Assembly (NCBI RefSeq): GCF_002872335.1
Contig: NZ_NJAG01000026.1
Span: 1-64,000, forward strand
Direction of reading: 5' to 3'
DNA from: Siphonobacter sp. BAB-5405
GTDB lineage: Bacteria > Bacteroidota > Bacteroidia > Cytophagales > Spirosomataceae
DNA length: 64,000 nucleotides
The stretch's first letter is position 1, and every line of letters starts with the position of its first letter. Shown here in pieces: positions 1 through 64,000 of this stretch. The notes beneath the pieces are model-generated. The model worked only from the letters and a program-made list of their open reading frames with translations, was not told where the DNA came from and made no database searches. The position numbers were made by a program, and so were the translations under genes.

Positions 1-34
1 CGAATACAGGGAGTTTTTTTGTGGTTACGTACTA

Positions 35-538
35 TTATTCTCCGCGAAAAAACTGTAAGGTCACCATCACAAACGTTGAATAAACCGTACTAGTGATGAT
101 CTTGAGTAATGTGGGAATCAGCAGGGCCAGGCTTAGTGATTCCAGACCAAATAAAAGCGTATGATGAATCAGAGCGGCAATAAACGTATATCGAATCACC
201 CACCAGAGATTCATGACTGCGAGTGTAGGTTCGTTCCGTTCTTCGTATCCCCGGGCTGGTGTCAGCAAACGCAAAATCGCTGGTCGTATGAAAGCCAGAA
301 ACACCGTACAGGCCGCGTGTAGTCCCAGCGTATTGTAGAAGAAATCCACGAAGAATCCCGTTACAAAGGCTAAGAACAGCACCCGCGTTTGAGGCGTATC
401 GAAGGGCAGCGAAAGCGTACTGGCAATGTATACAAAGCAAAAGGCATGATCGAAGAGAATCATGCTGCGGAAAAAGAAGACCTGAAGCAGTAAATAAACA
501 AGTACCCAAAGAGCACTACTAAAAAAATTCCGATTCAT
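35..538 (-). CDS. mreD: Rod shape-determining protein MreD
   Basis: Small, very hydrophobic inner-membrane protein of the elongasome, which links MreB and MreC to peptidoglycan synthesis along the cell side wall. The 167-residue protein consists almost entirely of membrane segments (about residues 8-28, 33-52, 55-90 and 110-160) joined by short loops, which fits the MreD family in length and layout. It is the third gene of a minus-strand mreB-mreC-mreD operon. MreD is poorly conserved in sequence, so the call rests mainly on gene order and hydropathy. The 34 bases downstream hold no further start codon. The usual next genes, a PBP2 transpeptidase and RodA, would lie outside the window. The 82-base gap to mreC is low-complexity (repeats of tagctatcagct type). 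Confidence 0.9.
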   Translation of the reverse strand: MNRNFFSSALWVLVYLLLQVFFFRSMILFDHAFCFVYIASTLSLPFDTPQTRVLFLAFVTGFFVDFFYNTLGLHAACTVFLAFIRPAILRLLTPARGYEERNEPTLAVMNLWWVIRYTFIAALIHHTLLFGLESLSLALLIPTLLKIITSTVYSTFVMVTLQFFRGE

Positions 539-620
539 TGATCACTGGCTGTTAGCTATCAGCTGGAGGCTTTTAGCTAGTGATGGGTTCATTCAACGAA
601 AATCCTTTCGTTTGAAAGTC

Positions 621-1463
621 TTATTTCGCCTGGATTGTTTTTTCCAACTGCTCCTGCTCTTTCTGAAGGCGGTTGTTGATGATGTACACGTAAGACAAAT
701 TACGGAAGTCCGTGGCTAATTTCAGATCAATGTCCCAGAAGGTCTGATCTGAGCTTACTCCCAGTTTCTTCACTGTTCCTACCATGATACCGCCGGGGAA
801 TACCGAGTTCAGTTGCGAGGTTACGACGGTATCGCCCATTTTCACCGACTTGTACCGCGATACATCAAAAAGTTTAACGATTTCTGTATTTCCACCCTCC
901 CAGCGACTCGAACCAATTTCTCCACTTCTTCGAACCTGCGAAGAAATCCGCATCGGTGGATCCAGGTGTAATAAAGATGTAACCAGCGAAAAGTGTTCCG
1001 AACAGCCTCTGATGATACCCACCACGCCCGTAGGTGAAATAACCCCCATACCCGGCAAAACGCCATCGGCCGTACCTTTATCGAGCGTCAGGTAATTATT
1101 CTGAGCAACCACAATAGAGTTTTTCACCACCTTGGCTACAATAGGCTGAAAGCGGGAAGCTACGGTCGAATCGGCCTTGTAATTAATTGCCGTAGGTATC
1201 TGTTTGCTTTGCAATTTCGTCAGTTCGGCGTTTAAACGGGCGTTTTCCATCGCCAGTCCGGCATTCACCTGGCCCAGGTTCAGGTACTGGGTAATGGAAG
1301 CCTGCAACTGAAGTCCTTTGGCTACGTAATAATTCGAGGTATGAAAATAAATAGCACTCGGGTAATTATTGAACTTGAAGTAAAACCACAGGCTCAACAC
1401 TTCCAGCAAGACGAATACGATAAAGGCCCGCTGCCGGGCGATAAAGGCAAATAGCGAATTCAT
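621..1463 (-). CDS. mreC: Rod shape-determining protein MreC
   Basis: Periplasmic scaffold protein of the elongasome that bridges MreB/MreD and the cell-wall synthases. About 280 residues: a short cytoplasmic N-terminus, one membrane segment (about residues 13-31), a coiled coil (about 60-92) and the double beta-barrel MreC domain. The barrel carries the typical glycine-rich stretches 'LDKGTADGVLPGMGVISPTG' and 'DTVVTSQLNSVFPGG'. The start was set at the ATG at 1463 (MNSLFAFIARQ). The reading frame continues upstream to 1529, but that extension (FWAPSSIRCCLSF) is unlike any MreC N-terminus and runs into the inverted repeat after mreB. Co-transcribed with mreB and mreD. Confidence 0.93.
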   Translation of the reverse strand: MNSLFAFIARQRAFIVFVLLEVLSLWFYFKFNNYPSAIYFHTSNYYVAKGLQLQASITQYLNLGQVNAGLAMENARLNAELTKLQSKQIPTAINYKADSTVASRFQPIVAKVVKNSIVVAQNNYLTLDKGTADGVLPGMGVISPTGVVGIIRGCSEHFSLVTSLLHLDPPMRISSQVRRSGEIGSSRWEGGNTEIVKLFDVSRYKSVKMGDTVVTSQLNSVFPGGIMVGTVKKLGVSSDQTFWDIDLKLATDFRNLSYVYIINNRLQKEQEQLEKTIQAK

Positions 1464-1502
1464 AGAATAGGACAGCGGATTACAGGCAAACGATAGACAA
1501 CA

Positions 1503-1566
1503 GCGAATAGATGACGGAGCCCAGAACACTAGCTATGCTAACGTCTACTCTCCATCATCTATTCGC
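1503..1566. repeat. Inverted repeat in the mreB-mreC gap
   Basis: GCGAATAGATGA (1503-1514) and TCATCTATTCGC (1555-1566) form a perfect 12 bp inverted repeat. With two mismatches the arms extend to about 20 bp. The loop is 40 bases. There is no T-tract, so it does not look like a standard terminator. It could be an RNA hairpin that tunes mreC relative to mreB expression, or an intergenic repeat of the kind seen at several other places in this window. Confidence 0.6.
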
Positions 1567-1586
1567 CTGATACGTTAATCGCTTTT

Positions 1587-2618
1587 CTAGCTGATAAGCA
1601 CCGCTTTGTACTTATCCAGATCTTTCAGCACTTCGCCCGTACCGCGTACGACGGCCCGCAGTGGATCATCGGCGATGTGAATGGGAAGTTTCGTTTTCCC
1701 ACCCAAACGTTTATCCAGACCGTGCAGCAGGGCACCGCCACCCGTCAGGTGAATACCGTTGTGATAAATATCCGCCGAAAGCTCCGGAGGTGACGTTTCC
1801 AAAGCTTTCATCGTTGCTTCTTCGATTTTGGAAATCGATTTGTCGAGTGCGTAGGCAATCTCCGAATACGTTACCTTGATCTCTTTCGGAATACCCGTCA
1901 TCAAATCCCGACCGCGGATTTCGAAATCGGCGGGTGGGTTTTCGAGTTCGGGTAATGCCGCACCTACCTCGATCTTGATCAGCTCGGCCGAACGTTCCCC
2001 AATCAGCAGGTTGTGTTCACGACGCATGTAATCCACAATATCACGGGTGAATACGTCACCGGCAATCCGTACCGACGCCTCGCAGACGATACCGGAAAGA
2101 GCAATCACGGCGATCTCGGTCGTACCTCCTCCAATATCCACAATCATGGAACCATTGGGTTGCTGAATATCAATGCCGATACCCAGAGCCGCCGCAATAG
2201 GCTCATGCACCATGTATACTTCCTTGGCACCGGCGTGCTCGCACGAATCTTTTACAGCTCGTTTTTCCACTTCGGTAATACCGGAAGGAATACAAACCAC
2301 CATGCGGTGTGAAGGCGTGAAGAAACGTAGTCCCTTACGTTCGTCGATCATTTTAATCATCCCCCGAATCATCAACTCGGCGGCCGTGAAGTCAGCGATA
2401 ACGCCGTCCTTTAATGGCCGAATCGTTTTGATGTTTTCGTTGGTTTTTTCGTGCATTTGCATGGCCCGGTGGCCAATGGCAAGTACTTTACCACTAGTTT
2501 TATCGAGGGCGATAATAGAAGGTTCATCTACTACTATTCTGCCTTTATGAATAATGAGCGTATTGGCCGTGCCCAAATCGATCGCTATGTCGCTGGTTAG
2601 AAAATCGAATAATGCCAT
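1587..2618 (-). CDS. mreB: Rod shape-determining protein MreB (actin-like)
   Basis: Bacterial actin homologue that polymerises on the inner membrane face and directs lateral wall synthesis, giving rod shape. 343 residues, the usual family length. Nucleotide-binding motifs are all visible: phosphate-1 loop 'DIAIDLGTANT' near residue 10-20, the phosphate-2 region 'VDIGGGTTE' near 160, and the adenosine motif 'TGGGALLHGLD' near 292. The N-terminal 'MALFDFLTSDIAID' is typical. It is the first gene of the mreBCD operon and is transcribed divergently from rnr across a 221 bp gap. Confidence 0.98.
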   Translation of the reverse strand: MALFDFLTSDIAIDLGTANTLIIHKGRIVVDEPSIIALDKTSGKVLAIGHRAMQMHEKTNENIKTIRPLKDGVIADFTAAELMIRGMIKMIDERKGLRFFTPSHRMVVCIPSGITEVEKRAVKDSCEHAGAKEVYMVHEPIAAALGIGIDIQQPNGSMIVDIGGGTTEIAVIALSGIVCEASVRIAGDVFTRDIVDYMRREHNLLIGERSAELIKIEVGAALPELENPPADFEIRGRDLMTGIPKEIKVTYSEIAYALDKSISKIEEATMKALETSPPELSADIYHNGIHLTGGGALLHGLDKRLGGKTKLPIHIADDPLRAVVRGTGEVLKDLDKYKAVLIS

Positions 2619-2666
2619 TGGAAGCCTCTGAGCGTCAGTTTTTTGGTTTCAATTCTTAGGAATGTG

Positions 2667-2674
2667 CAAAATTA
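2667..2674 (-). promoter_or_regulatory. Putative mreB promoter -7 element
   Basis: On the minus strand this reads TAATTTTG, an exact match to the Bacteroidota -7 consensus TAnnTTTG, 49 bases upstream of the mreB start. No convincing -33 TTTG is visible at the usual spacing. The rest of the 221 bp mreB-rnr gap holds no further feature I can support; an rnr promoter must lie in 2700-2839 but no clear match stands out. Confidence 0.5.
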
Positions 2675-2839
2675 GAGAATCTATCGCAGAATAGCCCGCG
2701 AAAGATTTTTTAAATCGTACAACGTAATTAGTTGTTCTTTGCTACGTGTATAGGTATTTCCAAGCCGTATGTGCTTTATTTTCAACGCAGAACCAATTCA
2801 CTCAACCATCTGTTAATCAATACGTAACAATATTTTTAC

Positions 2840-5263
2840 ATGAAAAAGAATTCCAAAGAAAAACATACTGCCTCGAAAGAAGAACGCTTTATCACTCAAC
2901 TAAAGGCCGAAATTCACTCTTTTTTTGATATTAATTACAACGAGTCTTTTACAATTTCTGAGTTGTGCGATCGAATGGATGTACGGGGAAAATCCCTTCG
3001 GGAGATTTATCGCCTGATGATCGAGGAGTTGCACGAGGACGGAAAGCTGCTACTTGAAAACGGTAAGTATCAGATAGATACGGGCTTAAAATTCCGTACA
3101 GGACGGCTTGAGCACGTCAATAAAAATTTTGGATTTGTTGTTTTAGATAACGCTCAGGAAGGCGAAGCCGATGTGTACGTGCCTACTGAAAATTTAAATA
3201 CGGCTCTGGATGGAGACCAGGTAAAGATTTCCATCTGGAAAGGAAGCCGCCGTTCGAACTATCGTCCGGAAGGTGAAGTGATTGAAGTCGTCCAGCGAAT
3301 CCGTAAGGAACTGGTGGGTAGCTTCGAACAGATGAGTCCGAAGTACGGCTTTGTTTACCCGGATAATCGTCGCGTTTACAATAGCTTCTTTGTGCGTAGC
3401 GAAGACTTCAACGGCGTTCAGGACGGACAGAAAGTGATCCTGGAGATTACGAAATTCGCAGCCGAAGGCCAGAGAGCGGAAGGTAAGGTTAAAATCGTAT
3501 TAGGCGATGCGGGAGATAACGATACGGAAATGCACGCGATTCTGGCGGAATTCGGCTTGCCCAATGAATTCCCCGCTCAGGTAGATGCCGAAGCGAATGC
3601 GATCTCAGAGAAGATTCAGGTTAAAGAAATCAAGAAGCGTCGCGACTTCCGTCCTATTACGACGTTTACGATTGACCCTGCCGATGCCAAGGATTTTGAT
3701 GATGCTCTCTCTATCGAGTATCTGGATAACGGGAATATCCGCGTTGGGGTACACATCGCTGACGTAACCCACTATATCCAGCCGAATACGGAGCTGGAAA
3801 AAGAAGCGTACATGCGGGCGACTTCGGTGTATTTAGTGGATCGTACGGTACCGATGCTTCCTGAAAAGCTTTCGAATAATCTATGCTCGCTGCGTCCGAA
3901 TGAAGATAAGCTGACGTTCTCAGCGGTATTTGAACTGGACGAGCAGGCCCGGATCAAAGAAGAATGGTTTGGTCGCACCATTATCCACTCCGACCGCCGC
4001 TTCAGCTACGAAGAAGCTCAGGAGTTACTGGAATCAGAACTGACGCCCGATACGGAGGCAGAAGTGCAACCCCAAGAGCCGGCGAAAGGACGGAAGAAAA
4101 AGACAACTGCCCTTCCACCCAGTACAAATTTCACCCAGCACCTGCACGTGCTGAACGATCTGGCGAAGAAACTACGGGACGAACGTTTTCGGAAAGGTGC
4201 GGTTAATTTTGAAACGGTTGAAGTTAAATTTCGCTTAGACGAAAATGGCAAGCCGCTGGAAGTCTATCAGAAAGTCCGGAAAGATGCTCACAAGCTGATT
4301 GAAGAGTTCATGCTGCTGGCGAATAAACGCGTGGCTGAATTTGTTTTCAACCTGCGAAAAGAAGAACCCCGGAATACGATGGTCTACCGCATTCACGAAG
4401 CTCCCGACAAAGACCGGCTGAAAACCTTTGCGGATTTTGCCCTGCGTTTTGGGTATCAGGTGAATGTAGAGGGTAATATTTCCAGTTCGCTCAATAACAT
4501 GATGACGGCCGTAGAAGGCAAGCCCGAACAAAACCTGATGGAAAATCTGGCGATTCGGACGATGGCCAAAGCCCGGTATTCCACGGAGGAGATTGGTCAC
4601 TTTGGATTAGCGTTTTCGCATTACTCGCACTTTACTTCGCCGATTCGCCGTTACCCGGATATGATGGCTCACCGGCTGCTCCAGCATTATCTGGATGGCA
4701 AGGAGTCGCCTAATAAGAATGAATTTGAAGGTCGCTGCAAGCACAGTTCCGAGCGGGAGAAAATGGCGGCTGAAGCCGAACGGGCCAGTATCAAATACAA
4801 ACAGGTCGAATTCATGCAGACGCGTGAAGGCGAAGTATTCACGGGTATGGTTTCCGGCGTAACGGAGTTTGGTGTATTTGTGGAGATCAAGGAAACGGCC
4901 AGCGAAGGCATGGTACGCCTGAGCGAACTGAAAGACGATTATTACGAACTCGACGAAGCCAACTACCGACTCATCGGACAGCGATCAGGCCGGATCATCA
5001 ACTTTGGAGATATGGTACAGGTGAAAGTGAAGGAAGCGAATCTGAGCCGCCGTACGATTGATCTGGAATTGCTGGGTATTATGAGCACAGGGGAAGCTCC
5101 CCGGATGAAACCCCTACCCCGATCCACGGGTCGCCCCGGACGTAACGAAAGCCGAGGCAGTGGTGGAAGAAAGTCCTCTTCCCGCGGTAATGGCGGGAAT
5201 GAAAGTAGCCGGAAGAGTAGTAATAGTGGGAAGTCGGAATCCAAAGGTCGCAAGCGACGCTAA
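2840..5263 (+). CDS. rnr: Ribonuclease R
   Basis: Processive 3'-5' exoribonuclease of the RNB family that degrades structured RNA in mRNA and rRNA turnover. 807 residues: an N-terminal winged-helix-like region (about 10-75), cold-shock/OB domains (about 80-230), the RNB catalytic domain beginning at 'TIDPADAKDFDDA' (about 276-288, with the metal-binding aspartates), an S1 domain (about 666-750, 'VFTGMVSGVTEFGVFVEI') and a basic tail from about 765 rich in Arg, Ser, Gly and Lys. A lineage-type insertion of charged, Pro/Lys-rich residues (about 396-430) interrupts the RNB domain. ATG at 2840 opens with MKKNSKEK. A strong hairpin terminator follows, so it is probably transcribed alone. Confidence 0.97.
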   Translation: MKKNSKEKHTASKEERFITQLKAEIHSFFDINYNESFTISELCDRMDVRGKSLREIYRLMIEELHEDGKLLLENGKYQIDTGLKFRTGRLEHVNKNFGFVVLDNAQEGEADVYVPTENLNTALDGDQVKISIWKGSRRSNYRPEGEVIEVVQRIRKELVGSFEQMSPKYGFVYPDNRRVYNSFFVRSEDFNGVQDGQKVILEITKFAAEGQRAEGKVKIVLGDAGDNDTEMHAILAEFGLPNEFPAQVDAEANAISEKIQVKEIKKRRDFRPITTFTIDPADAKDFDDALSIEYLDNGNIRVGVHIADVTHYIQPNTELEKEAYMRATSVYLVDRTVPMLPEKLSNNLCSLRPNEDKLTFSAVFELDEQARIKEEWFGRTIIHSDRRFSYEEAQELLESELTPDTEAEVQPQEPAKGRKKKTTALPPSTNFTQHLHVLNDLAKKLRDERFRKGAVNFETVEVKFRLDENGKPLEVYQKVRKDAHKLIEEFMLLANKRVAEFVFNLRKEEPRNTMVYRIHEAPDKDRLKTFADFALRFGYQVNVEGNISSSLNNMMTAVEGKPEQNLMENLAIRTMAKARYSTEEIGHFGLAFSHYSHFTSPIRRYPDMMAHRLLQHYLDGKESPNKNEFEGRCKHSSEREKMAAEAERASIKYKQVEFMQTREGEVFTGMVSGVTEFGVFVEIKETASEGMVRLSELKDDYYELDEANYRLIGQRSGRIINFGDMVQVKVKEANLSRRTIDLELLGIMSTGEAPRMKPLPRSTGRPGRNESRGSGGRKSSSRGNGGNESSRKSSNSGKSESKGRKRR

Positions 5264-5284
5264 TAGTGTATCCATCACCGTTCG

Positions 5285-5322
5285 AAAGACATACTGCCCT
5301 GGGTAGTATGTCTTTTCTTTTT
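5285..5322 (+). terminator. Rho-independent terminator after rnr
   Basis: AAAGACATACT (5285-5295) pairs perfectly with AGTATGTCTTT (5305-5315) around a 9-base loop and is followed by a T-rich run. It lies 22 bases after the rnr stop. Confidence 0.85.
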
Positions 5323-5447
5323 TCGTCGCTATCCTGCCCGCTTTCCAGCAAATTTTTTGTACCTTAATTCGTTCTAGTAATAGACTTTAACTAGACGAGT
5401 TCGGGTATAGCTTTTATACCTGGTTTATCGTCAGGCCTCTGCTCCGT

Positions 5448-8400
5448 ATGCAACATTCTTCGATCACTACCTTGCTGGTTCAGCTAGATGAGTACAAGCG
5501 AAAATACTATACGAATCTCCTGCTGAAGGGCGTCATTTTTTCAGCAGCGGTCGTACTCTCCGCGTACCTGTTCCTGAATACACTCGAATATTTCGGGCAT
5601 TTTGGTACGACCTTTCGTACACTCCTATTCTTTGGTTTTCTGGGCGTTTTTCTGTTTTCACTGGTCTTCTGGGTAATCAAACCCATCGTGTATCTCTACG
5701 GAAAGCAAAAGCCGCTGTCGAACGAAGAAGCCGCCCAGCAGATTGGAAGGTTCTTTCCGGAAGTCGGCGATCGTCTCCTGAATACGCTTCAACTGGTGAG
5801 TCTCAATCCCAATCAGAATGAATTACTGCGGGCTTCCATTGAACAGAAATCGCAGCAACTCGCCTTCGTGAAATTCGCCGATGCTGTTAAGCTGAATGAG
5901 AATAAACGTTACCTCAAATTTGTCCTCGTTCCGGCCTTGGTCATTGCCGGTATTCTGCTGGTATGGCCGCAGTTTTTCACAAAATCAACGACCCGGATTG
6001 TTCATTTTACGAATGAATACGCCGAGGAAGCTCCTTTTACGTTTCAATTGGAAAACAAAAATCTCAAAGCATTTAAAAATGAAGATTACACGGTTAAGCT
6101 CAATCTACAGGGTGAAGCCATCCCGGAGGGCGTGTATCTGACCTTCGAGGGCCGTCGGTTTAAAATGGAAACGACTGATCAGCGGCATTACGAGTACACT
6201 TTCCGAAAAGTACAGCAGGATATTTCGTTTACGTTCGAAGCGGCGGGTTACTCCTCTCCCACCTACGAAGTCGATATTATCGCCCGGCCTAATCTGACGG
6301 GCTTTGAAGTGCAGTTGAATTATCCTTCGTATCTCAATAAGCCTAACGAAGCGGTAAAGAATACGGGTAATCTCACCGTTCCCGAAGGTACGCAGATCGA
6401 ATGGCAGTTTGCCGCCACAGAGACCGAGGCCGTCGAGCTAAGTTTTGAAGGCGATCAGGAAAAAAGTACGGCTGAAAAGTCCATGATTAGTGGATTTACG
6501 TTCGAAAAACGGGCAAAAAAATCGGGCGAGTATCAGGTTTTTCTAAAGAATAAGTACGCGACCAACCGCGAGCCCGTCAGCTTCTTTTTAAACGTAATTC
6601 CTGATAAATACCCAACTATTTCGCTGGAGCAGTACCGGGATTCTACGCTTTATAATTACCTCGTACTGGGCGGAAATATTGGCGACGATTACGGCGTGTC
6701 CAACCTGCGGCTTTTCTATAAGGTAGTTCGTGAAGGTGGTAAGGACCAGAAAGTCTATGCTTCGGTAGGTATCCCCTTCTCGAAAGGACAAACCATTCAG
6801 AGTTTCTACTATCAGTGGTCCACGGATAGTTTAAAACTGGCTCCGGGTGATAAAATCGAGTATTTCGTGCAGGTATGGGATAACGACGGTGTTAACGGAG
6901 CTAAGTCAGCTAAGACGGGTGTCCTCAACTATTCCATTCCTTCCAAGCGATCCATTGAAAAGGAAATTGATCAGGCGGTAGAGAAGACGGAAAGTCAGAT
7001 TGATAAATCCCTCAGTAAAGCCCAGCAATTACGGAAGGAACTGGCAGCTCTGGAAACTCGTCTTCGCAACAAGCGAGACCTGGATTTCCAGGACAAAAAA
7101 CAGATCGAGGAACTTCTGAAGAAGAAGGAAGAACTCCAGAACGAGCTTCGCCAATTACAGGAACTGAATCAGTCACTTACGCAAAAGCAGCAACGCTTCA
7201 ACGAACAGAAACCCGAACTGGCTCAGAAATTCGAGCAGTTACAGAAGCTGATGAACGAATTGCTGAAAAGCGATACGGACAAGCTGTACGAGCAACTCAA
7301 ACAAATGCTCGAAAAGAATCAGGACGAACGGATGCTGGATATGCTGGATCGTCTGAAAGCTAAAGAGCGTAATTCCGAGAAAGATCTGGACCGGGCCATG
7401 CAGTTGTTTAAACGTCTGCAACGCGAACAAAAGCTCGACAAGAGTATTGAAGAATTAAAGAAACTAGCTGAAAATCAGGAGAAATTAGCTCAGGAAACAG
7501 AAAAAGCGAAAGATCAGAAGGATCAAAAAGATGGGGCTTCGCAGGATCAAAAGAACAAAAACGATAAAAACAGCAAGAACGAATCTGATTCGTTGAAAAA
7601 CCAGAACTCTAAAGAAAACCCCTCCGATCAGAATACTAAATCAGATCAGAAAGATCAGAATAGTAAGGATCAAAGTACTAAAGATCAAAGCGGAAAAGAC
7701 CAAAACAAGAGCGGTGAAAATGCTCTTCAGCAGGAGCAACAGAAACTGAAGGAGGAAATGGAAAATGTGAAGAAAGAGCTGAAAGACGTGGAGGAACTGA
7801 ATAAGGAGCTGAAGGAAGAAGAGAAAGACATGGGCAAGCAGGAGCAGCAGGAAATTTCCGAGCAGCAGCAGCAGAGTATGCAGGACATGAAGAGTGGGAA
7901 TAATAAGTCCTCCTCCCAGCGTCAGAAAAAGGCGGCTCAGCAAATGAAAAGTCTGGCCCAGAAGCTCTCAGAGATGAAGCAGGAAGCGGAGATGAAGGAG
8001 AATCAGGAAAATATGGATGATCTCCGCGACATTCTAGAAAACCTTGTCCACCTGAGTTTTGCTCAGGAACGGCTGATGAAAGATTTTCGTGGTATTCAAC
8101 TCGCCGATCCCCGCTTCGTGAAACTGGCTCAGGAGCAGATCAAGCTTCAGGAAGACGCGAAAATTGTGGAAGACAGTCTTTATTCCCTGGCGAAACGGGT
8201 ACTGCAAATTCAGTCGTTCGTCACCCGTGAAGTCGGCGATATGAAGAAGAATATGGATGATGCGGCCAAATCTATTCGTGAACGTCGGGTATCGCAAGCC
8301 ACTGCTCGCCAGCAGTTCGCCATGACGAACATGAATAATCTAGCCCTGATGCTTTCGGATGTACTCAAACAAATGCAGGAAAACGCCATGAATATGATGG

Positions 8401-8948
8401 CAATGGGCAAAGGCAAGCCGCAGAAGCAGAAAAGCAGTATGCCGAGTATGGGCAAACAGCAGGAGAAGATGAATCAGCAAATGCAGCAAACCCAGCAGGG
8501 TAATAAGAGCGGCAAGGCTTTTTCAGAACAGCTCGCTCAGATGGCCGCTCAACAGGCCGCTATTCGCAAGCAACTGCAGGAAGCGATGGAGAAGCTGAAA
8601 GGTACGGAAGCCGGGAAAAAACTACAGGGTGAAGTAAATGATCTGATGAAGAAAATGGATCAGACGGAAGAAGACCTGGTTAACAAACGCATTACGCCGA
8701 ATACGATCAATCGGAACAAGGACATTCTTACCCGCTTACTGGAATCGGAAAAAGCGATTCGGGAACAGGAAGAAGACGAGAAGCGTAAGTCTGAAACGGC
8801 TAAACCCGTTCCACCGAAGGTACCACCTGCCTTCGAACAGTACGTAAAAGAGAAGCAGAAACAGACGGAGTTGCTTCGAACGGTTCCGCCTTCGTTGGCC
8901 CCTTTTTACAAGAAAGAAGTAGATAACTATTTTAAAAAGTTAAAATAA
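5448..8948 (+). CDS. Large DUF4175-like membrane-anchored coiled-coil protein
   Basis: Function unknown. 1166 residues. Two N-terminal membrane segments (about 24-46 and 57-78) and a third (about 155-174) are followed by a beta-rich region (about 180-500) that looks like extracytoplasmic Ig-type domains. Residues from about 505 to 1140 are almost continuous coiled coil, rich in Lys, Glu, Gln and Leu. Between about 685 and 765 it becomes a low-complexity tract of repeated KDQ, NSK and SDQ words. The architecture matches DUF4175 proteins that are common and long in Bacteroidota. The family role is not established; a structural or envelope-spanning role is a guess. It stands alone between two terminators. 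ATG at 5448 (MQHSSITTLLVQLDEY) is the first plausible start. Confidence 0.8.
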   Translation: MQHSSITTLLVQLDEYKRKYYTNLLLKGVIFSAAVVLSAYLFLNTLEYFGHFGTTFRTLLFFGFLGVFLFSLVFWVIKPIVYLYGKQKPLSNEEAAQQIGRFFPEVGDRLLNTLQLVSLNPNQNELLRASIEQKSQQLAFVKFADAVKLNENKRYLKFVLVPALVIAGILLVWPQFFTKSTTRIVHFTNEYAEEAPFTFQLENKNLKAFKNEDYTVKLNLQGEAIPEGVYLTFEGRRFKMETTDQRHYEYTFRKVQQDISFTFEAAGYSSPTYEVDIIARPNLTGFEVQLNYPSYLNKPNEAVKNTGNLTVPEGTQIEWQFAATETEAVELSFEGDQEKSTAEKSMISGFTFEKRAKKSGEYQVFLKNKYATNREPVSFFLNVIPDKYPTISLEQYRDSTLYNYLVLGGNIGDDYGVSNLRLFYKVVREGGKDQKVYASVGIPFSKGQTIQSFYYQWSTDSLKLAPGDKIEYFVQVWDNDGVNGAKSAKTGVLNYSIPSKRSIEKEIDQAVEKTESQIDKSLSKAQQLRKELAALETRLRNKRDLDFQDKKQIEELLKKKEELQNELRQLQELNQSLTQKQQRFNEQKPELAQKFEQLQKLMNELLKSDTDKLYEQLKQMLEKNQDERMLDMLDRLKAKERNSEKDLDRAMQLFKRLQREQKLDKSIEELKKLAENQEKLAQETEKAKDQKDQKDGASQDQKNKNDKNSKNESDSLKNQNSKENPSDQNTKSDQKDQNSKDQSTKDQSGKDQNKSGENALQQEQQKLKEEMENVKKELKDVEELNKELKEEEKDMGKQEQQEISEQQQQSMQDMKSGNNKSSSQRQKKAAQQMKSLAQKLSEMKQEAEMKENQENMDDLRDILENLVHLSFAQERLMKDFRGIQLADPRFVKLAQEQIKLQEDAKIVEDSLYSLAKRVLQIQSFVTREVGDMKKNMDDAAKSIRERRVSQATARQQFAMTNMNNLALMLSDVLKQMQENAMNMMAMGKGKPQKQKSSMPSMGKQQEKMNQQMQQTQQGNKSGKAFSEQLAQMAAQQAAIRKQLQEAMEKLKGTEAGKKLQGEVNDLMKKMDQTEEDLVNKRITPNTINRNKDILTRLLESEKAIREQEEDEKRKSETAKPVPPKVPPAFEQYVKEKQKQTELLRTVPPSLAPFYKKEVDNYFKKLK

Positions 8949-8961
8949 TTTTAAAATCAAC

Positions 8962-8996
8962 AAAAAAAGCTGAGGCATACGTCTCAGCTTTTTTTG
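8962..8996 (+). terminator. Rho-independent terminator
   Basis: AGCTGAG and CTCAGCT form the GC core inside a longer A-tract/T-tract stem (8962-8974 with 8983-8995), 13 bases after the DUF4175-like gene. Because of the flanking A and T runs it could work in both directions. Confidence 0.9.
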
Positions 8997-9062
8997 TTTA
9001 ATACTTACTCATAATCAGTCATTTATCAGTGAATTTAAAAGAATTGAGGTTTATGTACTGAC

Positions 9063-9083
9063 TTATCCACATAGTTATCCACA
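9063..9083 (+). other. Pair of perfect DnaA boxes
   Basis: TTATCCACA occurs at 9063-9071 and again at 9075-9083, head to tail, 12 bp start to start. Both are exact matches to the high-affinity DnaA box. They lie in the 211 bp gap between a terminator and ybeY. DnaA binding is inferred from the motif. Confidence 0.7.
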
Positions 9084-9130
9084 CACGTATTCTGGACCCA
9101 AAAGAGCGAAGCCCCTACTCTTTTTCCTTG

Positions 9131-9138
9131 TACCTTTG
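9131..9138 (+). promoter_or_regulatory. Putative ybeY promoter -7 element
   Basis: TACCTTTG matches TAnnTTTG exactly, 21 bases before the ybeY ATG, giving a short leader. No clear -33 element at the expected spacing. Confidence 0.5.
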
Positions 9139-9159
9139 TGATTATCAATTCATTTACCC

Positions 9160-9576
9160 ATGATCCGTTATTTTGTAGAGGACGTCGAATTTCAGGTCCC
9201 CTTTCCTCAGAAGACTCGCCGCTGGCTAAATACCGTTGCTTTGGCTGAAGGATTTCAGATTGCCGAGCTTAACTATATTTTTTGTTCCGATGAGTACCTC
9301 CATAAAATCAATGTGGAGTATCTGGAACATGATACGTATACAGACATCATCACGTTTGACAACTCCGAAGAAGAGAAGATCATCAGTGGAGATATTTTTG
9401 TCAGCGTGGAACGAGTTGAGGACAATGCCCGTTCTCTCAACGTCATTTTCCAGGATGAACTCGCTCGGGTAATGGTACACGGTGTTCTACACTTGGCTGG
9501 CTACCTGGACGAGACGGATGAAGAGGAGGAAAATATGAGACGTTTGGAGAGCCACTACCTTCTTACCAGAATTTAA
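9160..9576 (+). CDS. ybeY: Endoribonuclease YbeY (rRNA maturation factor)
   Basis: Metal-dependent endoribonuclease needed for 16S rRNA 3'-end maturation and ribosome quality control. 138 residues, the usual length. The UPF0054 motif is present near residues 107-116 as 'HGVLHLAGYLDET'. The first two zinc-ligand histidines are in place. The third position of the classical HGxLHLxGYDH motif is not His here but falls in 'LDET'; my recollection is that Bacteroidota YbeY proteins commonly differ there, so this need not mean loss of activity. The central 'DTYTDIITFD' is also typical. Followed 142 bp later by mnmG, with two parS-like sites between. Confidence 0.95.
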   Translation: MIRYFVEDVEFQVPFPQKTRRWLNTVALAEGFQIAELNYIFCSDEYLHKINVEYLEHDTYTDIITFDNSEEEKIISGDIFVSVERVEDNARSLNVIFQDELARVMVHGVLHLAGYLDETDEEEENMRRLESHYLLTRI

Positions 9577-9579
9577 AAA

Positions 9580-9631
9580 GTTTTCACGTGGAACATATTT
9601 CTGAAATTTTTAAAAGTTTTCACGTGAAACA
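9580..9631. other. Two parS-like centromere sites
   Basis: GTTTTCACGTGGAACA (9580-9595) and GTTTTCACGTGAAACA (9616-9631) are near-palindromes centred on CACGTG, 36 bp apart and within a longer direct repeat that includes the preceding TTTAAAA stretch. Read on the minus strand both are TGTTYCACGTGAAAAC, matching 14 of 16 positions of the chromosomal parS consensus TGTTTCACGTGAAACA or its TGTTCCACGTGAAACA variant. parS sites bind ParB and usually cluster near the replication origin. No parA or parB gene lies in this window. Function is inferred from the motif. Confidence 0.7.
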
Positions 9632-9717
9632 TCAAAATCCAGCAATTTCTTACCCGACGAAACTGAGCTAATTTTCAAGGAGTTAGCTTCTGAAAATGAG
9701 TCAACTAGAAGCAAGCT

Positions 9718-11580
9718 ATGTTTAGTGAGTACGATGTAATTGTAGTAGGGGCCGGACACGCCGGATGCGAAGCCGCTCATGCCGCTGCCCAGATGGGGTC
9801 GAAGGTGATGCTCATTACGATGAACATGAACACCATCGCCCAGATGTCCTGCAACCCCGCCATGGGGGGTGTAGCCAAGGGCCAGATCGTCCGGGAGGTG
9901 GATGCCTTGGGGGGCATGTCGGGGATCATCTCGGACAAGACCATGATCCAGTTCCGGATGCTTAATCGCTCGAAGGGACCCGCCATGTGGTCGCCGCGTT
10001 GTCAGTCGGACCGGATGCGGTTCGCTGAAGAATGGCGACTGGCTCTGGAGCAAAATCCTAACGTGGATTTCTGGCAGGAGATGGTATCGGGTTTGATCGT
10101 GGAAGAAGGCAAGGCGGTCGGAGTGAAGACGCAACTCGGTATTGAGATCCGTGGGAAAGCAGTGGTACTTACCAACGGTACTTTCCTGAACGGCATCATT
10201 CACATTGGTGAAAAACAATTCGGCGGTGGTCGGACGGCGGAGCGGGCAGCGACCGGAATTACGGAACAGCTCGTACAGCTAGGCTTCGAAGCAGGGCGGA
10301 TGAAAACGGGTACGCCTCCTCGGGTAGATGCCCGTAGTTTGGACTATTCAAAAATGGAAGAACAACTCGGCGATGAAAATCCTGAGAAATTTTCTTACCT
10401 GGATACGCCCCGACTGACTGAGCAACGCAGCTGCTGGATTACCTACACCAATCAGGATGTACACGAAATTCTGCGGACGGGATTTGAAAAATCACCCATG
10501 TTTGCCGGACGTATCAAAGGACTGGGACCTCGTTACTGTCCTTCGGTCGAAGACAAAATCAATCGCTTTGCGGATAAAGATCGCCACCAGATTTTCGTAG
10601 AACCTGAAGGCTGGAATACGGTAGAGGTTTACGTCAATGGCTTCTCGACTTCTTTACCCGAAGATGTACAATACCAGGCTTTGCGAAAAATTCCAGGATT
10701 TGAAAATGTTCGTATGTTCCGTCCGGGGTACGCCATCGAGTATGACTTCTTCCCTCCTACGCAACTCAAGCAAACGCTGGAAACGAAGCTCATTGAAGGT
10801 CTGTACTTCGCCGGACAAATCAACGGAACGACGGGTTATGAAGAAGCCGCCTGTCAGGGACTCATGGCCGGGATCAACGCCCATAATCAGGTACACGGAA
10901 AAGAGTCTTTTGTACTCCATCGCTCGGAAGCGTACATCGGTGTACTCATCGACGATCTGATTAATAAGGGTACGGAAGAACCCTACCGCATGTTCACCTC
11001 GCGGGCTGAATACCGAACCTTGTTACGTCAGGACAATGCCGATTTACGTTTGACTGAAAAAGGCTATCAATTGGGTCTGGCTTCGGAAGAACGCTACCAA
11101 CGGGTACAAGCCAAACAACAATTGACGGCTGAATTGATTGATCGACTCAAAAAATTCAAGGTGGCTCCCGAAGAAGTGAACCCCGCTCTGGAAGCTCAGA
11201 ACTCGGCTTTACTCCGGGAAAAGGGTACTTTATACCAACTTTTAAAGCGTCCAGAATTGGATGTACGGAGTCTGGGTCGGCTGAGCACCGCTGTAGAGGA
11301 ACTACGGAGCGAATATTCGGAGGAAATTCAGGAGCAGGCCGAGATTAATATCAAGTACGAAGACTATATGGAACGGGAGCGGATTCAGGTCGAGAAACTG
11401 AGTCGGCTGGAAAACCTGGTGATCCATCCCAACTTCGACTACGAAAAAATTACGGCCCTTTCCAAAGAGAGTCGTCAGAAACTCGGGCGGATGCGTCCGC
11501 AAACCCTGGGTCAGGCTTCCCGCATCAGCGGCGTATCGCCCTCGGATATTTCTATATTAATGGTACACCTGGGCCGCTAG
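9718..11580 (+). CDS. mnmG: tRNA uridine-5-carboxymethylaminomethyl modification enzyme MnmG (GidA)
   Basis: FAD-dependent enzyme that, with the GTPase MnmE, installs the (carboxymethyl)aminomethyl group at U34 of several tRNAs. 620 residues, full length. The Rossmann FAD motif '[12 protein letters not shown]' is at residues 9-20, the conserved '[13 protein letters not shown]' block near 46-58, the 'KTGTPPRVD' motif near 198-206 and the family C-terminal '[17 protein letters not shown]' at the end. In many bacteria this gene sits near the replication origin, which fits the surrounding DnaA and parS motifs. Codons for about residues 20-100 are clearly more GC-rich than the rest of the gene. 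ATG at 9718 gives the canonical [13 protein letters not shown] start. Confidence 0.98.
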
Positions 11581-11600
11581 TTGATACAACTGCTTATCGA

Positions 11601-11631
11601 AAAAAACCCCTTCGGATCGAAGGGGTTTTTT
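11601..11631 (+). terminator. Rho-independent terminator after mnmG
   Basis: CCCCTTCG (11607-11614) pairs with CGAAGGGG (11618-11625), flanked by six A and six T, 20 bases after the mnmG stop. Confidence 0.92.
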
Positions 11632-11717
11632 CGTAGCCTTGCCCAGGTATTAAGGATATTTAACCAAGCATACCGAGCTTGTCGAAACAGACACGCGTTG
11701 ATTCAAAAGACTTCGGC

Positions 11718-11725
11718 TATTTTTG
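11718..11725 (+). promoter_or_regulatory. Putative -7 element directly before the methyltransferase start
   Basis: TATTTTTG matches TAnnTTTG. It ends four bases before the ATG at 11730. A start site six or seven bases downstream would fall at the ATG, implying a leaderless transcript or use of the second ATG at 11736. The same arrangement occurs before sbcD. Confidence 0.45.
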
Positions 11726-11729
11726 AAGT

Positions 11730-12614
11730 ATGAAAATGGAAACCCTTGGTCGTTGCCCCGTCTGCGGAAGTGAACACCATTCCCCCTATTTGGTTTGTAA
11801 AGATTACACCGTAAGTCAGGAAGAATTTACGCTGGTCCAATGTCCCTCCTGTGGCTTTGTCTTTACCAATCCCCGACCCACCGAAGCCGCGATTGGTGCC
11901 TACTACCAGTCCACCGAATATATTTCCCATAGTAATACCCGACAGGGAATCATTGCTCAGGCTTACCACCAGGTACGAAAAATCACCCTTCGCAATAAGC
12001 TTAAACTGATCAACGAACTGAGCCCCTCGAAAGGAAAACTCCTCGACGTCGGCTGCGGTACGGGCATGTTTCTGTCGGTAGGCAAAGCCGACGGTTGGAA
12101 GGTTTCGGGCATCGAGCCCGACCCCGGAGCACGGTCGTTAGCCATGAAAGAAACGGGCGAAATCATCCAGTCTTCGATTCTGGAAAGCTATACCAATGAG
12201 ACCTTTGACGTAGTGACGCTCTGGCACGTACTCGAACATATTCATCAGCTCGATGCAACACTGGACTGGCTGCGGCAACGCGTGGCGGGTCATTTGATTA
12301 TTGCTGTTCCTAACTTCCAGTCCTACGATGCCCAGGAATATGGCAAGTACTGGGCGGCTTATGACGTTCCACGCCACCTGTATCATTTCTCCCAGCAAAC
12401 CATGCGGGCTCTGCTCGGCCAGAAAGGATTCCGACTCGAACAGACGCTACCTATGCCCTTCGATTCGTTTTACGTCAGTATGCTCAGTACGAAATACCGG
12501 GATGGAAAAACTAATTACCTGGAAGCGGTACAGAAGGGTTTTCAATCGAATCAGTGGGCCAAACACAACAAGAATAATTACTCAAGTCTGATCTATGTCT
12601 TTAAGAAAATCTAA
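11730..12614 (+). CDS. Class I SAM-dependent methyltransferase with N-terminal zinc ribbon
   Basis: 294 residues. Two Cys pairs near the N-terminus ('CPVCGS' at about 9-14 and 'CPSCGF' at about 37-42) look like a small zinc ribbon. The following methyltransferase fold carries SAM motif I 'LLDVGCGTGMFL' (about residues 102-113), an acidic post-motif 'GIEPDP' (about 127) and 'FDVVTLWHVLEHI' (about 156-168). This is the layout of the Methyltransf_23-type family; the substrate is unknown. The last 20 bases overlap the start of the Ig-like lipoprotein gene, so the two are translationally coupled. The true start may be the second Met (11736). Confidence 0.85.
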   Translation: MKMETLGRCPVCGSEHHSPYLVCKDYTVSQEEFTLVQCPSCGFVFTNPRPTEAAIGAYYQSTEYISHSNTRQGIIAQAYHQVRKITLRNKLKLINELSPSKGKLLDVGCGTGMFLSVGKADGWKVSGIEPDPGARSLAMKETGEIIQSSILESYTNETFDVVTLWHVLEHIHQLDATLDWLRQRVAGHLIIAVPNFQSYDAQEYGKYWAAYDVPRHLYHFSQQTMRALLGQKGFRLEQTLPMPFDSFYVSMLSTKYRDGKTNYLEAVQKGFQSNQWAKHNKNNYSSLIYVFKKI

Positions 12615-14226
12615 GAGCAGCCGGCTAGCTGTGCTGGTAAGTCTGGCCGGAATTCTGTTGTGGGGATGTGCTCAGCAAAGCTCGCCGACGGGAGGTCAAA
12701 AGGATCTGGTTCCACCCAAAGTGACACGAATGGTGCCGCAGAATCAGACGGTCAATTTCAAAGGAAGAGTCGTTGAACTTGAGTTCGACGAGTACATCAA
12801 CATCGATAATCTCAACCAGCAATTACTGATTACCCCGGCCATCGAAGGGACGTTTGACTTTAAAACGTATCCCAAAGGCGTACGCATTACTTTCGATCAG
12901 GACTTCCGGGCTAACACCACGTACACGCTGAATTTCCGGAATGCCTTCAAGGACGTAACCGAGCGAAACCCGGCCCGTAACGTTAAGCTGGTCTTTAGTA
13001 CTGGATCGCAACTGGACTCACTCCGACTCCAGGGAACCGTCAAAGAACTGCTTACAGAAAAACCGGTTTTCGATGCACTCGTCGGTTTGTACCAACAGAG
13101 CGATACGCTCAAGTTCTCCAAAAACAAGCCCTATTATTTAACGAAAACGGATAGCTCGGGTCGCTTTGATCTGGAAAATATGGCACCGGGTCAGTATCGT
13201 CTGGCGGCTCTGAAGGATGTTAACAACAACCTTTTTTACAATACCGAAAAGGAACAAATTGGCTTCCACCCGAACCCGATTACACTTCCGGGTTTTACAG
13301 AATCGCCCGAACTGAAAATTACGGCAGCGGATCATTCGCCCCAGCGTACGCCCAAAACTGTGGCTACCGCCCGCAGTTTTTCGCTGGTTTATCCGCGGGG
13401 TTTGCAAGCCGTACAAGTGCGGTTCGAACGCAAGGAAGATAGTTTGACTTATGCACTCATCGAGACGAATCAGTTACGGTTTTACAATATTCTAAATACG
13501 ACGGATACGGTACGGGCTACCATTACCGTACAGGATTCGCTGAACCGGGATTTCACTCATACACAAAAAATCCGATTTCGGGAACGGGGCAAACGTGATG
13601 CCGATACGCGAGAAGCCATGGAGGTAAAAGTTAATCCAAAAACGGGAGAGGACCAGGAGCAGCTTTTCAAATTGACCATCGATTTTTCCAAACCCATTAC
13701 GCAGTTCAATCCGCTACGGGTAGAAATTCAGGAAGACACCATTCGTCGGGTTATGTTCTCAGCCAACGACTACCAATGGAATCCGTACCGAACACAATTG
13801 AAAATTGAAAAGGAATTAAAGTTTCGCCGGGATGTTCGGAGCATCTTCCCCAAGGGTACATTCATTTCCATTGAAGGCGATACGGCACAGGCAATACGCT
13901 TACTCAATCCTCTTCGTGATCCCGAGAAGTATGGTACCATTAGTGGGGAAGTACGAAATGTACAATCTGATTTTATTGTCGAACTCCTGAGTGCTGCCGA
14001 TTACAAAGTCGTTCGAAGCATACGTAATCAAACCCCGTATACGTTTAAATCGGTACCGGCCGGAACCTACCGTTTGCGACTCGTTTTAGATGTTAATAAA
14101 AATGGACGCTGGGATGCCGGAAATCCGGATGCCTTTATCCCACCCGAAGCCATCATTCTTTTCCCCGGTGAAATCAAACTGAAAGCGAACTTCGAATTAT
14201 TGGGGAATGATTTCACCTTACAATAG
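12595..14226 (+). CDS. Ig-like domain-containing lipoprotein ('SPTGG' family)
   Basis: 543-residue probable lipoprotein. A signal sequence ends in the lipobox 'LLWGC' (Cys at about residue 25), followed by the hallmark 'SSPTGGQKDLVPPKV', typical of a widespread Bacteroidota lipoprotein family with an N-terminal bacterial Ig-like (Big_5) domain (about 40-140). A carboxypeptidase-regulatory-like segment follows at about 150-230 ('TKTDSSGRFDLENMAPGQYRL'), with a second copy near the C-terminus ('VPAGTYRLRLVLDVNKNG'). Probably on the outer membrane; the exact role is unknown. Starts inside the end of the methyltransferase gene and ends at a strong terminator, so the pair is one operon. Confidence 0.85.
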   Translation: MSLRKSKSSRLAVLVSLAGILLWGCAQQSSPTGGQKDLVPPKVTRMVPQNQTVNFKGRVVELEFDEYINIDNLNQQLLITPAIEGTFDFKTYPKGVRITFDQDFRANTTYTLNFRNAFKDVTERNPARNVKLVFSTGSQLDSLRLQGTVKELLTEKPVFDALVGLYQQSDTLKFSKNKPYYLTKTDSSGRFDLENMAPGQYRLAALKDVNNNLFYNTEKEQIGFHPNPITLPGFTESPELKITAADHSPQRTPKTVATARSFSLVYPRGLQAVQVRFERKEDSLTYALIETNQLRFYNILNTTDTVRATITVQDSLNRDFTHTQKIRFRERGKRDADTREAMEVKVNPKTGEDQEQLFKLTIDFSKPITQFNPLRVEIQEDTIRRVMFSANDYQWNPYRTQLKIEKELKFRRDVRSIFPKGTFISIEGDTAQAIRLLNPLRDPEKYGTISGEVRNVQSDFIVELLSAADYKVVRSIRNQTPYTFKSVPAGTYRLRLVLDVNKNGRWDAGNPDAFIPPEAIILFPGEIKLKANFELLGNDFTLQ

Positions 14227-14252
14227 TTGAACGAAGCGATACATTGGTTTCA

Positions 14253-14281
14253 AGCCTCGCCTATCTGGGCGGGGCTTTTTT
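14253..14281 (+). terminator. Rho-independent terminator
   Basis: AGCCTCGCC (14253-14261) pairs with GGGCGGGGCT (ending 14275), with one G-T wobble, and runs into T6. It ends the methyltransferase-lipoprotein operon and sets the left edge of the non-coding block. Confidence 0.88.
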
Positions 14282-14811
14282 GTGCCTTTATCAGTGTCTT
14301 TTCTGATGTGGAAAACTTCTGTGGACAAGTGGCGAAATGAGCCCTAAAATCGCTACTACGGAAAAGCTACATTCAAAATAAAAAATGTCCAAAGATTACG
14401 TGGATAAGTCCGTGGATAACTGGGCCTTTTTCTGTGGAAACGGGGGATAAGCCCTGTGGATGATTTCTGGACCTATACACATTCCTTACTGCACAACCCC
14501 TGAAGAGGAAGATCCCGTTGAAAACTCAGGAGAAATCCCCCGTTTCATACACGAGTTATTAACCGTAATTCACACCCTTCGAAAAACAAACTTTTCCACC
14601 GTGGATAAAACACTATTTTGTGCATAACTACGGTTTGATTGTAAATCAGTATATTAGATGTGGAGAAGCGTGTGGATAGTTGTGGAGAAGTAGGTAAATA
14701 ATCAACGAAGTATCAGGCAAGGATTTGAAAAGAAAAACTTTCCCACTTTTCCACCGCCCTTATTACAACCATTAAAAAAGATTTAAAAGAAAGATATTGT
14801 TAATAAATGTA
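14282..14811. other. Non-coding block dense in DnaA-box-like 9-mers; candidate oriC
   Basis: A 530 bp stretch without a gene. It carries many DnaA-box-like words, nearly all in the same orientation: CGTGGATAA at 14399-14407, 14411-14419 and 14600-14608; TGTGGACAA at 14320-14328; TGTGGATGA at 14455-14463; TGTGCATAA at 14619-14627; TGTGGATAG at 14671-14679; TGTGGAGAA at 14659-14667 and 14681-14689. The right edge (about 14757-14811) is very AT-rich, like a DNA unwinding element. Origin function is inference. The genes to its left are transcribed toward it, which is unusual beside an origin. Confidence 0.5.
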
Positions 14812-16647
14812 ATGGTAAACGATCTGTGTAAACTGATTTTCGTTGGGGCTCTATTGCTCACGCTGAATGTACAGGCTCAGCTCCAGCCCGCTCAAGTGGA
14901 AATGCCCGAAGTACAGTTGGGGCGGGAATACCTTCGTAATGGGGAATATGAAAAAGCCCGTGCTACCCTTGAGAAATTGACGCGGAACAAGGAAACGGTG
15001 GGTGAAGTGTACGAGCCCTATCTGGAAAGTTTGATGCGTCTGAAAGAACTGGGCGAAGCTGAAAAGTTTTTGAAGCGTCAGATCAAGAGTGATGGGGACA
15101 ACCCCTTTTATTTGCTCGACTATGCCCGCCTGCAGGAAAGTCAGGGCAAGATGAAGGAATCGGATAAGCTTTACGCCGAAGCTCTGCTCAAAGCCCAGAA
15201 GAAAGAAGAGCTGACCTATCGCCTTGGAAAGAACCTGGCCGACAAGGATCAGGCCGATTTAGCTGTAAAACTCTTCCAGGAGGCTCGCAAAACGCAAAAT
15301 GATCCCCTACGCTACTCCATCCAGATTGCACGGCTCTATCGCATTCTGCAGCAAAATGAAGCGATGATGGAAGAATACCTCCGGTTTGGATCGCAGGAAG
15401 GCAATACGGATTTAGTTCAGGGCATTCTTCAGGATGAGATGAAGGATGAGAAAATGACCCTGCTTCTGGAAAAACTGCTGTACAGAAAAGTGCAGGAAGT
15501 ACCCAATGAAAAGTACTACGGCGAAATGCTGGTCTGGTACCTCATTCAGCAAAAAGAGTTTGGAAAAGCCTTTATTCAGGCCCGGGCTCTGGATCGTCGC
15601 TTAAAGCAGGAAGGTCAGAAAGTAACCGAGATTGGCTTCATGGCCATGCAGAACAAAGATTACGAGGCAGCGGGGAAAGTTTTTGAATATTTGGTGAAGG
15701 AATACCCCAAAAGTCCCAACTACCCCGTCTACCGCCGACTGTTGATCAACGCTAAAGAGGAAGTGGTCAAAACTACCTACCCCGTCAAATTAGACGATAT
15801 CCGGCTTTTGATTAACGAATACCAGCGATTCTTTGCCGAAGTCGGAGAAAACCCGCGTACGCTGGAAGCTTTGCGAAATACAGCCCATCTGTACGCGTTT
15901 TACCTGAACGAAAAGGACACGGCCGCCGTTATTTTGCAAAAAGCGATCAGGAGTGCGGGAATGGATCAGGATTTCATCGACAAGTGCAAGCTGGATTTAG
16001 GCGATGTGTACTTGTTGAAAAGTGAACCATGGGAAGCAACGCTCCTGTATTCGCAGGTGGAAAAGTCAGCCAAGGAAAGCCCCTTAGGCTATGACGCCAA
16101 GCTGAAGAATGCGAAACTCTCCTACTACAAAGGCGATTTTGAACTAGCGAAGGAAGTGCTCGACATTCTCAAAAAAGCCACCACCCGCGAAATTTCGAAC
16201 GATGCGATCGAGTTGAGCCTGCTCATTCAGGACAATACGGGCATGGATACAACCGAAACGGCGATGAAAGCTTACGCTGCGGTAGATCTGTTGCTCTTCC
16301 AGAACCGGACGGAGGAAGCCTTAGCTTCGCTGAATACCCTCTATGAACAGTACAAGGAACACCCGCTGGCGGATGAAATTTTGTGGCGTCGGGCGAATAC
16401 CCTGGTGAAGCAAAACCGTCCCGCCGAGGCTCTGGCGGATCTGGATAAAATCCTTAAAAACTATTCGGTGGATATTCTGGGAGACGATGCCCTGTTTCTA
16501 TCGGCTAAGATTCAGCAGGAAAATATGAATGATAAAGACACTGCCATGAAGCTGTATCAGGAAATTCTTCAGAAGTATCCTGGAAGTATTTATACCGCCG
16601 AAGCCCGGAAACGTTTCAGAAATCTGCGGGGAGACGCAATAAATTAA
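14812..16647 (+). CDS. Secreted tetratricopeptide-repeat protein
   Basis: About 611 residues. A signal peptide ('LIFVGALLLTLNVQAQ') is followed by almost continuous helical repeats with TPR spacing, such as 'GREYLRNGEYEKARATLEKL', and later 'ILWRRANTLVKQNRPAEAL'. Such proteins scaffold protein complexes in the periplasm or at the outer membrane; the partner is unknown. Start set at the ATG at 14812 (MVNDLCKL). A TTG at 14797 is in frame but lies in the AT-rich end of the non-coding block. Translation ends 24 bases before a terminator, so it is a single-gene unit. Confidence 0.85.
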   Translation: MVNDLCKLIFVGALLLTLNVQAQLQPAQVEMPEVQLGREYLRNGEYEKARATLEKLTRNKETVGEVYEPYLESLMRLKELGEAEKFLKRQIKSDGDNPFYLLDYARLQESQGKMKESDKLYAEALLKAQKKEELTYRLGKNLADKDQADLAVKLFQEARKTQNDPLRYSIQIARLYRILQQNEAMMEEYLRFGSQEGNTDLVQGILQDEMKDEKMTLLLEKLLYRKVQEVPNEKYYGEMLVWYLIQQKEFGKAFIQARALDRRLKQEGQKVTEIGFMAMQNKDYEAAGKVFEYLVKEYPKSPNYPVYRRLLINAKEEVVKTTYPVKLDDIRLLINEYQRFFAEVGENPRTLEALRNTAHLYAFYLNEKDTAAVILQKAIRSAGMDQDFIDKCKLDLGDVYLLKSEPWEATLLYSQVEKSAKESPLGYDAKLKNAKLSYYKGDFELAKEVLDILKKATTREISNDAIELSLLIQDNTGMDTTETAMKAYAAVDLLLFQNRTEEALASLNTLYEQYKEHPLADEILWRRANTLVKQNRPAEALADLDKILKNYSVDILGDDALFLSAKIQQENMNDKDTAMKLYQEILQKYPGSIYTAEARKRFRNLRGDAIN

Positions 16648-16671
16648 GGCGAAATACCATTTGTACAATAA

Positions 16672-16730
16672 AGTCCGTGGCTTGTGATACGATATGTACA
16701 GGGCCGCAGTGAAATAAGCCACGGGCTTTT
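16672..16730 (+). terminator. Probable terminator after the TPR gene
   Basis: CCGTGGCTT (16675-16683) pairs with AAGCCACGG (16716-16724), extended by AG/CT, followed by a T-rich run. The loop is long (32 bases), so confidence is moderate. Confidence 0.65.
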
Positions 16731-16733
16731 CTT

Positions 16734-16741
16734 TAGTTTTG
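16734..16741 (+). promoter_or_regulatory. Putative promoter of the M48-MORN gene
   Basis: TAGTTTTG matches TAnnTTTG and lies 57 bases before the ATG. It is followed by TGTGGACAA (16740-16748) and a perfect DnaA box TTATCCACA (16779-16787), so DnaA could bind within the leader region. Confidence 0.45.
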
Positions 16742-16798
16742 TGGACAAGTACCCCTCATTGTTAATAACTCAGACAAGTTATCCACATTTACACACCT

Positions 16799-17926
16799 AT
16801 GAACAGCTTTTTCAAGCAAGGCCTTCTATGGGGTTTATTAGCGGTAAGTGGACCCGTAATGGCTCAAGATTCCACTGATAATCAAGAAGATCGCTTTCCT
16901 ACCTGGAGCTACGGATCGCAGAAATTGCAAAAAGGTCCTTGTGACGTATACCTATTCAAGTCGAATCAACACGCCGAGACGGTTGTGGATAACATTTTGA
17001 AATCGGCGGGTATGGGCTTTGGTAAACGTAATTTCCAGGTAGTCGAATGCCCTAATACTGATAACTGTTACGCGACTATCATCAATGGCACCCGCTACGT
17101 TGTTTATGATAACGCTTTTCTGAAGCTGGTGGAAAACCGAACCCAAACTGACTGGTCGGCGGTAAGTATCATGGCTCATGAAATCGGGCATCATATTCTG
17201 GGTCATACGTCCGATGGTACCGGTAGCCGTCCTGATAAAGAACTTCAGGCCGACTATTTCTCGGGCTTCGTGTTACACAATCTGGGTGGAAGTTTAGAGA
17301 ATGCTCAGATTGCCATCAAGCTCTTACAAAACGACGAAGGAGATTACACCCATCCACCCAAGCGTGATCGATTATCCGCAATTGAGAAAGGATGGCGAGA
17401 AGCGGATAATTTTTACCCACGTATAGCCAGTAAGGAACCGGCTTCCTCCCCTACCCCATCGACTTCCGTTGCCAAGCTTCCGTCCGCACCACCCGTGAAC
17501 AAGGTGGATACTAAAGCTCCGGAGATTGCTCAGACGGGATGTTTGGCGGGCAATTGCGACAATGGTACAGGGCTCTACGTAAACCGGAAAACGCTGGAAA
17601 AATACGAAGGTGACTGGAAGGAAAGTCGTCCCAACGGTTTTGGAACGCAGTATTATTCAACGGGCAAAAAGAAATACGAAGGAACCTTCCTCAACGGACG
17701 CTTCGATGGCAAAGGTACCTTGTGGTACACCAACGGGGCTATTTACGCCGGTGATTTCTCCGCGGGCCAATGCCATGGTAAAGGGATGTTACGGTACGCT
17801 AACGGCGATCGCTACCTGGGTGATTTTAAAAATGGCTACCGCCATGGAAAAGGTAAATATATTTATGCTAGTGGATACGAGGAAGTGCTGTATTATTTGA
17901 ACGATAAGCGGCAACCCGAAAAATAA
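16799..17926 (+). CDS. Secreted M48-type metalloprotease with C-terminal MORN repeats
   Basis: 375 residues. A signal peptide ends near 'GPVMAQ'. The protease part (about 30-205) carries the zinc motif 'MAHEIGHHILGH' (HExxH, about residues 124-135) and a downstream glutamate in 'ELQADYFSG' (about 148-156), as in family M48. A Pro/Ser linker (about 212-240) leads to about four MORN repeats (about 258-360; for example 'YEGDWKESRPNGFG' and 'YAGDFSAGQCHGKG'). MORN repeats often bind lipid or protein surfaces; here they may place the protease at a membrane. Substrate unknown. A perfect DnaA-box word lies inside the gene at 16984-16992. A strong terminator follows. Confidence 0.85.
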   Translation: MNSFFKQGLLWGLLAVSGPVMAQDSTDNQEDRFPTWSYGSQKLQKGPCDVYLFKSNQHAETVVDNILKSAGMGFGKRNFQVVECPNTDNCYATIINGTRYVVYDNAFLKLVENRTQTDWSAVSIMAHEIGHHILGHTSDGTGSRPDKELQADYFSGFVLHNLGGSLENAQIAIKLLQNDEGDYTHPPKRDRLSAIEKGWREADNFYPRIASKEPASSPTPSTSVAKLPSAPPVNKVDTKAPEIAQTGCLAGNCDNGTGLYVNRKTLEKYEGDWKESRPNGFGTQYYSTGKKKYEGTFLNGRFDGKGTLWYTNGAIYAGDFSAGQCHGKGMLRYANGDRYLGDFKNGYRHGKGKYIYASGYEEVLYYLNDKRQPEK

Positions 17927-17947
17927 TGGTATAGTATTTACAGAGAC

Positions 17948-17971
17948 AAGGCCGGATTCCGGCCTTTTTTT
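17948..17971 (+). terminator. Rho-independent terminator
   Basis: AAGGCCGG (17948-17955) and CCGGCCTT (17959-17966) with a 3-base loop, followed by T7. Confidence 0.92.
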
Positions 17972-18056
17972 GTGCATAATCCAGCGACTTTTGACGTTCA
18001 ATATCAAAATGTTTTAACTTGAACTTCGAAAAGGAATAGATTGGACCTGTACCACT

Positions 18057-19865
18057 ATGGAAACGCAGACCCTAACACCCCGCCCTCCCATGCGTGAAAC
18101 GCACTATCCCTACGACAGGGTTTTCGATATACTGCCGCAGTATGTACTGCAAACCAATAGCGACGAAGCCCTGGCCTCCAAGATTAATGGAACCTGGAAA
18201 AAGATAACAGCTCAGCAATTTACTGAGCAAGCGAATCAGGTAAGCCTGGGTTTATTGAAAATTGGTATTGGAAAGAATGACAAAGTGGCGATCATTTCGA
18301 ATAATCGTCCGGAGTGGAATATTGTTGACTTTGGCATTCAGCAAGTAGGAGCCGTATCGGTACCTATGTACCCGACCATTACGATTGAGGATTACCGCTA
18401 TATTCTACGCGATGCTGGAGCAAAAGTAGTTTTTGTATCCAGCAAAGACTTACTGGTGAAAGTACAGCAAGCGGTTCAGGAAGTACCAACGGTACAAGCC
18501 ATTTACACCTTCGATGCTATTGACGGAGCTACGCACTGGTCAGAACTTACTAAACTAGCCAATCCAGATAATCAGGAAGAACTGGAACGCATTAAAGACA
18601 GTATCCGCACGTCTGATTTATTGACCTTAATTTACACATCAGGGACGACAGGTACGCCTAAAGGGGTAATGTTGACGCATCGGAATATCGTTTCGAACAT
18701 TGAAGGGGTAAATCCATACATGCCCATGAAGCCCCACGAACGAGCCTTAAGCTTTCTTCCCTTAAGTCACGTTTACGAGCGTACCATCCTGTACGTTCAT
18801 ATGCGGTACGGCGTTTCCATCTTTTACGCGGAGAGTATGGAAACCATCGCGGAAAATTTACGGGAAGTAAAACCCACTGTTTTTACCACCGTACCCCGTC
18901 TGCTGGAAAAAGTATACGACAAAATCGTAGCAAAGGGATATGAACTGAAAGGCATTAAAAAGCAACTTTTCTTCTGGGCATTGAATCTGGGCCTCCGATA
19001 CGATCCCGTACAGGACATGGGATTCTGGTACAATACGCAGTTGAAAATTGCTCGTAAATTAATCTTCAGTAAGTGGCAAGAAGCTTTAGGAGGTAAAATC
19101 CGCATAGTAGCGACGGGTTCAGCGGCTTTACAACCTCGCTTATCCCGGGTGTTCTGGGCGGCTGGAATACCCATTGCTGAAGGGTATGGATTAACGGAAA
19201 CTTCGCCGGTAGTATCGGTAGGCCGGGTTGACCCGCCGGATCTACGCGTAGGTTGTGTGGGTACAATCATACCGGAAGTTGAAGTGAAAATTGCTGAGGA
19301 TGGAGAAATTCTGGTGAAAGGTCCCAACATCATGCAGGGCTATTATAACCAACCGGAACTAACAGCTCAGGCTATTGACGCAGAAGGCTGGTTTCATACC
19401 GGCGACATTGGAGAAATGGTAGAAGGTCGTTTTCTTAAAATTACCGACCGTAAAAAAGAGATGTTCAAAACCTCAGGAGGTAAGTATGTGGCTCCGCAGT
19501 TGGTAGAGAACAAACTCAAAGAATCCAAGTATATCGAGCAGGTACTCGTCGTAGGTGAAGGGCAGAAATTTCCGGCGGCTCTGATCGTACCTGAGTTTGG
19601 AGCATTAAAAGTATACTTCAATCTTAACCAGATTGAATTCACTACGCCGGAGGAGATGGTAAAAAATGAGAAGGTTTTGGAGAAAATGCATCAGGAGGTG
19701 GAGCGGTTGAATGAGAGCTTTGCTCAGTATGAGCGGGTGAAAAAGTTTAAAATGCTAGCTAAGCCGTTTACGCTGGAAGCTGGTGAATTGACGCCTACCC
19801 TAAAATTGAAACGGAAAGTAATTTATAAGAATCATCAGGCTGTTATCGATAGTATTTATGAGTAA
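18057..19865 (+). CDS. Long-chain fatty acid-CoA ligase (AMP-forming)
   Basis: Activates fatty acids to acyl-CoA by way of an acyl-adenylate, feeding lipid synthesis or beta-oxidation. 602 residues. All core motifs of the ANL superfamily are present: the phosphate loop 'YTSGTTGTPKGVMLTHRN' (about 193-210), 'EGYGLTETSP' (about 376-385), the 'TGDIG' motif (about 446) and the hinge 'DRKKEMFKTSGGKYVAP' (about 463-479). The family resembles FadD/FadD15-type ligases; chain-length preference cannot be read from the sequence. Single gene ending at a terminator shared with the convergent permease. Confidence 0.92.
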   Translation: METQTLTPRPPMRETHYPYDRVFDILPQYVLQTNSDEALASKINGTWKKITAQQFTEQANQVSLGLLKIGIGKNDKVAIISNNRPEWNIVDFGIQQVGAVSVPMYPTITIEDYRYILRDAGAKVVFVSSKDLLVKVQQAVQEVPTVQAIYTFDAIDGATHWSELTKLANPDNQEELERIKDSIRTSDLLTLIYTSGTTGTPKGVMLTHRNIVSNIEGVNPYMPMKPHERALSFLPLSHVYERTILYVHMRYGVSIFYAESMETIAENLREVKPTVFTTVPRLLEKVYDKIVAKGYELKGIKKQLFFWALNLGLRYDPVQDMGFWYNTQLKIARKLIFSKWQEALGGKIRIVATGSAALQPRLSRVFWAAGIPIAEGYGLTETSPVVSVGRVDPPDLRVGCVGTIIPEVEVKIAEDGEILVKGPNIMQGYYNQPELTAQAIDAEGWFHTGDIGEMVEGRFLKITDRKKEMFKTSGGKYVAPQLVENKLKESKYIEQVLVVGEGQKFPAALIVPEFGALKVYFNLNQIEFTTPEEMVKNEKVLEKMHQEVERLNESFAQYERVKKFKMLAKPFTLEAGELTPTLKLKRKVIYKNHQAVIDSIYE

Positions 19866-19885
19866 TTGAATAATAGGTTTAAACT

Positions 19886-19920
19886 AAAAGGGCTTAGCAA
19901 CATCAGTGCTAAGCCCTTTT
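19886..19920. terminator. Bidirectional terminator between convergent genes
   Basis: AAAAGGGCTTAGC (19886-19898) and GCTAAGCCCTTTT (19908-19920) form a perfect 13 bp stem with a 9-base loop. A and T runs on both sides let it serve the acyl-CoA ligase gene (plus) and the permease gene (minus). Confidence 0.92.
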
Positions 19921-19937
19921 ATCACTAGAAAATGAGT

Positions 19938-21347
19938 TTATACAGTAGCTCTTTTTCGCCAGATCCAATAAAAAGGTAATCCGGTAGCCATCAACAAAAG
20001 TCCAATCATGGCTTCCGTGGTACGGGTGAACAGAGTATTGACCACTAGAAAGGCACAGAAGATCAGGAATAAGCCGGGTACAATTGGATACCCAATAACC
20101 TTATACGGACGGTTGACGTCCGGCATTTTTCTACGAAGAATGAATACCCCTAAAGTGGTAGCTCCGTAGAAAATGAAGGAGGCAAAAATGAGCATATCGG
20201 TTAATTGATCGAAAGTACCGGATAAAATCAGCACCGAAGACCAGAAGCCCTGAATCCACAATGCCTTGGAGGGTGTGTTGAAAACTGGGTGAATGTAGTT
20301 AGCTGTTTTAAAGAATAAGCCGTCTTTGGCCATGGCATAAAACAGACGGGAAGCCATGAGAATGGTACTGCTTGTACAGTTGAACGTTGTGACCAGGATT
20401 AGTAATGAGATGGCTAAACCTCCGCCATTCCCCAAAAAGTGCTTCACAGCCACTACCGCAGCAATACCATTCTTGGATTGATGGACCGCAATAATGTCGT
20501 CAATTGGTAAAACGTAGAAGTAAACAAAGTTCATCAAGAGATAAATCGTCATGATGATGAGCGTGCCAATGGTCAACGCCCAGGGCAAGTTTCGCTGCGG
20601 GTTACGAATTTCACCGCCAATGTAGCCAAGGTTATTCCATCCTTCGTACGCCCAGAAAGCACTTAAACACGCCAAGGCTAATGCACTCGCCAGTGTACCA
20701 CCTGACATTTTATCGGCGTCGAAATTCACCGAAGGCTGTTCAATATTCGCCCAACTGCCCGTAGCGGAGAACAGACCTAGAACGATAATGACCAGCATGG
20801 TGGAAATCATGGCTACCGTCAGAATTCGGCTAATGGTTTCGCCCATTTTCAACCCCCGGGCATTGAGAAGCGTTAGAATCAGTACCAGTCCGATGGCTAC
20901 CAGTTTGACACTCAGGTTATCCAGTGGTTGTAAACCAAATACGTGTATGGCAGCGAGTGATTCAGGGGTAGCGGGCAACGTAATAAGCGAGCCTAACGAC
21001 TGAGCAAAAACGTAGGAAATGGAAGCAATAGAGGCCGTTCGAATAACTGCGAAGTTGGTCCAGCCTAGTAAAAAAGCAAAAAATCGATTGTAGATCGTAC
21101 GAAAATAAACGTATTCACCCCCTGAATCCACCAGCATACTGGCTACTTCAGCGTTACTGAGCGTTCCGGCCAGACTAATCATTCCGGCCAGTAACCAGGC
21201 CGCCAGTACCAGTCCTGGTGACTGCAATTCCGCCGACATGGGGGCGACTTTCTTAAACACGCCCGTTCCAATAACGGCACTAATCACGAAAACAATTCCG
21301 GAGACCAGACCAATCGAACGCCGAAGGTGACCCTGAGATTCAGGCAT
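19938..21347 (-). CDS. APC-superfamily amino acid permease
   Basis: 469 residues with about twelve membrane segments. The N-terminal 'IGLVSGIVFVISAVIGTGVF' is the unwound first helix typical of APC transporters and holds the substrate-backbone glycine motif. 'FWAYEGWNNLGYIGGEIRNPQRN' (about residues 227-249) matches the TM6/loop signature of the LAT/basic amino-acid exchanger type. Likely a cytoplasmic-membrane amino-acid transporter; the substrate cannot be named. Transcribed alone, convergent with the acyl-CoA ligase gene. Confidence 0.9.
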   Translation of the reverse strand: MPESQGHLRRSIGLVSGIVFVISAVIGTGVFKKVAPMSAELQSPGLVLAAWLLAGMISLAGTLSNAEVASMLVDSGGEYVYFRTIYNRFFAFLLGWTNFAVIRTASIASISYVFAQSLGSLITLPATPESLAAIHVFGLQPLDNLSVKLVAIGLVLILTLLNARGLKMGETISRILTVAMISTMLVIIVLGLFSATGSWANIEQPSVNFDADKMSGGTLASALALACLSAFWAYEGWNNLGYIGGEIRNPQRNLPWALTIGTLIIMTIYLLMNFVYFYVLPIDDIIAVHQSKNGIAAVVAVKHFLGNGGGLAISLLILVTTFNCTSSTILMASRLFYAMAKDGLFFKTANYIHPVFNTPSKALWIQGFWSSVLILSGTFDQLTDMLIFASFIFYGATTLGVFILRRKMPDVNRPYKVIGYPIVPGLFLIFCAFLVVNTLFTRTTEAMIGLLLMATGLPFYWIWRKRATV

Positions 21348-21687
21348 ACAAGCAAATTTTAGTTGGGAAAAGCGGTTAGATGAAAAAGCAAATTCGGAAA
21401 AAAATGGCGAAGTTGGTATAGTTTTCGGTTTAGAGTTTTCGTGTAGCCTAGCTGACTACCCGGTTTCTTACTGAGTGATAGACAAGTGTACACCATACCT
21501 ATACTATGCTTCTGAGGTTACTTGTGATTAACCGCTTGGTTGCAAAAGCAGTTGGAAACTGCTTCATAGTAGGTACAGGTTTGGAAGCCTGCAACAGTGG
21601 ATAACTCAAAACCCTAAACTCAAAACCCAACCCGCAACCCTAAACCCGATTCTCTATGTAACTTTGTCTTTTACGAAGCAAATCAGT
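21348..21687. repeat. Intergenic region with a double hairpin and a low-complexity tract
   Basis: This 340 bp gap between the permease and purB holds two adjacent hairpins: AAGCAGTT/AACTGCTT (21546-21564) and CAGGTTT/AAGCCTG (21576-21591). Both loops are flanked by TTGGAA, and TGCA/TGCAA words lie outside. A tract of repeated 'aaaccctaaactcaaaaccc' words (21601-21650) is a rough reverse complement of 'ggtttagagtttt' at 21427-21439. It resembles short intergenic repeats of the REP type. No gene is seen. Confidence 0.5.
21659..21666 (+). promoter_or_regulatory. Putative purB promoter -7 element
   Basis: TAACTTTG matches TAnnTTTG, 21 bases before the chosen purB ATG. The upstream in-frame TTG at 21664 lies inside this element, which argues against it being the start codon. 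Confidence 0.55.
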
Positions 21688-23034
21688 ATGGCTCTTACTA
21701 CCCTTACGGCTATTTCGCCCGTAGATGGCCGCTATCGTCGGACTACGGAATCGCTGGCCCCCTTTTTCTCTGAATTTGGGTTAATACACTATCGGGTTCG
21801 GATAGAAATCGAATATTTTATCGCTCTTTGTGAGCTTCCCCTGCCCCAACTCGCTGGTTTTGACACCTCGCTGTTCGATCAGCTACGGTCTATTTACACC
21901 GAGTTTTCCGAAGCAGACGCCCTGCGAATTAAAGAAATTGAGAAGACGACCAACCACGATGTAAAGGCGGTTGAGTACTTTATCAAAGAAAAACTCGCCG
22001 ATCTGTCCATTGAGCAGTACCTGGAGTTCATCCATTTCGGACTCACTTCGCAGGATGTGAATAACACCGCTATTCCCCTTTCGCTCAAAGAAGCGATGGA
22101 TGCCGTCATCAATCCAGCTTTCGAGGAGGTTATCTATAAGCTGAGTTCACTAGCGGCTTTGTGGAAAGATATTCCATTACTAGCCCGTACGCACGGTCAG
22201 CCCGCGTCACCGACCCGCTTGGGAAAAGAACTACAGGTATTCGTCGAACGCTTGCAGCAACAGCGAAACCTGCTCGTTCAGATTCCCTATGCAGCAAAAT
22301 TTGGTGGAGCGACGGGTAATTTTAACGCTCACCACGTAGCCTATCCCGGCTTCGACTGGCCGGAATTCGGAAATGATTTCGTAAGTAGTTTGGGATTATC
22401 GCGGAGTCGGTATACCACGCAGATCGAACATTACGATCATTTAGCAGCGATGCTGGATACGCTCAAACGTCTGAATACGATTCTCATCGATTTCTCACGG
22501 GATGTGTGGAGCTACGTATCCACCAATTACTTCAAGCAGAAAATCAAAGCGGGGGAAGTTGGTTCTTCCGCCATGCCGCATAAGGTCAACCCCATCGATT
22601 TCGAAAATGCGGAAGGAAACCTGGGTGTAGCGAATGCCCTGTACGAACACCTGTCGGCCAAGTTACCCATCTCTCGTTTGCAACGGGATCTTACGGATTC
22701 AACCGTACTGCGGAATCTGGGAATGCCCCTGGCTCATACGCTTATCGCTTTGAAATCGCTGGTACGGGGTATGGACAAACTGGAGTTGAACGAAGCCGCT
22801 ATCCACGCGGACCTTGAAGCCAACTGGGCCGTAGTAGCTGAAGCGATTCAAACGGTATTACGTCGCGAAAGTTATCCACAACCGTACGAAGCATTGAAGG
22901 CTCTTACCCGAAAGAACGAAGCAATCACGGCGAAGACCATTGCCGAGTTTATCGAGACGCTGGACGTAGCAGAGGTTATCAAAGCCGAATTACGGGCTAT
23001 TTCGCCGTTTAATTACCTCGGTGTAATGGAATAA
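21688..23034 (+). CDS. purB: Adenylosuccinate lyase
   Basis: Catalyses two steps of purine synthesis: SAICAR to AICAR, and adenylosuccinate to AMP, each with release of fumarate. 448 residues from the ATG at 21688 (MALTTLTAISPVDGRY, the canonical start). The superfamily signature 'GSSAMPHKVNPIDFENAEGN' is at about 291-310, and 'TSQDVNNTA' (about 115) and 'ARTHGQPASPT' (about 163) are the other two conserved regions. Closest in type to the Escherichia coli enzyme. A perfect DnaA-box word lies inside the gene at 22872-22880. Transcribed alone. Confidence 0.97.
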   Translation: MALTTLTAISPVDGRYRRTTESLAPFFSEFGLIHYRVRIEIEYFIALCELPLPQLAGFDTSLFDQLRSIYTEFSEADALRIKEIEKTTNHDVKAVEYFIKEKLADLSIEQYLEFIHFGLTSQDVNNTAIPLSLKEAMDAVINPAFEEVIYKLSSLAALWKDIPLLARTHGQPASPTRLGKELQVFVERLQQQRNLLVQIPYAAKFGGATGNFNAHHVAYPGFDWPEFGNDFVSSLGLSRSRYTTQIEHYDHLAAMLDTLKRLNTILIDFSRDVWSYVSTNYFKQKIKAGEVGSSAMPHKVNPIDFENAEGNLGVANALYEHLSAKLPISRLQRDLTDSTVLRNLGMPLAHTLIALKSLVRGMDKLELNEAAIHADLEANWAVVAEAIQTVLRRESYPQPYEALKALTRKNEAITAKTIAEFIETLDVAEVIKAELRAISPFNYLGVME

Positions 23035-23319
23035 GGCTAAAAAGAGCGTTTCATTCGATTTGTGGACAAGGGATTTGAATGTGGAAAAAACTGTGGATAA
23101 CTTGTTGACAATCAATTTTTAATCGACTGAAAATCGCTTGGAGTTAGCCACTGAGATTTTGATAGAAAAATGGAGCTGTACTTTTGTGCAGCTATAAATC
23201 ATTCTCAGCGACCTCAAAAAGCCATTTTGTAGAGCCGTTAACAAAATTTTGGCGAGAGCCCCGGTCGGTCATTCAGGCCCGCCGGGGTTTTTTCGTGGCG
23301 AATGTTTTATTTTTGAAGA
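23035..23319 (+). promoter_or_regulatory. purB-sbcD gap: DnaA box, terminator, sbcD promoter
   Basis: The 285 bp gap holds TGTGGACAA (23061-23069), a perfect DnaA box on the minus strand (TGTGGATAA, 23092-23100), a terminator hairpin CCCCGG/CCGGGG (23259-23264 with 23282-23287) followed by T6, and a -7 element TATTTTTG (23308-23315) that ends four bases before the sbcD ATG. The last suggests a leaderless or nearly leaderless sbcD transcript. Confidence 0.6.
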
Positions 23320-24525
23320 ATGAAGATTTTACACACGGCGGACTGGCATTTGGGAAAACGCCTGTATCAAACGGATTTGCTGGAAGACAGTCGCCGCTTT
23401 GTAGAGTGGCTGCTGGCAACGATTGAAGAACGACAGATTGATGTGCTGCTGGTGGCGGGCGATATTTTCGATACGGCTCACCCATCGGTGGAAGCCATGC
23501 AGGTATACTATGATTTTCTAAAAGGACTCATCGCTTCCAAGTGTCGCCTAGTCATTACGGGTGGCAATCACGATTCGGCGGCGGTCCTGAACGCTCCCCG
23601 TGAAATTCTGCGATTACTCGACGTTCACGTTATTGGTGGTGCCTGTGACGATTGTTGCGAGGAGGTACTGCCCCTACTCGACCGCCGGGGTAATCTACAG
23701 GCGGCCGTAGCGGCTGTACCTTTTCTGCGGGATCGAGATCTGAAGCGTTCAGTTGAGGGAGAAAGTTTTGAAGATCGCCGGATGGCCGTGCGAGCGGGTA
23801 TTCAGCGTCGGTATGAGCAGGTGCACGCCCACGGTCGGAAAACGTACGCAAGCGTACCTGTGTTGGGAATGGGGCATTTGTTTGTCAACGGCTCGGCTAC
23901 ATCGGACAACGACGAAAAACTGCACAGCATCGGTACGCTGGATTTATTCGAAGTCAACTTGTTTCCAGCCTTCGATTATCTCGCTCTCGGACATATCCAC
24001 CGACCCCAGATGCTGGGTAAAATGGAATACGTTCGGTACTCAGGCTCACCAACGGCCCTGAGTTTCAGCGAGCGGCTGGATGAAAAGCTAATTATTCAAC
24101 TGGAAATCAAAAACCAGAAGGTTGTTGATATTCAAGAACTTAAAGTGCCGAAGTTTCGACAATTGCGGCGGTTTAGCGGTTCGTTTACCGAAATTGAAGC
24201 AGCCGTTCATGCCTACCAACATTCTGATGTGTTACGGACGCTGGCTGAAATTGAGATTCTGGAAGAACACCGCGATCCGATGCTGATTGACGTGGCCAAG
24301 AGCTATTTTCTCAAACTCAACCATCCCTACCTATCCGTACTCAACTGGCGGTTCCGTTTTCAACAACAGTTAAAAACGACGGATGAATTGTTTGGTGAGA
24401 CGATGGCCCTGCCCGAACTGGCTCCAACGGAGGTATTTGAACAATGGCTCCAGGAAAATGCGGAGACGGAAGAATCCAAAACCTTACTTACCGAAGCCTT
24501 TCAAGAATTACTACATAGTCTGTAA
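23320..24525 (+). CDS. sbcD: Exonuclease SbcCD subunit D (Mre11-type nuclease)
   Basis: Nuclease subunit of the SbcCD (Mre11-Rad50) complex, which opens DNA hairpins and trims blocked double-strand ends. 401 residues. The metallophosphatase motifs are complete: 'HTADWHLGK' (residues 5-13), 'AGDIFDTAHPS' (about 47-57), 'GGNHDS' (about 80-85) and 'LGHIHRPQ' (about 223-230). A capping domain follows to the C-terminus. It precedes sbcC by 53 bp, and that gap carries two DnaA boxes. The two genes are surely co-expressed. Confidence 0.96.
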   Translation: MKILHTADWHLGKRLYQTDLLEDSRRFVEWLLATIEERQIDVLLVAGDIFDTAHPSVEAMQVYYDFLKGLIASKCRLVITGGNHDSAAVLNAPREILRLLDVHVIGGACDDCCEEVLPLLDRRGNLQAAVAAVPFLRDRDLKRSVEGESFEDRRMAVRAGIQRRYEQVHAHGRKTYASVPVLGMGHLFVNGSATSDNDEKLHSIGTLDLFEVNLFPAFDYLALGHIHRPQMLGKMEYVRYSGSPTALSFSERLDEKLIIQLEIKNQKVVDIQELKVPKFRQLRRFSGSFTEIEAAVHAYQHSDVLRTLAEIEILEEHRDPMLIDVAKSYFLKLNHPYLSVLNWRFRFQQQLKTTDELFGETMALPELAPTEVFEQWLQENAETEESKTLLTEAFQELLHSL

Positions 24526-24528
24526 GAG

Positions 24529-24550
24529 TTATCCACATAAGTTATCCACA
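24529..24550 (+). other. Pair of perfect DnaA boxes between sbcD and sbcC
   Basis: TTATCCACA at 24529-24537 and 24542-24550, same orientation, 13 bp start to start, filling much of the 53 bp gap between the two genes. Confidence 0.65.
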
Positions 24551-24578
24551 TTTTACAGCGGGGGGTTGATAAGATCGC

Positions 24579-27500
24579 ATGCGTATTCTAAAAGTATCTT
24601 TCGAAAATATAAATTCACTACGGGGACAGCATACCATTGATTTTCAGAACGAAACGGCCTTTCGTACGTCCAACCTGTTTGCGATTACCGGGCCAACGGG
24701 AGCGGGAAAGACCACGATTCTGGATGTGATTACGCTGGCTCTATACCACCGTACCCCCCGATTAGGCGAAGTCAATACCAATTTGCTGGAAAAACTCGGC
24801 GGTATACTCACCCGTGATACACACGTGGCTCAGGCCGAAGTGACGTTTTCCACACCCGGCGGTACGTATCGGGCCAAGTGGAGTTTAGAAAGAGATACTA
24901 TTAGTAAAGGGATTAAGAAAGGGCAGTATAAGTTAGAAGAGTACTTCGAAATTGCCGATGTGGATAACAATGTTATACTGGCATCCAAGAAGAAAAAAGA
25001 AGTACAGGAAGAAATCAAAAAACGAATTGGACTGGATTACGAACAGTTCGTCAAGGCCATTTTGCTTTCGCAGGGTGATTTTGCGGCTTTTCTAAAAGCG
25101 AAACGGGAAGAACGAGCCGAGTTGCTGGAACGGATTACGGGCACGGAAATCTACCGAAAGCTCGGGATGGAAGCGTATGCCCGCTGGCATGATGGCTACA
25201 AAAGGGAAATTGAGCAGAAACAGCAATCGCTTGATTTACAGAAGCTTTTATCCGATGAAGACGTTACCGAATACGAAACGTTCATTAAAGAGTACGACGA
25301 GCTTTGCCGACAGGCCGAAGCTGGACGCAAAGGCTTGGAAATTCAATTGCAGCGAAAAGTACGGATTAGTGAAATCTGGAAATCGCTGGAAGCCATCCGG
25401 CAAACGGAGTGGCCCACCTGGGACCGCGAGCAACGGCAGTTCGACGAACAGCATACCCCCGCCCTGAGTCGGCACGAACGGGTACAGCAGTTTTCAGCCC
25501 AGTTAACGGAATATCAGATCCAGGAGCAAAACGTAAAAAATGCTCAGATCCAGGCGGAACGACTGGCCAACGAATATCAGCGGGCCCAGCAAAACCGTAC
25601 GCAGCTGCTGGGAGATATTGCCAAACTGACGGGTGAACTGGTAACGGATCAATCGGCTCAAAGTGGACTGGAACGGTTTCGGGAAACGGTTTCGGGACTG
25701 ATTACCGCTCGTCAGGAAGTGGCTCAGCAGTGGCAATCGGCGAAAGAACAAGGGACGTACTGGCTCGATAAAACGGGTTCGGGGGAATTACAATCCCTCT
25801 GGAAACGGGAATCGTACGGCGATTGTCTGGGCAGTTCGCGGGAATTGTGGAAAGAAACGCAACGGCGTCAAACGGACATACGAACGCTGTATAACTGGGA
25901 TACGCAGGCCAATCTGCCCGAAATTCGCCAGCAATCGCAGGCTCGCCGCGATGCTTTACAACAACTGGAAACACAGGTTCGTCAGTACGAAACCGTTCGC
26001 CGACGATTGGCTGACTACGATCGTCAGGTAGACGAACAACGAAAGCTGATACGGGCTAATGAACCCGCTTTACAAACGGCTCAGCAGGCCGTTACAGAAG
26101 CTAAGAATTTAGTACAGATCGCTCAGGAAGAGCAACTTACCTTTATTCGGGAAACCTCTATTCCCCGGTTGCGTACGGAGTTACGTCCGGATGAACCCTG
26201 TCCCGTTTGTGGCTCTATGGATCATCCCGCTGAAAATAGTAGCGATGATCATTTTAGCATCGAACGTTACTTGCAGGAATTAGCCAGTTTAAAAGCCCGT
26301 TTTGAAGCTCGTGAACGCTCGCTGAGTACGACGGAGCAGCAACTGCGGCAGGTCGAACTTGTGACCAAAGCTGCGGAAGCAACGATTCAAACCCTGGAGC
26401 GGGAGAAAACCCAGGCCCAGATGGAACTCCAGCCCATTGCGGAAGCGGTGGGAATGTGGAAAACTCAGTTAGCCATTGAAAAGATTGGTAAGTCAGAAGA
26501 AATAAAAGGCTGGGTACAGGCGGAGGTCGAACGATTCCAGTTGCTCGAAGAACTTATTCAGCTACAGGAACGGAGCGATAGTCTGGCTCATTTTGGGAAA
26601 CACCTGAAAAATGGCCTCGAATTCTTCCAGAAACAGCAGGAATTCACCGCAGAGCTACAGAAACGCTATCCAAAAGACCCGAAATATCTAAACGCTGAGT
26701 GTGACGAACTGCTTCGCAAATTGGTACAAAAAACCTTTTCGCCGCAGCAGTATGAACCAGAGCTTGTGGAAAACAAAAGGCTCCTTCTGGATACGCAAGG
26801 AGTTTTCCACCAGTTGCAGACAAAGTTATCCACAGAGTTATCCACATCGGGCTTTGCCAGTGTGGAAGAAGCTCGGTCAGCTTTGTTGTCTACTGAGTTA
26901 TACCGCACCCTGGTTGAGCGTAAAGACCAGCTCATTCGCCGGAGAACCCAACTGGAAACCCAGATGGAGAATCTGACGAAGGAAGTAGAAAGTCTGATTC
27001 AGGCCGACGATTCGGATTTGTCGATTGATGTGTTGAAAAGTCGAATGGAGGATTACCGCAATTCTGAACGGGAGTATCTACAGAAAATTGGTGGCTGGAA
27101 GCAATCATTGAAGGATAATGAAACGAGCCGGGCCGAAAATGCCCGCCGGATTGCGGAAATCGCGGATCTCGAACAACGCTATAAAAAATGGCGACTACTG
27201 GCCGAAGGGCTGGGTGACCGCGAAGGAAAGAAATTCAACCAGTTTGCTCAGAAATTAACCCTGGCGAATCTGGCCCGTTCGGCGAATAGTCGTTTGAAGG
27301 ATTTGTCGGATCGGTACCTGCTCCTGCCACCCGAAGGCGATGAGGAAAACCTGTGGGTACTTGACCGGAATTTTGACGAACGCCGGGCGGTAGCTACGCT
27401 CTCGGGCGGAGAAACCTTTCTGGTAAGCTTGGCTTTGGCCTTGGGTCTCAGTGATATGGTATCGAAAAACGTCCGGATTGAAAGTCTGTTCATCGATGAA

Positions 27501-27686
27501 GGTTTCGGTACCCTTGATCCCGATACGCTGGAAATTGCTCTGGGAACGCTGGAAAAATTACAGGCCGAATCTAACCGCATGATCGGGATTATTTCCCACG
27601 TGGAAGCCCTGAAAGAACGAATCACTACCCAAATCCGGCTTCGGAAACAGGCCAGCGGATTCAGTGAAATGGAAATTGTCGGGTAA
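24579..27686 (+). CDS. sbcC: Exonuclease SbcCD subunit C (Rad50-type ATPase)
   Basis: SMC-like ATPase subunit of SbcCD. 1035 residues: an N-terminal ATPase half with Walker A 'GPTGAGKTT' (about 38-46), long coiled coils, a zinc hook 'CPVCGSMDHP' (about 540-549) at the apex, the signature 'LSGGETFLVSLALA' (about 940-953) and Walker B 'SLFIDEGFGTLD' (about 968-979). All parts are intact. Perfect DnaA-box words occur inside the gene at 24959-24967 (minus) and as a pair at 26826-26846. It is followed 62 bp later by map, again with paired boxes between. Confidence 0.96.
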   Translation: MRILKVSFENINSLRGQHTIDFQNETAFRTSNLFAITGPTGAGKTTILDVITLALYHRTPRLGEVNTNLLEKLGGILTRDTHVAQAEVTFSTPGGTYRAKWSLERDTISKGIKKGQYKLEEYFEIADVDNNVILASKKKKEVQEEIKKRIGLDYEQFVKAILLSQGDFAAFLKAKREERAELLERITGTEIYRKLGMEAYARWHDGYKREIEQKQQSLDLQKLLSDEDVTEYETFIKEYDELCRQAEAGRKGLEIQLQRKVRISEIWKSLEAIRQTEWPTWDREQRQFDEQHTPALSRHERVQQFSAQLTEYQIQEQNVKNAQIQAERLANEYQRAQQNRTQLLGDIAKLTGELVTDQSAQSGLERFRETVSGLITARQEVAQQWQSAKEQGTYWLDKTGSGELQSLWKRESYGDCLGSSRELWKETQRRQTDIRTLYNWDTQANLPEIRQQSQARRDALQQLETQVRQYETVRRRLADYDRQVDEQRKLIRANEPALQTAQQAVTEAKNLVQIAQEEQLTFIRETSIPRLRTELRPDEPCPVCGSMDHPAENSSDDHFSIERYLQELASLKARFEARERSLSTTEQQLRQVELVTKAAEATIQTLEREKTQAQMELQPIAEAVGMWKTQLAIEKIGKSEEIKGWVQAEVERFQLLEELIQLQERSDSLAHFGKHLKNGLEFFQKQQEFTAELQKRYPKDPKYLNAECDELLRKLVQKTFSPQQYEPELVENKRLLLDTQGVFHQLQTKLSTELSTSGFASVEEARSALLSTELYRTLVERKDQLIRRRTQLETQMENLTKEVESLIQADDSDLSIDVLKSRMEDYRNSEREYLQKIGGWKQSLKDNETSRAENARRIAEIADLEQRYKKWRLLAEGLGDREGKKFNQFAQKLTLANLARSANSRLKDLSDRYLLLPPEGDEENLWVLDRNFDERRAVATLSGGETFLVSLALALGLSDMVSKNVRIESLFIDEGFGTLDPDTLEIALGTLEKLQAESNRMIGIISHVEALKERITTQIRLRKQASGFSEMEIVG
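26826..26846 (+). other. Pair of perfect DnaA boxes inside sbcC
   Basis: TTATCCACA at 26826-26834 and 26838-26846, 12 bp apart, read as codons for Leu-Ser-Thr twice ('KLSTELSTSG'). Spacing and orientation match the intergenic pairs. Confidence 0.55.
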
Positions 27687-27698
27687 ACTAATTCGAGT

Positions 27699-27717
27699 TA
27701 TCCACAGTTATCCACAA
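27699..27717 (+). other. Pair of perfect DnaA boxes between sbcC and map
   Basis: TTATCCACA at 27699-27707 and 27709-27717, separated by a single base, in the 62 bp gap upstream of map. Confidence 0.65.
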
Positions 27718-27748
27718 GCAATACCTTTATTCACAAATTAGGAAACAT

Positions 27749-28513
27749 ATGTCGATTACCTCACAGGCCGAATTAGCGGGAATGCAACAGGTGAGCGAAG
27801 CCGTCGGGCTGACCCTCAAGGAAATGCGAGCGTACGCCCGCCCCGGTCTCACGACGAAAGACCTGGATAATTTTGGTGGAAAGATTCTTAAGAAACTGGG
27901 AGCCCGCTCGGCTCCTCGCCTGAGTTACGGTTTTCCCGGCTGGACCTGCATCAGCGTGAATCACGAAGTAGCCCACGGCATTCCTACCGCCAAAAAAGTA
28001 CTTCGCGAAGGTGACCTGATTAATATCGACGTATCCGCCGAGCTGAACGGCTTTTGGGCGGATAATGGCGGTTCATTCGTACTGGGACAGGATACCCGGA
28101 AGCACCAGCCGCTGGTCAATACGTCTAAAGAGATTTTACATAAGGCGATTCACCACATCAAAACGGGCGTACGCATTGCGGATGTTGGTTTACTGATCGA
28201 AACGGAAGCAAAAAAAGCGGGGTACCGGGTGATTAAAAACCTGGCTGGTCACGGTATTGGCCGCAAATTACACGAGGAACCGAGCAGTATTCTGAATTGC
28301 TACGACCGTTTTAACAAGGCTCGTTTCAAGAAAAACTCGGTGGTAGCCATTGAAACGTTTATCGCCACGGACTCCATGTACGCTAACGAAACCAACGATG
28401 GCTGGACGCTGATTGGCAACCGGGGCGGATTTGTGGCTCAGCACGAGCATACCATTGTCGTTACGGATGATCAGCCGCTGATCCTTACGGCGATGAACGA
28501 AATCTGGAATTAA
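27749..28513 (+). CDS. map: Type I methionine aminopeptidase
   Basis: Removes the initiator methionine from nascent proteins. 254 residues, the usual size of the short bacterial enzyme. The five metal ligands are recognisable: Asp in 'INIDVSAELNGFWADNGGSF' (about 90-107, two Asp), His in 'GHGIGRKLHEEPS' (about 169), Glu in 'AIETF' (about 204) and Glu in 'QHEHTIVV' (about 232). Preceded by paired DnaA boxes and by 'tacctttatt' (27722 onward), a near match to the -7 element. It ends 5 bp from the convergent gene on the minus strand. Confidence 0.95.
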   Translation: MSITSQAELAGMQQVSEAVGLTLKEMRAYARPGLTTKDLDNFGGKILKKLGARSAPRLSYGFPGWTCISVNHEVAHGIPTAKKVLREGDLINIDVSAELNGFWADNGGSFVLGQDTRKHQPLVNTSKEILHKAIHHIKTGVRIADVGLLIETEAKKAGYRVIKNLAGHGIGRKLHEEPSSILNCYDRFNKARFKKNSVVAIETFIATDSMYANETNDGWTLIGNRGGFVAQHEHTIVVTDDQPLILTAMNEIWN

Positions 28514-28518
28514 GAAAT

Positions 28519-29013
28519 TTAGTTTCGCCGCAATACGACACGTTGCAGATGATCGACGGAGTAGTTGACGACGGATTGCGGCGAACCTTTTTTCCCGGAA
28601 GTAACCTCAAAAATTAACTCATTTTCCCGCAGTTCATACGTGGAGGTGAGCACAATTCCTTCTGTTTCAAATACGCTATACAGCTTATTTCCAAAGCGAT
28701 AGCTCGTTAACTCCGTTCCGTCGCGTTCGTCCACGAGGTACAGGCCCGTAGCGGCATCTTTCAATCGTAACCGGTAATCTTTGACGGCTGGCTGTTTTGC
28801 GGAAAGGTACTCGGTTTTCCAGGACCAGCTTTCCAGCTCGGTAGTTTTTCCCACCGTCAGCCGAACGGTAACCGTATCGCGTAGTTTTCCACGAGCAAAG
28901 ATTTCCATCCGGCCCGTCCACGTACCTACGCAGGCTTCCCCAAACGGGACCTGAGCGGTGGTTGGCTGAAGAAAAATCCACAGGCAAGCGAGTGTACTCA
29001 AAAGCGTTTTCAT
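28519..29013 (-). CDS. Secreted protein of unknown function
   Basis: 164 residues. A clear signal peptide (MKTLLSTLACLWIFLQPTTAQ) is followed by a predominantly beta-strand domain with an alternating pattern, for example 'CVGTWTGRMEIFARGKL' and 'DYRLRLKDAATGLYLVDERDGTELTSY'. It resembles small lipocalin-like or avidin-like beta-barrels in pattern ('GTWTG' near the mature N-terminus), but I do not recognise the family. It lies directly downstream of sua5 on the same strand (gap 31 bp) with a weak terminator between, and is convergent with map. Confidence 0.75.
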   Translation of the reverse strand: MKTLLSTLACLWIFLQPTTAQVPFGEACVGTWTGRMEIFARGKLRDTVTVRLTVGKTTELESWSWKTEYLSAKQPAVKDYRLRLKDAATGLYLVDERDGTELTSYRFGNKLYSVFETEGIVLTSTYELRENELIFEVTSGKKGSPQSVVNYSVDHLQRVVLRRN

Positions 29014-29027
29014 GCCGTCAGTAGAAA

Positions 29028-29051
29028 GTAAAAAGCGAGTATTTTTACTCG
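29028..29051 (-). terminator. Weak terminator overlapping the sua5 stop
   Basis: On the minus strand CGAGTA-AAAA-TACTCG is followed by CTTTTTAC. The stem is only 6 bp and includes the sua5 stop codon, so termination may be partial. Confidence 0.45.
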
Positions 29052-29980
29052 GCCGCGGCTCTTCTGATCCGGTCGTTGATTGCAGTTCCCAAATCCCGTT
29101 CGGGTACTAATTCGGCGTAGATCCGGTCGAGGCCCAAAGCATCTAATCGTCGCATGGCGGCAAAAAGATTATGGGCTGCTTCGGCAAAATCACCCGTTAC
29201 GGAGAGAATTTCCTGATGCAACCGGCCGTAATCATTCTGGAAACTAAGCACTCCTACTCGATCTGAGTTTGGTACCGAGGCAGAATCGTTTATCAAGGTC
29301 AGTGGCGTACGGGGGGCGTAATGACTTTTCAACATGCCCGGAGCCTGTGGATTCGAGCTGGAATGAGCCCGTACCTCGACAGGGCCTACCAGTTGTTCAA
29401 TGCGTTCGATGGGCGTACCTCCCTTGCGGTACACAATGACCTGATCGCCTTCAAAACCCACAATGGTTGACTCCACGCCTACCTCGCAGGCTCCCCCATC
29501 CAGAATATAAGCAATCTGCTCCCCCAGTTGCTGTTCGACGTGCTGAGCGGTGGTAGGACTGATGTATCCAAACGGATTTGCACTCGGAGCCGCCAGCGGA
29601 AAGTCTAGTTGACTCAACAGCGAAAGGCTTAGCTCGTGTCGGGGAATGCGTACGGCGACGGTATCCAGACCGCTGGTCACCAGATCAGGTACGGATTCGG
29701 CTTTGGGTAACAAAAATGTAATCGGACCCGGCGTTAAGTGTTCCGCCAGTACCAAAGCCTTCTCGGGGATTTCCCGCACAAACTCCCGCAAACGTTCAAA
29801 AGCGTTCGTATGCACAATGAGCGGATCGAAGGCTGGACGGTTTTTTACCCGGAAAATAGATAGTACAGCCGCCGGGTCGAGGGCATTACCCGCTAGACCG
29901 TACACCGTTTCGGTGGGAATGGCGACGAGTTCTCTCTGTTCCAAAAAGGCCTTTGCTTGCTGTATATCCGTACCAATCAT
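29045..29980 (-). CDS. sua5: L-threonylcarbamoyladenylate synthase (Sua5 type)
   Basis: Makes threonylcarbamoyl-AMP from threonine, bicarbonate and ATP for t6A37 modification of ANN-decoding tRNAs. 311 residues, so this is the long Sua5 form with a YrdC domain (about 10-195) and a C-terminal Sua5 domain (about 205-311). YrdC motifs include 'AIPTETVYGLAGNALD' (about 20-35), 'FDPLIVH' (about 51-57), 'AAPSANPFGYISPT' (about 131-144) and 'VGVESTIVGF' (about 164-173). The linker motif 'YRKGGTP' near 183 and 'APGMLKSHYAPRTPL' near 216 mark the long form. Confidence 0.95.
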   Translation of the reverse strand: MIGTDIQQAKAFLEQRELVAIPTETVYGLAGNALDPAAVLSIFRVKNRPAFDPLIVHTNAFERLREFVREIPEKALVLAEHLTPGPITFLLPKAESVPDLVTSGLDTVAVRIPRHELSLSLLSQLDFPLAAPSANPFGYISPTTAQHVEQQLGEQIAYILDGGACEVGVESTIVGFEGDQVIVYRKGGTPIERIEQLVGPVEVRAHSSSNPQAPGMLKSHYAPRTPLTLINDSASVPNSDRVGVLSFQNDYGRLHQEILSVTGDFAEAAHNLFAAMRRLDALGLDRIYAELVPERDLGTAINDRIRRAAAE

Positions 29981-30108
29981 TCTTCTTAATTTTCAGTCTT
30001 TTGTTGCCGTTCACAGAGTAGGCTTTCCGACAAAAATACGGTTGACTTAGGTACAAAACAAAGCTGCCAGCTTGGGGCTGGCAGCGAATGACTGAAAAGA
30101 AATAGCGA

Positions 30109-30828
30109 TTATTTGATTCGGAAAGTAACCTGAATGCGGGAGGTGAACTTTACTTTCTGGAATTCCAGATCACTTTGACCTACCTCCTCTGTATCAGCTT
30201 TTACCATACGAGCCATTGGCATTTGCATCATTTGATACGTTGGCGTATTATAACTGTCTTCAGTTTCACTGATTTCCAGCACTTCTCCTAATTTGTTACC
30301 CAGCGATTCGACCAAATACCCGGCTTTTTCCTTCGCATTTTGCAAAGCCTTAATTTTTACCTCTTTGCGTAACTGCTCTTTTTTGGAATAATCCACCCGG
30401 CTAATGTGGGTATTGGCAACGCCACGGGAATCCACTTTTGAAAGCAAGTTATCCACATCGTACAACTTGGCTAATTTGAGCTGGTATTGTTTGCTTTCCA
30501 GAAACTGAGCCGGGTTTTTCTTTTTGCCAATGCTGTTCTGGTAACCCGTGATTCCCTGAATGGTCAGGGCGTCTTTGGGCAAACCCGCTCCCTGTACCGA
30601 CTGAATCAATTGTTTTTCCAGAATATCGATGGTGACTTTATCTTTCTGGTTTTTCTCGTCTTTATAAAACTCTTTAAGGCTAATGGTCAGGTAAAATTCA
30701 TCCGGATCGACTTCTACTTCGGAAGTTCCGGTTACTTCAATTTTACGAACGGGTTCTTTTTCCACGGTTTGAGCGAATGCGGCAGTGCTGAAAATGAAAG
30801 AAGCGGCAAGCAAAAGAATGTTTTTCAT
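30109..30828 (-). CDS. SIMPL domain-containing periplasmic protein (DUF541)
   Basis: 239 residues from the ATG at 30828, which gives a clean signal peptide (MKNILLLAASFIFSTAAFAQ). The frame extends to 30894 but the added residues precede the signal peptide and are not convincing. The mature protein has the SIMPL pattern: 'KIEVTGTSEVEVDPDEFYLTI' at its start, 'YDVDNLLSKVDSRGV' in the middle and 'ALQNAKEKAGYLVESLGNKLGEVLEISE' toward the end. Family members form periplasmic ring assemblies; the role is uncertain. A perfect DnaA-box word lies inside at 30449-30457. Confidence 0.88.
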   Translation of the reverse strand: MKNILLLAASFIFSTAAFAQTVEKEPVRKIEVTGTSEVEVDPDEFYLTISLKEFYKDEKNQKDKVTIDILEKQLIQSVQGAGLPKDALTIQGITGYQNSIGKKKNPAQFLESKQYQLKLAKLYDVDNLLSKVDSRGVANTHISRVDYSKKEQLRKEVKIKALQNAKEKAGYLVESLGNKLGEVLEISETEDSYNTPTYQMMQMPMARMVKADTEEVGQSDLEFQKVKFTSRIQVTFRIK

Positions 30829-31029
30829 GGCTTTGTAAGAATTAGTTTTTGAATCGTTTACACCCAGTAGATGCGATCGATCCAAAAATTCCATACGGAG
30901 AAGGTGTTAATGAAAGTTAAAGATAAATTGGAAATGATAAGGTGAATAAAAAAGGTTGATAATGAATGATTTATGACTAAATTGAATTTTTGAAATTCCT
31001 ATAAATACGAAAGAAACCGGGTGCTGTCT

Positions 31030-31512
31030 TTACACTTCCAGACGTAACACGCTTGAATTATCGGTGCATACGTCCAGTAATCGTTGCTGGGTTAGCTGTA
31101 ACACGGGATGGATGAAATCGGGGGCAATCTCGGCCAGCGGTACCAGCGTAAAACGTCGTTCCGCCAGATAAGGGTGAGGAATACTCAGTTCTGGTTCGTT
31201 AATGACTTCCGTACCGTAGTACAACAAATCAATATCGATCAGACGGGCTCCCCATTTTTCTTTTCGTACCCGACCCAATTCCATTTCAATGGCCTGCGTA
31301 CGCCGGAGCAGCTCTAAAGGCTCCCATTCGGTATCTACTTCGATTACCTGATTCAAAAAGGCGGGTTGATCCGTCAAGCCCCAGGCGGCCGTTTCCCACA
31401 AACTCGACTCGACGCGGATGGGTCCGATCGTGTCTTCAATACGTTTCCGGGCTTGTTGAAACGTGGCTAGCCGATCGCCTAAGTTGGCTCCTAAAAGTAA
31501 GAATACGTTCAA
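31030..31512 (-). CDS. folK: 2-amino-4-hydroxy-6-hydroxymethyldihydropteridine pyrophosphokinase
   Basis: Transfers pyrophosphate from ATP to 6-hydroxymethyl-dihydropterin in folate synthesis. About 160 residues with the motifs 'LLLGANLGDR' (about 5-14), 'ETAAWGLTDQPAFLNQV' (about 42-58), 'GRVRKEKWGARLIDIDLLYYG' (about 80-100) and 'LSIPHPYLAERRFTLVPL' (about 108-125). The first ATG in frame is 150 bases upstream and would add 50 unrelated residues. The natural start is the TTG at 31512, directly before NVFLLLGANLGD. A -7 element at 31543-31550 fits that choice. An uncommon TTG start is therefore proposed. Confidence 0.9.
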   Translation of the reverse strand: MNVFLLLGANLGDRLATFQQARKRIEDTIGPIRVESSLWETAAWGLTDQPAFLNQVIEVDTEWEPLELLRRTQAIEMELGRVRKEKWGARLIDIDLLYYGTEVINEPELSIPHPYLAERRFTLVPLAEIAPDFIHPVLQLTQQRLLDVCTDNSSVLRLEV

Positions 31513-31542
31513 AATACAGATTGAATGGTCGTCGTATGCGTA

Positions 31543-31550
31543 CAAATGTA
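31543..31550 (-). promoter_or_regulatory. Putative folK promoter -7 element
   Basis: Minus strand TACATTTG matches TAnnTTTG, 30 bases upstream of the proposed TTG start. A TTTC about 20 bases further upstream could serve as a weak -33 element. Confidence 0.5.
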
Positions 31551-31600
31551 AAAATAGAGTACCGGGAAACACCAGTAACCGGAAAGAAGGGTACCCAAAT

Positions 31601-33139
31601 CTACGTTCCCCAGCTCTCCCGGTCCAGACTTCGGTACTGAATGGCCTCAGCCAAATGCTCAATTTTGATTTCGGGAGAGCCTGCCAAATCGGCGATGGTA
31701 CGAGCTACCCGCAGAATCCGGTCGTACGCTCGGGCCGAAAGTTGCAATTTATTCATGGCTGTCTTCAGTAACATCTTACCCGCTTCACTGAGGTCACACA
31801 CTTTCCGTACCAACTCCGACGGCATCATCGCATTGCAATAAACGCCCGCATGTTCAGTGAACCGTTCCGTCTGTATTTCCCGAGCCTTAATCACCCGCTC
31901 ACGAATGGCGGCACTCGCTTCCGACTTGCGGGTAGAAGATAATTGCTCAAAATTGACCGGGGTCACTTCCACGTGTAAATCAATCCGATCCAGTAAAGGG
32001 CCGGATATGCGGCTCAGGTACTTGCTGACGCTACCGGGCGGGCAGGTGCATTCCTTTTCGGGATGATTGTAGTATCCACATGGACAAGGGTTCATACTGG
32101 CAATGAGCATGAAATTAGCCGGAAATTCCACCGCCCACCGAGCCCTCGAAATACTGACGGTCCGCTCTTCCAGCGGTTGCCGCATGACTTCCAGAGCCGA
32201 CCGCTTAAACTCAGGGAGTTCGTCCAGAAACAGGACACCATTGTGAGCCAGTGAAATCTCGCCGGGTTGCGGCATACCACCGCCACCCACCAGGGCGGCA
32301 TCCGAAATCGTATGGTGCGGATTCCGGAAGGGGCGACGGGCAATGAGGGTGGCCCGACTGCCCAGCTTGCCCGCCACGGAGTGAATCTTCGTTGTTTCAA
32401 GAGCCTCGTGTAAAGACAAGGGCGGAAGTATACTGGGAAGGCGTTTGGCCAGCATGGTCTTTCCCGCCCCCGGTGGTCCGATCATGATCACGTTATGCCC
32501 ACCGGCGGCGGCAATTTCCAGCGAGCGTTTGATATTTTCCTGGCCCTGTACGTCAGCAAAATCGGTTTCGTATTCGTTGAGGGTGGTCAGAAAAATGTCC
32601 CGTGTGTCGGATGTGGTAGGTTCAATATCTAGCGTCCCCCTCAGAAAATCCACTGCCTCGCTGAGCGTATCGACGCCAATCACGTCGATATTATTGACAA
32701 TGGAAGCCTCCGAAGCATTTTCTTTCGGTAAAATGAATCCTTTGAACTGGTTTTTGCGAGCTTCGATGGCAATGGGCAGTACTCCTTTGATGGGTCGCAA
32801 TTTGCCGTCAAGTGAAAGCTCACCCATGATTAGGTATTCTTCCAGCTTTTTCAGGTTCGCCTGTTCCGAAGCGTGTAATACACACAAGGCAATGGGCAAA
32901 TCATACGCGGAGCCTTCTTTACGTACATCTGCCGGAGCCAGGTTGATTACGGTCTTTGTTCGGGGATAAAAGTAATCGTGATATTTGATGGCGGCTTCCA
33001 CGCGTTGCACGCTCTCTTTCACTGCACTGTCGGGTAATCCCACCAAAAAAGTACCTGTACCCTGTCCTACCGTTACTTCAACGGTAACGAGGGTTGCATT
33101 CACGCCGAAAATGGCCGCTCCGTAAGTCTTTGCCAACAT
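31601..33139 (-). CDS. comM: YifB/ComM family Mg chelatase-like AAA ATPase
   Basis: AAA+ hexameric helicase of the ComM family, which in naturally competent bacteria promotes branch migration during integration of incoming DNA. 512 residues. The N-terminal Lon-protease-like domain (about 1-175) includes 'VGLPDSAVKESVQRV'. The ATPase has Walker A 'GPPGAGKTMLAKRLP' (about 221-235) and Walker B 'NGVLFLDELPEF' (about 300-311). A cysteine cluster 'PCPCGYYNHPEKECTCPP' (about 353-370) is typical of the family. The C-terminal Mg-chelatase domain ends with 'RAYDRILRVARTIADLAGS'. Whether this organism is competent is not shown here. Confidence 0.95.
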   Translation of the reverse strand: MLAKTYGAAIFGVNATLVTVEVTVGQGTGTFLVGLPDSAVKESVQRVEAAIKYHDYFYPRTKTVINLAPADVRKEGSAYDLPIALCVLHASEQANLKKLEEYLIMGELSLDGKLRPIKGVLPIAIEARKNQFKGFILPKENASEASIVNNIDVIGVDTLSEAVDFLRGTLDIEPTTSDTRDIFLTTLNEYETDFADVQGQENIKRSLEIAAAGGHNVIMIGPPGAGKTMLAKRLPSILPPLSLHEALETTKIHSVAGKLGSRATLIARRPFRNPHHTISDAALVGGGGMPQPGEISLAHNGVLFLDELPEFKRSALEVMRQPLEERTVSISRARWAVEFPANFMLIASMNPCPCGYYNHPEKECTCPPGSVSKYLSRISGPLLDRIDLHVEVTPVNFEQLSSTRKSEASAAIRERVIKAREIQTERFTEHAGVYCNAMMPSELVRKVCDLSEAGKMLLKTAMNKLQLSARAYDRILRVARTIADLAGSPEIKIEHLAEAIQYRSLDRESWGT

Positions 33140-33228
33140 AGTTTTCTTACCTAAAATCAGGTAGCAAACTTAAGCGGTTTAGGAGTTATAGCGGATAGGG
33201 CCCGGTATTTAACCAGAACCAAAGCCAT

Positions 33229-33276
33229 AAAAAAGCAAGAACGCGTTGGTAATCAATTGATTACCAACGCGTTCTT
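33229..33276 (-). terminator. Perfect 40 bp palindrome with T-tract, probable topoisomerase terminator
   Basis: Positions 33237-33276 read identically on both strands (AAGAACGCGTTGG... centred on AATT). On the minus strand the stem is followed by GCTTTTTTATGG, giving a terminator for the topoisomerase IB gene. An 18 bp stem with a four-base loop is unusually long. The plus-strand side lacks a T-tract. Confidence 0.75.
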
Positions 33277-33321
33277 CGTGTACATGCTAACTAATGTCGA
33301 ATACATATTTAGGGAACGGTA

Positions 33322-34425
33322 CTAGACCGTTGCCTCCAGCAATTGCTTCACTTTCATTTCCAGCGGAGACAAAGACGAAGGATCTGCCGTTTCACTGGGA
33401 GCCGTATCCAGTCCTTCGCAATAGCCCCAAAGTTTTTCGGATTCATAAGCCGTAATTACTTTGGGATGTACGTAGTATTTCTTGCTGACGGCCCGAGTAT
33501 TACCCAAAGCCTCAGCTACCAGATCATAACAGCGGTTGATATTACGTTTACAGGCCGTAGGCGTATCGAATAATCCCAAAGACTGGAAAGCCTCGAAAGC
33601 TCCCAGTGTACCTCGCCAGGTACGAAAGTCCTTAGCCGTAAATTCTTCACCCGTAATCTCACGTAGATACGTATTGACGTCACCAGAGCCGACACTACGG
33701 TGGTTACCTTCGTTGTCTACATACTGGAAAAGCTCCTCGCCGGGTACATCCTTACACCGCTGAATCAGTTTAGCCAGCCGTTTATCTTTCAGGCTGATTT
33801 CGTGGAAAACACCCTTCTTCCCTTTGAAACGAAAGGTAACTTTTGATCCTTCGATGTCAGCGTGTTCGTCCTGCATGGTGGTAAGACCATACGAGCCATT
33901 TTGCTTCTTATACTCTTCGTTACCCACCCGAATGCTAGTCTTTTCCATAAGCCGAACAATGAGTGCCAGTACTTTCTCGTACGGTAGTCCCGGGCGACGT
34001 AAGTCTTTTTCAACCTGCTCCCGAATCTTAGGTAGTACTTCAGCGAACTCTACCAGCCGGTAAAACTTGGTTTCATTGCGAATGGCATTCCAGTCCGGAT
34101 GATACCGATACTGCTTACGACCCTTCGTATCGAAACCTGTAGCCTGTAAGTGACCATTAGATAACGGACTTATCCACACTTTTTCCCAAGCCGGCGGTAT
34201 AACCAGTGAACGGATTCGCCGTAGCGTATCCAGATCGCGTATCGGCTTTTTATCAGCGTCGACATACCGAAACGATTTATTATGGCGTAAGCGATGAATA
34301 CCCGGTTGATCGTCGGTCGTGTAGACCAACCCTGCCACCTTGGCCGACCGCTTTGGATCTTTTGACCAAAGACGGGTACGGCGGCGACGGGTGGCTTTCG
34401 AAGGAGGTAGTGCAACAGCACTCAT
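33322..34425 (-). CDS. DNA topoisomerase IB (poxvirus-like)
   Basis: Type IB topoisomerase that relaxes supercoils through a 3'-phosphotyrosine intermediate. 367 residues. N-terminal region with 'PPAWEKVWISP' (about 77-87) and 'ATGFDTKGRKQYRYHPDW' (about 95-112). Catalytic residues seen: Arg in 'SIRVGNEEY' (about 164-172), Lys region near 'FRFKGKKGVFHE' (about 198-209), Arg in 'KDFRTWRGT' (about 267-275) and the active-site Tyr in 'SKKYYVHPKV' (about 314-323). Bacterial copies are scattered and thought to have spread by transfer. Codon use does not look foreign. A DnaA-box word occurs inside at 34170-34178. Confidence 0.94.
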   Translation of the reverse strand: MSAVALPPSKATRRRRTRLWSKDPKRSAKVAGLVYTTDDQPGIHRLRHNKSFRYVDADKKPIRDLDTLRRIRSLVIPPAWEKVWISPLSNGHLQATGFDTKGRKQYRYHPDWNAIRNETKFYRLVEFAEVLPKIREQVEKDLRRPGLPYEKVLALIVRLMEKTSIRVGNEEYKKQNGSYGLTTMQDEHADIEGSKVTFRFKGKKGVFHEISLKDKRLAKLIQRCKDVPGEELFQYVDNEGNHRSVGSGDVNTYLREITGEEFTAKDFRTWRGTLGAFEAFQSLGLFDTPTACKRNINRCYDLVAEALGNTRAVSKKYYVHPKVITAYESEKLWGYCEGLDTAPSETADPSSLSPLEMKVKQLLEATV

Positions 34426-34480
34426 AAAGTTAAAGGGTTGTGGGTTTCAGAGAAGGTATCACCTTCCCAACAAATATCAA

Positions 34481-34780
34481 TTACAGCAGCGGATCGTCTT
34501 CCTTAATCGGAGCTTCGTCATGCTGGCTATGGCGATCGGCGTCCTGCTGGTGGCGGTCGGCCCGGTCAACACTTCCCCGTTCGCGAATATTTACTTCTGT
34601 TTCCATATCAGTTGGATCAAACTCGCCCTTTTCGTTCTCAAAGGATTGTTCGTAATTCTCAACCCCTTCACTTTCCAGAGCCTTCAGTTCAGAGGGGTTC
34701 AGGCCCAGATATAACTTTTCCGGCTCCTGCTTCTCCGTGTTTTCTCTCAGTCCACTGTTTTCTTTCGGTTCGGTATTCAT
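34481..34780 (-). CDS. Small acidic, disordered protein of unknown function
   Basis: 99 residues, almost without hydrophobic core: rich in Glu, Asp, Lys, Asn and Gln (for example 'NSGLRENTEKQEPEKL' and 'HQQDADRHSQHDEAP'). One short segment, 'LYLGLNPSELKALESEGV' (about 23-40), could fold as a helix. No domain recognised. It has a proper ATG (34780), ends 56 bases before the topoisomerase start on the same strand, and is divergent from the Fe-S gene. It is probably real but could be a chance frame. Confidence 0.55.
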   Translation of the reverse strand: MNTEPKENSGLRENTEKQEPEKLYLGLNPSELKALESEGVENYEQSFENEKGEFDPTDMETEVNIRERGSVDRADRHQQDADRHSQHDEAPIKEDDPLL

Positions 34781-34923
34781 GGCTGTTGGCTATTATTTTG
34801 AGCATGAAATAGGATAAAAAAGAGTGCCTTCATGAATTTCCCCCGAATCTAAAGCCCTTTGATGTAGAAAATATTCCCTTGTTTTTCTGATTTCAACCCT
34901 GTTCAGGAAACTAGTTATTATGC

Positions 34924-34953
34924 TTGCATACTATTTTGATAATGGTATCTTTG
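34924..34953 (+). promoter_or_regulatory. Promoter of the Fe-S electron-transfer operon
   Basis: TTG at 34924-34926, a 19-base spacer, and TATCTTTG at 34946-34953 fit the Bacteroidota -33/-7 promoter model well. The start codon lies 40 bases downstream. Confidence 0.6.
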
Positions 34954-34992
34954 CTAGAGTAAATTGATTTTTTCGAGCAAAACAAAGAAGAT

Positions 34993-36315
34993 ATGCAACT
35001 CCTACCGCAAGTAGTCTTTGCATTAGTAGTAGGATTGGTTGGCTGGATGATGGTTCGACGGATTCGAAACATTCAGCAAACGATTCAACTTGGCCGGGCC
35101 GAGGATTTGACGGATCAGCCGGGTCTTCGCTGGCGTACCATGCTCCGGATCGCGTTTGGGCAGCAACGCATGTTCGATCGACCGCTGGTGGGTATACTGC
35201 ACCTGCTGGTGTACGCGGGTTTTCTGTTGATCAACATTGAAGTGCTGGAGATTGTACTGGATGGCTTACTCGGCACGCACCGAATTTTTGCTCCGGTACT
35301 GGGCGGTTTTTATCCGTTCCTGATTGATTTTTTTGAGGTATTGGCACTGGGCGTACTCGTAGCCTGTATCCTTTTTCTGATTCGCCGGGATGCCCGGCTG
35401 ATTCCCCGTTTGCAAGCCCGTCAGCACCGGGAATTGAAGGGCTGGCCCGTGCTGGATGCCAACGTTATTCTGATTACCGAGATCGTACTGATGGTGGCCA
35501 TTCTGAGTATGAATGCTGCTGATAGCTTGTTACAGGAACGCGGACAGGCCCATTATCCGCTTGTGGGTGATTTTGTCATCAGCCAGTTTTTGAAGCCTAT
35601 TTTTGCGGGTTTTAGTACGGAAGCTTTGCTCGTCATCGAACGGGTCTCCTGGTGGTTTCATATTCTGGGCATTTTTGCCTTTGCCGTATACGTTACCTAT
35701 TCCAAACACCTGCACATCTTTCTGGCTTTTCCCAATACCTATTTTACCCGAATTCAGCCGCAGGGAACCATGGATGCTATGCCTGCCGTCACGCGGGAAG
35801 TAAAACTAATGCTCGGTACCGAAACGGATACGGGAACGCCGCCGGAAGCGGGCAGATTTGGAGCTAAAGACGTCATGGATCTTTCCTGGAAAAACCTCCT
35901 AGACGCCTATTCCTGTACCGAGTGCGGACGATGTACGGCAGCTTGTCCGGCAAACCTGACCGGGAAAAAACTTTCGCCCCGGAAAATCATGATGGATACC
36001 CGGGATCGGCTGGAAGACCTGGGAAGAAACCTGCAAACCAACGGCGGCGAGCTGAAGGACGATGGAAAATCTCTACTGGGCGACTATATCCAGACGGAAG
36101 AATTACGAGCCTGTACAACCTGTCAGGCTTGCGTACAGGCCTGCCCTATTCTGATCAATCCGCTTGACATTATTCTGCAATTGCGTCGGTATCAGGCCAT
36201 GGAGGAATCCAACGCTCCGGCCGCCTGGAATGCCATGTTCCAGAATGTGGAAAACAATCAGGCTCCGTGGAAATTCTCGCCCGGCGACCGCTTTAACTGG
36301 GCCGAGCAGTTGTAA
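34993..36315 (+). CDS. Membrane-bound (Fe-S) electron-transfer protein (HdrC/NarI-like fusion)
   Basis: 440 residues. The N-terminal half has about five membrane segments (about 1-22, 68-90, 105-135, 155-180, 220-245) with spaced histidines, as in nitrate-reductase gamma-like heme b subunits. The C-terminal half carries two [4Fe-4S] motifs: 'CTECGRCTAACP' (about 309-320) and 'CTTCQACVQACP' (about 374-385). Likely passes electrons between a quinone pool and a soluble partner, working with the CCG-domain protein encoded 21 bp downstream. The donor and acceptor are unknown. Confidence 0.85.
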   Translation: MQLLPQVVFALVVGLVGWMMVRRIRNIQQTIQLGRAEDLTDQPGLRWRTMLRIAFGQQRMFDRPLVGILHLLVYAGFLLINIEVLEIVLDGLLGTHRIFAPVLGGFYPFLIDFFEVLALGVLVACILFLIRRDARLIPRLQARQHRELKGWPVLDANVILITEIVLMVAILSMNAADSLLQERGQAHYPLVGDFVISQFLKPIFAGFSTEALLVIERVSWWFHILGIFAFAVYVTYSKHLHIFLAFPNTYFTRIQPQGTMDAMPAVTREVKLMLGTETDTGTPPEAGRFGAKDVMDLSWKNLLDAYSCTECGRCTAACPANLTGKKLSPRKIMMDTRDRLEDLGRNLQTNGGELKDDGKSLLGDYIQTEELRACTTCQACVQACPILINPLDIILQLRRYQAMEESNAPAAWNAMFQNVENNQAPWKFSPGDRFNWAEQL

Positions 36316-36336
36316 CCATTTCAAAGCAATTCGTGT

Positions 36337-37128
36337 ATGAGTATGGACTATAAAGTACCTACCATGGCCGAACTGATGGCTCATGGAGATACGCCCGAGG
36401 TATTGTTCTGGGTGGGTTGTGCGGGCAGTTTCGACGATCGCTACAAACGCGTAACCGTTGCTTTCGCCAAGATTCTCAATCAGGCGGGAATCAAATTTGC
36501 GGTGCTGGGTACGGAAGAAAGCTGTACGGGTGATCCGGCTCGTCGGGCCGGAAATGAGTTTCTGTTTCAGATGCAGGCCTTAACCAATATTGAAGTGCTA
36601 AACGGCTACGGCGTACAGAAAATCGTGACGGCCTGTCCCCACTGCTTCAATACGCTGAAAAACGAATATCCGGCTCTGGGCGGCACATACGAAGTCATTC
36701 ATCATTCTACCTTTCTCCAGCAGTTGCTCGATGAAGGCCGCCTGACCGTACAGGGCGGAGCCTTTCGTGGCCAGCGAATCACGTATCACGATTCCTGTTA
36801 CCTGGGGCGGGCAAATGGCGTATACGAAGCTCCACGAACCCTTATTCAGGCTCTGGATGCTGATTTAGTGGAAATGAAGCGTTCCCGGAAAAACGGCCTC
36901 TGCTGCGGGGCGGGTGGTGCCCAGATGTTCAAGGAACCCGAACCCGGTAGAAAAGACATCAACATCGAACGAACGGAAGAAGCCCTGGGTACTGGAGCGA
37001 AAACCATTGCCGTCGCCTGTCCCTTCTGTATGGTGATGATGACGGATGGCGTCAAAGCCAAAGAAAAAGAAGACCAGATCAAAGTCCTGGATCTGGCCGA
37101 ACTGATCAGTCAGTCGAACGGCTGGTGA
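36337..37128 (+). CDS. CCG-domain (HdrB/LutA-like) Fe-S oxidoreductase subunit
   Basis: 263 residues. Two CCG-type cysteine modules: 'GCAGSFDDRY' (about 27-36) with 'ESCTGDPAR' and 'ACPHCFN' (about 94-100), then 'DSCYLGR' (about 151-157) with 'LCCGAGGAQMF' (about 187-197) and 'ACPFCM' (about 228-233). Such domains bind non-cubane Fe-S clusters in heterodisulfide reductase B and lactate or glycolate oxidase subunits. Forms an operon with the membrane Fe-S protein. Together they resemble a two-component HdrBC-like module of unknown substrate common in Bacteroidota. Confidence 0.85.
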   Translation: MSMDYKVPTMAELMAHGDTPEVLFWVGCAGSFDDRYKRVTVAFAKILNQAGIKFAVLGTEESCTGDPARRAGNEFLFQMQALTNIEVLNGYGVQKIVTACPHCFNTLKNEYPALGGTYEVIHHSTFLQQLLDEGRLTVQGGAFRGQRITYHDSCYLGRANGVYEAPRTLIQALDADLVEMKRSRKNGLCCGAGGAQMFKEPEPGRKDINIERTEEALGTGAKTIAVACPFCMVMMTDGVKAKEKEDQIKVLDLAELISQSNGW

Positions 37129-37131
37129 GCC

Positions 37132-37920
37132 TTACGGAAACGCCAGCGGATCGGGGTACTGGAACGTGTACGCCAGTTGAGTGATCAGTTTTTCCGAAGA
37201 AATTACCTTAAACGGGACGGGTGCTTCCGGTGTCTTGAATATGGGCGGAGCCCAGCCGTGTTGTTCCGCGTTTCGTTCGTAAATGGCCCGCCGTACCGGA
37301 TGCTCGGGAGCTACTACGTTGAAGGTTTCATTCCAGACGTCTTGTTGTAAGAGGGTCTCAATAATGCCAATGACGTCGTCACGGTGCACAAAGTTGACGG
37401 GTACATCTCCGGTATCTACCGTTTTCCCGATGAAGTACTTCCCGGCAATCCGGTCATAGCCCATTAGGCCGCCGCAGCGGAGTACGGTCAGCGGAAACGT
37501 GCTTTCCTGTAGCAGATGTTCAACGGTAACCAAAGGATGATTTTCCAGCGTTGGTCCGTATTCATCGAGTTCCGTACTGGTTTCGGGATACACGGAAGTC
37601 GAGGAAATGTAGATCAGTTTTCCCCGGAAATCGGTCATCTGGTGCAGTAACTGGCGAATCTGTTGCGGATGAAAATCGTCGCCCTGCGAGCTGGCCCGGG
37701 GTGGAATACTAATGATCAGTACCTCTGCATTTAGCAAAGCAGCTAAATCCCCTGTTGGTTCGGGATTGAAATTCAGAAGCACGGGCTGAATGCCCGCCTG
37801 AGCCAGCAATGTAAGTTTTGCTTCCGAAGTGGTCGTTCCGATCACCGTATGCCCTTGTTCGGCCAGTGCTTTGCCCAGCGGTAAGCCCAGCCAGCCGCAA
37901 CCCAGAATACTAACGTTCAT
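37132..37920 (-). CDS. NAD(P)-dependent SDR-family epimerase/dehydratase-like protein (YeeZ-like)
   Basis: 262 residues. An N-terminal Rossmann motif 'ILGCGWLGLPLGKALAEQG' (5-23) and the 'YISSTSVYPETS' segment (about 103-114) mark the extended SDR superfamily; the glycine pattern is the GxGxxG variant seen in YeeZ-type proteins. The canonical YxxxK catalytic pair is not obvious, so it may be a non-canonical dehydrogenase. Convergent with the CCG-domain gene (3 bp gap) and 4 bp from nadD on the same strand, suggesting co-transcription with nadD. Confidence 0.8.
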   Translation of the reverse strand: MNVSILGCGWLGLPLGKALAEQGHTVIGTTTSEAKLTLLAQAGIQPVLLNFNPEPTGDLAALLNAEVLIISIPPRASSQGDDFHPQQIRQLLHQMTDFRGKLIYISSTSVYPETSTELDEYGPTLENHPLVTVEHLLQESTFPLTVLRCGGLMGYDRIAGKYFIGKTVDTGDVPVNFVHRDDVIGIIETLLQQDVWNETFNVVAPEHPVRRAIYERNAEQHGWAPPIFKTPEAPVPFKVISSEKLITQLAYTFQYPDPLAFP

Positions 37921-37924
37921 TCCT

Positions 37925-38497
37925 TTAGACGTAAAATTTTTTCCAGCGAATATAGGCTTCTACTTCTTCGGGGACCATATACCGAATGGTTCGTTCGGCC
38001 TTGATTTGTGCCCGGATGAATGTAGCCGAAATATCCAACAGGGGTGATTCCACCAGCCGGACGTTGGGATGATCCACCAGATCGCTCGGCTCGGCATTGG
38101 GCCGGGGATAGACGTATAGGCCAAATTCACTCAGAATTTGCTCGTGTTCTTTCCAATTTGGAAACTGGCCCAGGTTATCGCCACCGATGATGAGTCGAAA
38201 GGTATGCTGGGGAAACTTCTCCTGTAGCTTCAGCAGCGTATCGATGGTATAACTCGGACGCGGCATGGTAAACTCCACATCACTGACTTTGAACTTGGAA
38301 TTGTTCTGAATGGCCAGCGAAACCAGTTTGTACCGATCTTCCTCGTGCAGGAGTTGCTTATTTTTTTTGAAGGGATTCTGGGGAGAAACCACAAACCAAA
38401 CCTGATCCAGATCGGTCGTCTCGGCCATAACATTCGCTACAATCAAATGGCCGATATGAATGGGATTAAACGAACCGAAAAAGAGACCAATGTTCAT
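37925..38497 (-). CDS. nadD: Nicotinate-nucleotide adenylyltransferase
   Basis: Adenylates nicotinate mononucleotide to deamido-NAD in NAD synthesis. 190 residues from the ATG at 38497, giving the canonical N-terminus MNIGLFFGSFNPIHIGHL with the GSFNPIHxGH nucleotidyl-transferase motif. The 'SPLLDISATFIRAQI' segment (about 152-166) is the second motif, ISSTxIR in type. The frame extends to 38572 through repeat sequence (NNLLSNEQLKTHNDQLKTNNN), which is rejected as translated repeat. Downstream gene on the strand is the SDR protein. Confidence 0.95.
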   Translation of the reverse strand: MNIGLFFGSFNPIHIGHLIVANVMAETTDLDQVWFVVSPQNPFKKNKQLLHEEDRYKLVSLAIQNNSKFKVSDVEFTMPRPSYTIDTLLKLQEKFPQHTFRLIIGGDNLGQFPNWKEHEQILSEFGLYVYPRPNAEPSDLVDHPNVRLVESPLLDISATFIRAQIKAERTIRYMVPEEVEAYIRWKKFYV

Positions 38498-38527
38498 GTT
38501 GTTATTAGTTTTTAGTTGATCGTTATG

Positions 38528-38581
38528 GGTTTTTAGTTGTTCGTTACTGAGCAAATTATCAACAACCAACAACTAAAAACC
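38528..38581. repeat. Inverted repeat between rmuC and nadD
   Basis: GGTTTTTAGTTGTT (38528-38541) and AACAACTAAAAACC (38568-38581) form a perfect 14 bp inverted repeat. The unit TTTTTAGTTG-TCGTTA occurs twice in tandem (about 38508-38545). No T-tract. It fills the gap upstream of nadD and resembles the low-complexity repeats at 1503-1566 and 40085-40320. Confidence 0.6.
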
Positions 38582-38594
38582 AACAACCAATCTC

Positions 38595-39857
38595 TTACTC
38601 TTCTGCCTGATCCAGCCACGATTTCGGTAACTCCTTGGTAGCCCGGGCTCCGAGTGTACGGATTTTTTCGGCTGTGCGAATCAGATTGCCCTTGCCTTCG
38701 TAGAGTTTCTTGACGGCCTCGTCGTAAGCGGATTGAGAAGATTTTAGCGTATCACCTACCTTCTGTAAGTCGCGGATAAAGCCTTCAAATTTGTCGTACA
38801 GTTCACCACTCAAGCGGGCAATTTCCAGTGAATTCTTACTCTGTTTTTCGAATTTCCAGAGGCTTGATACTGTACGCAAGGTAGCCAGCAAGGTAGTAGG
38901 ACTGACGAGTACAATCCGCCGTTCCCAGGCAAAGTTAAACAATTCGGCATCCGACTGAATGGCCAGACTGAAGGCCGGCTCAATCGGCATGAAGAGCAAT
39001 ACAAAATCGGGGGAAATCAGGCCCTGAGCCGTTTCGTAACGTTTTTCGGCCAGAATCCGGATGTGACTGCGAACGGAAGTCAAGTGAGCCGAGAGGTACT
39101 TATGCCGCTCGGTTTCGTCATCACAGCCAATGCAGCGTTCGTAGGCGACCAGCGAAACTTTGGCATCCACGATCAGGTGCTTGTTATCGGGTAAACAGAT
39201 GACTACATCGGGCCGGATGATGCTGTTATCCACATTCTGGGTCAGTACCTGCGTCAGGTACTCCTTGCCTTTGACCAGACCGGAACGTTCCAGTACTTTT
39301 TCCAGAATCACTTCGCCCCAGTTACCCTGCTGTTTCGTATCGCCCTTGAGGGCTTTGGCAAGGTTATCAGCGTCCTGACTGAGTCGCTGGCTTAAGTCGT
39401 GCAACTTGCGTACTTCGGCGAGCAAACTGACTTTATCCCGTAGTTCCTCCTTGTAATTTTCTTCGATTTTCCGTTCGAACGCCTGAATCTTCTCGCCCAG
39501 CGGATGCAGAATCTGGTGCAGATTAACCTGATTCTGTTCCGTAAAGCGACGCGATTTTTCTTCGAGTAAGTCGTTGGCCAAGAGCCGGAATTGGGCGGAG
39601 AGTTCTTCCTGCTGGAAGTGAAGTTTATCTTCCAGATTGCGGTAATCAGCTTCCAGAGCCGCCAGTTGACGGTTCAGATCCAGCGTACTACCGCGTTCTT
39701 TTTCCAGAGCGGTTCGGAGCTGGCCGTTCTCGTCACGAGCGGTTTTCAGCGAAGCTTCCGCCACCCGTACCTGCGAACCACTTTGCCCTTTGGCAACCAG
39801 CCACGCAGCCACGGCTCCAATCGCCAGCCCGAGAAAAAGAAAGAGAAAATCGCTCAA
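38595..39857 (-). CDS. rmuC: DNA recombination protein RmuC
   Basis: Predicted nuclease-fold protein that limits DNA inversions at short inverted repeats. 420 residues: an N-terminal membrane anchor (about 3-20), a coiled coil (about 30-165) and the RmuC domain (about 170-385) with its hallmark 'GNWGEVILEKVLERSGL' (about 178-194) and 'PDNKHLIVDAKVSLVAYE' (about 224-241). All expected blocks are present. A DnaA-box word occurs inside at 39226-39234. Same strand as nadD. Confidence 0.95.
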   Translation of the reverse strand: MSDFLFLFLGLAIGAVAAWLVAKGQSGSQVRVAEASLKTARDENGQLRTALEKERGSTLDLNRQLAALEADYRNLEDKLHFQQEELSAQFRLLANDLLEEKSRRFTEQNQVNLHQILHPLGEKIQAFERKIEENYKEELRDKVSLLAEVRKLHDLSQRLSQDADNLAKALKGDTKQQGNWGEVILEKVLERSGLVKGKEYLTQVLTQNVDNSIIRPDVVICLPDNKHLIVDAKVSLVAYERCIGCDDETERHKYLSAHLTSVRSHIRILAEKRYETAQGLISPDFVLLFMPIEPAFSLAIQSDAELFNFAWERRIVLVSPTTLLATLRTVSSLWKFEKQSKNSLEIARLSGELYDKFEGFIRDLQKVGDTLKSSQSAYDEAVKKLYEGKGNLIRTAEKIRTLGARATKELPKSWLDQAEE

Positions 39858-39876
39858 GAATCAGCCGATTAAAAAC

Positions 39877-40077
39877 TTAATTCAAATGGGGTTTCAGTAT
39901 GTTCGACACACGAACATTAGCTTCCTGCTGTAACAGGGGGAAAGCCTCAATCAACTCCGCCGGAGCCACTGGTTGGCTGGCTTCAACGGTTTCCGTAATG
40001 GTAACAAAAGGCAAATGATCCAGTAACTGCTTCATAAAAACAGCCTGATCTTCGGGGATATCAATTGTAATTTTCAT
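39877..40077 (-). CDS. Small protein of unknown function
   Basis: 66 residues beginning MKITIDIPEDQAVFMKQLLDHL and followed by a likely helical C-terminal half ('PAELIEAFPLLQQEANVRVSNIL'). The start resembles small proteins that begin with a beta strand and a helix, including some antitoxin-like families, but no toxin partner is nearby. ATG at 40077, 19 bases before rmuC on the same strand. Probably a real gene; family not recognised. Confidence 0.6.
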   Translation of the reverse strand: MKITIDIPEDQAVFMKQLLDHLPFVTITETVEASQPVAPAELIEAFPLLQQEANVRVSNILKPHLN

Positions 40078-40084
40078 GACTTCA

Positions 40085-40320
40085 CGCTTCTCGTTTAACG
40101 TTTGATGGGTTTGAGGTTTGATCGCACTTCAACTAATATTCGACAATCATTCAGGTTTGAGCTGAGTTTAAGGTTTGAATTCGTTTGAAGTTTGATGGCA
40201 GCCCACCCATTCCAAACGTATGAAACCTTAAACCCTTACAAATCAGTTCACAAAAACTCAAACTTTAAACTTTCAAACCTTGTACTTTAAACCCTCAAAC
40301 TTTCTCAAACCCATCAACCA
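40085..40320. repeat. Low-complexity inverted region upstream of the small gene and downstream of prfA
   Basis: The left part is made of 'gtttgaggtttga' words and the right part of their complements ('tcaaaccctcaaactttctcaaaccc'), so the 240 bp could fold into a large imperfect hairpin. No coding potential. A T-rich hairpin of this kind may slow transcription leaving prfA, but I see no standard terminator. Confidence 0.5.
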
Positions 40321-40324
40321 ACCT

Positions 40325-41395
40325 TTACACCGCTCCTTCTTTCAAACGTTCGGCGTTTTCGGCGATTCGCAATTGTTCGATGAAATCACCAATCTCTCCG
40401 TCCATAACGGCCGGAAGGTTATACACGGTATAGCCAATGCGGTGATCCGTCACGCGGGATTGTGGATAATTATACGTCCGGATTTTGTCGGAACGGTCGC
40501 CGGAGCCTACCATGCTCTTACGGGCACCCGAAATCTCGGCCTGTTGCTTGGCCAGTTCCATTTCGTAGAGGCGTGACCGCAGTACGGTCATGGCTTTCTC
40601 AAAGTTCTTGATCTGCGAACGTTCGTCCTGACACTGCACGACCAGTCCCGTGGGCAAGTGCGTCACCCGAACGGCCGAGTACGTGGTGTTTACAGACTGT
40701 CCACCCGCACCCGACGAACAGAAGGTATCCTTCCGAATATCGTTCATGTTGATCTGTACGTCCACTTCTTCCGCTTCGGGCAGTACCGCTACGGATGCGG
40801 CTGAGGTGTGAATACGGCCCTGCGTTTCGGTCGCGGGTACGCGTTGAACGCGGTGTACGCCCGACTCGAATTTGAGTTTTCCGTATACGTCTTCCCCCTG
40901 TACCGAAACGATGATTTCCTTGAAACCACCCGAGCTACCTTCGGTCTGGTCCATGATCTGGAACTGCCAGCCCTGATTCTGGGCAAAACGCTGGTACATC
41001 CGGAAAATGTCTCCGGCAAAAATGGCCGCTTCGTCACCACCCGTACCGCCGCGAACTTCGAGGATGATGTTCCGGCTGTCGTTAGGGTCTTTCGGAATCA
41101 GTAATTCTTTCAGCTCCTGTTCGAGTACTTCCTGATTGGGCTCGAGTTCATCGAGTTCCATCTTGGCCATTTCCCGAAACTCTTCGTCTTTTTCTGTCGT
41201 CAGTACTTCTTTAGCCGAGGCGATTTGTCCCAGCAGCAATTGGTACTCTTCGTATTTCTTGACGATTTTTTCCAGATCTTTGTACTCTTTACTCAGGGTT
41301 TTATATCGTTTCACATCGCTGGCCACTTCGGGCTGAACGATCTGCTGGGATACTTCGTGGAAGCGTTCGCGTATGGCTTCTAATTGCTCAAGCAT
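40325..41395 (-). CDS. prfA: Peptide chain release factor 1
   Basis: Recognises UAA and UAG and triggers peptide release. 356 residues, full length. The catalytic GGQ motif is in 'CSSGAGGQSVNTTYSAVRVTH' (about 222-242), and a PxT-type anticodon motif of RF1 is expected in 'RVPATETQGRIHTSA' (about 180-194; P-A-T present). N-terminal domain with 'KEYKDLEKIV'. A DnaA-box word occurs inside at 40461-40469. Good -33/-7 promoter elements lie about 70-100 bases upstream. Confidence 0.97.
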   Translation of the reverse strand: MLEQLEAIRERFHEVSQQIVQPEVASDVKRYKTLSKEYKDLEKIVKKYEEYQLLLGQIASAKEVLTTEKDEEFREMAKMELDELEPNQEVLEQELKELLIPKDPNDSRNIILEVRGGTGGDEAAIFAGDIFRMYQRFAQNQGWQFQIMDQTEGSSGGFKEIIVSVQGEDVYGKLKFESGVHRVQRVPATETQGRIHTSAASVAVLPEAEEVDVQINMNDIRKDTFCSSGAGGQSVNTTYSAVRVTHLPTGLVVQCQDERSQIKNFEKAMTVLRSRLYEMELAKQQAEISGARKSMVGSGDRSDKIRTYNYPQSRVTDHRIGYTVYNLPAVMDGEIGDFIEQLRIAENAERLKEGAV

Positions 41396-41463
41396 AAGGA
41401 TACTATGAATAGGTTTTCCCTACTAACGGAAAACGTTGCTTTTAAACAAGGACAAATTTTCCA

Positions 41464-41491
41464 CAAAGATAACTATAATAAGATGTACCAA
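41464..41491 (-). promoter_or_regulatory. Putative prfA promoter
   Basis: On the minus strand TTG (41491-41489), a 17-base spacer, then TATCTTTG (41471-41464). It would give a 5' leader of roughly 60 bases containing the hairpin GGTTTTCC/GGAAAACG in the 41410-41435 region. Confidence 0.55.
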
Positions 41492-41580
41492 CGACAGAAC
41501 CTAAAGCAAAGGCTTCGTGTTGAGTAAGATAAGTACCGCTGATTTCTAATTCTTTTTTGAGAACTTCTTACATTTACTGC

Positions 41581-41958
41581 GTGAAATTCTTCAAAAGCAT
41601 AGGAGTTTTTTGTTTGCTGGTACTGAGCGTGCATTCCGCTTGGGCCATCGATATTCCTTTGTTCGGAAAAACCCGAAAAGTTGTCATCAATGGACAGGTG
41701 GTGCGGGTACGGCGAGCAAACGTCATTTTGAAAGTGAGTCCGGACGTACGGATCACTGCTTTTAATACACCCTGGGGTCGTCGGCAATTTGACAAGCTGA
41801 GCGAATTTGTGAATTTACCCTTCTTACGGGCGGATCGGGTCTTTGCCCCTCCCTCGTATCTTCGAGTGCTCACTCCGGCCCCGAACGAAGTCCCCGACTT
41901 TACCTCTTTTTCCACGCCGGCTCTTTCAAAGAAATTCCCCCAGCTGGCTGCCCGTTAA
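41581..41958 (+). CDS. Small secreted protein of unknown function
   Basis: 125 residues from the GTG at 41581, which gives a clean signal peptide (KFFKSIGVFCLLVLSVHSAWA) before the mature start IDIPLFGKT. A TTG 24 bases upstream is in frame but would extend past the signal peptide. The mature part is basic and rich in Pro, Phe and Arg ('LRADRVFAPPSYLRVLTPAPNEVPD') with no recognised domain. Followed 15 bp later by a lipoprotein gene, so probably one operon. Confidence 0.7.
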   Translation: MKFFKSIGVFCLLVLSVHSAWAIDIPLFGKTRKVVINGQVVRVRRANVILKVSPDVRITAFNTPWGRRQFDKLSEFVNLPFLRADRVFAPPSYLRVLTPAPNEVPDFTSFSTPALSKKFPQLAAR

Positions 41959-41973
41959 CGAAGCACACCGATT

Positions 41974-42549
41974 ATGAAACGAGTAGCAAGTGTACTTGTA
42001 GTAAGTACGCTCCTGATTACGTCCTGCGAATTCAAACGCCTGGATACTGCTAAAATGCAGCAGGAAATACAAAATCAGAAGATTAAGCACGTGACCAGTG
42101 CTCAGGTTTCTACCCTGGCTACTGAGCAGGGGGATGCCATAGGCCGGGTCATGGAGCGTCAACCTGTACGGGCTTTAATGACCAAAGCTTTGGTGGATTC
42201 GCTCGCTCAGGCGTACGGAGCCCGTATTGAATTTGTACCGGTTTCTCAATGGAATCAGCCCCGCTTTGATGCCAAGACGAAAGAAGTCTTCGCGGCGTAT
42301 CAGTACAATGCCGAAAAACAATTGCCGCAGGAAAATAACATCCAGAAAATTGGCGATGGCAGCGAATGGCTGTATACGATTCCAGTAGTCATGACGCCGG
42401 AATTGACAACAGCATTTAACCAAAAGCAGCTTCCTGGTCTTCAACCGCAAAGAGAAAAGGAATTGCTGGGTTTGTGGGCGGTTCATTTAAGTCGGAAAGA
42501 AATTGTACGGCGAATTGATCCAAAAACGCTGGAAAAAGGTAAATTGTAA
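41974..42549 (+). CDS. Lipoprotein of unknown function
   Basis: 191 residues. Signal sequence with lipobox 'LLITSC' (Cys at about residue 18). The mature part is helical at first ('DTAKMQQEIQNQKIKHVT') and then mixed, with 'QKIGDGSEWLYTIPVVMTPELTTAFNQ' (about 123-149). There is a faint resemblance to small periplasmic domains of the DUF3365 type, but I cannot assign it. Ends at a strong terminator; in an apparent operon with the preceding secreted-protein gene. Confidence 0.75.
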   Translation: MKRVASVLVVSTLLITSCEFKRLDTAKMQQEIQNQKIKHVTSAQVSTLATEQGDAIGRVMERQPVRALMTKALVDSLAQAYGARIEFVPVSQWNQPRFDAKTKEVFAAYQYNAEKQLPQENNIQKIGDGSEWLYTIPVVMTPELTTAFNQKQLPGLQPQREKELLGLWAVHLSRKEIVRRIDPKTLEKGKL

Positions 42550-42571
42550 GACCTTGCATCGCCTCTACCTG

Positions 42572-42604
42572 AAAAAACGTTTCTAATGCTGGAAACGTTT
42601 TTTT
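42572..42604 (+). terminator. Rho-independent terminator
   Basis: AAAAAACGTTTC (42572-42583) pairs with GAAACGTTTTTT (42592-42603) around an 8-base loop. Confidence 0.9.
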
Positions 42605-42637
42605 GATACCATAACGGCATTATTTAGCTTATCCTTC

Positions 42638-44290
42638 ATGGAAAATCATTCTGATAAAAACATCCGCAACAGTACGTCGATGATTCGCTTGCCGATGTTA
42701 CTGGCGGCTACGCTGGCCGGAGGTATCCTAATTGGAGCGACCTTTTTTGGGGGCCGTACCCGCTATTCAGGCGATCTGGTACGCAACCTCAATAAGTTTC
42801 GGGAAGTACTGACTTACATTGATAACGCCTACGTCGATTCCGTAAATACGGATACACTGGTAGACTACTCCCTGGAAAAAATGATGACGCACCTGGACCC
42901 CCACAGCGTCTATATTCCCAAGAAGGAGGTAGCGGCGGCCAAAGCTCAGCTCGAATCAGGCTTTGACGGCATTGGCGTTGAGTTCAATATTTTTAACGAT
43001 ACAGTTTTTGTGATCAATGCCATTCCCGGCGGACCGGCGGCTACGGCAGGCATGCGTTCGGGGGATCGGTTGATTCGGGCGGATGGTACGCCGTTGACCG
43101 GTAAAAAAGTGGATAACCAGCTGATCTTTAGTAAACTCCGGGGGCCGGGTGGTTCGGCGGTGAAGCTGGAGATTCAGCGGCGGGGCGAAAAAAACCTGCT
43201 GAATTTTAACGTAACCCGGGGCCGGATTCCTTCCTATTCCGTTTCGGCCAGCTATCTTATTGACGGCAATACGGGCTATATCAAAATTGATCGTTTCGCG
43301 GAATCGACTTACAATGAATTCCGTAGTCAGCTGGCTTCGCTTAAAAAGCAGGGAATGAGTCGGCTGGTACTGGACTTACGCGGCAACGGGGGCGGCTTCA
43401 AGGATCGGGCGACGGATATTGTGGACGAATTACTGGGTGGTAATAAGCTCATTGTCAAAACGGACGGCAAGGGTACGCAGTTCGACGATGAAACGTACGC
43501 CCGCAAGGAAGGTCTCTTTGAAAAAGGAGCCGTCGTCTTATTGATTGACGAAAACTCGGCGTCGGCATCTGAAATCGTAGCCGGAGCCTTGCAGGATCAT
43601 GACCGGGCATTACTCGTAGGCCGTCGTACGTTTGGAAAAGGACTGGTACAGACGCCCATCGATTTGTCGGATGGTTCACAGATTCGAATCACGGTTTCGC
43701 GGTATTACACGCCCAGTGGCCGTTGCATTCAGAAACCTTACGCCATTTACGAGTCAGATGATCGGTACAAAGACGGCGAGCTATTCGTAGCAGATAGTAT
43801 CAAATTCGACAAAAATCAGGCGTTTAAAACGGATAACGGTCGGGCAGTCTACGGCGGTGGCGGTATTATTCCCGATATTTTTGTTTCGGTGGATACGAGT
43901 TATCGTACCAAATATCTGTATCAGCTAGCCGCTCGTAACGTTATTGCGGAGTACGCCTTCCGGTATGCTCTGGACAATCGGGCCAAATTGAGCGAACAAA
44001 CGTTTAAGGACTACTTACAGAAATTTACGGTAAGCGATGCGATGATCAACGAAGTAGCCACGATGGCTGCCGCCTCAGGAATCAAGCGAAACGAGGCCGA
44101 CCTGAGCCGTTCTAAACGCTACATTCAGGATCAGGTGAAAGCTTTGGTAGCGAGTTATATCTGGGAAAAGCGTTCGAGTACGGCGGGGCTGCGGAATGAA
44201 TTGTATCAGGTTCTGAACGCGAACGATGCCTTGTATAAAAAAGCGTTAATGTATTTCCCGCAGGCAGATCAAATGGCGGCCAAGCAGTAA
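42638..44290 (+). CDS. S41 family C-terminal processing peptidase
   Basis: Periplasmic serine protease of the CtpA/Prc type, anchored by one N-terminal membrane segment (about 22-42). 550 residues. A PDZ domain (about 85-185, 'FDGIGVEFNIFNDTVFVI') precedes the peptidase domain. The catalytic Ser is in 'DENSASASEIVAGALQDH' (about 304-321) and the catalytic Lys in 'GRRTFGKGLVQTP' (about 327-339), a Ser-Lys dyad. The C-terminal 140 residues are helical. Cuts C-terminal ends of envelope proteins. Single gene between two terminators. Confidence 0.93.
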   Translation: MENHSDKNIRNSTSMIRLPMLLAATLAGGILIGATFFGGRTRYSGDLVRNLNKFREVLTYIDNAYVDSVNTDTLVDYSLEKMMTHLDPHSVYIPKKEVAAAKAQLESGFDGIGVEFNIFNDTVFVINAIPGGPAATAGMRSGDRLIRADGTPLTGKKVDNQLIFSKLRGPGGSAVKLEIQRRGEKNLLNFNVTRGRIPSYSVSASYLIDGNTGYIKIDRFAESTYNEFRSQLASLKKQGMSRLVLDLRGNGGGFKDRATDIVDELLGGNKLIVKTDGKGTQFDDETYARKEGLFEKGAVVLLIDENSASASEIVAGALQDHDRALLVGRRTFGKGLVQTPIDLSDGSQIRITVSRYYTPSGRCIQKPYAIYESDDRYKDGELFVADSIKFDKNQAFKTDNGRAVYGGGGIIPDIFVSVDTSYRTKYLYQLAARNVIAEYAFRYALDNRAKLSEQTFKDYLQKFTVSDAMINEVATMAAASGIKRNEADLSRSKRYIQDQVKALVASYIWEKRSSTAGLRNELYQVLNANDALYKKALMYFPQADQMAAKQ

Positions 44291-44322
44291 CGGGGAACGC
44301 AATTTTCTCAGGTGCATTTTAC

Positions 44323-44355
44323 AAAAAAGGAGGAGCAGGACGCTCCTCCTTTTTT
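44323..44355. terminator. Bidirectional terminator
   Basis: AAAAAAGGAGGAGC (44323-44336) pairs with GCTCCTCCTTTTTT (44342-44355), 14 bp, 5-base loop. It serves the S41 gene (plus) and the barrel gene (minus). Confidence 0.93.
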
Positions 44356-44359
44356 GTGA

Positions 44360-44833
44360 TTATTCCGTAACGACGGGTTCTGTTTTCCGTAGTTGCCAGG
44401 TTACCCCCAGCCAGCTACGGAAATTACCCGTTTTGAAATCCTGACGTGAATACGGCGTCAGCTCAAAGGAGATACCCAGCTGAGGGACTTTAACCAGTGG
44501 CGTAACCCGCGTACCAACGCTGAGAAAATAACCCTGCACCAACCGCGTTTTGGAATCGACCAGCTTGCCTACAATTCCCATATTTGCCCCTACACCGGCA
44601 TAAAACAAATGCTGGGGCTTACGAACAAACGTTACCATTGGAGCCAGTTCGGTGTTGAGGGAAGAAAAAATGGAATTTGTCTGAAAACGAGCTTCCCCCC
44701 AGATCCGATGACGGGGATTACTACTGACCGTCAATACACTGTTAAAGGGATAATAGCCGACTACGACCTGAGCACACAGCGACTGAAAAGCCGACGTCAG
44801 CAGCAGTCCACTCACCAGGTAAAGAAATTTCAT
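44360..44833 (-). CDS. Small outer-membrane beta-barrel-like protein
   Basis: 157 residues from the ATG at 44833 (MKFLYLVSGLLLTSAFQSLCAQ signal peptide). The frame begins 18 bases earlier with TTG, which is less likely. The mature part has alternating polar and aromatic residues with strand-like repeats ('HLFYAGVGANMGIVGK', 'GYFLSVGTRVTPLVKV', 'QLGISFELTPYSRQDF'), suggesting a porin-like barrel of about eight strands. Function unknown. Ends at the bidirectional terminator. Confidence 0.75.
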   Translation of the reverse strand: MKFLYLVSGLLLTSAFQSLCAQVVVGYYPFNSVLTVSSNPRHRIWGEARFQTNSIFSSLNTELAPMVTFVRKPQHLFYAGVGANMGIVGKLVDSKTRLVQGYFLSVGTRVTPLVKVPQLGISFELTPYSRQDFKTGNFRSWLGVTWQLRKTEPVVTE

Positions 44834-44910
44834 ACGTGAACGTTTTATCAAAAGTACGATTCTCTGGTCCTCATTAGCTAGGGATTTGGGAATTTGGCTC
44901 TTGCCTTGCC

Positions 44911-44918
44911 TACCTTTG
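44911..44918 (+). promoter_or_regulatory. Putative flippase promoter -7 element
   Basis: TACCTTTG matches TAnnTTTG, 44 bases before the proposed ATG; a TTTG at 44885-44888 lies 22 bases further upstream. Its position upstream of 44963 supports that start over the in-frame TTG at 44894. Confidence 0.55.
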
Positions 44919-44962
44919 CGGAACGTACACGAGAATATTCTGCCAGGTACGGAAAGACTTGT

Positions 44963-46498
44963 ATGGGTGTTTTGAAGAAACTAGCCAGTGACACGGCTCT
45001 GTATGGTGTCAGCAGTATTCTGGGTCGGGTGATTGGCTATCTGCTGGTACCTCTGCACACGGCCGTATTTGGTCCCGGACCTTTGGCTGAACAGGTAACG
45101 TACTTTCTTTGGGTGGCCTTACTCAATGTCATTTACGTTTTCGGGATGGAGACTACCTTTTTCCGTTTTGCTTCCCGGGAGAAGGAACGTTTTCAGGAAT
45201 TCTACAACCTGTCGATTACGGCCATTCTGACGATCAGCTGCATTGGCTCGGGGATGATCATTCTGCTTTCTTCATCCATTGCCAATGAATTTGGGTATCC
45301 GGGCCGGGGGCAGCTGGTTTCCTGGCTAGCCATTATTATGGTCATCGATGCTCTGGTCGCCATCCCCTACGCCCGGATCCGACTCGGAAAACGTCCCCGG
45401 AAGTTCGTCGCCATTCGCGTTTCCAATATCGTCCTCAACGTGGGGCTGAATTTCTATTTTCTCTGGTTTTGTCGAAACATTCACGAAGGTAATTTTCTGC
45501 CTTTTCTGAAAGGCACCTGGTTGTTTAATTACAATCCTGCGTTAGGGGTAGGTTATATCGTTTTCGCGAATCTTATTGCCAATCTGGCCACGATTCCCAT
45601 GTTATGGGGAGAGCTTCGGGATTTTCGATTTCGCTGGGACTGGAATGCCTTCAAGCCCATGTGGATCTACGCGTACCCTATCCTTATTCTGGGCCTGGCG
45701 GGTAATTTCAATCAGCTTTTTGACCGACTGGTGCTCGAACGCTGGTTGCCCTCAGGATTCTATCCGGGGCGCACTTCGAAGGAAGCTTTAGGAATTTACG
45801 GCAATGTATACAAGCTTTCCATTTTTATGAGTCTGGTGATTCAGTCATTCCGTTACGCGGCTGAACCCTTCTTTTTTTCCAAAGCGGAAGATAAAAATGC
45901 TCCGAGTGTATTTGCGGATGTCATGAAATGGTTTGTGATCGTCTCGGTAGTAATCTGGGTAGTTGTTTCGCTGAATCTGGATCTGGTGGCTCATTTGTTC
46001 CTGCGGCGGAAAGAATACTGGGAAGGTTTGCCCGTCGTACCCGTTTTATTGCTGGCGAACCTGTTTCTGGGCGTGTACTACAACTTAACGGTCTGGTTCA
46101 AACTTTCGGATAAAACGCAATACGGTACCCTACTAACGTTCATTGGAGCGGCGGTTACCCTGGTTGCGAACTTTGTGCTGATTCCCTGGCTTGGCTATTT
46201 AGGTTGTGCGATTGCTTTTGCTCTTTCCTGCCTGGTGATGATGGTAACCTGTTATGTGTTGGGCGACAAATATTATCCCATTCCGTATCACGTCGCTTCA
46301 GCCGTGGGGTATATCGGGGCAGGTGGATTATTAATTGGACTCTCTTCCTTATATACGTTCTCTAATCTCTTCGTTTCTGCCCTGGTGCATGGCCTGTTAG
46401 TGGTAGGCTTTCTGGTGGGTATACTGGTTGTCGAGCAAAATGCGTTACCACCCACCATCCGGAAAAAATTAAAGTTTTTACCCGCTAAAAATGGGTAA
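44963..46498 (+). CDS. Oligosaccharide flippase / polysaccharide biosynthesis protein
   Basis: 511 residues from the ATG at 44963 (MGVLKKLASDTALYGVSSILGRVIGYLL). About 13-14 membrane segments and the N-terminal motif 'YGVSSILGRVIGYLLVPLHT' place it in the MOP superfamily (Wzx/MurJ-like flippases). Probably moves lipid-linked saccharides across the inner membrane for exopolysaccharide, O-antigen or a similar polymer. No glycosyltransferase genes are adjacent, so the substrate is open. The frame upstream to 44894 covers the promoter and is rejected. Confidence 0.9.
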   Translation: MGVLKKLASDTALYGVSSILGRVIGYLLVPLHTAVFGPGPLAEQVTYFLWVALLNVIYVFGMETTFFRFASREKERFQEFYNLSITAILTISCIGSGMIILLSSSIANEFGYPGRGQLVSWLAIIMVIDALVAIPYARIRLGKRPRKFVAIRVSNIVLNVGLNFYFLWFCRNIHEGNFLPFLKGTWLFNYNPALGVGYIVFANLIANLATIPMLWGELRDFRFRWDWNAFKPMWIYAYPILILGLAGNFNQLFDRLVLERWLPSGFYPGRTSKEALGIYGNVYKLSIFMSLVIQSFRYAAEPFFFSKAEDKNAPSVFADVMKWFVIVSVVIWVVVSLNLDLVAHLFLRRKEYWEGLPVVPVLLLANLFLGVYYNLTVWFKLSDKTQYGTLLTFIGAAVTLVANFVLIPWLGYLGCAIAFALSCLVMMVTCYVLGDKYYPIPYHVASAVGYIGAGGLLIGLSSLYTFSNLFVSALVHGLLVVGFLVGILVVEQNALPPTIRKKLKFLPAKNG

Positions 46499-46789
46499 AA
46501 GTCTAAATAATGGATTTATTGTACTATTTTTGTGATTCTTCACAAAAAAATAATACAAAGATTTAAGGCTTATCTTCCAAATTAGATTTGGTGAAGGAGG
46601 GGTTTTCAGCTCTATTTTTTGAAAGTATTGTTAAAATCTGTTAAAACCGCGTCAGAAGGGCTCCGGCACGGCTTAACGTTTTTGGTATTTTGCTGGAAGA
46701 GATTAATTTTGAATGCTACAATAAAAAAAAAACACGGATAGGAGATACTACATGAAGCACAGCTTTACGTTAACTAAACTGGAAAGTAA
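46499..46789 (+). promoter_or_regulatory. Long leader of the sigma-factor operon with promoter and possible uORF
   Basis: A -7 element TATTTTTG at 46525-46532 would give a leader of about 250 bases. It contains a hairpin CCAAAT/ATTTGG (46577-46591, extended by CTT/GAAG). Near its end is a short reading frame starting at the ATG 46752, preceded by GGAGA (46741-46745). It encodes 38 residues (MKHSFTLTKLESKWQKS...), stops at 46868, and overlaps the sigma gene start out of frame. Leader regulation is inferred. Confidence 0.45.
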
Positions 46790-47389
46790 ATGGCAAAAGT
46801 CCAATTTAGCGACAGTGAGCTGGTTTCGCTGTACATCCGTGGAAATGAGCGTGCCTTTGAGCATTTAGTCAATCGCTATAAATCGAAGGTTTACACGACT
46901 ATTTACCTCATCGTTAAGGATTCATTCGTTGCAGAAGATCTGACACAGGATACCTTTATTAAGGCTGTGGATACGCTGCAATCGGGTAAATACAACGAAG
47001 AAGGTAAATTTCTTCCCTGGATCGTCCGAATCGCCCATAACCTCGCTATTGATTACTTCCGCCGGGAGAAACGCTACCCTGAAGTGGTGTTCGAGGACGG
47101 CAGCAATGTGTTCAATACGCTGGAATTTGCGGACGATTCAATCGAGTCGGCCACGATTCGAAAAGAAACGTATGAACACCTGAAAGAACTCATTACGCGG
47201 CTTCCCGAGCCGCAACGTGAAGTGCTGGTGATGCGGCATTACGAAGACATGAGTTTTCAGGAAATTGCTGACGCCACGGGCGTTAGTATTAACACCGCCT
47301 TAGGCCGTATGCGTTATGCTCTCATTAACTTACGGAAAATGATGAGTAAACACGTTCGGACGTATGATACAAACCTTTACACAAAATGA
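46790..47389 (+). CDS. RNA polymerase sigma-70 family (ECF) sigma factor
   Basis: 199 residues. Region 2 (about 20-90) has 'YKSKVYTTIYLIVKDSFVAEDLTQDTFIKA' features (-10 recognition and core binding), and region 4 (about 135-185) has the helix-turn-helix 'QEIADATGVSINTALGRMRYALINLRKMM'. The spacing fits an ECF factor. The regulon is unknown. Its last 26 bases overlap the start of the next small gene, which suggests translational coupling and a possible anti-sigma role for that product. Preceded by a long leader. Confidence 0.93.
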   Translation: MAKVQFSDSELVSLYIRGNERAFEHLVNRYKSKVYTTIYLIVKDSFVAEDLTQDTFIKAVDTLQSGKYNEEGKFLPWIVRIAHNLAIDYFRREKRYPEVVFEDGSNVFNTLEFADDSIESATIRKETYEHLKELITRLPEPQREVLVMRHYEDMSFQEIADATGVSINTALGRMRYALINLRKMMSKHVRTYDTNLYTK

Positions 47390-47615
47390 CATTCTTCGGT
47401 ACGCATACGAAGAAACCAGCACGGAAGAAAACCAGCAGATCGAAGAACTGCTCATGCACGACCATGAGTTACTGCTCTTCTATCTGGATATCATGGATCT
47501 GAAAGCCGGCTTAAATAAAGTAGAGCTGCAGCCATCCACCCGCGTTACTGATACTATTCTGGAATACTCGCGAGTGAGTCGCCAGAAGAACCAATCCCGT
47601 CAGCAATCGTACTGA
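47364..47615 (+). CDS. Small acidic protein overlapping the sigma factor gene; possible anti-sigma partner
   Basis: 83 residues, overlapping the sigma gene by 26 bases. The first 50 residues are helical and acidic ('DILRYAYEETSTEENQQIEELLMHDHELLLFYLDIMDLKAGL'), like the N-terminal helices by which anti-sigma factors bind ECF sigmas, but there is no membrane segment and no zinc-binding His/Cys motif. The tail is basic and Gln/Ser-rich. Similar small partners of sigma factors occur in Bacteroidota. Role in sigma control is inference from position. The end of the gene is part of the operon terminator stem. Confidence 0.7.
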   Translation: MIQTFTQNDILRYAYEETSTEENQQIEELLMHDHELLLFYLDIMDLKAGLNKVELQPSTRVTDTILEYSRVSRQKNQSRQQSY

Positions 47616-47635
47616 TTCAGCGGGATTGGTTTTTT
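47591..47635 (+). terminator. Terminator embedded in the end of the small gene
   Basis: CCAATCCCG (47591-47599) pairs with CGGGATTGG (47621-47629), followed by T6. The inner TCAG/CTGA can pair too. The 5' arm lies inside the coding sequence and the stop codon (47613-47615) is in the loop. A second, weaker hairpin with T8 lies at about 47649-47681, just before the nth start. Confidence 0.85.
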
Positions 47636-47685
47636 ATTATCTTCGCGTACCCCCTCTCTCTTCGGGAGTCGGGGTTTTTTTGCTT

Positions 47686-48357
47686 ATGACCAAGAAAGAA
47701 CGTTACGCTGGTGTACTGGCGTACTTTACCGAACATTTTCCCCAGCCCGAAACCGAGCTGAATTACCGAAATCCTTACGAGCTGCTCGTATCCGTAATCT
47801 TGTCAGCCCAGTGTACCGACAAACGCGTCAATTTGGTGACGCCTGCTCTGTTCGAGCAGTTTCCAACGCCCGAATTGCTGGCTCTGGCTTCGGCCGATGA
47901 GGTCTTTACGTACATTCGATCCATTTCGTATCCAAACAATAAGGCCAAACATTTGGTTGGAATGGCAAGGATACTGGTCGAAGAGTTTGGAGCGGAAGTG
48001 CCCGTCCGGATTGAAGATTTACAGAAAATGCCGGGCGTGGGTCGGAAGACAGCAAATGTGATTGCCTCGGTTATTTATAACCAGCCAACCATGGCGGTCG
48101 ACACCCACGTGTTTCGGGTATCGCACCGGATAGGGTTGGTTAGCAAAACGGCTACGACGCCTTTAGCCGTTGAAAAAGAGCTGATGAAGTACATTGCCAA
48201 GGAGCTGGTCCCGAGGGCTCATCACTGGCTGATTTTGCACGGGCGATACGTTTGCGTAGCCCGTTCGCCCAAGTGCCTGGAATGCCCGCTGACGGAATTT
48301 TGTCAGTACTTTCAGAAAAATCTCCTGGTACCTGGCGGAAGGAAGTTAAACGAATAA
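47686..48357 (+). CDS. nth: Endonuclease III
   Basis: DNA glycosylase/AP lyase that removes oxidised pyrimidines. 223 residues from the ATG at 47686 (MTKKERYAGVLAYF). The helix-hairpin-helix 'MPGVGRKTANVIASV' (about 115-129) contains the catalytic Lys; the catalytic Asp is in 'AVDTHVFRV' (about 140-148). The C-terminal [4Fe-4S] cluster motif is complete: C-x6-C-x2-C-x5-C in 'CVARSPKCLECPLTEFC' (about 190-206). The frame extends upstream through the terminator hairpins and is rejected there. Confidence 0.97.
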   Translation: MTKKERYAGVLAYFTEHFPQPETELNYRNPYELLVSVILSAQCTDKRVNLVTPALFEQFPTPELLALASADEVFTYIRSISYPNNKAKHLVGMARILVEEFGAEVPVRIEDLQKMPGVGRKTANVIASVIYNQPTMAVDTHVFRVSHRIGLVSKTATTPLAVEKELMKYIAKELVPRAHHWLILHGRYVCVARSPKCLECPLTEFCQYFQKNLLVPGGRKLNE

Positions 48358-48430
48358 TTGCTGAAGGAGAACGGTTTTTTGTGCACTTTTGCCGAAGTCC
48401 GATTTATCTACAAGCGTACGCATACATCCT

Positions 48431-49213
48431 ATGTTTAATCTTACACCGGCCGTACGAATTATCCTGATTCTTAATGTAGCGGTATTTGCTGCTCAGAACC
48501 TGTTAGTACCCAATCTGGATGAATTGCTGGGACTGCACAATTTCAGTTCTCCGCTTTTCAATCCGATTCAGATGGTTTCGCACATGTTCCTGCATGGCAA
48601 TCTAGGGCATATTTTCAGTAATATGTTCGCCCTGATTATGTTTGGTCCAGGACTGGAGCAATTGTGGGGTACCAAACGATTTACCTTTTTTTATCTATTT
48701 ACGGGAATTGGAGCAGGCCTACTGTATTCGGGAATCAACTACTATGAGATAAGCCAGTTGAAAGAAGCGGCTCTGTTGTTCATTCAAGACCCCGATCCCA
48801 CAAACTTCGTAGGTTTTGTGAACGATTACGCCCCTCAGCTCAATTCAATACCTGAAGTGCGACGGTACCTGGAAAATCCGGACGTAGCTCTGTACCAAAA
48901 TCAGTGTATTTATTTGACGAAGCAGTACGTGAGCTTAGCGTTAAATGCTCCGATGGTGGGGGCTTCCGGAGCTATTTTCGGATTACTAATGGCCTTTGGG
49001 ATGTTGTTCCCAAATACTACGTTGTTTTTGTTATTCATTCCCTTTCCAATCAAGGCTAAATATTTTGTAGCTTTATATGGAATATTTGAGTTATACTCTG
49101 GTTTACACCGCACTCCCGGCGATAACGTGGCACACTTTGCTCACATCGGCGGAATGCTTTTTGCTTTTATTTTAATTCGGTACTGGGCCGGGCAACGGAA
49201 AAATTTCTATTGA
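48431..49213 (+). CDS. Rhomboid family intramembrane serine protease (1)
   Basis: 260 residues from the ATG at 48431; the upstream TTG at 48389 is rejected because it adds a hydrophilic extension. Six or seven membrane segments. Catalytic Ser in 'MVGASGAIFGLLMAFG' (about 178-193, GxSG) and catalytic His in 'HFAHIGGMLFAFI' (about 235-247). The loop motif 'HMFLHGNLGHIFSNMF' (about 52-67) is typical of active rhomboids. Cleaves membrane proteins within the bilayer. It is followed 100 bp later by a second rhomboid, so the two form a tandem pair. Confidence 0.93.
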   Translation: MFNLTPAVRIILILNVAVFAAQNLLVPNLDELLGLHNFSSPLFNPIQMVSHMFLHGNLGHIFSNMFALIMFGPGLEQLWGTKRFTFFYLFTGIGAGLLYSGINYYEISQLKEAALLFIQDPDPTNFVGFVNDYAPQLNSIPEVRRYLENPDVALYQNQCIYLTKQYVSLALNAPMVGASGAIFGLLMAFGMLFPNTTLFLLFIPFPIKAKYFVALYGIFELYSGLHRTPGDNVAHFAHIGGMLFAFILIRYWAGQRKNFY

Positions 49214-49313
49214 TCAGGCATTATTTTTTTCAAGATTTACAGGAGCCGTATGCGTTAGCTTTCATGACTAACTATAGGGTAACCATGGGAACTATTAACG
49301 CTATTTTTTAGCT

Positions 49314-50219
49314 ATGAGCGGCTTTGTCGACGATATCAAGGAGGCTTTTTCCAGAAGAGACAATGGGTTGATTCAGTTGATTCTGATCAACGTTTTTGTA
49401 TTCTTGGTTTTGTTAGTAATTCAGGTAAGCTTTAGTCTGGCCGGAAAACCGGGTATCTACGGGATGATTCTCGACCAGATAGCGATGAAACCTAATCTAG
49501 GCCACATTCTCTATAAACCCTGGACCCTACTGACGTACTGCTTCGTCCATCAGCAGGTACTGCATATTTTATTCAATATGCTGTTTCTCTTCTGGTTTGG
49601 TCAACTGGTGCAGGAGTATCTGGGAAGCCGTCGGCTGGTGAGTATTTACCTGCTGGGCGGCATTTTTGGTGGCTTGATCTATCTGACCTTATACAATGTA
49701 GTTCCTTATTTTCAGGCCAATCTGGAAGAACTGAACATTGGAGCTTCGGGAGCGGTATACGCCGTAATGCTCGGAGCGGCCACACTGTTACCAAACTATA
49801 CCTTTCACGTATTGATTATTGGTCCCGTTCGGATCAAATACATTGCAGCTTTCTGCGTCATTGTTTCGTTTGCCCAGATTCCGGGTACGAATGCGGGCGG
49901 AAACATTGCTCACCTGAGCGGAGCTTTATTTGGTTATTTGTACATCCGAATGCTACGTCGGGGCATTGATCTGGGTCAGCCTGTCGAAGCCGTACTGGAT
50001 TTTTTCAAACGCCTGTTTGCCCGCGAACCTCGCCCCACGATGCAGGTCAAGTACCGATCACAAACGCGGACGAGCTTCACAACGTATAGTACCACTACGG
50101 AGGATTATCCCGGCGATGAAGAAATAGACGCGATTCTGGACAAGATCTCGAAATCCGGCTACGAAAGTCTTACGCGGGAAGAAAAGCAGAAGCTTTACAA
50201 AGCCAGTCAGAAGAATTAA
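49314..50219 (+). CDS. Rhomboid family intramembrane serine protease (2) with C-terminal tail
   Basis: 301 residues. Core of six membrane segments with catalytic Ser in 'IGASGAVYAVMLG' (about 142-154) and His in 'NIAHLSGALFGYLYI' (about 196-210); 'CFVHQQVLHILFNMLFLFWFG' is the usual loop-helix. A cytoplasmic tail ends in 'EIDAILDKISKSGYESLTREE', a conserved helical segment found at the end of many Bacteroidota rhomboids. Paralogous to the preceding gene, but clearly diverged. Followed by a strong terminator. Confidence 0.93.
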   Translation: MSGFVDDIKEAFSRRDNGLIQLILINVFVFLVLLVIQVSFSLAGKPGIYGMILDQIAMKPNLGHILYKPWTLLTYCFVHQQVLHILFNMLFLFWFGQLVQEYLGSRRLVSIYLLGGIFGGLIYLTLYNVVPYFQANLEELNIGASGAVYAVMLGAATLLPNYTFHVLIIGPVRIKYIAAFCVIVSFAQIPGTNAGGNIAHLSGALFGYLYIRMLRRGIDLGQPVEAVLDFFKRLFAREPRPTMQVKYRSQTRTSFTTYSTTTEDYPGDEEIDAILDKISKSGYESLTREEKQKLYKASQKN

Positions 50220-50227
50220 AGGAAGCA

Positions 50228-50251
50228 CCCCTCGCCTAACGAGGGGTTTTT
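50228..50251 (+). terminator. Rho-independent terminator
   Basis: CCCCTCG (50228-50234) pairs with CGAGGGG (50240-50246), 5-base loop, then T5. Confidence 0.9.
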
Positions 50252-50298
50252 CAATGCGGGATACGAAGGATTATACGGTACCTAACCGGTTTTTACCG

Positions 50299-50306
50299 TA
50301 CCTTTG
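50299..50306 (+). promoter_or_regulatory. Putative dxs promoter -7 element
   Basis: TACCTTTG matches TAnnTTTG. The leader before the dxs ATG would be about 135 bases. I see no thiamine-riboswitch-like conserved core in it. Confidence 0.5.
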
Positions 50307-50447
50307 TCCTCGTTTTTACCAAAACCCACGTTAGCCTACGAAACATTTCGTGACTTTCAAGGGTTTAAGACTCACAGTTCATCTATGAATCATGGAATGA
50401 GCGAGTGCTAACGAGTAACTCATTCAGTTCCTGAATCCCCTTATGCA

Positions 50448-52376
50448 ATGCTTATTACGCCTGGTCCTTTGCTAGCTCAAATTGACACCCCTGAGGAATT
50501 GCGGAAGTTGGATAAATCGCAGTTGGTTCAGGTCTGCCAGGAGTTACGTCAATTCATTGTTGATAATGTCTCCGTCTACGGCGGACACTTTGGAGCTAGC
50601 TTAGGAGTCGTAGAGCTCACGGTAGCCCTGCACTACGCCCTGCATACGCCCGAAGATCAGATTGTTTTTGACGTGGGGCACCAGGCTTACGGCCATAAAA
50701 TTCTTACCGGTCGCCGTAATCGCTTTCATACCAACCGTTTCTACGGGGGGCTTTCGGGTTTTCCCAAACGCAAGGAAAGCCACTATGATGCCTTTGGTGT
50801 GGGACACTCTTCTACGTCGATTTCAGCGGCCTTGGGCATGTCGGTAGGAGCCTTGCACAACGGCAATACCCAACAGCAGCATGTAGCCATTATTGGCGAT
50901 GGGGCTCTGACGGGAGGTATGGCCTTCGAGGCCATGAACCACGCAGGTTCGCTGAAGGACACGAATTTGCTGATTGTCCTCAATGACAATTGCATGAGTA
51001 TCGATCCGAACGTAGGAGCTCTGAAGGATTATCTAACCGATATTACCACGTCTCATACCTACAATCGGGTCAAAGATGAAGTCTGGAACCTGCTCGGTAA
51101 AATGAGTAACTTCGGACGGACGGCTCAAGAGATCGTTTCGAAAATCGAAAACGGTCTTAAAGCGACGCTACTGCATCAGAGTAATCTTTTCGAATCCCTG
51201 AATTTACGGTATTTCGGTCCCGTAGACGGGCATGATGTCGATCATCTGACCGAAATTTTCTCGGATCTGAAAGCCATTCCGGGGCCCAAAATCCTGCACT
51301 GCGTAACCGTCAAGGGCAAAGGATACGGTCCGGCCGAGAAGGATCAGACTAAATGGCACGCTCCCGGAAAATTCGACAAGATTACCGGAGAGATTTTCAA
51401 GAAAGTATACGAGAAACCTCAACCACCGAAATATCAGGAAGTCTTTGGTAATACTTTGGTGGAACTGGCGGAACAGAATGCTAAAATCGTAGGCGTAACC
51501 CCCGCCATGCCGAGTGGTTCTTCCATGAATATCATGATGAAGGCCATGCCGGAACGGGCGTTCGATGTGGGCATTGCGGAACAGCATGCGGTTACGTTTT
51601 CAGCGGGTATGGCCACGCAGGGCCTGACGGTATTCTGTAACATCTATAGTACCTTCATGCAACGGGCCTACGATCAGGTCGTACACGACGTTTGTATTCA
51701 GGAGTTACCCGTCGTTTTCTGTCTGGACCGGGCTGGTTTTGCCGGAGCCGACGGACCGACGCACCACGGAGCGTACGACATCGCTTTTATGCGTTGCATT
51801 CCCAATATGATCGTAGCCTCTCCGATGAACGAACAGGAGCTACGGAACCTGATGTATACCGCTCAAAGTGACAGCGTACAATCCGGTACTCAATCCATCA
51901 CAATCCGGTATCCCCGGGGCGAAGGCGTGATGCCCGACTGGCGTACGCCCTTCGAACTGATCGAAATCGGTAAAGGTCGTAAGGTACAGGATGGCGAAGA
52001 AGTTGCGATTCTGACCATCGGTCCGATTGGTAATTACGTATCTAGTGCCTGTCAGCTACTCGAAAAAGAGGGCTTGACCCCCGCTCATTACGATCTGCGT
52101 TTTGTGAAGCCGTTAGACGAAGCTCTGTTACACGAAGTGTTCCAGAAGTTTGATAAAGTCATTACGGTAGAAGATGGCTGTCTGATGGGAGGTATGGGTT
52201 CAGCCGTAGTGGAATTTATGACAGAACATGGGTATACGGCTAAAGTAAAACGACTGGGCATTCCGGATCGCATCGTTGAACACGGCGAGCAGCTTGAATT
52301 GCACCGGGAATGTGGGTTTGATCCCGAGGGAATCGCCCGAGCCGTACGCGAACTGGCGGTTTTGACTTTAGTCTAA
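50448..52376 (+). CDS. dxs: 1-deoxy-D-xylulose-5-phosphate synthase
   Basis: Thiamine-diphosphate enzyme condensing pyruvate and glyceraldehyde-3-phosphate, the first step of the non-mevalonate isoprenoid pathway. 642 residues. N-terminal domain with 'DVGHQAYGHKILTGR' (about 70-84) and the TPP/Mg motif 'GDGALTGGMAFEAMNHAG' (about 149-166) with 'NDNCMSI' (about 179). Pyrimidine-binding domain with 'GIAEQHAVTFSAGMA' (about 372-386), and a C-terminal transketolase-like domain from about 500. Complete. Confidence 0.97.
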   Translation: MLITPGPLLAQIDTPEELRKLDKSQLVQVCQELRQFIVDNVSVYGGHFGASLGVVELTVALHYALHTPEDQIVFDVGHQAYGHKILTGRRNRFHTNRFYGGLSGFPKRKESHYDAFGVGHSSTSISAALGMSVGALHNGNTQQQHVAIIGDGALTGGMAFEAMNHAGSLKDTNLLIVLNDNCMSIDPNVGALKDYLTDITTSHTYNRVKDEVWNLLGKMSNFGRTAQEIVSKIENGLKATLLHQSNLFESLNLRYFGPVDGHDVDHLTEIFSDLKAIPGPKILHCVTVKGKGYGPAEKDQTKWHAPGKFDKITGEIFKKVYEKPQPPKYQEVFGNTLVELAEQNAKIVGVTPAMPSGSSMNIMMKAMPERAFDVGIAEQHAVTFSAGMATQGLTVFCNIYSTFMQRAYDQVVHDVCIQELPVVFCLDRAGFAGADGPTHHGAYDIAFMRCIPNMIVASPMNEQELRNLMYTAQSDSVQSGTQSITIRYPRGEGVMPDWRTPFELIEIGKGRKVQDGEEVAILTIGPIGNYVSSACQLLEKEGLTPAHYDLRFVKPLDEALLHEVFQKFDKVITVEDGCLMGGMGSAVVEFMTEHGYTAKVKRLGIPDRIVEHGEQLELHRECGFDPEGIARAVRELAVLTLV

Positions 52377-52403
52377 TCGATAAGAAATTAGTAGAATGCT
52401 GTG

Positions 52404-52432
52404 AAAGCCCGTTCCTTAGGAATGGGCTTTTT
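52404..52432 (+). terminator. Rho-independent terminator after dxs
   Basis: AAAGCCCGTTCC (52404-52415) pairs with GGAATGGGCTTT (52419-52430), one wobble, 3-base loop, then TT. Confidence 0.88.
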
Positions 52433-52445
52433 ACTTGGTATTTAA

Positions 52446-52453
52446 TACATTTG
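52446..52453 (+). promoter_or_regulatory. Putative promoter of the sulfite-oxidase-like operon
   Basis: TACATTTG matches TAnnTTTG, 22 bases before the ATG at 52476. Confidence 0.5.
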
Positions 52454-52475
52454 AAGTAGAAGAAGCTCAATTGCC

Positions 52476-53174
52476 ATGGAACAGTCACCCGACGAAAAAC
52501 TGGAGCGTATCATCGAAGCCCGGATGAAGCTTAAAGCCCGGTTCGAAGAACGCATGAACAATACACCGTCCATCGCTGACGAACGGCCGCAGGGAAAGGG
52601 CCCGACGAATCGCCACGGAATGCCGCAAGCCCCTGTTGGACAAACCATTACGCAAAAGTGGCCCGTACTGGATTTAGGTTACCACCCCGATATTTCACTG
52701 GATCGCTGGCGATTGACCATCGACGGTGAAGTGGAACATCCCGTTGTACTGAAATGGGACGATTTCATGGCGTTGCCGCAAACGGAAGATACCTCCGATT
52801 TTCACTGTGTAACGACCTGGTCGAAGCTGGACATGGTCTGGAAAGGCGTTCGGCTCATGGATTTGGCGGCTCTGGTACAACCCAGGGAAACGGCTACGCA
52901 TCTGTTGTGCTACGGCTACGACACTTACACCACGAACGTTTCGTTGGAGGAAGCCCTGAAACCCGACGTATTGCTGGCACATACCGTATACGACGAACCG
53001 CTCGCCCTCGAACATGGCGGTCCGGTCCGGATGATTACGCCCCAGCTGTACGCCTGGAAAGGATCGAAATGGATCAAACGGATTCAGTTTTTACCGCAGA
53101 ATAAATTAGGTTTTTGGGAAGAGCGGGGGTATTCCAATACGGCTTATCCCTGGCGTAACGACCGCTATAGCTGA
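52476..53174 (+). CDS. Sulfite oxidase-like molybdopterin-dependent oxidoreductase
   Basis: 232 residues, a compact enzyme with only the molybdopterin-binding domain (about 55-220). The Mo-ligand Cys is in 'SDFHCVTTWSKLD' (about 107-119), and 'MITPQLYAWKGSKWIKRIQF' (about 188-207) is the conserved end of the fold. There is no signal peptide and no heme or dimerisation domain, so a cytoplasmic enzyme is likely. Substrate unknown; the family includes sulfite-oxidase and MsrP-like enzymes. The stop overlaps the start of the chagasin-like gene by one base (TGATG), so the two are coupled. Confidence 0.88.
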   Translation: MEQSPDEKLERIIEARMKLKARFEERMNNTPSIADERPQGKGPTNRHGMPQAPVGQTITQKWPVLDLGYHPDISLDRWRLTIDGEVEHPVVLKWDDFMALPQTEDTSDFHCVTTWSKLDMVWKGVRLMDLAALVQPRETATHLLCYGYDTYTTNVSLEEALKPDVLLAHTVYDEPLALEHGGPVRMITPQLYAWKGSKWIKRIQFLPQNKLGFWEERGYSNTAYPWRNDRYS

Positions 53175-53521
53175 TGAAACAATGGAGCCTGATGGGAGCC
53201 TTACTGCTCCTGAGTGTAGGAGCCTGGGCTCAGGGACCGGGTAGATTGACGTTGGGGGTAGGAAACAGCCGTGAAATTCGTCTGGGAAGTAATCCTGAGA
53301 TGGGTCATCAATGGACCTACGCGTTGAGCGACTCAAGCGTAGTGAAGATTACCAGTAAGTATCAGGCCAATAAGCCGCCTCGCCCCGGTGCTGGCGGTGA
53401 ACAGATCTATAGGGTCAAGGGCTTACGAAAAGGAACGACACTGTGGATTCTTAACTATGTCCCCTCCGACCCTACGCAAAAGCCCGCTCGTACGGTTCAT
53501 TATCTGATTACCGTACACTAA
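53174..53521 (+). CDS. Chagasin (I42) family protease inhibitor
   Basis: 115 residues. Signal peptide (MKQWSLMGALLLLSVGAWAQ), then the I42 immunoglobulin-like fold. The three inhibitory loop motifs are recognisable: 'SNPEMGHQW' (about 37-45, NPxxG-type), 'RPGAGGEQIYRVKG' (about 73-86, the GxGG loop) and 'KPARTVHY' near the end. Family members inhibit papain-type cysteine proteases. Here it would act in the periplasm or outside. Coupled by a one-base overlap to the molybdoenzyme gene, whose product appears cytoplasmic, so the pairing is not explained. Confidence 0.85.
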   Translation: MKQWSLMGALLLLSVGAWAQGPGRLTLGVGNSREIRLGSNPEMGHQWTYALSDSSVVKITSKYQANKPPRPGAGGEQIYRVKGLRKGTTLWILNYVPSDPTQKPARTVHYLITVH

Positions 53522-53659
53522 GGAATCGTGCTATTTTTCGTACCTTGCGGCCCCAACCGAAGCCGCTTTGGCTCGGGTACACCTAAGAAAAAAAGCTGAT
53601 TCGCTGTTAAAGGGCGTACGAAAGCCCGGACAGTCGATTGTTTCTCAAGATTTAGCCCT

Positions 53660-54319
53660 ATGACCATCCACCGAGAAGGTATTGCTACGTTGTCCCTGGC
53701 TCTGGCCATCTTGCTGGCCATTAATGCTACGATTGCCTACTTATTTCCGACCCAGACTTTGACCCGTCAGGTCGTGATCGTGGTGAGTATTATTGTCTAC
53801 TTAATCATTCTACAGTTTTTCAGAAGTCCCCGCCGTAAAACGGTTCAGGATTCCAAGCATATCATTGCCCCGGCGGACGGAAAAGTAGTAGTGATTGAAG
53901 AAACGGTTGAAACGGAGTACTTCAACGGTCCCCGCCGGCAGGTGAGTATCTTTATGTCGCCGATTAATGTGCACGTGAATCGTAGCCCGCTTTCCGGCAT
54001 GGTTTCTTTTTTCAAGTATCATCCCGGAAAATACCTGGTAGCTTGGCATCCCAAGTCCTCGACGGAAAACGAACGTACGACCATCGTGGTACGGCATGAA
54101 TCTGGCGTGGAAGTCATGTTTCGTCAGATTGCCGGAGCTTTGGCCCGCCGCATTTGCTGGTACGTAAAAGAAGGCGACGCGGTCACGCAGGGCGAAGAAT
54201 TTGGCTTCATCAAGTTCGGTAGCCGGGTGGATATTTTTCTCCCCTTAGACGCTAAGATTCTGGTTAAACTAGGCGATAAACCCGTGTCTGGTCAAACGGT
54301 AATTGCCGAGCTAGCCTAG
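53660..54319 (+). CDS. psd: Phosphatidylserine decarboxylase proenzyme
   Basis: Makes phosphatidylethanolamine from phosphatidylserine; the proenzyme cuts itself to form a pyruvoyl group. 219 residues, the short archaeal/Bacteroidota type. One or two N-terminal membrane segments (about 8-28 and 35-53), then the decarboxylase domain with 'APADGKVVVIEE' (about 69-80), 'SIFMSPINVHVNRSPLSG' (about 98-115) and the cleavage motif 'FGSRVDIFLP' (about 188-197; Gly-Ser bond). Transcribed alone, with a terminator. Confidence 0.93.
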   Translation: MTIHREGIATLSLALAILLAINATIAYLFPTQTLTRQVVIVVSIIVYLIILQFFRSPRRKTVQDSKHIIAPADGKVVVIEETVETEYFNGPRRQVSIFMSPINVHVNRSPLSGMVSFFKYHPGKYLVAWHPKSSTENERTTIVVRHESGVEVMFRQIAGALARRICWYVKEGDAVTQGEEFGFIKFGSRVDIFLPLDAKILVKLGDKPVSGQTVIAELA

Positions 54320-54342
54320 TTTCGCTTTTCATATATTCCTCT

Positions 54343-54371
54343 AAAGAGCAGCTTTAGGCTGCTCTTTTTTT
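54343..54371 (+). terminator. Rho-independent terminator after psd
   Basis: AAAGAGCAGC (54343-54352) pairs with GCTGCTCTTT (54358-54367), 5-base loop, then T-run. Confidence 0.92.
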
Positions 54372-54515
54372 GTGCTTATGCCTGAAAAGTCGGGGTCTTA
54401 ACGTTTTTTAAGTAAACTTTTTTGAAAAAACTTTTTTGCCTTTCCAACTTTCTGGTCTTCAAGAGGGTCTTTACCATACCTTTCCTGTAAAAGCCAATTT
54501 TTAAAATGAATAGTT

Positions 54516-54899
54516 ATGAAACGCATACTCGCTCTGGGAGGGCTTTTGCTGATTTTAGTATCCTGTGAAAAAGAGAAAATTTACCGGGATGACAGCGAGC
54601 GACTTCGTGGAATGGAGCAGGAGATTCTTGCCTTTATTCAGGACAAAGCCTGTCAGAGCGAGCGAGTGTGCGGTAGTATTGCCTTTGGTAGCAAACCCTG
54701 CGGTGGCCCCTGGAAATATCTGGTGTATTCATTGAAAACCGCCGACGTGGCCCGACTGGAAGAGAAAGTACAGAGTTACAATGAGTTAGAAAAGGAAGTA
54801 AATATCCGGGAAGGAAAAATCTCGGATTGCGTACAGGTAACTCCGGTAACGGTAGACTGCATTGATGGGCAATGCCTGCCTTATACAGTAAAGGACTGA
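54516..54899 (+). CDS. Small cysteine-rich lipoprotein of unknown function
   Basis: 127 residues. Lipobox 'LILVSC' with Cys at about residue 17, then an acidic linker. The domain has six further Cys, four of them in a central cluster ('ACQSERVCGSIAFGSKPCGG', then 'CVQVTPVTVDCIDGQC'), likely forming disulfides in the periplasm or at the surface. Family not recognised, although small Cys-rich lipoproteins of this layout are common in Cytophagales. First gene of the surface cluster; 126 bp before the LVIVD lipoprotein. Confidence 0.75.
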   Translation: MKRILALGGLLLILVSCEKEKIYRDDSERLRGMEQEILAFIQDKACQSERVCGSIAFGSKPCGGPWKYLVYSLKTADVARLEEKVQSYNELEKEVNIREGKISDCVQVTPVTVDCIDGQCLPYTVKD

Positions 54900-55025
54900 G
54901 TGACAGGTAGGTAAGGTAAACCGGAAATCATCCAATAAAGAAGTAGTAATCGGCTGTTCCTGCTGGAGCAACCCGGATCTTCGCGTCTTTAACCCTTCAT
55001 TCACCTTATATCCTACGACTACTCG

Positions 55026-56351
55026 ATGAAAAAGCCTCTACTCGTATTCTTTCTGGCGGCATTTGGTCTTAGCTCCTGCGAAGACCAGTGTCAGCAAACC
55101 CGTGTATACCGCCAGCTTTCCCCCTTTCAGGTTTCCTTGAGTGAATTACGCCAGAATGGGGTAGCCATTAAGGAAGCTACGGGTTTAGAAAATCCTGGTA
55201 AAATCTACGCCAAGGATAACTTTCTCTTCATCAATGAAGTAAAAAAGGGTATTCACATCATTGACAATACGGACCCGGCCAACCCCGTCAATGTATCCTT
55301 TATTAGTATTTTGGGTAATGCCGATATGGCGGTGAAAGGCAACACGTTGTATGCCGACAGTTATACGGATTTCTTGGTTTTTGATATTTCCAACCCCCGG
55401 CAACCGCTTCAATTGCAACGGATTACGAATGCTTTTCAGAGCGGTATGGTAGAAGGGATTAGCTGGTCTACAAACGCAGTGAATTGGGGAAATAGCCAGC
55501 AGGAGGCTACGACGATTATCGATTACACCCCTAACCTCATCACTCAGGTGACGGAAACGGACTGCGAAGGCAATACAACGAATCCAGGGGGTTGGGGCGG
55601 CTGGATGAATTTCGCTTCGTCTTCCATGTATTCCGATAGTAAAAGTTCCGGAGGAGGTCAGGGAAGCGGTACGGGTGGCTCGATGGCTCGTTTTGCCATT
55701 GTGAATAATATTCTGTACGCCGTTACGAACCAGAATATGCAGCTTTTCGACATTACGCAACCTAAAAATCCGCAAAAAGGCAATGTCGTTACGCTAGGCT
55801 GGGGCATTGAAACCATTTATCCGTATAAAGACCGCCTGTACGTAGGTTCTACGACGGGTATGCACATTCTTTCCAATGCCGATCCGAATAATCCCGTTCG
55901 CGTATCTACGCTAAGCCACGTGCGAGCCTGCGATCCGGTCGTAGTACACGATACGTATGCTTTTGTGACTCTACGGGCTCAACAGGGCAGTGCGACGTGT
56001 GGACCGGCCCAGAATAACCAACTGGATGTGATCGACGTCTCGAACATGTATAGCCCGAAACTACTGAAAAGCTTTCCCATGCAGGAGCCTTACGGGCTGG
56101 GCGTGGATCACCCAACCCTGTTCGTTTGCGAAGGCAAGTACGGCCTGAAAAGCTATGATGTGAGCGATCCTTTACAACTGGATAAAAAATTGCTCAACCA
56201 CTTCAAGGGCATGGATGCGTACGATGTGATTCCGCTCAATAGCAAAGTGCTGATGCTGATTGGAAAGGATGGTTTCTATCAATACGATTACAGTAATCGG
56301 AACAATCCCAAACTGATAAGCAAAATTCCCGTACGACGTAAAGACCTCTAA
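55026..56351 (+). CDS. LVIVD-repeat lipoprotein (beta-propeller-like)
   Basis: 441 residues. Lipobox 'GLSSC' (Cys about 18). Several LVIVD-type repeats typical of bacterial surface beta-propeller proteins: 'GIHIIDNTDPANPVNVSFI' (about 75-93), 'FLVFDISNPRQPLQLQ' (about 116-131), 'MQLFDITQPKNPQKG', 'LDVIDVSNMYSPKLLKS' and 'LKSYDVSDPLQLDKK'. A Gly/Ser/Trp-rich insertion (about 184-222) interrupts the repeats. Surface display is inferred from the lipobox and fold. Nine bases before the first barrel gene, so co-transcribed with it. Confidence 0.88.
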   Translation: MKKPLLVFFLAAFGLSSCEDQCQQTRVYRQLSPFQVSLSELRQNGVAIKEATGLENPGKIYAKDNFLFINEVKKGIHIIDNTDPANPVNVSFISILGNADMAVKGNTLYADSYTDFLVFDISNPRQPLQLQRITNAFQSGMVEGISWSTNAVNWGNSQQEATTIIDYTPNLITQVTETDCEGNTTNPGGWGGWMNFASSSMYSDSKSSGGGQGSGTGGSMARFAIVNNILYAVTNQNMQLFDITQPKNPQKGNVVTLGWGIETIYPYKDRLYVGSTTGMHILSNADPNNPVRVSTLSHVRACDPVVVHDTYAFVTLRAQQGSATCGPAQNNQLDVIDVSNMYSPKLLKSFPMQEPYGLGVDHPTLFVCEGKYGLKSYDVSDPLQLDKKLLNHFKGMDAYDVIPLNSKVLMLIGKDGFYQYDYSNRNNPKLISKIPVRRKDL

Positions 56352-56359
56352 TTAGCCTT

Positions 56360-57109
56360 ATGAAACATTTAGTGTGGCTAGTACTGCTAACTACTGGGTT
56401 TGCTCAGGGGCAGACGAATCAGTTGTACCTACGCGGCGGATTGAGCCGATCGCACTTTACGGGAGAAAGTGCTTCTTCAAAAACGCAACTCTGGACGAGT
56501 AATGAAATAAATTACCCCGGTATTTGGCCTGCTCAAATGACCCGTGCAAGCAACTTTTTAGGGAATAGGTTTAAATCCGGATTTACGGGCGGCCTGGGCT
56601 GGCGGCATCGGTTGAGTACGCACTGGGCCTTTCGTACGGAGCTGAATTACGAACAAGCCGGAGGAAGAATTGATCAATTGCGGAATACGCCAACGAAACA
56701 GATCGCCTACGGCCCACCGATCCGTTTCATGCGGGATCTCATCAGCCTACCCCTACTGGCCGAATACAATCAGCCCCTGAGTTCCCGCTGGCGGCTGTAT
56801 GGATTCGCAGGACTACAAATAGCGTATCAATTAAAGGCTTTGGAAAAAGGAAGAATTGACGAACCCTGGAGGTCCAGTCTGCCTACATTTTACGAATACA
56901 TGTATAACCGGAATGAAACCTACCGACAGACGGATTTTGGCGGCCTTCTGGGCCTGGGTACGCAGGGCGAATGGTTTGGTCAGCAGGTGGGCTTGGAAAT
57001 TCGGTACCAGACTGGTTTGTTAAACGTGGTTAGTCCCAACATGACCGGAAAGCAACGGGGTCGTATGGAATCCTTTCAGGCCTCTGTCCTTTACTACCTA
57101 CCCTTATGA
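56360..57109 (+). CDS. Outer-membrane beta-barrel protein (PorT-like)
   Basis: 249 residues. Signal peptide (MKHLVWLVLLTTGFAQGQ), then strand-rich sequence with the usual glycine and aromatic pattern ('GFTGGLGWRHRLSTHWAFRTELNYEQAGGRI', 'LPLLAEYNQPLSSRWRLYGFAGLQIAYQLKA', 'FGGLLGLGTQGEWFGQQVGLEIRYQTGL'), matching the outer-membrane OMP_b-brl family of Bacteroidota. The ATG is nine bases after the LVIVD gene. Its last four bases overlap the next barrel gene (ATGA). Confidence 0.85.
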   Translation: MKHLVWLVLLTTGFAQGQTNQLYLRGGLSRSHFTGESASSKTQLWTSNEINYPGIWPAQMTRASNFLGNRFKSGFTGGLGWRHRLSTHWAFRTELNYEQAGGRIDQLRNTPTKQIAYGPPIRFMRDLISLPLLAEYNQPLSSRWRLYGFAGLQIAYQLKALEKGRIDEPWRSSLPTFYEYMYNRNETYRQTDFGGLLGLGTQGEWFGQQVGLEIRYQTGLLNVVSPNMTGKQRGRMESFQASVLYYLPL

Positions 57110-57657
57110 AGCAAATTCTATTCTTTATCCTGCTGAGTAGCTCCGTGTATGCTCAGGTGAACCAACGCCGAGGGTATACGAACCATACGGAGATGGGTAT
57201 ATTACTGGGCCGGGTAGCGTTCAACAACCAGCCGGCCATAAGCAAGGCCAGTTTTTCAGCACTGACTTTTAACGGATACCGATTTATTCCCGCTTTGGCC
57301 GTAGGACTTACCGTGGGCGTTGACGCGTATCGAACGCAAATGATTGTGCCGCTATCGCTCGGCTTACGGGGCGATTTCCTGAAAAATCAAAAAGTAACGC
57401 CTTTTTATGCACTCGACGTGGGAAAAGGCATGACCGGGCTGATCAAAAACAATACGCTTTCGTACAAGCGAGGCGGTCTTCACCTGAATCCGGCTCTGGG
57501 CTTACGCTTTGCTACCGGAGGCGGTTCGAGTTTGAGCTGGAGTGTAGGGTACAAACGTCAGTTGTTATCCAGCGGTATTGAAAACGGCTACGGCGAAGGA
57601 GTATATTACGACTATGCTTATAATCGCTTTTCGATGCGAATGGGGATGAGCTTTTGA
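57106..57657 (+). CDS. Small outer-membrane protein, second barrel of the cluster
   Basis: 183 residues. Signal peptide (MKQILFFILLSSSVYAQ) and a strand-rich body ('GYTNHTEMGILLGRVAFNN', 'FIPALAVGLTVGVDAYRTQMIVPLSLGLRG', 'LNPALGLRFATGGGSSLSWSVGYKRQLL'), consistent with an eight-stranded barrel. Overlaps the previous gene by ATGA, so translation is coupled. Ends at a pair of terminators. Function unknown. Confidence 0.8.
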   Translation: MKQILFFILLSSSVYAQVNQRRGYTNHTEMGILLGRVAFNNQPAISKASFSALTFNGYRFIPALAVGLTVGVDAYRTQMIVPLSLGLRGDFLKNQKVTPFYALDVGKGMTGLIKNNTLSYKRGGLHLNPALGLRFATGGGSSLSWSVGYKRQLLSSGIENGYGEGVYYDYAYNRFSMRMGMSF

Positions 57658-57665
57658 ATAAAAAA

Positions 57666-57744
57666 GAGCCGGCATAAACCGGCTCCTGTTGACTTTTTAT
57701 TTGGTGTTAAGGCGAACAAGCCCGGAGTCTTTGCTCCGGGTTTT
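57666..57744 (+). terminator. Two tandem terminator hairpins
   Basis: GAGCCGG (57666-57672) with CCGGCTC (57679-57685), followed after seven bases by T5, and CCCGGAG (57721-57727) with CTCCGGG (57734-57740) followed by T4. They end the surface cluster just before the convergent M28 gene. Confidence 0.75.
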
Positions 57745-57751
57745 GTATTGC

Positions 57752-59209
57752 TTACCAACGCCATTCTTTGCCGAGCATAAGTTCGTCCTTCAAACCCTGT
57801 TTTTCCAGAAACGCTTTCGTTTGTTCGGAAGTGAGTTTACGAGTCGGAAGTTCGGGAGCATTCGCCAGGGCGTACAACATCATGGCCGTGTAGCGAACCG
57901 TATTCCGCAAGCCTTCTTTATCCACTTTATCAAACGTATCCAGATTGGTATGGTACGTACGACCTACCGTTGGCGGTAAGTGGCCCAGCGGTGTTAGCGT
58001 GGGAATACCTTCCAGCATAAAGGGCTGATGATCGGAATGCAAACCGGCCCGGTTCATGATTTCATTTTTGTAATTGGGCTCTACAGCCTGAATCTGACTG
58101 CCAACCTGGTTGCAAAAAGCTTCCATGGCATCCCAGCCAGAAATATTCATCCCGGAAGGCTGATTGGTCATATCCAGATTAATCATGTACTGAATACGGT
58201 CCAGCGTGTTGGCCTGTTTGGCAGCTTTCACGTACGCTTTTGAACCCAGTAATCCCTGTTCTTCACCCATAAATAAGACGAATTCAATCGTTCGACGAGG
58301 CTTCAGGTTGAGTTTTTTCAGCGTACGGGCAATGTCCATAATCGCAAACGATCCCAGGCCGTTGTCAATAGCTCCCGTAGCCAGATCCCAGCTGTCGAGG
58401 TGGGCTCCGATCACAATTTTATCTTTACTTCTTCCCTTGAGCGTCGCGACAATATTTCGGGCCTGTACTTTCCGGCTGTTGTTTCGCATATCAACCAGAG
58501 CCATAAGCTTTTCTTCCGCCATCCATTCCCGAATTCGTTGTCCGCTTTCCAGTGAAATACAAACAGCAGGAATGGTAATCAGCGAACCGGTTACGGAAGC
58601 AGTACCCGTTAGCAGTACATTTCCCGGAACCGTGTTTACCATTACAATGCCCGCGGCCCCATACCGGCTGGCCAGAGCCGTTTTTTCCGAGCGGTGCAGA
58701 TTTTTCGTTCCTGGAGCAGCTCCCAGTAATCCAAGGTTAGCCAGTACCACCCGACCCGAGATGCGGGCTTTCTGAGCTTCAAAATCGGCTTCCAGACCAT
58801 TGCCAACGTCAACCAGATCCGCACTTACATTCGCCTCCAGGGGTGAATGAGCCAGAGCTACGACGGGAATGTCCTGAAAATTGTCGCTTTTGCGGGGGGC
58901 AATGGCCAGGGTTACGGTATCACGACTCCAGGCTTCGAGATCAAAAGGCTGGTACGATACGTCACGAAAGCCGTAACTTCTGAGCAGATCGTACGCATAA
59001 GTTTCCGCTTTTTGCCCGTTGGAACTACCCGTAAGACGATGTCCAATCAGGCGAGTCGCCTCACCTAGTTTTTCGTACGCTTGAGAACGGGTTTCTACTT
59101 CCGTGTTAATTCGACTAAATACACTACCAAGCTCATCAGGAATAAGGGTTGATGTCAGACAAACCAGCACCACTGCGACCCAAGCGTAGCGGTAGAAAGG
59201 GGATTTCAT
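57752..59209 (-). CDS. M28 family metallopeptidase with PA domain
   Basis: 485 residues from the ATG at 59209 (MKSPFYRYAWVAVVL); the frame opens with TTG at 59227, which is less likely. Signal or anchor segment (about 7-26), then an N-terminal region with a PA-type insertion (about 110-215), then the zinc peptidase: 'GAHLDSWDLATGAIDNGLGS' (about 268-287; His and bridging Asp), 'FMGEEQGLLGSKAY' (about 311-324; catalytic Glu pair), 'NLDMTNQPS' (about 341) and 'YHTNLDTFDKV' (about 431-441; last His). Probably an aminopeptidase secreted to the periplasm or surface. Confidence 0.9.
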   Translation of the reverse strand: MKSPFYRYAWVAVVLVCLTSTLIPDELGSVFSRINTEVETRSQAYEKLGEATRLIGHRLTGSSNGQKAETYAYDLLRSYGFRDVSYQPFDLEAWSRDTVTLAIAPRKSDNFQDIPVVALAHSPLEANVSADLVDVGNGLEADFEAQKARISGRVVLANLGLLGAAPGTKNLHRSEKTALASRYGAAGIVMVNTVPGNVLLTGTASVTGSLITIPAVCISLESGQRIREWMAEEKLMALVDMRNNSRKVQARNIVATLKGRSKDKIVIGAHLDSWDLATGAIDNGLGSFAIMDIARTLKKLNLKPRRTIEFVLFMGEEQGLLGSKAYVKAAKQANTLDRIQYMINLDMTNQPSGMNISGWDAMEAFCNQVGSQIQAVEPNYKNEIMNRAGLHSDHQPFMLEGIPTLTPLGHLPPTVGRTYHTNLDTFDKVDKEGLRNTVRYTAMMLYALANAPELPTRKLTSEQTKAFLEKQGLKDELMLGKEWRW

Positions 59210-59391
59210 TGTGGGTATACCGTTCAATCGTTAAAGAATAAGATTAAGCTTGTGACAAAAACCGTGCTTGCGGATAGGAAAGTTCGCTCGTTTGCTTCCA
59301 TGGATGAACAAAAATAAACATTACAACTAGCTTATACAGAGGATTGAACGGGATTCTCAAAAATAAATTTTCAAAAAAAGTAAGCAAAACC

Positions 59392-59422
59392 TTGACGAGG
59401 GGACCTCTTTGTGCTACTTTTG
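59392..59422 (+). promoter_or_regulatory. tRNA-Leu promoter (-33/-7)
   Basis: TTG at 59392-59394, a 20-base spacer and TACTTTTG at 59415-59422 match the Bacteroidota TTTG/TAnnTTTG promoter. It is the clearest promoter in the window and starts transcription about 13 bases before the tRNA. The remaining 180 bp back to the M28 gene holds nothing I can name. Confidence 0.75.
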
Positions 59423-59441
59423 CAATCCCAAAGCCAAAGAT

Positions 59442-59528
59442 ACCGAAGTGGTGGAATTGGTAGACACGCACGTTTCAGGGGCGTGTGTCTTTACGGACAT
59501 GCGGGTTCGAGTCCCGCCTTCGGTACCA
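59442..59528 (+). tRNA. tRNA-Leu (anticodon CAG)
   Basis: Class II tRNA with a perfect 7 bp acceptor stem ACCGAAG/CTTCGGT, D-loop 'AATTGGTAGAC', anticodon loop TTCAGGG giving anticodon CAG (codon CUG), a long variable arm ('TGTCTTTACGGACA') as expected for Leu, T-loop 'GGTTCGAGTCC', discriminator A and an encoded CCA. Flanked by a good promoter and its own terminator, so it is a single-gene transcript. Confidence 0.97.
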
Positions 59529-59537
59529 CTTTACGAG

Positions 59538-59561
59538 AAGCCCGCTCCAAGCGGGCTTTTT
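59538..59561 (+). terminator. Rho-independent terminator of tRNA-Leu
   Basis: AAGCCCGC (59538-59545) pairs with GCGGGCTT (59551-59558), 5-base loop, then T-run. Confidence 0.92.
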
Positions 59562-59590
59562 GTTTGTTAGGCCCCTCTCCTGGGTGCAAT

Positions 59591-59619
59591 AAAAAAGCTG
59601 TCAGCGAGAAGCTGACAGC
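59591..59619 (-). terminator. Rho-independent terminator of mqo
   Basis: Minus strand: GCTGTCAGC and GCTGACAGC pair across a 5-base loop and are followed by TTTTTTATT. It lies 32 bases after the mqo stop. Confidence 0.9.
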
Positions 59620-59650
59620 CTGGTATATGTACTGCATTAGAAGCGTCTTT

Positions 59651-61162
59651 CTATACTTCTACCCCATTTAATCCCAAAGCACGAGCCGTGCGATCGCGGG
59701 ATTTTTCCAATAGAGCTGCATCTTTAGCTAGTGATTTTCCGTAAGAAGGAATCATTTCCTGTAGCTTCTTCTGCCAAGCTTCGGAGTTTGATTTTTCCGC
59801 AAAACAACGCTTGAGCAAGTCGAGCATAATGGCTACGGAAGTAGAAGCCCCCGGAGAAGCTCCCAAAAGGGCCGCAATGGAGCCATCAGCGGCACTAACG
59901 ACCTCCGTGCCGAATTCCAGAATTCCGCCTTTCTTGGGGTCTTTTTTGATCACCTGTACCCGTTGACCAGCCACTTCGAGTTTCCAGTCTTCCAGACGGG
60001 CCGAGGGCATATAATCTTTGAGAGCGTTCAGACGATCTTCCGGTGACTGACGTACCTGATCAATCAGATATTTGGTCAGCGGAATATTTTGAATACCTGC
60101 CGCCATCATAGGACCAATGTTATTCAGCTTGATTGATTTGGGTAAATCGAGGTACGACCCGTTTTTCAAAAACTTCGTCGAGAAACCGGCGTAAGGTCCG
60201 AAAAGCAATGCTTTCTTCCCATCAATTACCCGCGTATCCAGGTGAGGCACCGACATCGGAGGCGAACCTACGGCTGCTTTGCCGTATACTTTAGCCTGGT
60301 GACGTTCGATGATAGCCGGATCCGTACAAACCAGCCACTGACCGCTTACGGGGAATCCACCGAAGCCTTTTCCCTCCTTGATTCCTGATTTTTCGAGTAG
60401 ATGCAGCGAACCGCCACCCGCTCCGATGAATACGAAAGGCGTTAGTAAGTCACGCTTTTTACCGCCTTTACGGTTTTTTACTTCAATTTTCCAGCGACCG
60501 TCGCGTTGGCGATCAATATCCCGAACTTCATGATTGAGTGAAAGCGATACGCCGGGCAAACCCTTCAAATAGTTAAAGATACGGCGGGTAAGTTCACCGA
60601 AATTGACATCGGTACCAATGTCCATTCGGGTAGCGGCGATTTTTTCATTCGGGTCACGCCCTTCCGTAATAAGCGGGGCCCACTCGCCAATCTCCGCAGG
60701 ATCTTCGGAGTAGAGCATGCCCTTGAAGAGGTGATTCTTCGTCAGGGCCTGATACCGCTTCTTCAGGTAATCCACATTGTCATTCCCCCAGACAAAGCTC
60801 ATGTGCGGTGTATTGACAATGAAGTCCTGCGGTGATGTAACAATATTTTTTTCCACCAAATACGCCCAGAATTCGCGAGATAATTCAAACGACTCGGCAA
60901 TTTTAATGGCTTTGTTAATTTCAACGGAGCCGTCGGGTTTTTGCGGCGTATAGTTCAATTCGCAGAAGGCCGAGTGACCCGTACCCGCGTTGTTCCAGGC
61001 ATCGGAACTCTCCGCAGTCACTACATCCAGGCGTTCAAAGATTTCAATCGTCAGGTCGGGTTGCAATTCTTTGAGCATCATCCCCAGGGTGGCACTCATA
61101 ATCCCGGCACCAATCAATACGACGTCAGGGTCATTATTTACAGATTTTTTACTGGTATTCAT
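59651..61162 (-). CDS. mqo: Malate:quinone oxidoreductase
   Basis: Membrane-associated FAD enzyme that oxidises malate to oxaloacetate and passes electrons to the quinone pool, bypassing or supplementing NAD-linked malate dehydrogenase. 503 residues, full length. FAD-binding 'DVVLIGAGIMSATLGMML' (about 13-30), the family motif 'SDAWNNAGTGHSAFCELNYTP' (about 53-73) and 'FIGAGGGSLHLL' (about 247-258) are typical of MQO. Next on the strand is the 682 bp gap and lpd. Transcribed alone. Confidence 0.96.
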   Translation of the reverse strand: MNTSKKSVNNDPDVVLIGAGIMSATLGMMLKELQPDLTIEIFERLDVVTAESSDAWNNAGTGHSAFCELNYTPQKPDGSVEINKAIKIAESFELSREFWAYLVEKNIVTSPQDFIVNTPHMSFVWGNDNVDYLKKRYQALTKNHLFKGMLYSEDPAEIGEWAPLITEGRDPNEKIAATRMDIGTDVNFGELTRRIFNYLKGLPGVSLSLNHEVRDIDRQRDGRWKIEVKNRKGGKKRDLLTPFVFIGAGGGSLHLLEKSGIKEGKGFGGFPVSGQWLVCTDPAIIERHQAKVYGKAAVGSPPMSVPHLDTRVIDGKKALLFGPYAGFSTKFLKNGSYLDLPKSIKLNNIGPMMAAGIQNIPLTKYLIDQVRQSPEDRLNALKDYMPSARLEDWKLEVAGQRVQVIKKDPKKGGILEFGTEVVSAADGSIAALLGASPGASTSVAIMLDLLKRCFAEKSNSEAWQKKLQEMIPSYGKSLAKDAALLEKSRDRTARALGLNGVEV

Positions 61163-61639
61163 AGGGAAATACGGTTACTTTCAATGGAATGAATCGGAGC
61201 CTTTCCGTTATGCTAACAAGTTTGTAATCAATCAAGTAAAGAAGTTCGTGCCAGGTTTTATCCCTGCTAACGATTCCTCAGGCAGAAAGCATTTGAAATG
61301 AGCTTTCAAAAATATCGGTTATCCACAAAATTTTACTCCTTTTACCGCAGGATGTTGGTATTTTGTTATAGTTTCTCCTGAAAAAAGGCTTGTAGACCTT
61401 CTTGAATACGGTTTAAATTAGACGTATACACGCGTCAAAAGAAAAACCAAGTATTCAACTTTCCTTGATAAGGAAGAGTTTTCGAAAACGCTAATAAATA
61501 CATACCAGCTTCCTGTTGGTAGCCGTGGATTCTTACTCCCAAGCACCTGATTATCACAAATTGTAGACGTTGAAAGTTCCGGGAAACCCTGGAAAAAAAG
61601 AGGAGTTTTGAGTTGTTAGTTCAGAGCTTACCGATTGTA

Positions 61640-61758
61640 CCATGGGTGTAACCCATGGCTAATCCTATTGAACCCCTCTGGGGTTAGCATGCTCAGTTGT
61701 ATCGTATTACCCAAACCCGAAGGGGTTCAATAGGATTAGCCCCGTATGCAATGCGGGG
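61640..61758. repeat. REP/BIME-like palindromic element
   Basis: GCTAATCCTATTGAACCCC (61658-61676) has a perfect 19 bp inverted copy at 61722-61740. Each copy is flanked by smaller palindromes: CCATGGGT/ACCCATGG (61640-61658) and AACCCC-TCT-GGGGTT (61671-61685) on the left; AACCC-GAA-GGGGTT (61714-61727) and CCCCG...CGGGG (61740-61758) on the right. The nested layout is that of a pair of REP units in opposite orientation (BIME). Such elements are often moved by RAYT transposases encoded elsewhere. Confidence 0.7.
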
Positions 61759-61784
61759 ATCAAGGGTGAATTTAAACCTGAAAC

Positions 61785-61820
61785 AAAAAAACTCCCTTCC
61801 AAATCGCTTTGAAAGGGAGT
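61785..61820 (-). terminator. Rho-independent terminator of lpd
   Basis: Minus strand: ACTCCCTTTC and GAAGGGAGT form the stem, followed by a T7 run (plus-strand A-run 61785-61791). Confidence 0.85.
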
Positions 61821-61844
61821 TCAGTATGGAATGCAAAACCAATC

Positions 61845-63248
61845 TTATAAGTCGATGGCTTCGCCGTAGGCTGCTTCGGTAGCACCTTTCACCGCTTCTG
61901 ACATCGTCGGGTGCGGGTGAACCGTACGCAGGATTTCGTGAGCCGTTGTTTCAAGTTTACGAGCCGCTACTACTTCAGCGATCATTTCCGTAACGTTGGT
62001 ACCGATCATGTGAGCACCCAGCCACTCGCCGTATTTGGCATCGTAAATAACTTTTACGAAACCATCGCGGGCACCCGCTGCGGTTGCCTTACCAGAAGCT
62101 GCGAAGGGGAATTTACCCACTTTCACGTCGTAACCCAGTTCACGGGCTTTCTTCTCGGTTAAACCAACGGAAGCAATCTCGGGTGAGCAGTAGGTACAGC
62201 CCGGAATGTTACCGTAGTCCAACGCTTCGGTATGGTGACCGGCAATGTGCTCGGCACAGATGATGCCTTCAGCAGTAGCTACGTGAGCCAAAGCCTGACC
62301 GGGTACACAGTCGCCAATCGCGAAGAAACCCGGAACATTGGTTTCATACCACTGATTAACCGTGATTTTACCTTTATCCGTAGCGATACCTACGTCTTCC
62401 AGACCAATGTTTTCAATATTAGCTACGACACCAGCTGCAGAAAGTACCACGTCTACGTCGAAGGATTTCTCTCCATCCGGCGTTTTTACTTTCACTTTGC
62501 AACCTTCACCACTCGTATCCACTGATTCAACGGCCGAGTTGGTATAGATGTCGATACCAAGTTTTTTGTATTGCTTGGCGAGTTCTTTCGATACGTCTTC
62601 GTCCTCCACGGGAACAACGCTCGGCAGAAACTCTACGATGGTTACTTTCGTACCCATGCTGGCGTATACGTAAGCAAACTCCACACCGATAGCCCCTGAA
62701 CCAATAACCAGCATTGATTTAGGTTGATTTTCGAGGGACATGGCCTTGCGGTATTCAATTACCTTTTCGCCGTCAATTTTGATGTTAGGCAATTCACGAG
62801 CCCGGCCACCCGTAGCGATTACCACGCCTTTCGTAGCCGTATAGTCCGTTTTTGCTCCGTCAGCGGCCGTTACTTCAACCGTTTTGTTGGCTTTTACTTT
62901 GCCGTAACCCATGATGACGTCGATTTTATTCTTCTTCATCAGGAAAGCTACGCCTTTGCTCATGGAAGTAGCAACACCCCGTGAACGGCTAATAACAGCA
63001 CTGAAATCAGCGTTGTAAGATCCGTCCTGAATCGTAATGCCGTAATCTTTGGCGTGTTTAATATATTCAAAAACCTGAGCAGACTTTAAAAGAGCTTTTG
63101 TCGGAATACAACCCCAGTTGAGGCAGATCCCTCCGAGGCTTTCTTTCTCTACAATTGCGACTTTCATGCCCAGTTGGGAAGCACGTATGGCAGTAGGATA
63201 ACCGCCAGGGCCACTTCCTACTACGATCAAATCATACTGTTGAGCCAT
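61845..63248 (-). CDS. lpdA: Dihydrolipoyl dehydrogenase (E3)
   Basis: FAD/NAD flavoprotein that reoxidises the dihydrolipoyl arm of pyruvate, 2-oxoglutarate and branched-chain dehydrogenase complexes. 467 residues. FAD motif 'VVGSGPGGYPTAIRA' (about 9-23), the redox-active disulfide in 'GGICLNWGCIPTKAL' (about 39-53, CxxxxC), NAD motif 'VIGSGAIGVEFAYVY' (about 177-191), 'FFAIGDCVPG' (about 303-312) and the catalytic 'HPHPTMSEAV' (about 445-454). Complete. Transcribed alone in this window, so complex subunits lie elsewhere. Confidence 0.97.
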   Translation of the reverse strand: MAQQYDLIVVGSGPGGYPTAIRASQLGMKVAIVEKESLGGICLNWGCIPTKALLKSAQVFEYIKHAKDYGITIQDGSYNADFSAVISRSRGVATSMSKGVAFLMKKNKIDVIMGYGKVKANKTVEVTAADGAKTDYTATKGVVIATGGRARELPNIKIDGEKVIEYRKAMSLENQPKSMLVIGSGAIGVEFAYVYASMGTKVTIVEFLPSVVPVEDEDVSKELAKQYKKLGIDIYTNSAVESVDTSGEGCKVKVKTPDGEKSFDVDVVLSAAGVVANIENIGLEDVGIATDKGKITVNQWYETNVPGFFAIGDCVPGQALAHVATAEGIICAEHIAGHHTEALDYGNIPGCTYCSPEIASVGLTEKKARELGYDVKVGKFPFAASGKATAAGARDGFVKVIYDAKYGEWLGAHMIGTNVTEMIAEVVAARKLETTAHEILRTVHPHPTMSEAVKGATEAAYGEAIDL

Positions 63249-63288
63249 TGTTGCGAAATCTTTTTAAAAGGTTTGGGCCGAAGCCACA

Positions 63289-63296
63289 CAAAAATA
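63289..63296 (-). promoter_or_regulatory. Putative lpd promoter -7 element
   Basis: Minus strand TATTTTTG matches TAnnTTTG, 40 bases upstream of the lpd ATG. The 253 bp gap between lpd and the porP-like gene holds no other feature I can support. Confidence 0.55.
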
Positions 63297-63501
63297 GAAG
63301 AAAACCCGCTGGAAAGAGACTTCCTATTGGAAGTTTCCCAGGAGAGGAAAATCAGAGATATGGTATAAAGGCGTTTTTTCAGCGACAAACCCCTAGAAAA
63401 TACCTTTCCTTTTAACAGCAAAAGTAGGTAAAAAGGTTTCCTTCACTCACCCGTACAAGGTAGGGCGATCCGTGCTGAAAACCATCGACTTAGGTAAATC
63501 G

Positions 63502-64000
63502 TTAGAACTTGGGACAGGCCAGTTCCCGCTTGCGTTTACGCGGATAGGGCTTGGGATCGAAGAAGGCGTCGAGCGTATACGAAATGGACAACTCGTGGGC
63601 TCCACCCGAAGCCATACTGAGAGTAGAAATGGTGGCGTCGTAACTGTAGCCAATGGAAAAATTGTCTTGTCGGTAACCTACCAGAAAGACCAGGGCATCG
63701 TGATTGTTCAGGCCGAGATCATACTGCTTGATGGGAATACCCCGGTACCAGACACCCAGCGTCAGCGGATCGTAGGTCATATACAACCCTAAATCCAGCT
63801 GATCGAATTTACCCTGTTTTTTGTACAAAATGGCGGGGGAAAGGCTGCGTTCACGTCCCATGTCGGCTCCGAGTCCATTACCCAGCTCCCAGCCCATCAG
63901 CGGAATTTTAAAGCCACCCTGCAAACTGATTTTCATGGGTAACCGCTCGGGTGAAGCCGAGAAGGACTGATTCGGACGGTTAAGATGGTGAACCGATATA
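63502..64000 (-). CDS. PorP/SprF family type IX secretion membrane protein, 3' part
   Basis: The C-terminal 165 or so residues of a gene that runs off the window end; the frame stays open to position 64000 through 'HHLNRPNQSFSASPERLPMKISLQ', so the ATG at 63936 is internal. The sequence has the PorP/SprF signature: the HH..RPNQSF block, 'YDPLTLGVWYRGIP', and 'YRQDNFSIGYSYDATISTLSMASGGAHELSISY' near the end. PorP/SprF proteins are outer-membrane barrels linked to type IX secretion and gliding, usually encoded beside a large adhesin. The tail (RKRKRELACPKF) is basic. Confidence 0.9.
   Translation of the reverse strand, partial: ISVHHLNRPNQSFSASPERLPMKISLQGGFKIPLMGWELGNGLGADMGRERSLSPAILYKKQGKFDQLDLGLYMTYDPLTLGVWYRGIPIKQYDLGLNNHDALVFLVGYRQDNFSIGYSYDATISTLSMASGGAHELSISYTLDAFFDPKPYPRKRKRELACPKF

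Follow-up and report, generated by a model that had tools for sequence, protein, structure and literature searches.

Perfect DnaA boxes in the window

The window, a stretch of 64 kb from the genome of a Spirosomataceae-type Cytophagales bacterium, carries ybeY and the landmark gene mnmG, a gap flanked by a Big_5/DUF2141 gene and a TPR gene, and, further right, purB, sbcD, sbcC and rmuC among other genes (Table 1). Exact copies of the DnaA box TTATCCACA were counted on both strands, and 18 were found in the window, compared to a mean of 0.47 in dinucleotide shuffles (maximum of 3 in 100 shuffles); a preliminary description of this DNA had likewise given 18 boxes and about 0.5 expected. Seventeen of them lie between 9063 and 40469, in agreement with the 17 that had been placed at 9.0 to 40.5 kb, and TTATCCACA is the most frequent 9-mer of the 9.0- to 40.6-kb stretch, with 17 copies. 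The earlier coordinates were correct except for those of one pair (given as 27699/27709), which starts at 27698 and 27708. All four head-to-tail pairs described are real, with start-to-start distances of 12, 13, 12, and 10 bp, and three of them are indeed intergenic (upstream of ybeY, between sbcD and sbcC, and between sbcC and the gene for a map-like M24 peptidase), the fourth being located inside sbcC.

Table 1. Predicted origin, landmarks, and perfect DnaA boxes of the window
Feature	Position	Strand	Remarks
Double perfect box upstream of ybeY	9063..9083	+	3-bp gap; both boxes with ≤1 mismatch in 5/6 genus genomes
Two parS-like 16-mers	9580..9631		3 and 2 mismatches to TGTTTCACGTGAAACA; between ybeY and mnmG
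mnmG (gidA), conserved landmark	9718..11580	+	End is 2.6 kb left of predicted oriC
oriC (predicted)	14227..14796		Gap between Big_5/DUF2141 and TPR genes; one-mismatch DnaA boxes, no perfect box
Candidate AT-rich DNA-unwinding element	14700..14815		Adjoins box array
Field of 15 perfect DnaA boxes	16779..40469		+2.3 to +26 kb from predicted oriC, right side only
Perfect box just upstream of M48/MORN gene start (16799)	16779..16787	+	Common to 5/6
Perfect box within M48/MORN gene	16984..16992	-	Common to 5/6
Perfect box within purB (adenylosuccinate lyase)	22872..22880	+	Common to 5/6
Perfect box in purB-sbcD gap	23092..23100	-	One-mismatch partner (23080) 3 bp off; perfect in 4/6, one mismatch in G005
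Box pair in sbcD-sbcC gap	24529..24550	+	4-bp gap; G000 and G001 only
Perfect box in sbcC	24959..24967	-	G000 and G001 only
Double box within sbcC	26826..26846	+	3-bp gap; second box in 5/6, first in G000 and G001 only
Box pair in gap between sbcC and M24 peptidase (map-like) gene	27698..27716	+	1-bp gap; G000 and G001 only
Perfect box in SIMPL-domain gene	30449..30457	+	Common to 5/6
Perfect box in topoisomerase IB gene	34170..34178	+	Common to 5/6
Perfect box in rmuC	39226..39234	+	Common to 5/6
Perfect box in release-factor gene (PCRF/RF-1, prfA-like), right edge of field	40461..40469	-	Common to 5/6

The whole genome (6.49 Mb) contains 71 copies of TTATCCACA, against 26 for the reversed-word control. 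Since 18 of the 71 sites are on the window's contig, the enrichment is local. Tight clusters of perfect boxes also occur elsewhere in this genome. Of the 17 boxes between 9063 and 40469, 8 are intergenic and 9 lie in coding sequences, in three frames and both orientations; codon-shuffled sequences contain 0.81 coding boxes (maximum of 4 in 500 shuffles). The 15 boxes to the right of the predicted origin form a field of ∼24 kb and 19 genes, consisting mostly of single boxes with a few pairs, which makes 15 sites in 26 kb, where 300 permuted words average 0.18 (a control run without G001). It is mainly the exact word that is enriched, as all 27 one-mismatch words sum to 15 in the same 26 kb. Chance, codon bias, and composition are thus excluded as the source of the boxes by the dinucleotide shuffles, the codon shuffles, and the permuted words. 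A mobile repeat was also rejected, because the flanks show no strong conservation beyond an A at −2 (29 of 41 boxes from G000 and G002) and a G at −1 (28 of 41). Hidden partner boxes (≤3 mismatches, 2- to 3-bp gap) exceed the null expectation; most field boxes have no such partner, which rules out that all of them are hidden double boxes.

A predicted origin to the right of mnmG

The chromosomal oriC is very probably the gap between the Big_5/DUF2141 and TPR genes, a prediction that rests on conservation of the box array and on GC skew in relatives. Ten DnaA boxes with a single mismatch lie in the gap, each on the minus strand and together spanning 375 bp (14307 to 14681). This ten-box array, and with it the predicted oriC, had been overlooked in the preliminary description. 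The sequence at 14700 to 14849, at the candidate unwinding element, has a G+C content of 0.32, a value that is similar across the genus and least so in G004. Arrays of ≥5 boxes per 400 bp at an equal distance past mnmG were found at 22 of the 25 covered loci L008 to L032, which are the nearest relatives among the loci compared, versus 2 of 52 others (the match list comprised the best 80 of at least 588 matches), and a similar array past mnmG is present in most Cytophagales loci examined. Nine of 10 additional members of the family also keep the gap between the Big_5 and TPR genes, and within the genus this gap holds conserved blocks. In G049, G063, and G055, the contigs end early, so that coverage from the start of mnmG is 15, 16, and 10 kb, respectively.

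No switch of GC skew was seen at 14.5 kb in the window itself, the genome being in 246 contigs; since the local skew was uninformative, relatives were used. In four complete relatives, the skew reverses at the corresponding site, its sign agreeing with expectation in 52 of 60 stretches. The conserved array and this skew reversal support the earlier proposal that the boxes mark an origin neighborhood and very probably place oriC at 14.2 to 14.8 kb. An origin linked to dnaA was considered and rejected: dnaA is located on contig C58, in a 3.2-kb locus without a box of 0 to 1 mismatch, and oriC is very probably far from it. Two parS-like sites lie ∼5 kb from the predicted oriC; they were scored against TGTTTCACGTGAAACA, which we take to be the parS consensus.

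Conservation of the box field within the genus

Six genomes of the genus were compared, including that of the window (G000) and its closest congener (G001). The field comprises 15 boxes in both G000 and G001, 22 to 23 in three congeners, and 0 in G004. These three congeners have 20 of their 22 to 23 boxes in common, versus 12% of other 9-mers, and the retention in the sister clade is 9 of 15 versus 7.6%; G004 keeps 0 of 15. Eight sites are found in five genomes, 6 are confined to one clade, and 12 to the other. These patterns indicate that selection maintains the field sites beyond background conservation, except in G004. There, synteny is nearly complete, yet no perfect box occurs in the field. 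The total number of perfect boxes is 64 to 76 in all six genomes, and the 76 of G004 are scattered. The oriC gap of G004 holds just 4 boxes of 0 to 1 mismatch, and its densest 400 bp of boxes lies 28 kb left of mnmG. Perfect boxes are present in the oriC gaps of G002 (1), G003 (1), G005 (2), and G004 (2), and there are several in other genera. At +30 to +45 kb from oriC, no perfect box was found in any of the six genomes.

Interpretation of the box field

The reading that we favor, with a probability of about two-thirds, is that the boxes form an origin-proximal DnaA titration field to the right of oriC that is selected mainly for the number of its sites. Titration, which the preliminary description had named, is the best-supported function; that DnaA binds the boxes, that it fills them in a given order, and that titration results are inferred from sequence. 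DnaA, with a box-reading domain like that of E. coli (domain IV aligns to 1j1v at an E value of 4e-20 and has the motif FGGRDHSTV), would load the high-affinity sites of the field before others. The predicted oriC, because all ten of its boxes deviate from the consensus by one mismatch, would be filled late, once the field is saturated and free DnaA rises. After firing, the rightward fork would duplicate the entire field within its first 26 kb. This would immediately double the strong sites in the vicinity of the origin, lower the level of free DnaA, and block a second initiation. The quantity under selection would then be mainly the count of strong sites near oriC and not individual promoters. 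A modeling study states that, when growth is fast, premature re-initiation would be prevented only by sites placed near the origin (PMC9640692), and the same study set such sites aside for E. coli as inconsistent with E. coli experiments. Several points stand against titration. The weak oriC is not general, as other genomes have perfect boxes in the oriC gap; 15 sites are few if DnaA is abundant; G004 is syntenic and yet has no field; and the intergenic boxes at 16779 and 23092 are conserved, as operators would be. In addition, E. coli chromatin immunoprecipitation sequencing found that DnaA favors double boxes and that, of 32 perfect single boxes, only 13 were associated with a bound region (PMC11317965), while most field boxes are single, which may count against the titration reading.

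The boxes could instead be operators, through which DnaA would control origin-proximal genes (ybeY-mnmG, sbcDC, the M48/MORN gene, and others) and tie their expression to initiation. This is unlikely, even though 8 of the 17 boxes are intergenic, two pairs have the 3-bp gap favored by E. coli DnaA, and some intergenic sites are conserved, namely, the pair upstream of ybeY (≤1 mismatch, 5 of 6 genomes), 16779 (5 of 6), and 23092 with its 3-bp partner (perfect in 4 of 6). The other 9 boxes lie in genes, and many positions turn over, yet the count stays high in five genomes. The earlier suggestion that box pairs put repair genes under DnaA control does not hold as it was stated, since the pairs in the sbcD-sbcC and sbcC-M24 gaps occur in G000 and G001 only and are missing from the other four genomes; as the main role of the field, repair-gene operators at these pairs were rejected on the same grounds (2 of 6 genomes). 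In a weaker form of that suggestion, DnaA may act on sbcD through the conserved double box upstream of it.

Slightly less probable again is that the field organizes an origin domain, in which DnaA-bound DNA would condense, tether, or segregate the origin together with parS, timing being secondary. The one-sidedness of the field and its absence at +30 to +45 kb in six genomes would fit, as would the parS-like sites adjoining oriC and the way in which the boxes run through genes like a domain mark, but G004 keeps the gene block without the field. We consider a datA- or DARS-like locus, where the boxes would switch the nucleotide state of DnaA without sequestering it, to be improbable. DnaA boxes do lie near but outside oriC, and there are tight perfect-box clusters elsewhere in the genome; however, datA and DARS are compact loci that rely on IHF and Fis, and the field is dispersed over 24 kb and many genes. 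Least probable of all is that TTATCCACA is bound by a different protein or simply arises from composition or codon usage. The preferred flanking bases (A at −2, G at −1) could be read in this way, but neither codon shuffles nor permuted words reproduce the enrichment, the same word is present at oriC in relatives, and DnaA domain IV is conserved.

Relation to known systems and significance

Enrichment of DnaA boxes near oriC has likewise been reported for E. coli and Salmonella, where the boxes are proposed to titrate DnaA and stop re-initiation (PMC12371093). That study used permissive motifs (902 ± 77 boxes per genome in E. coli) and 10-centisome windows, whereas the field described here involves only the exact consensus, with 15 to 23 sites that all lie to one side of oriC within ∼25 kb, and in a different phylum. 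In Bacillus subtilis, boxes also lie outside oriC, and deleting all six DnaA-box clusters (DBCs; Okumura 2012) led to early initiation (PMC5295017); those are discrete clusters with a strong effect only when all are removed, whereas here mostly single boxes extend over 19 genes. The datA, DARS1, and DARS2 loci of E. coli are further examples of non-origin DnaA boxes that affect initiation (PMC4585315, PMC5010248), but they are defined regions that modulate DnaA activity, and the boxes here are dispersed. The 3-bp gap of E. coli double boxes (PMC11317965) recurs in 9063/9075, in 26826/26838, and in 23092 with its one-mismatch partner, although most field boxes are single and the gaps of the remaining two pairs measure 1 and 4 bp. 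Seen against these systems, the field would be a known type of origin-proximal titration site in a compact form, confined to one side of oriC. Among the open-licence PMC papers listed, judged by title and start of abstract, none on a DnaA-box field in Bacteroidota was found, a result that does not prove its absence.

SeqA and YabA gave no match and Hda none over the cutoff; because the models for these proteins pass the cutoff in just 1, 2, and 1 of the 14 control genomes, respectively, this counts weakly in favor of titration. We tentatively suggest, at about half the confidence given to the titration reading, that this lineage initiates replication largely via titration by a dedicated consensus-box field, without a match to SeqA or YabA or a cutoff-level match to Hda. 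Such a field might have arisen in one genus by repeated gain of boxes, many of them in housekeeping genes, with G004 spreading a similar total over its chromosome.

Control by titration is a proposal that goes back decades, and experimental support was described as still lacking before the work of a recent study (PMC12371093); titration alone is stated to fail when growth is fast, except with sites close to the origin (PMC9640692). The contrast within this genus, between five genomes with a compact origin-near field and G004, which shares almost the whole gene block but lacks the field, makes the role of site position in re-initiation control testable, either in the relatives or by synonymous recoding. 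For annotation, the region past mnmG would serve as a landmark for oriC in this part of the Cytophagales, with oriC in this genome very probably not at dnaA.

Perfect DnaA boxes in the window and the genome

All 18 perfect DnaA boxes (TTATCCACA, exact on either strand) that the preliminary description had listed were found, two of them 1 base to the left of the place given, against 0.47 expected from shuffles, and the four tight box pairs it had reported are real. The draft genome (G000; 6.49 Mb in 246 contigs, the window being the initial 64 kb of contig C84) contains 71 perfect boxes, 18 of them in the window, and 26 copies of the reversed word. Whole-genome counts are alike across the genus (71, 64, 70, 75, 76, and 67 in G000 and the five congeners G001 to G005; reversed-word controls, 26, 25, 24, 15, 27, and 26), though G004 has no box field beside oriC.

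TTATCCACA is very likely the strong site of the host DnaA, since domain IV of this protein, including the motif FGGRDHSTV, aligns with 1j1v, which we take to be the E. coli DnaA domain bound to a DnaA box. The dnaA gene is not on the contig of the predicted oriC, and no near-consensus box (0 to 1 mismatch) occurs across its 3.2-kb locus, so box-based dnaA autoregulation is not apparent.

A DnaA box array very probably marks oriC

A one-mismatch search revealed an array of 10 DnaA boxes, every one on the - strand, followed by an AT-rich stretch (G+C, 0.32). None of the 10 matches exactly, and the array was therefore invisible to a reader of exact words. The gap containing it is very probably oriC.

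Features of the window and of other loci in the same genome
Feature	Location	Context	Conservation
Predicted oriC gap	14227-14796	between Big_5/DUF2141 gene and TPR gene
DnaA box array	14307-14681	within predicted oriC gap
Two parS-like sites	9580 and 9616 (span 9580-9631)	between ybeY and mnmG, 5 kb from predicted oriC
Perfect box	16779	before M48/MORN gene	5/6 genus genomes
Perfect box with one-mismatch partner, 3-bp gap	23092	upstream of sbcD	perfect box in 4/6
Double box		upstream of ybeY	both at ≤1 mismatch in 5/6; only one retained in G003
dnaA	L001:346-1785 (C58)
Five perfect boxes in ~340 bp	L002:7751-8088 (C126)	inside carbon-nitrogen hydrolase gene	spacings recur in G001, partly in G002 and G003
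Four perfect boxes	L003:8464-8920 (C91)	inside 5-formyltetrahydrofolate cyclo-ligase gene
Four perfect boxes	L004:8423-8811 (C197)	at and adjoining alpha-L-fucosidase/purH-like gene gap
Three perfect boxes	L005:8071-8137 (C10)	at OmpA-family/seryl-tRNA synthetase gene gap; rsmG/gidB on same locus

Boxes were counted in 80 mnmG loci from named genomes (the best 80 of at least 588 matches), and arrays were scored as 0-to-1-mismatch boxes per 400 bp at 3.5 to 5.3 kb past the mnmG start, which 77 of the 80 loci reach; the window has 10 boxes at +4.6 kb by this count. Among the 25 loci nearest by MnmG within these best 80 of at least 588 (L008 to L032, mostly labelled Cytophagales groups, including Dyadobacter, Larkinella, Runella, Fibrivirga, Algoriphagus, Echinicola, Roseivirga, and others), 22 have at least 5 boxes (up to 12), two more have 4, and Rufibacter has 3. 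Only 2 of the remaining 52 loci reach 5 (Hymenobacter, 13; one Chryseobacterium, 5), and some Chryseobacterium loci carry 4 to 6 boxes farther out. The gene order mnmG-Big5-TPR is kept in 10 further family members (the MTase is without a match in three), and the densest cluster begins inside the Big5-TPR gap in all of these except G046, where it begins within the Big5 gene and has only 4 boxes. In L010, L011, L016, L018, and L020, the contigs stop 8.2 to 8.5 kb beyond the mnmG end, and the relative G038 has a masked stretch in that region, which suggests that a repeat, for example an rRNA operon, lies to the right of oriC.

GC skew, sampled in 20-kb stretches of four complete relatives, had the expected sign (left negative, right positive) in 52/60 cases (G009, 17/20; G038, 17/20; G059, 10/10; G046, 8/10), masked bases making up half of stretch L118 and a tenth of L170. 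The best-fitting switch lies at most ~50 kb from the array in each relative, at this sparse sampling. Within the window itself, no skew switch was seen at 14.5 kb, which argues mildly against oriC there. At ≤2 mismatches, the genome has just two parS-like places, one of them the better site of the window; the two window sites are possibly a ParB loading place.

A field of perfect boxes lies right of the predicted oriC in five of six genus genomes

We compared the window with 80 kb surrounding mnmG in all five other available genus genomes, of which the nearest, G001, has 93.6% DNA identity across the block. The block is syntenic in all six, except that two Fer4/CCG genes are without a match in G002, G003, and G005 and that G004 has some extra length. 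Between a point 5.5 kb beyond the mnmG start and the release-factor gene, the field comprises 15 perfect boxes in G000, 15 in G001, 23 in G002, 22 in G003, 23 in G005, and 0 in G004, with permuted words averaging 0.11 to 0.21 (maximum, 4; five genomes run). No perfect box occurs at +30 to +45 kb in any of the six; a single window box follows at 61319, 47 kb beyond oriC. Leftward of oriC, boxes are sparse up to a small cluster of 2 to 4 perfect boxes, which lies ~30 to 33 kb out in all five other genus genomes; the L003 cluster has the same spacing as this one.

Rightward counts of perfect boxes in the ten other family members, begun 600 bp beyond where the densest cluster starts, were 8 in G006 (35 kb), 4 in G049 (9 kb), 4 in G063 (10 kb), 2 in G010 (31 kb), 1 in G008 (35 kb, 5 kb masked), 5 in G073 (36 kb), 4 in G060 (36 kb), 6 in G059 (35 kb, 10 kb masked), 0 in G046 (36 kb), and 1 in G055 (5 kb); a milder box run beside oriC therefore extends beyond the genus.

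Between 9 and 41.4 kb, 9 boxes are coding, in three frames and both orientations, versus 0.81 after codon shuffling (maximum, 4 of 500), and a further 8 lie within 3.7 kb of intergenic DNA. Retention suggests selection on the sites: among G002, G003, and G005, 20 of 22 to 23 field boxes are kept in all three, versus 12% of other 9-mers; G002 retains 9/15 of the G000 boxes (versus 7.6%) and G004 0/15 (versus 5.2%). A single MAFFT run, in which gappy places may be misjudged, gave 36 distinct aligned sites, oriC included: 8 common to five genomes, 6 confined to G000/G001, 12 confined to G002/G003/G005, and 10 with other patterns. In the MnmG tree, G004 falls outside the group of the remaining five genomes, a placement of modest support (83/83), and thus gain of the field after the G004 split and its loss in G004 are both possible.

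Possible roles of the boxes

Control of repair genes by the box pairs, as originally proposed, is not borne out for the sbcD-sbcC and sbcC-M24 pairs, which occur only in G000/G001, but conserved intergenic boxes exist elsewhere, including upstream of sbcD. The boxes at 16779 and 23092 and the ybeY-upstream double box are candidate regulatory sites; the partner of the 23092 box is present in G000, G002, and G003, the three genomes examined for partners among the four with the perfect box. The L002 cluster may possibly be a datA- or DARS-like locus.

The SeqA and YabA models had no match in the genome, an absence that says little because these models are narrow; the Hda model, also narrow, matched DnaA itself below the cutoff and gave one weak match on C197 (E, 5e-4). 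Arguing against a design of weak oriC beside strong sites are perfect boxes in the oriC gaps of G002 (1), G003 (1), G005 (2), and G004 (2), and the G004 gap having only 4 boxes of 0 to 1 mismatch, with the densest 400 bp of G004 elsewhere.

In E. coli, boxes are also enriched near the origin, but more loosely (PMC12371093). PMC9640692 describes a model in which only near-origin sites would prevent premature reinitiation at high growth rates; it adds that this does not agree with experiments in E. coli. For B. subtilis, the review PMC5295017 reports early initiation after removal of six DnaA-box clusters, but states at another point that no clusters with significant regulatory roles have been identified in this species. 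Strong sites adjoining the predicted oriC would double at once upon firing, an arrangement that fits titration of DnaA.
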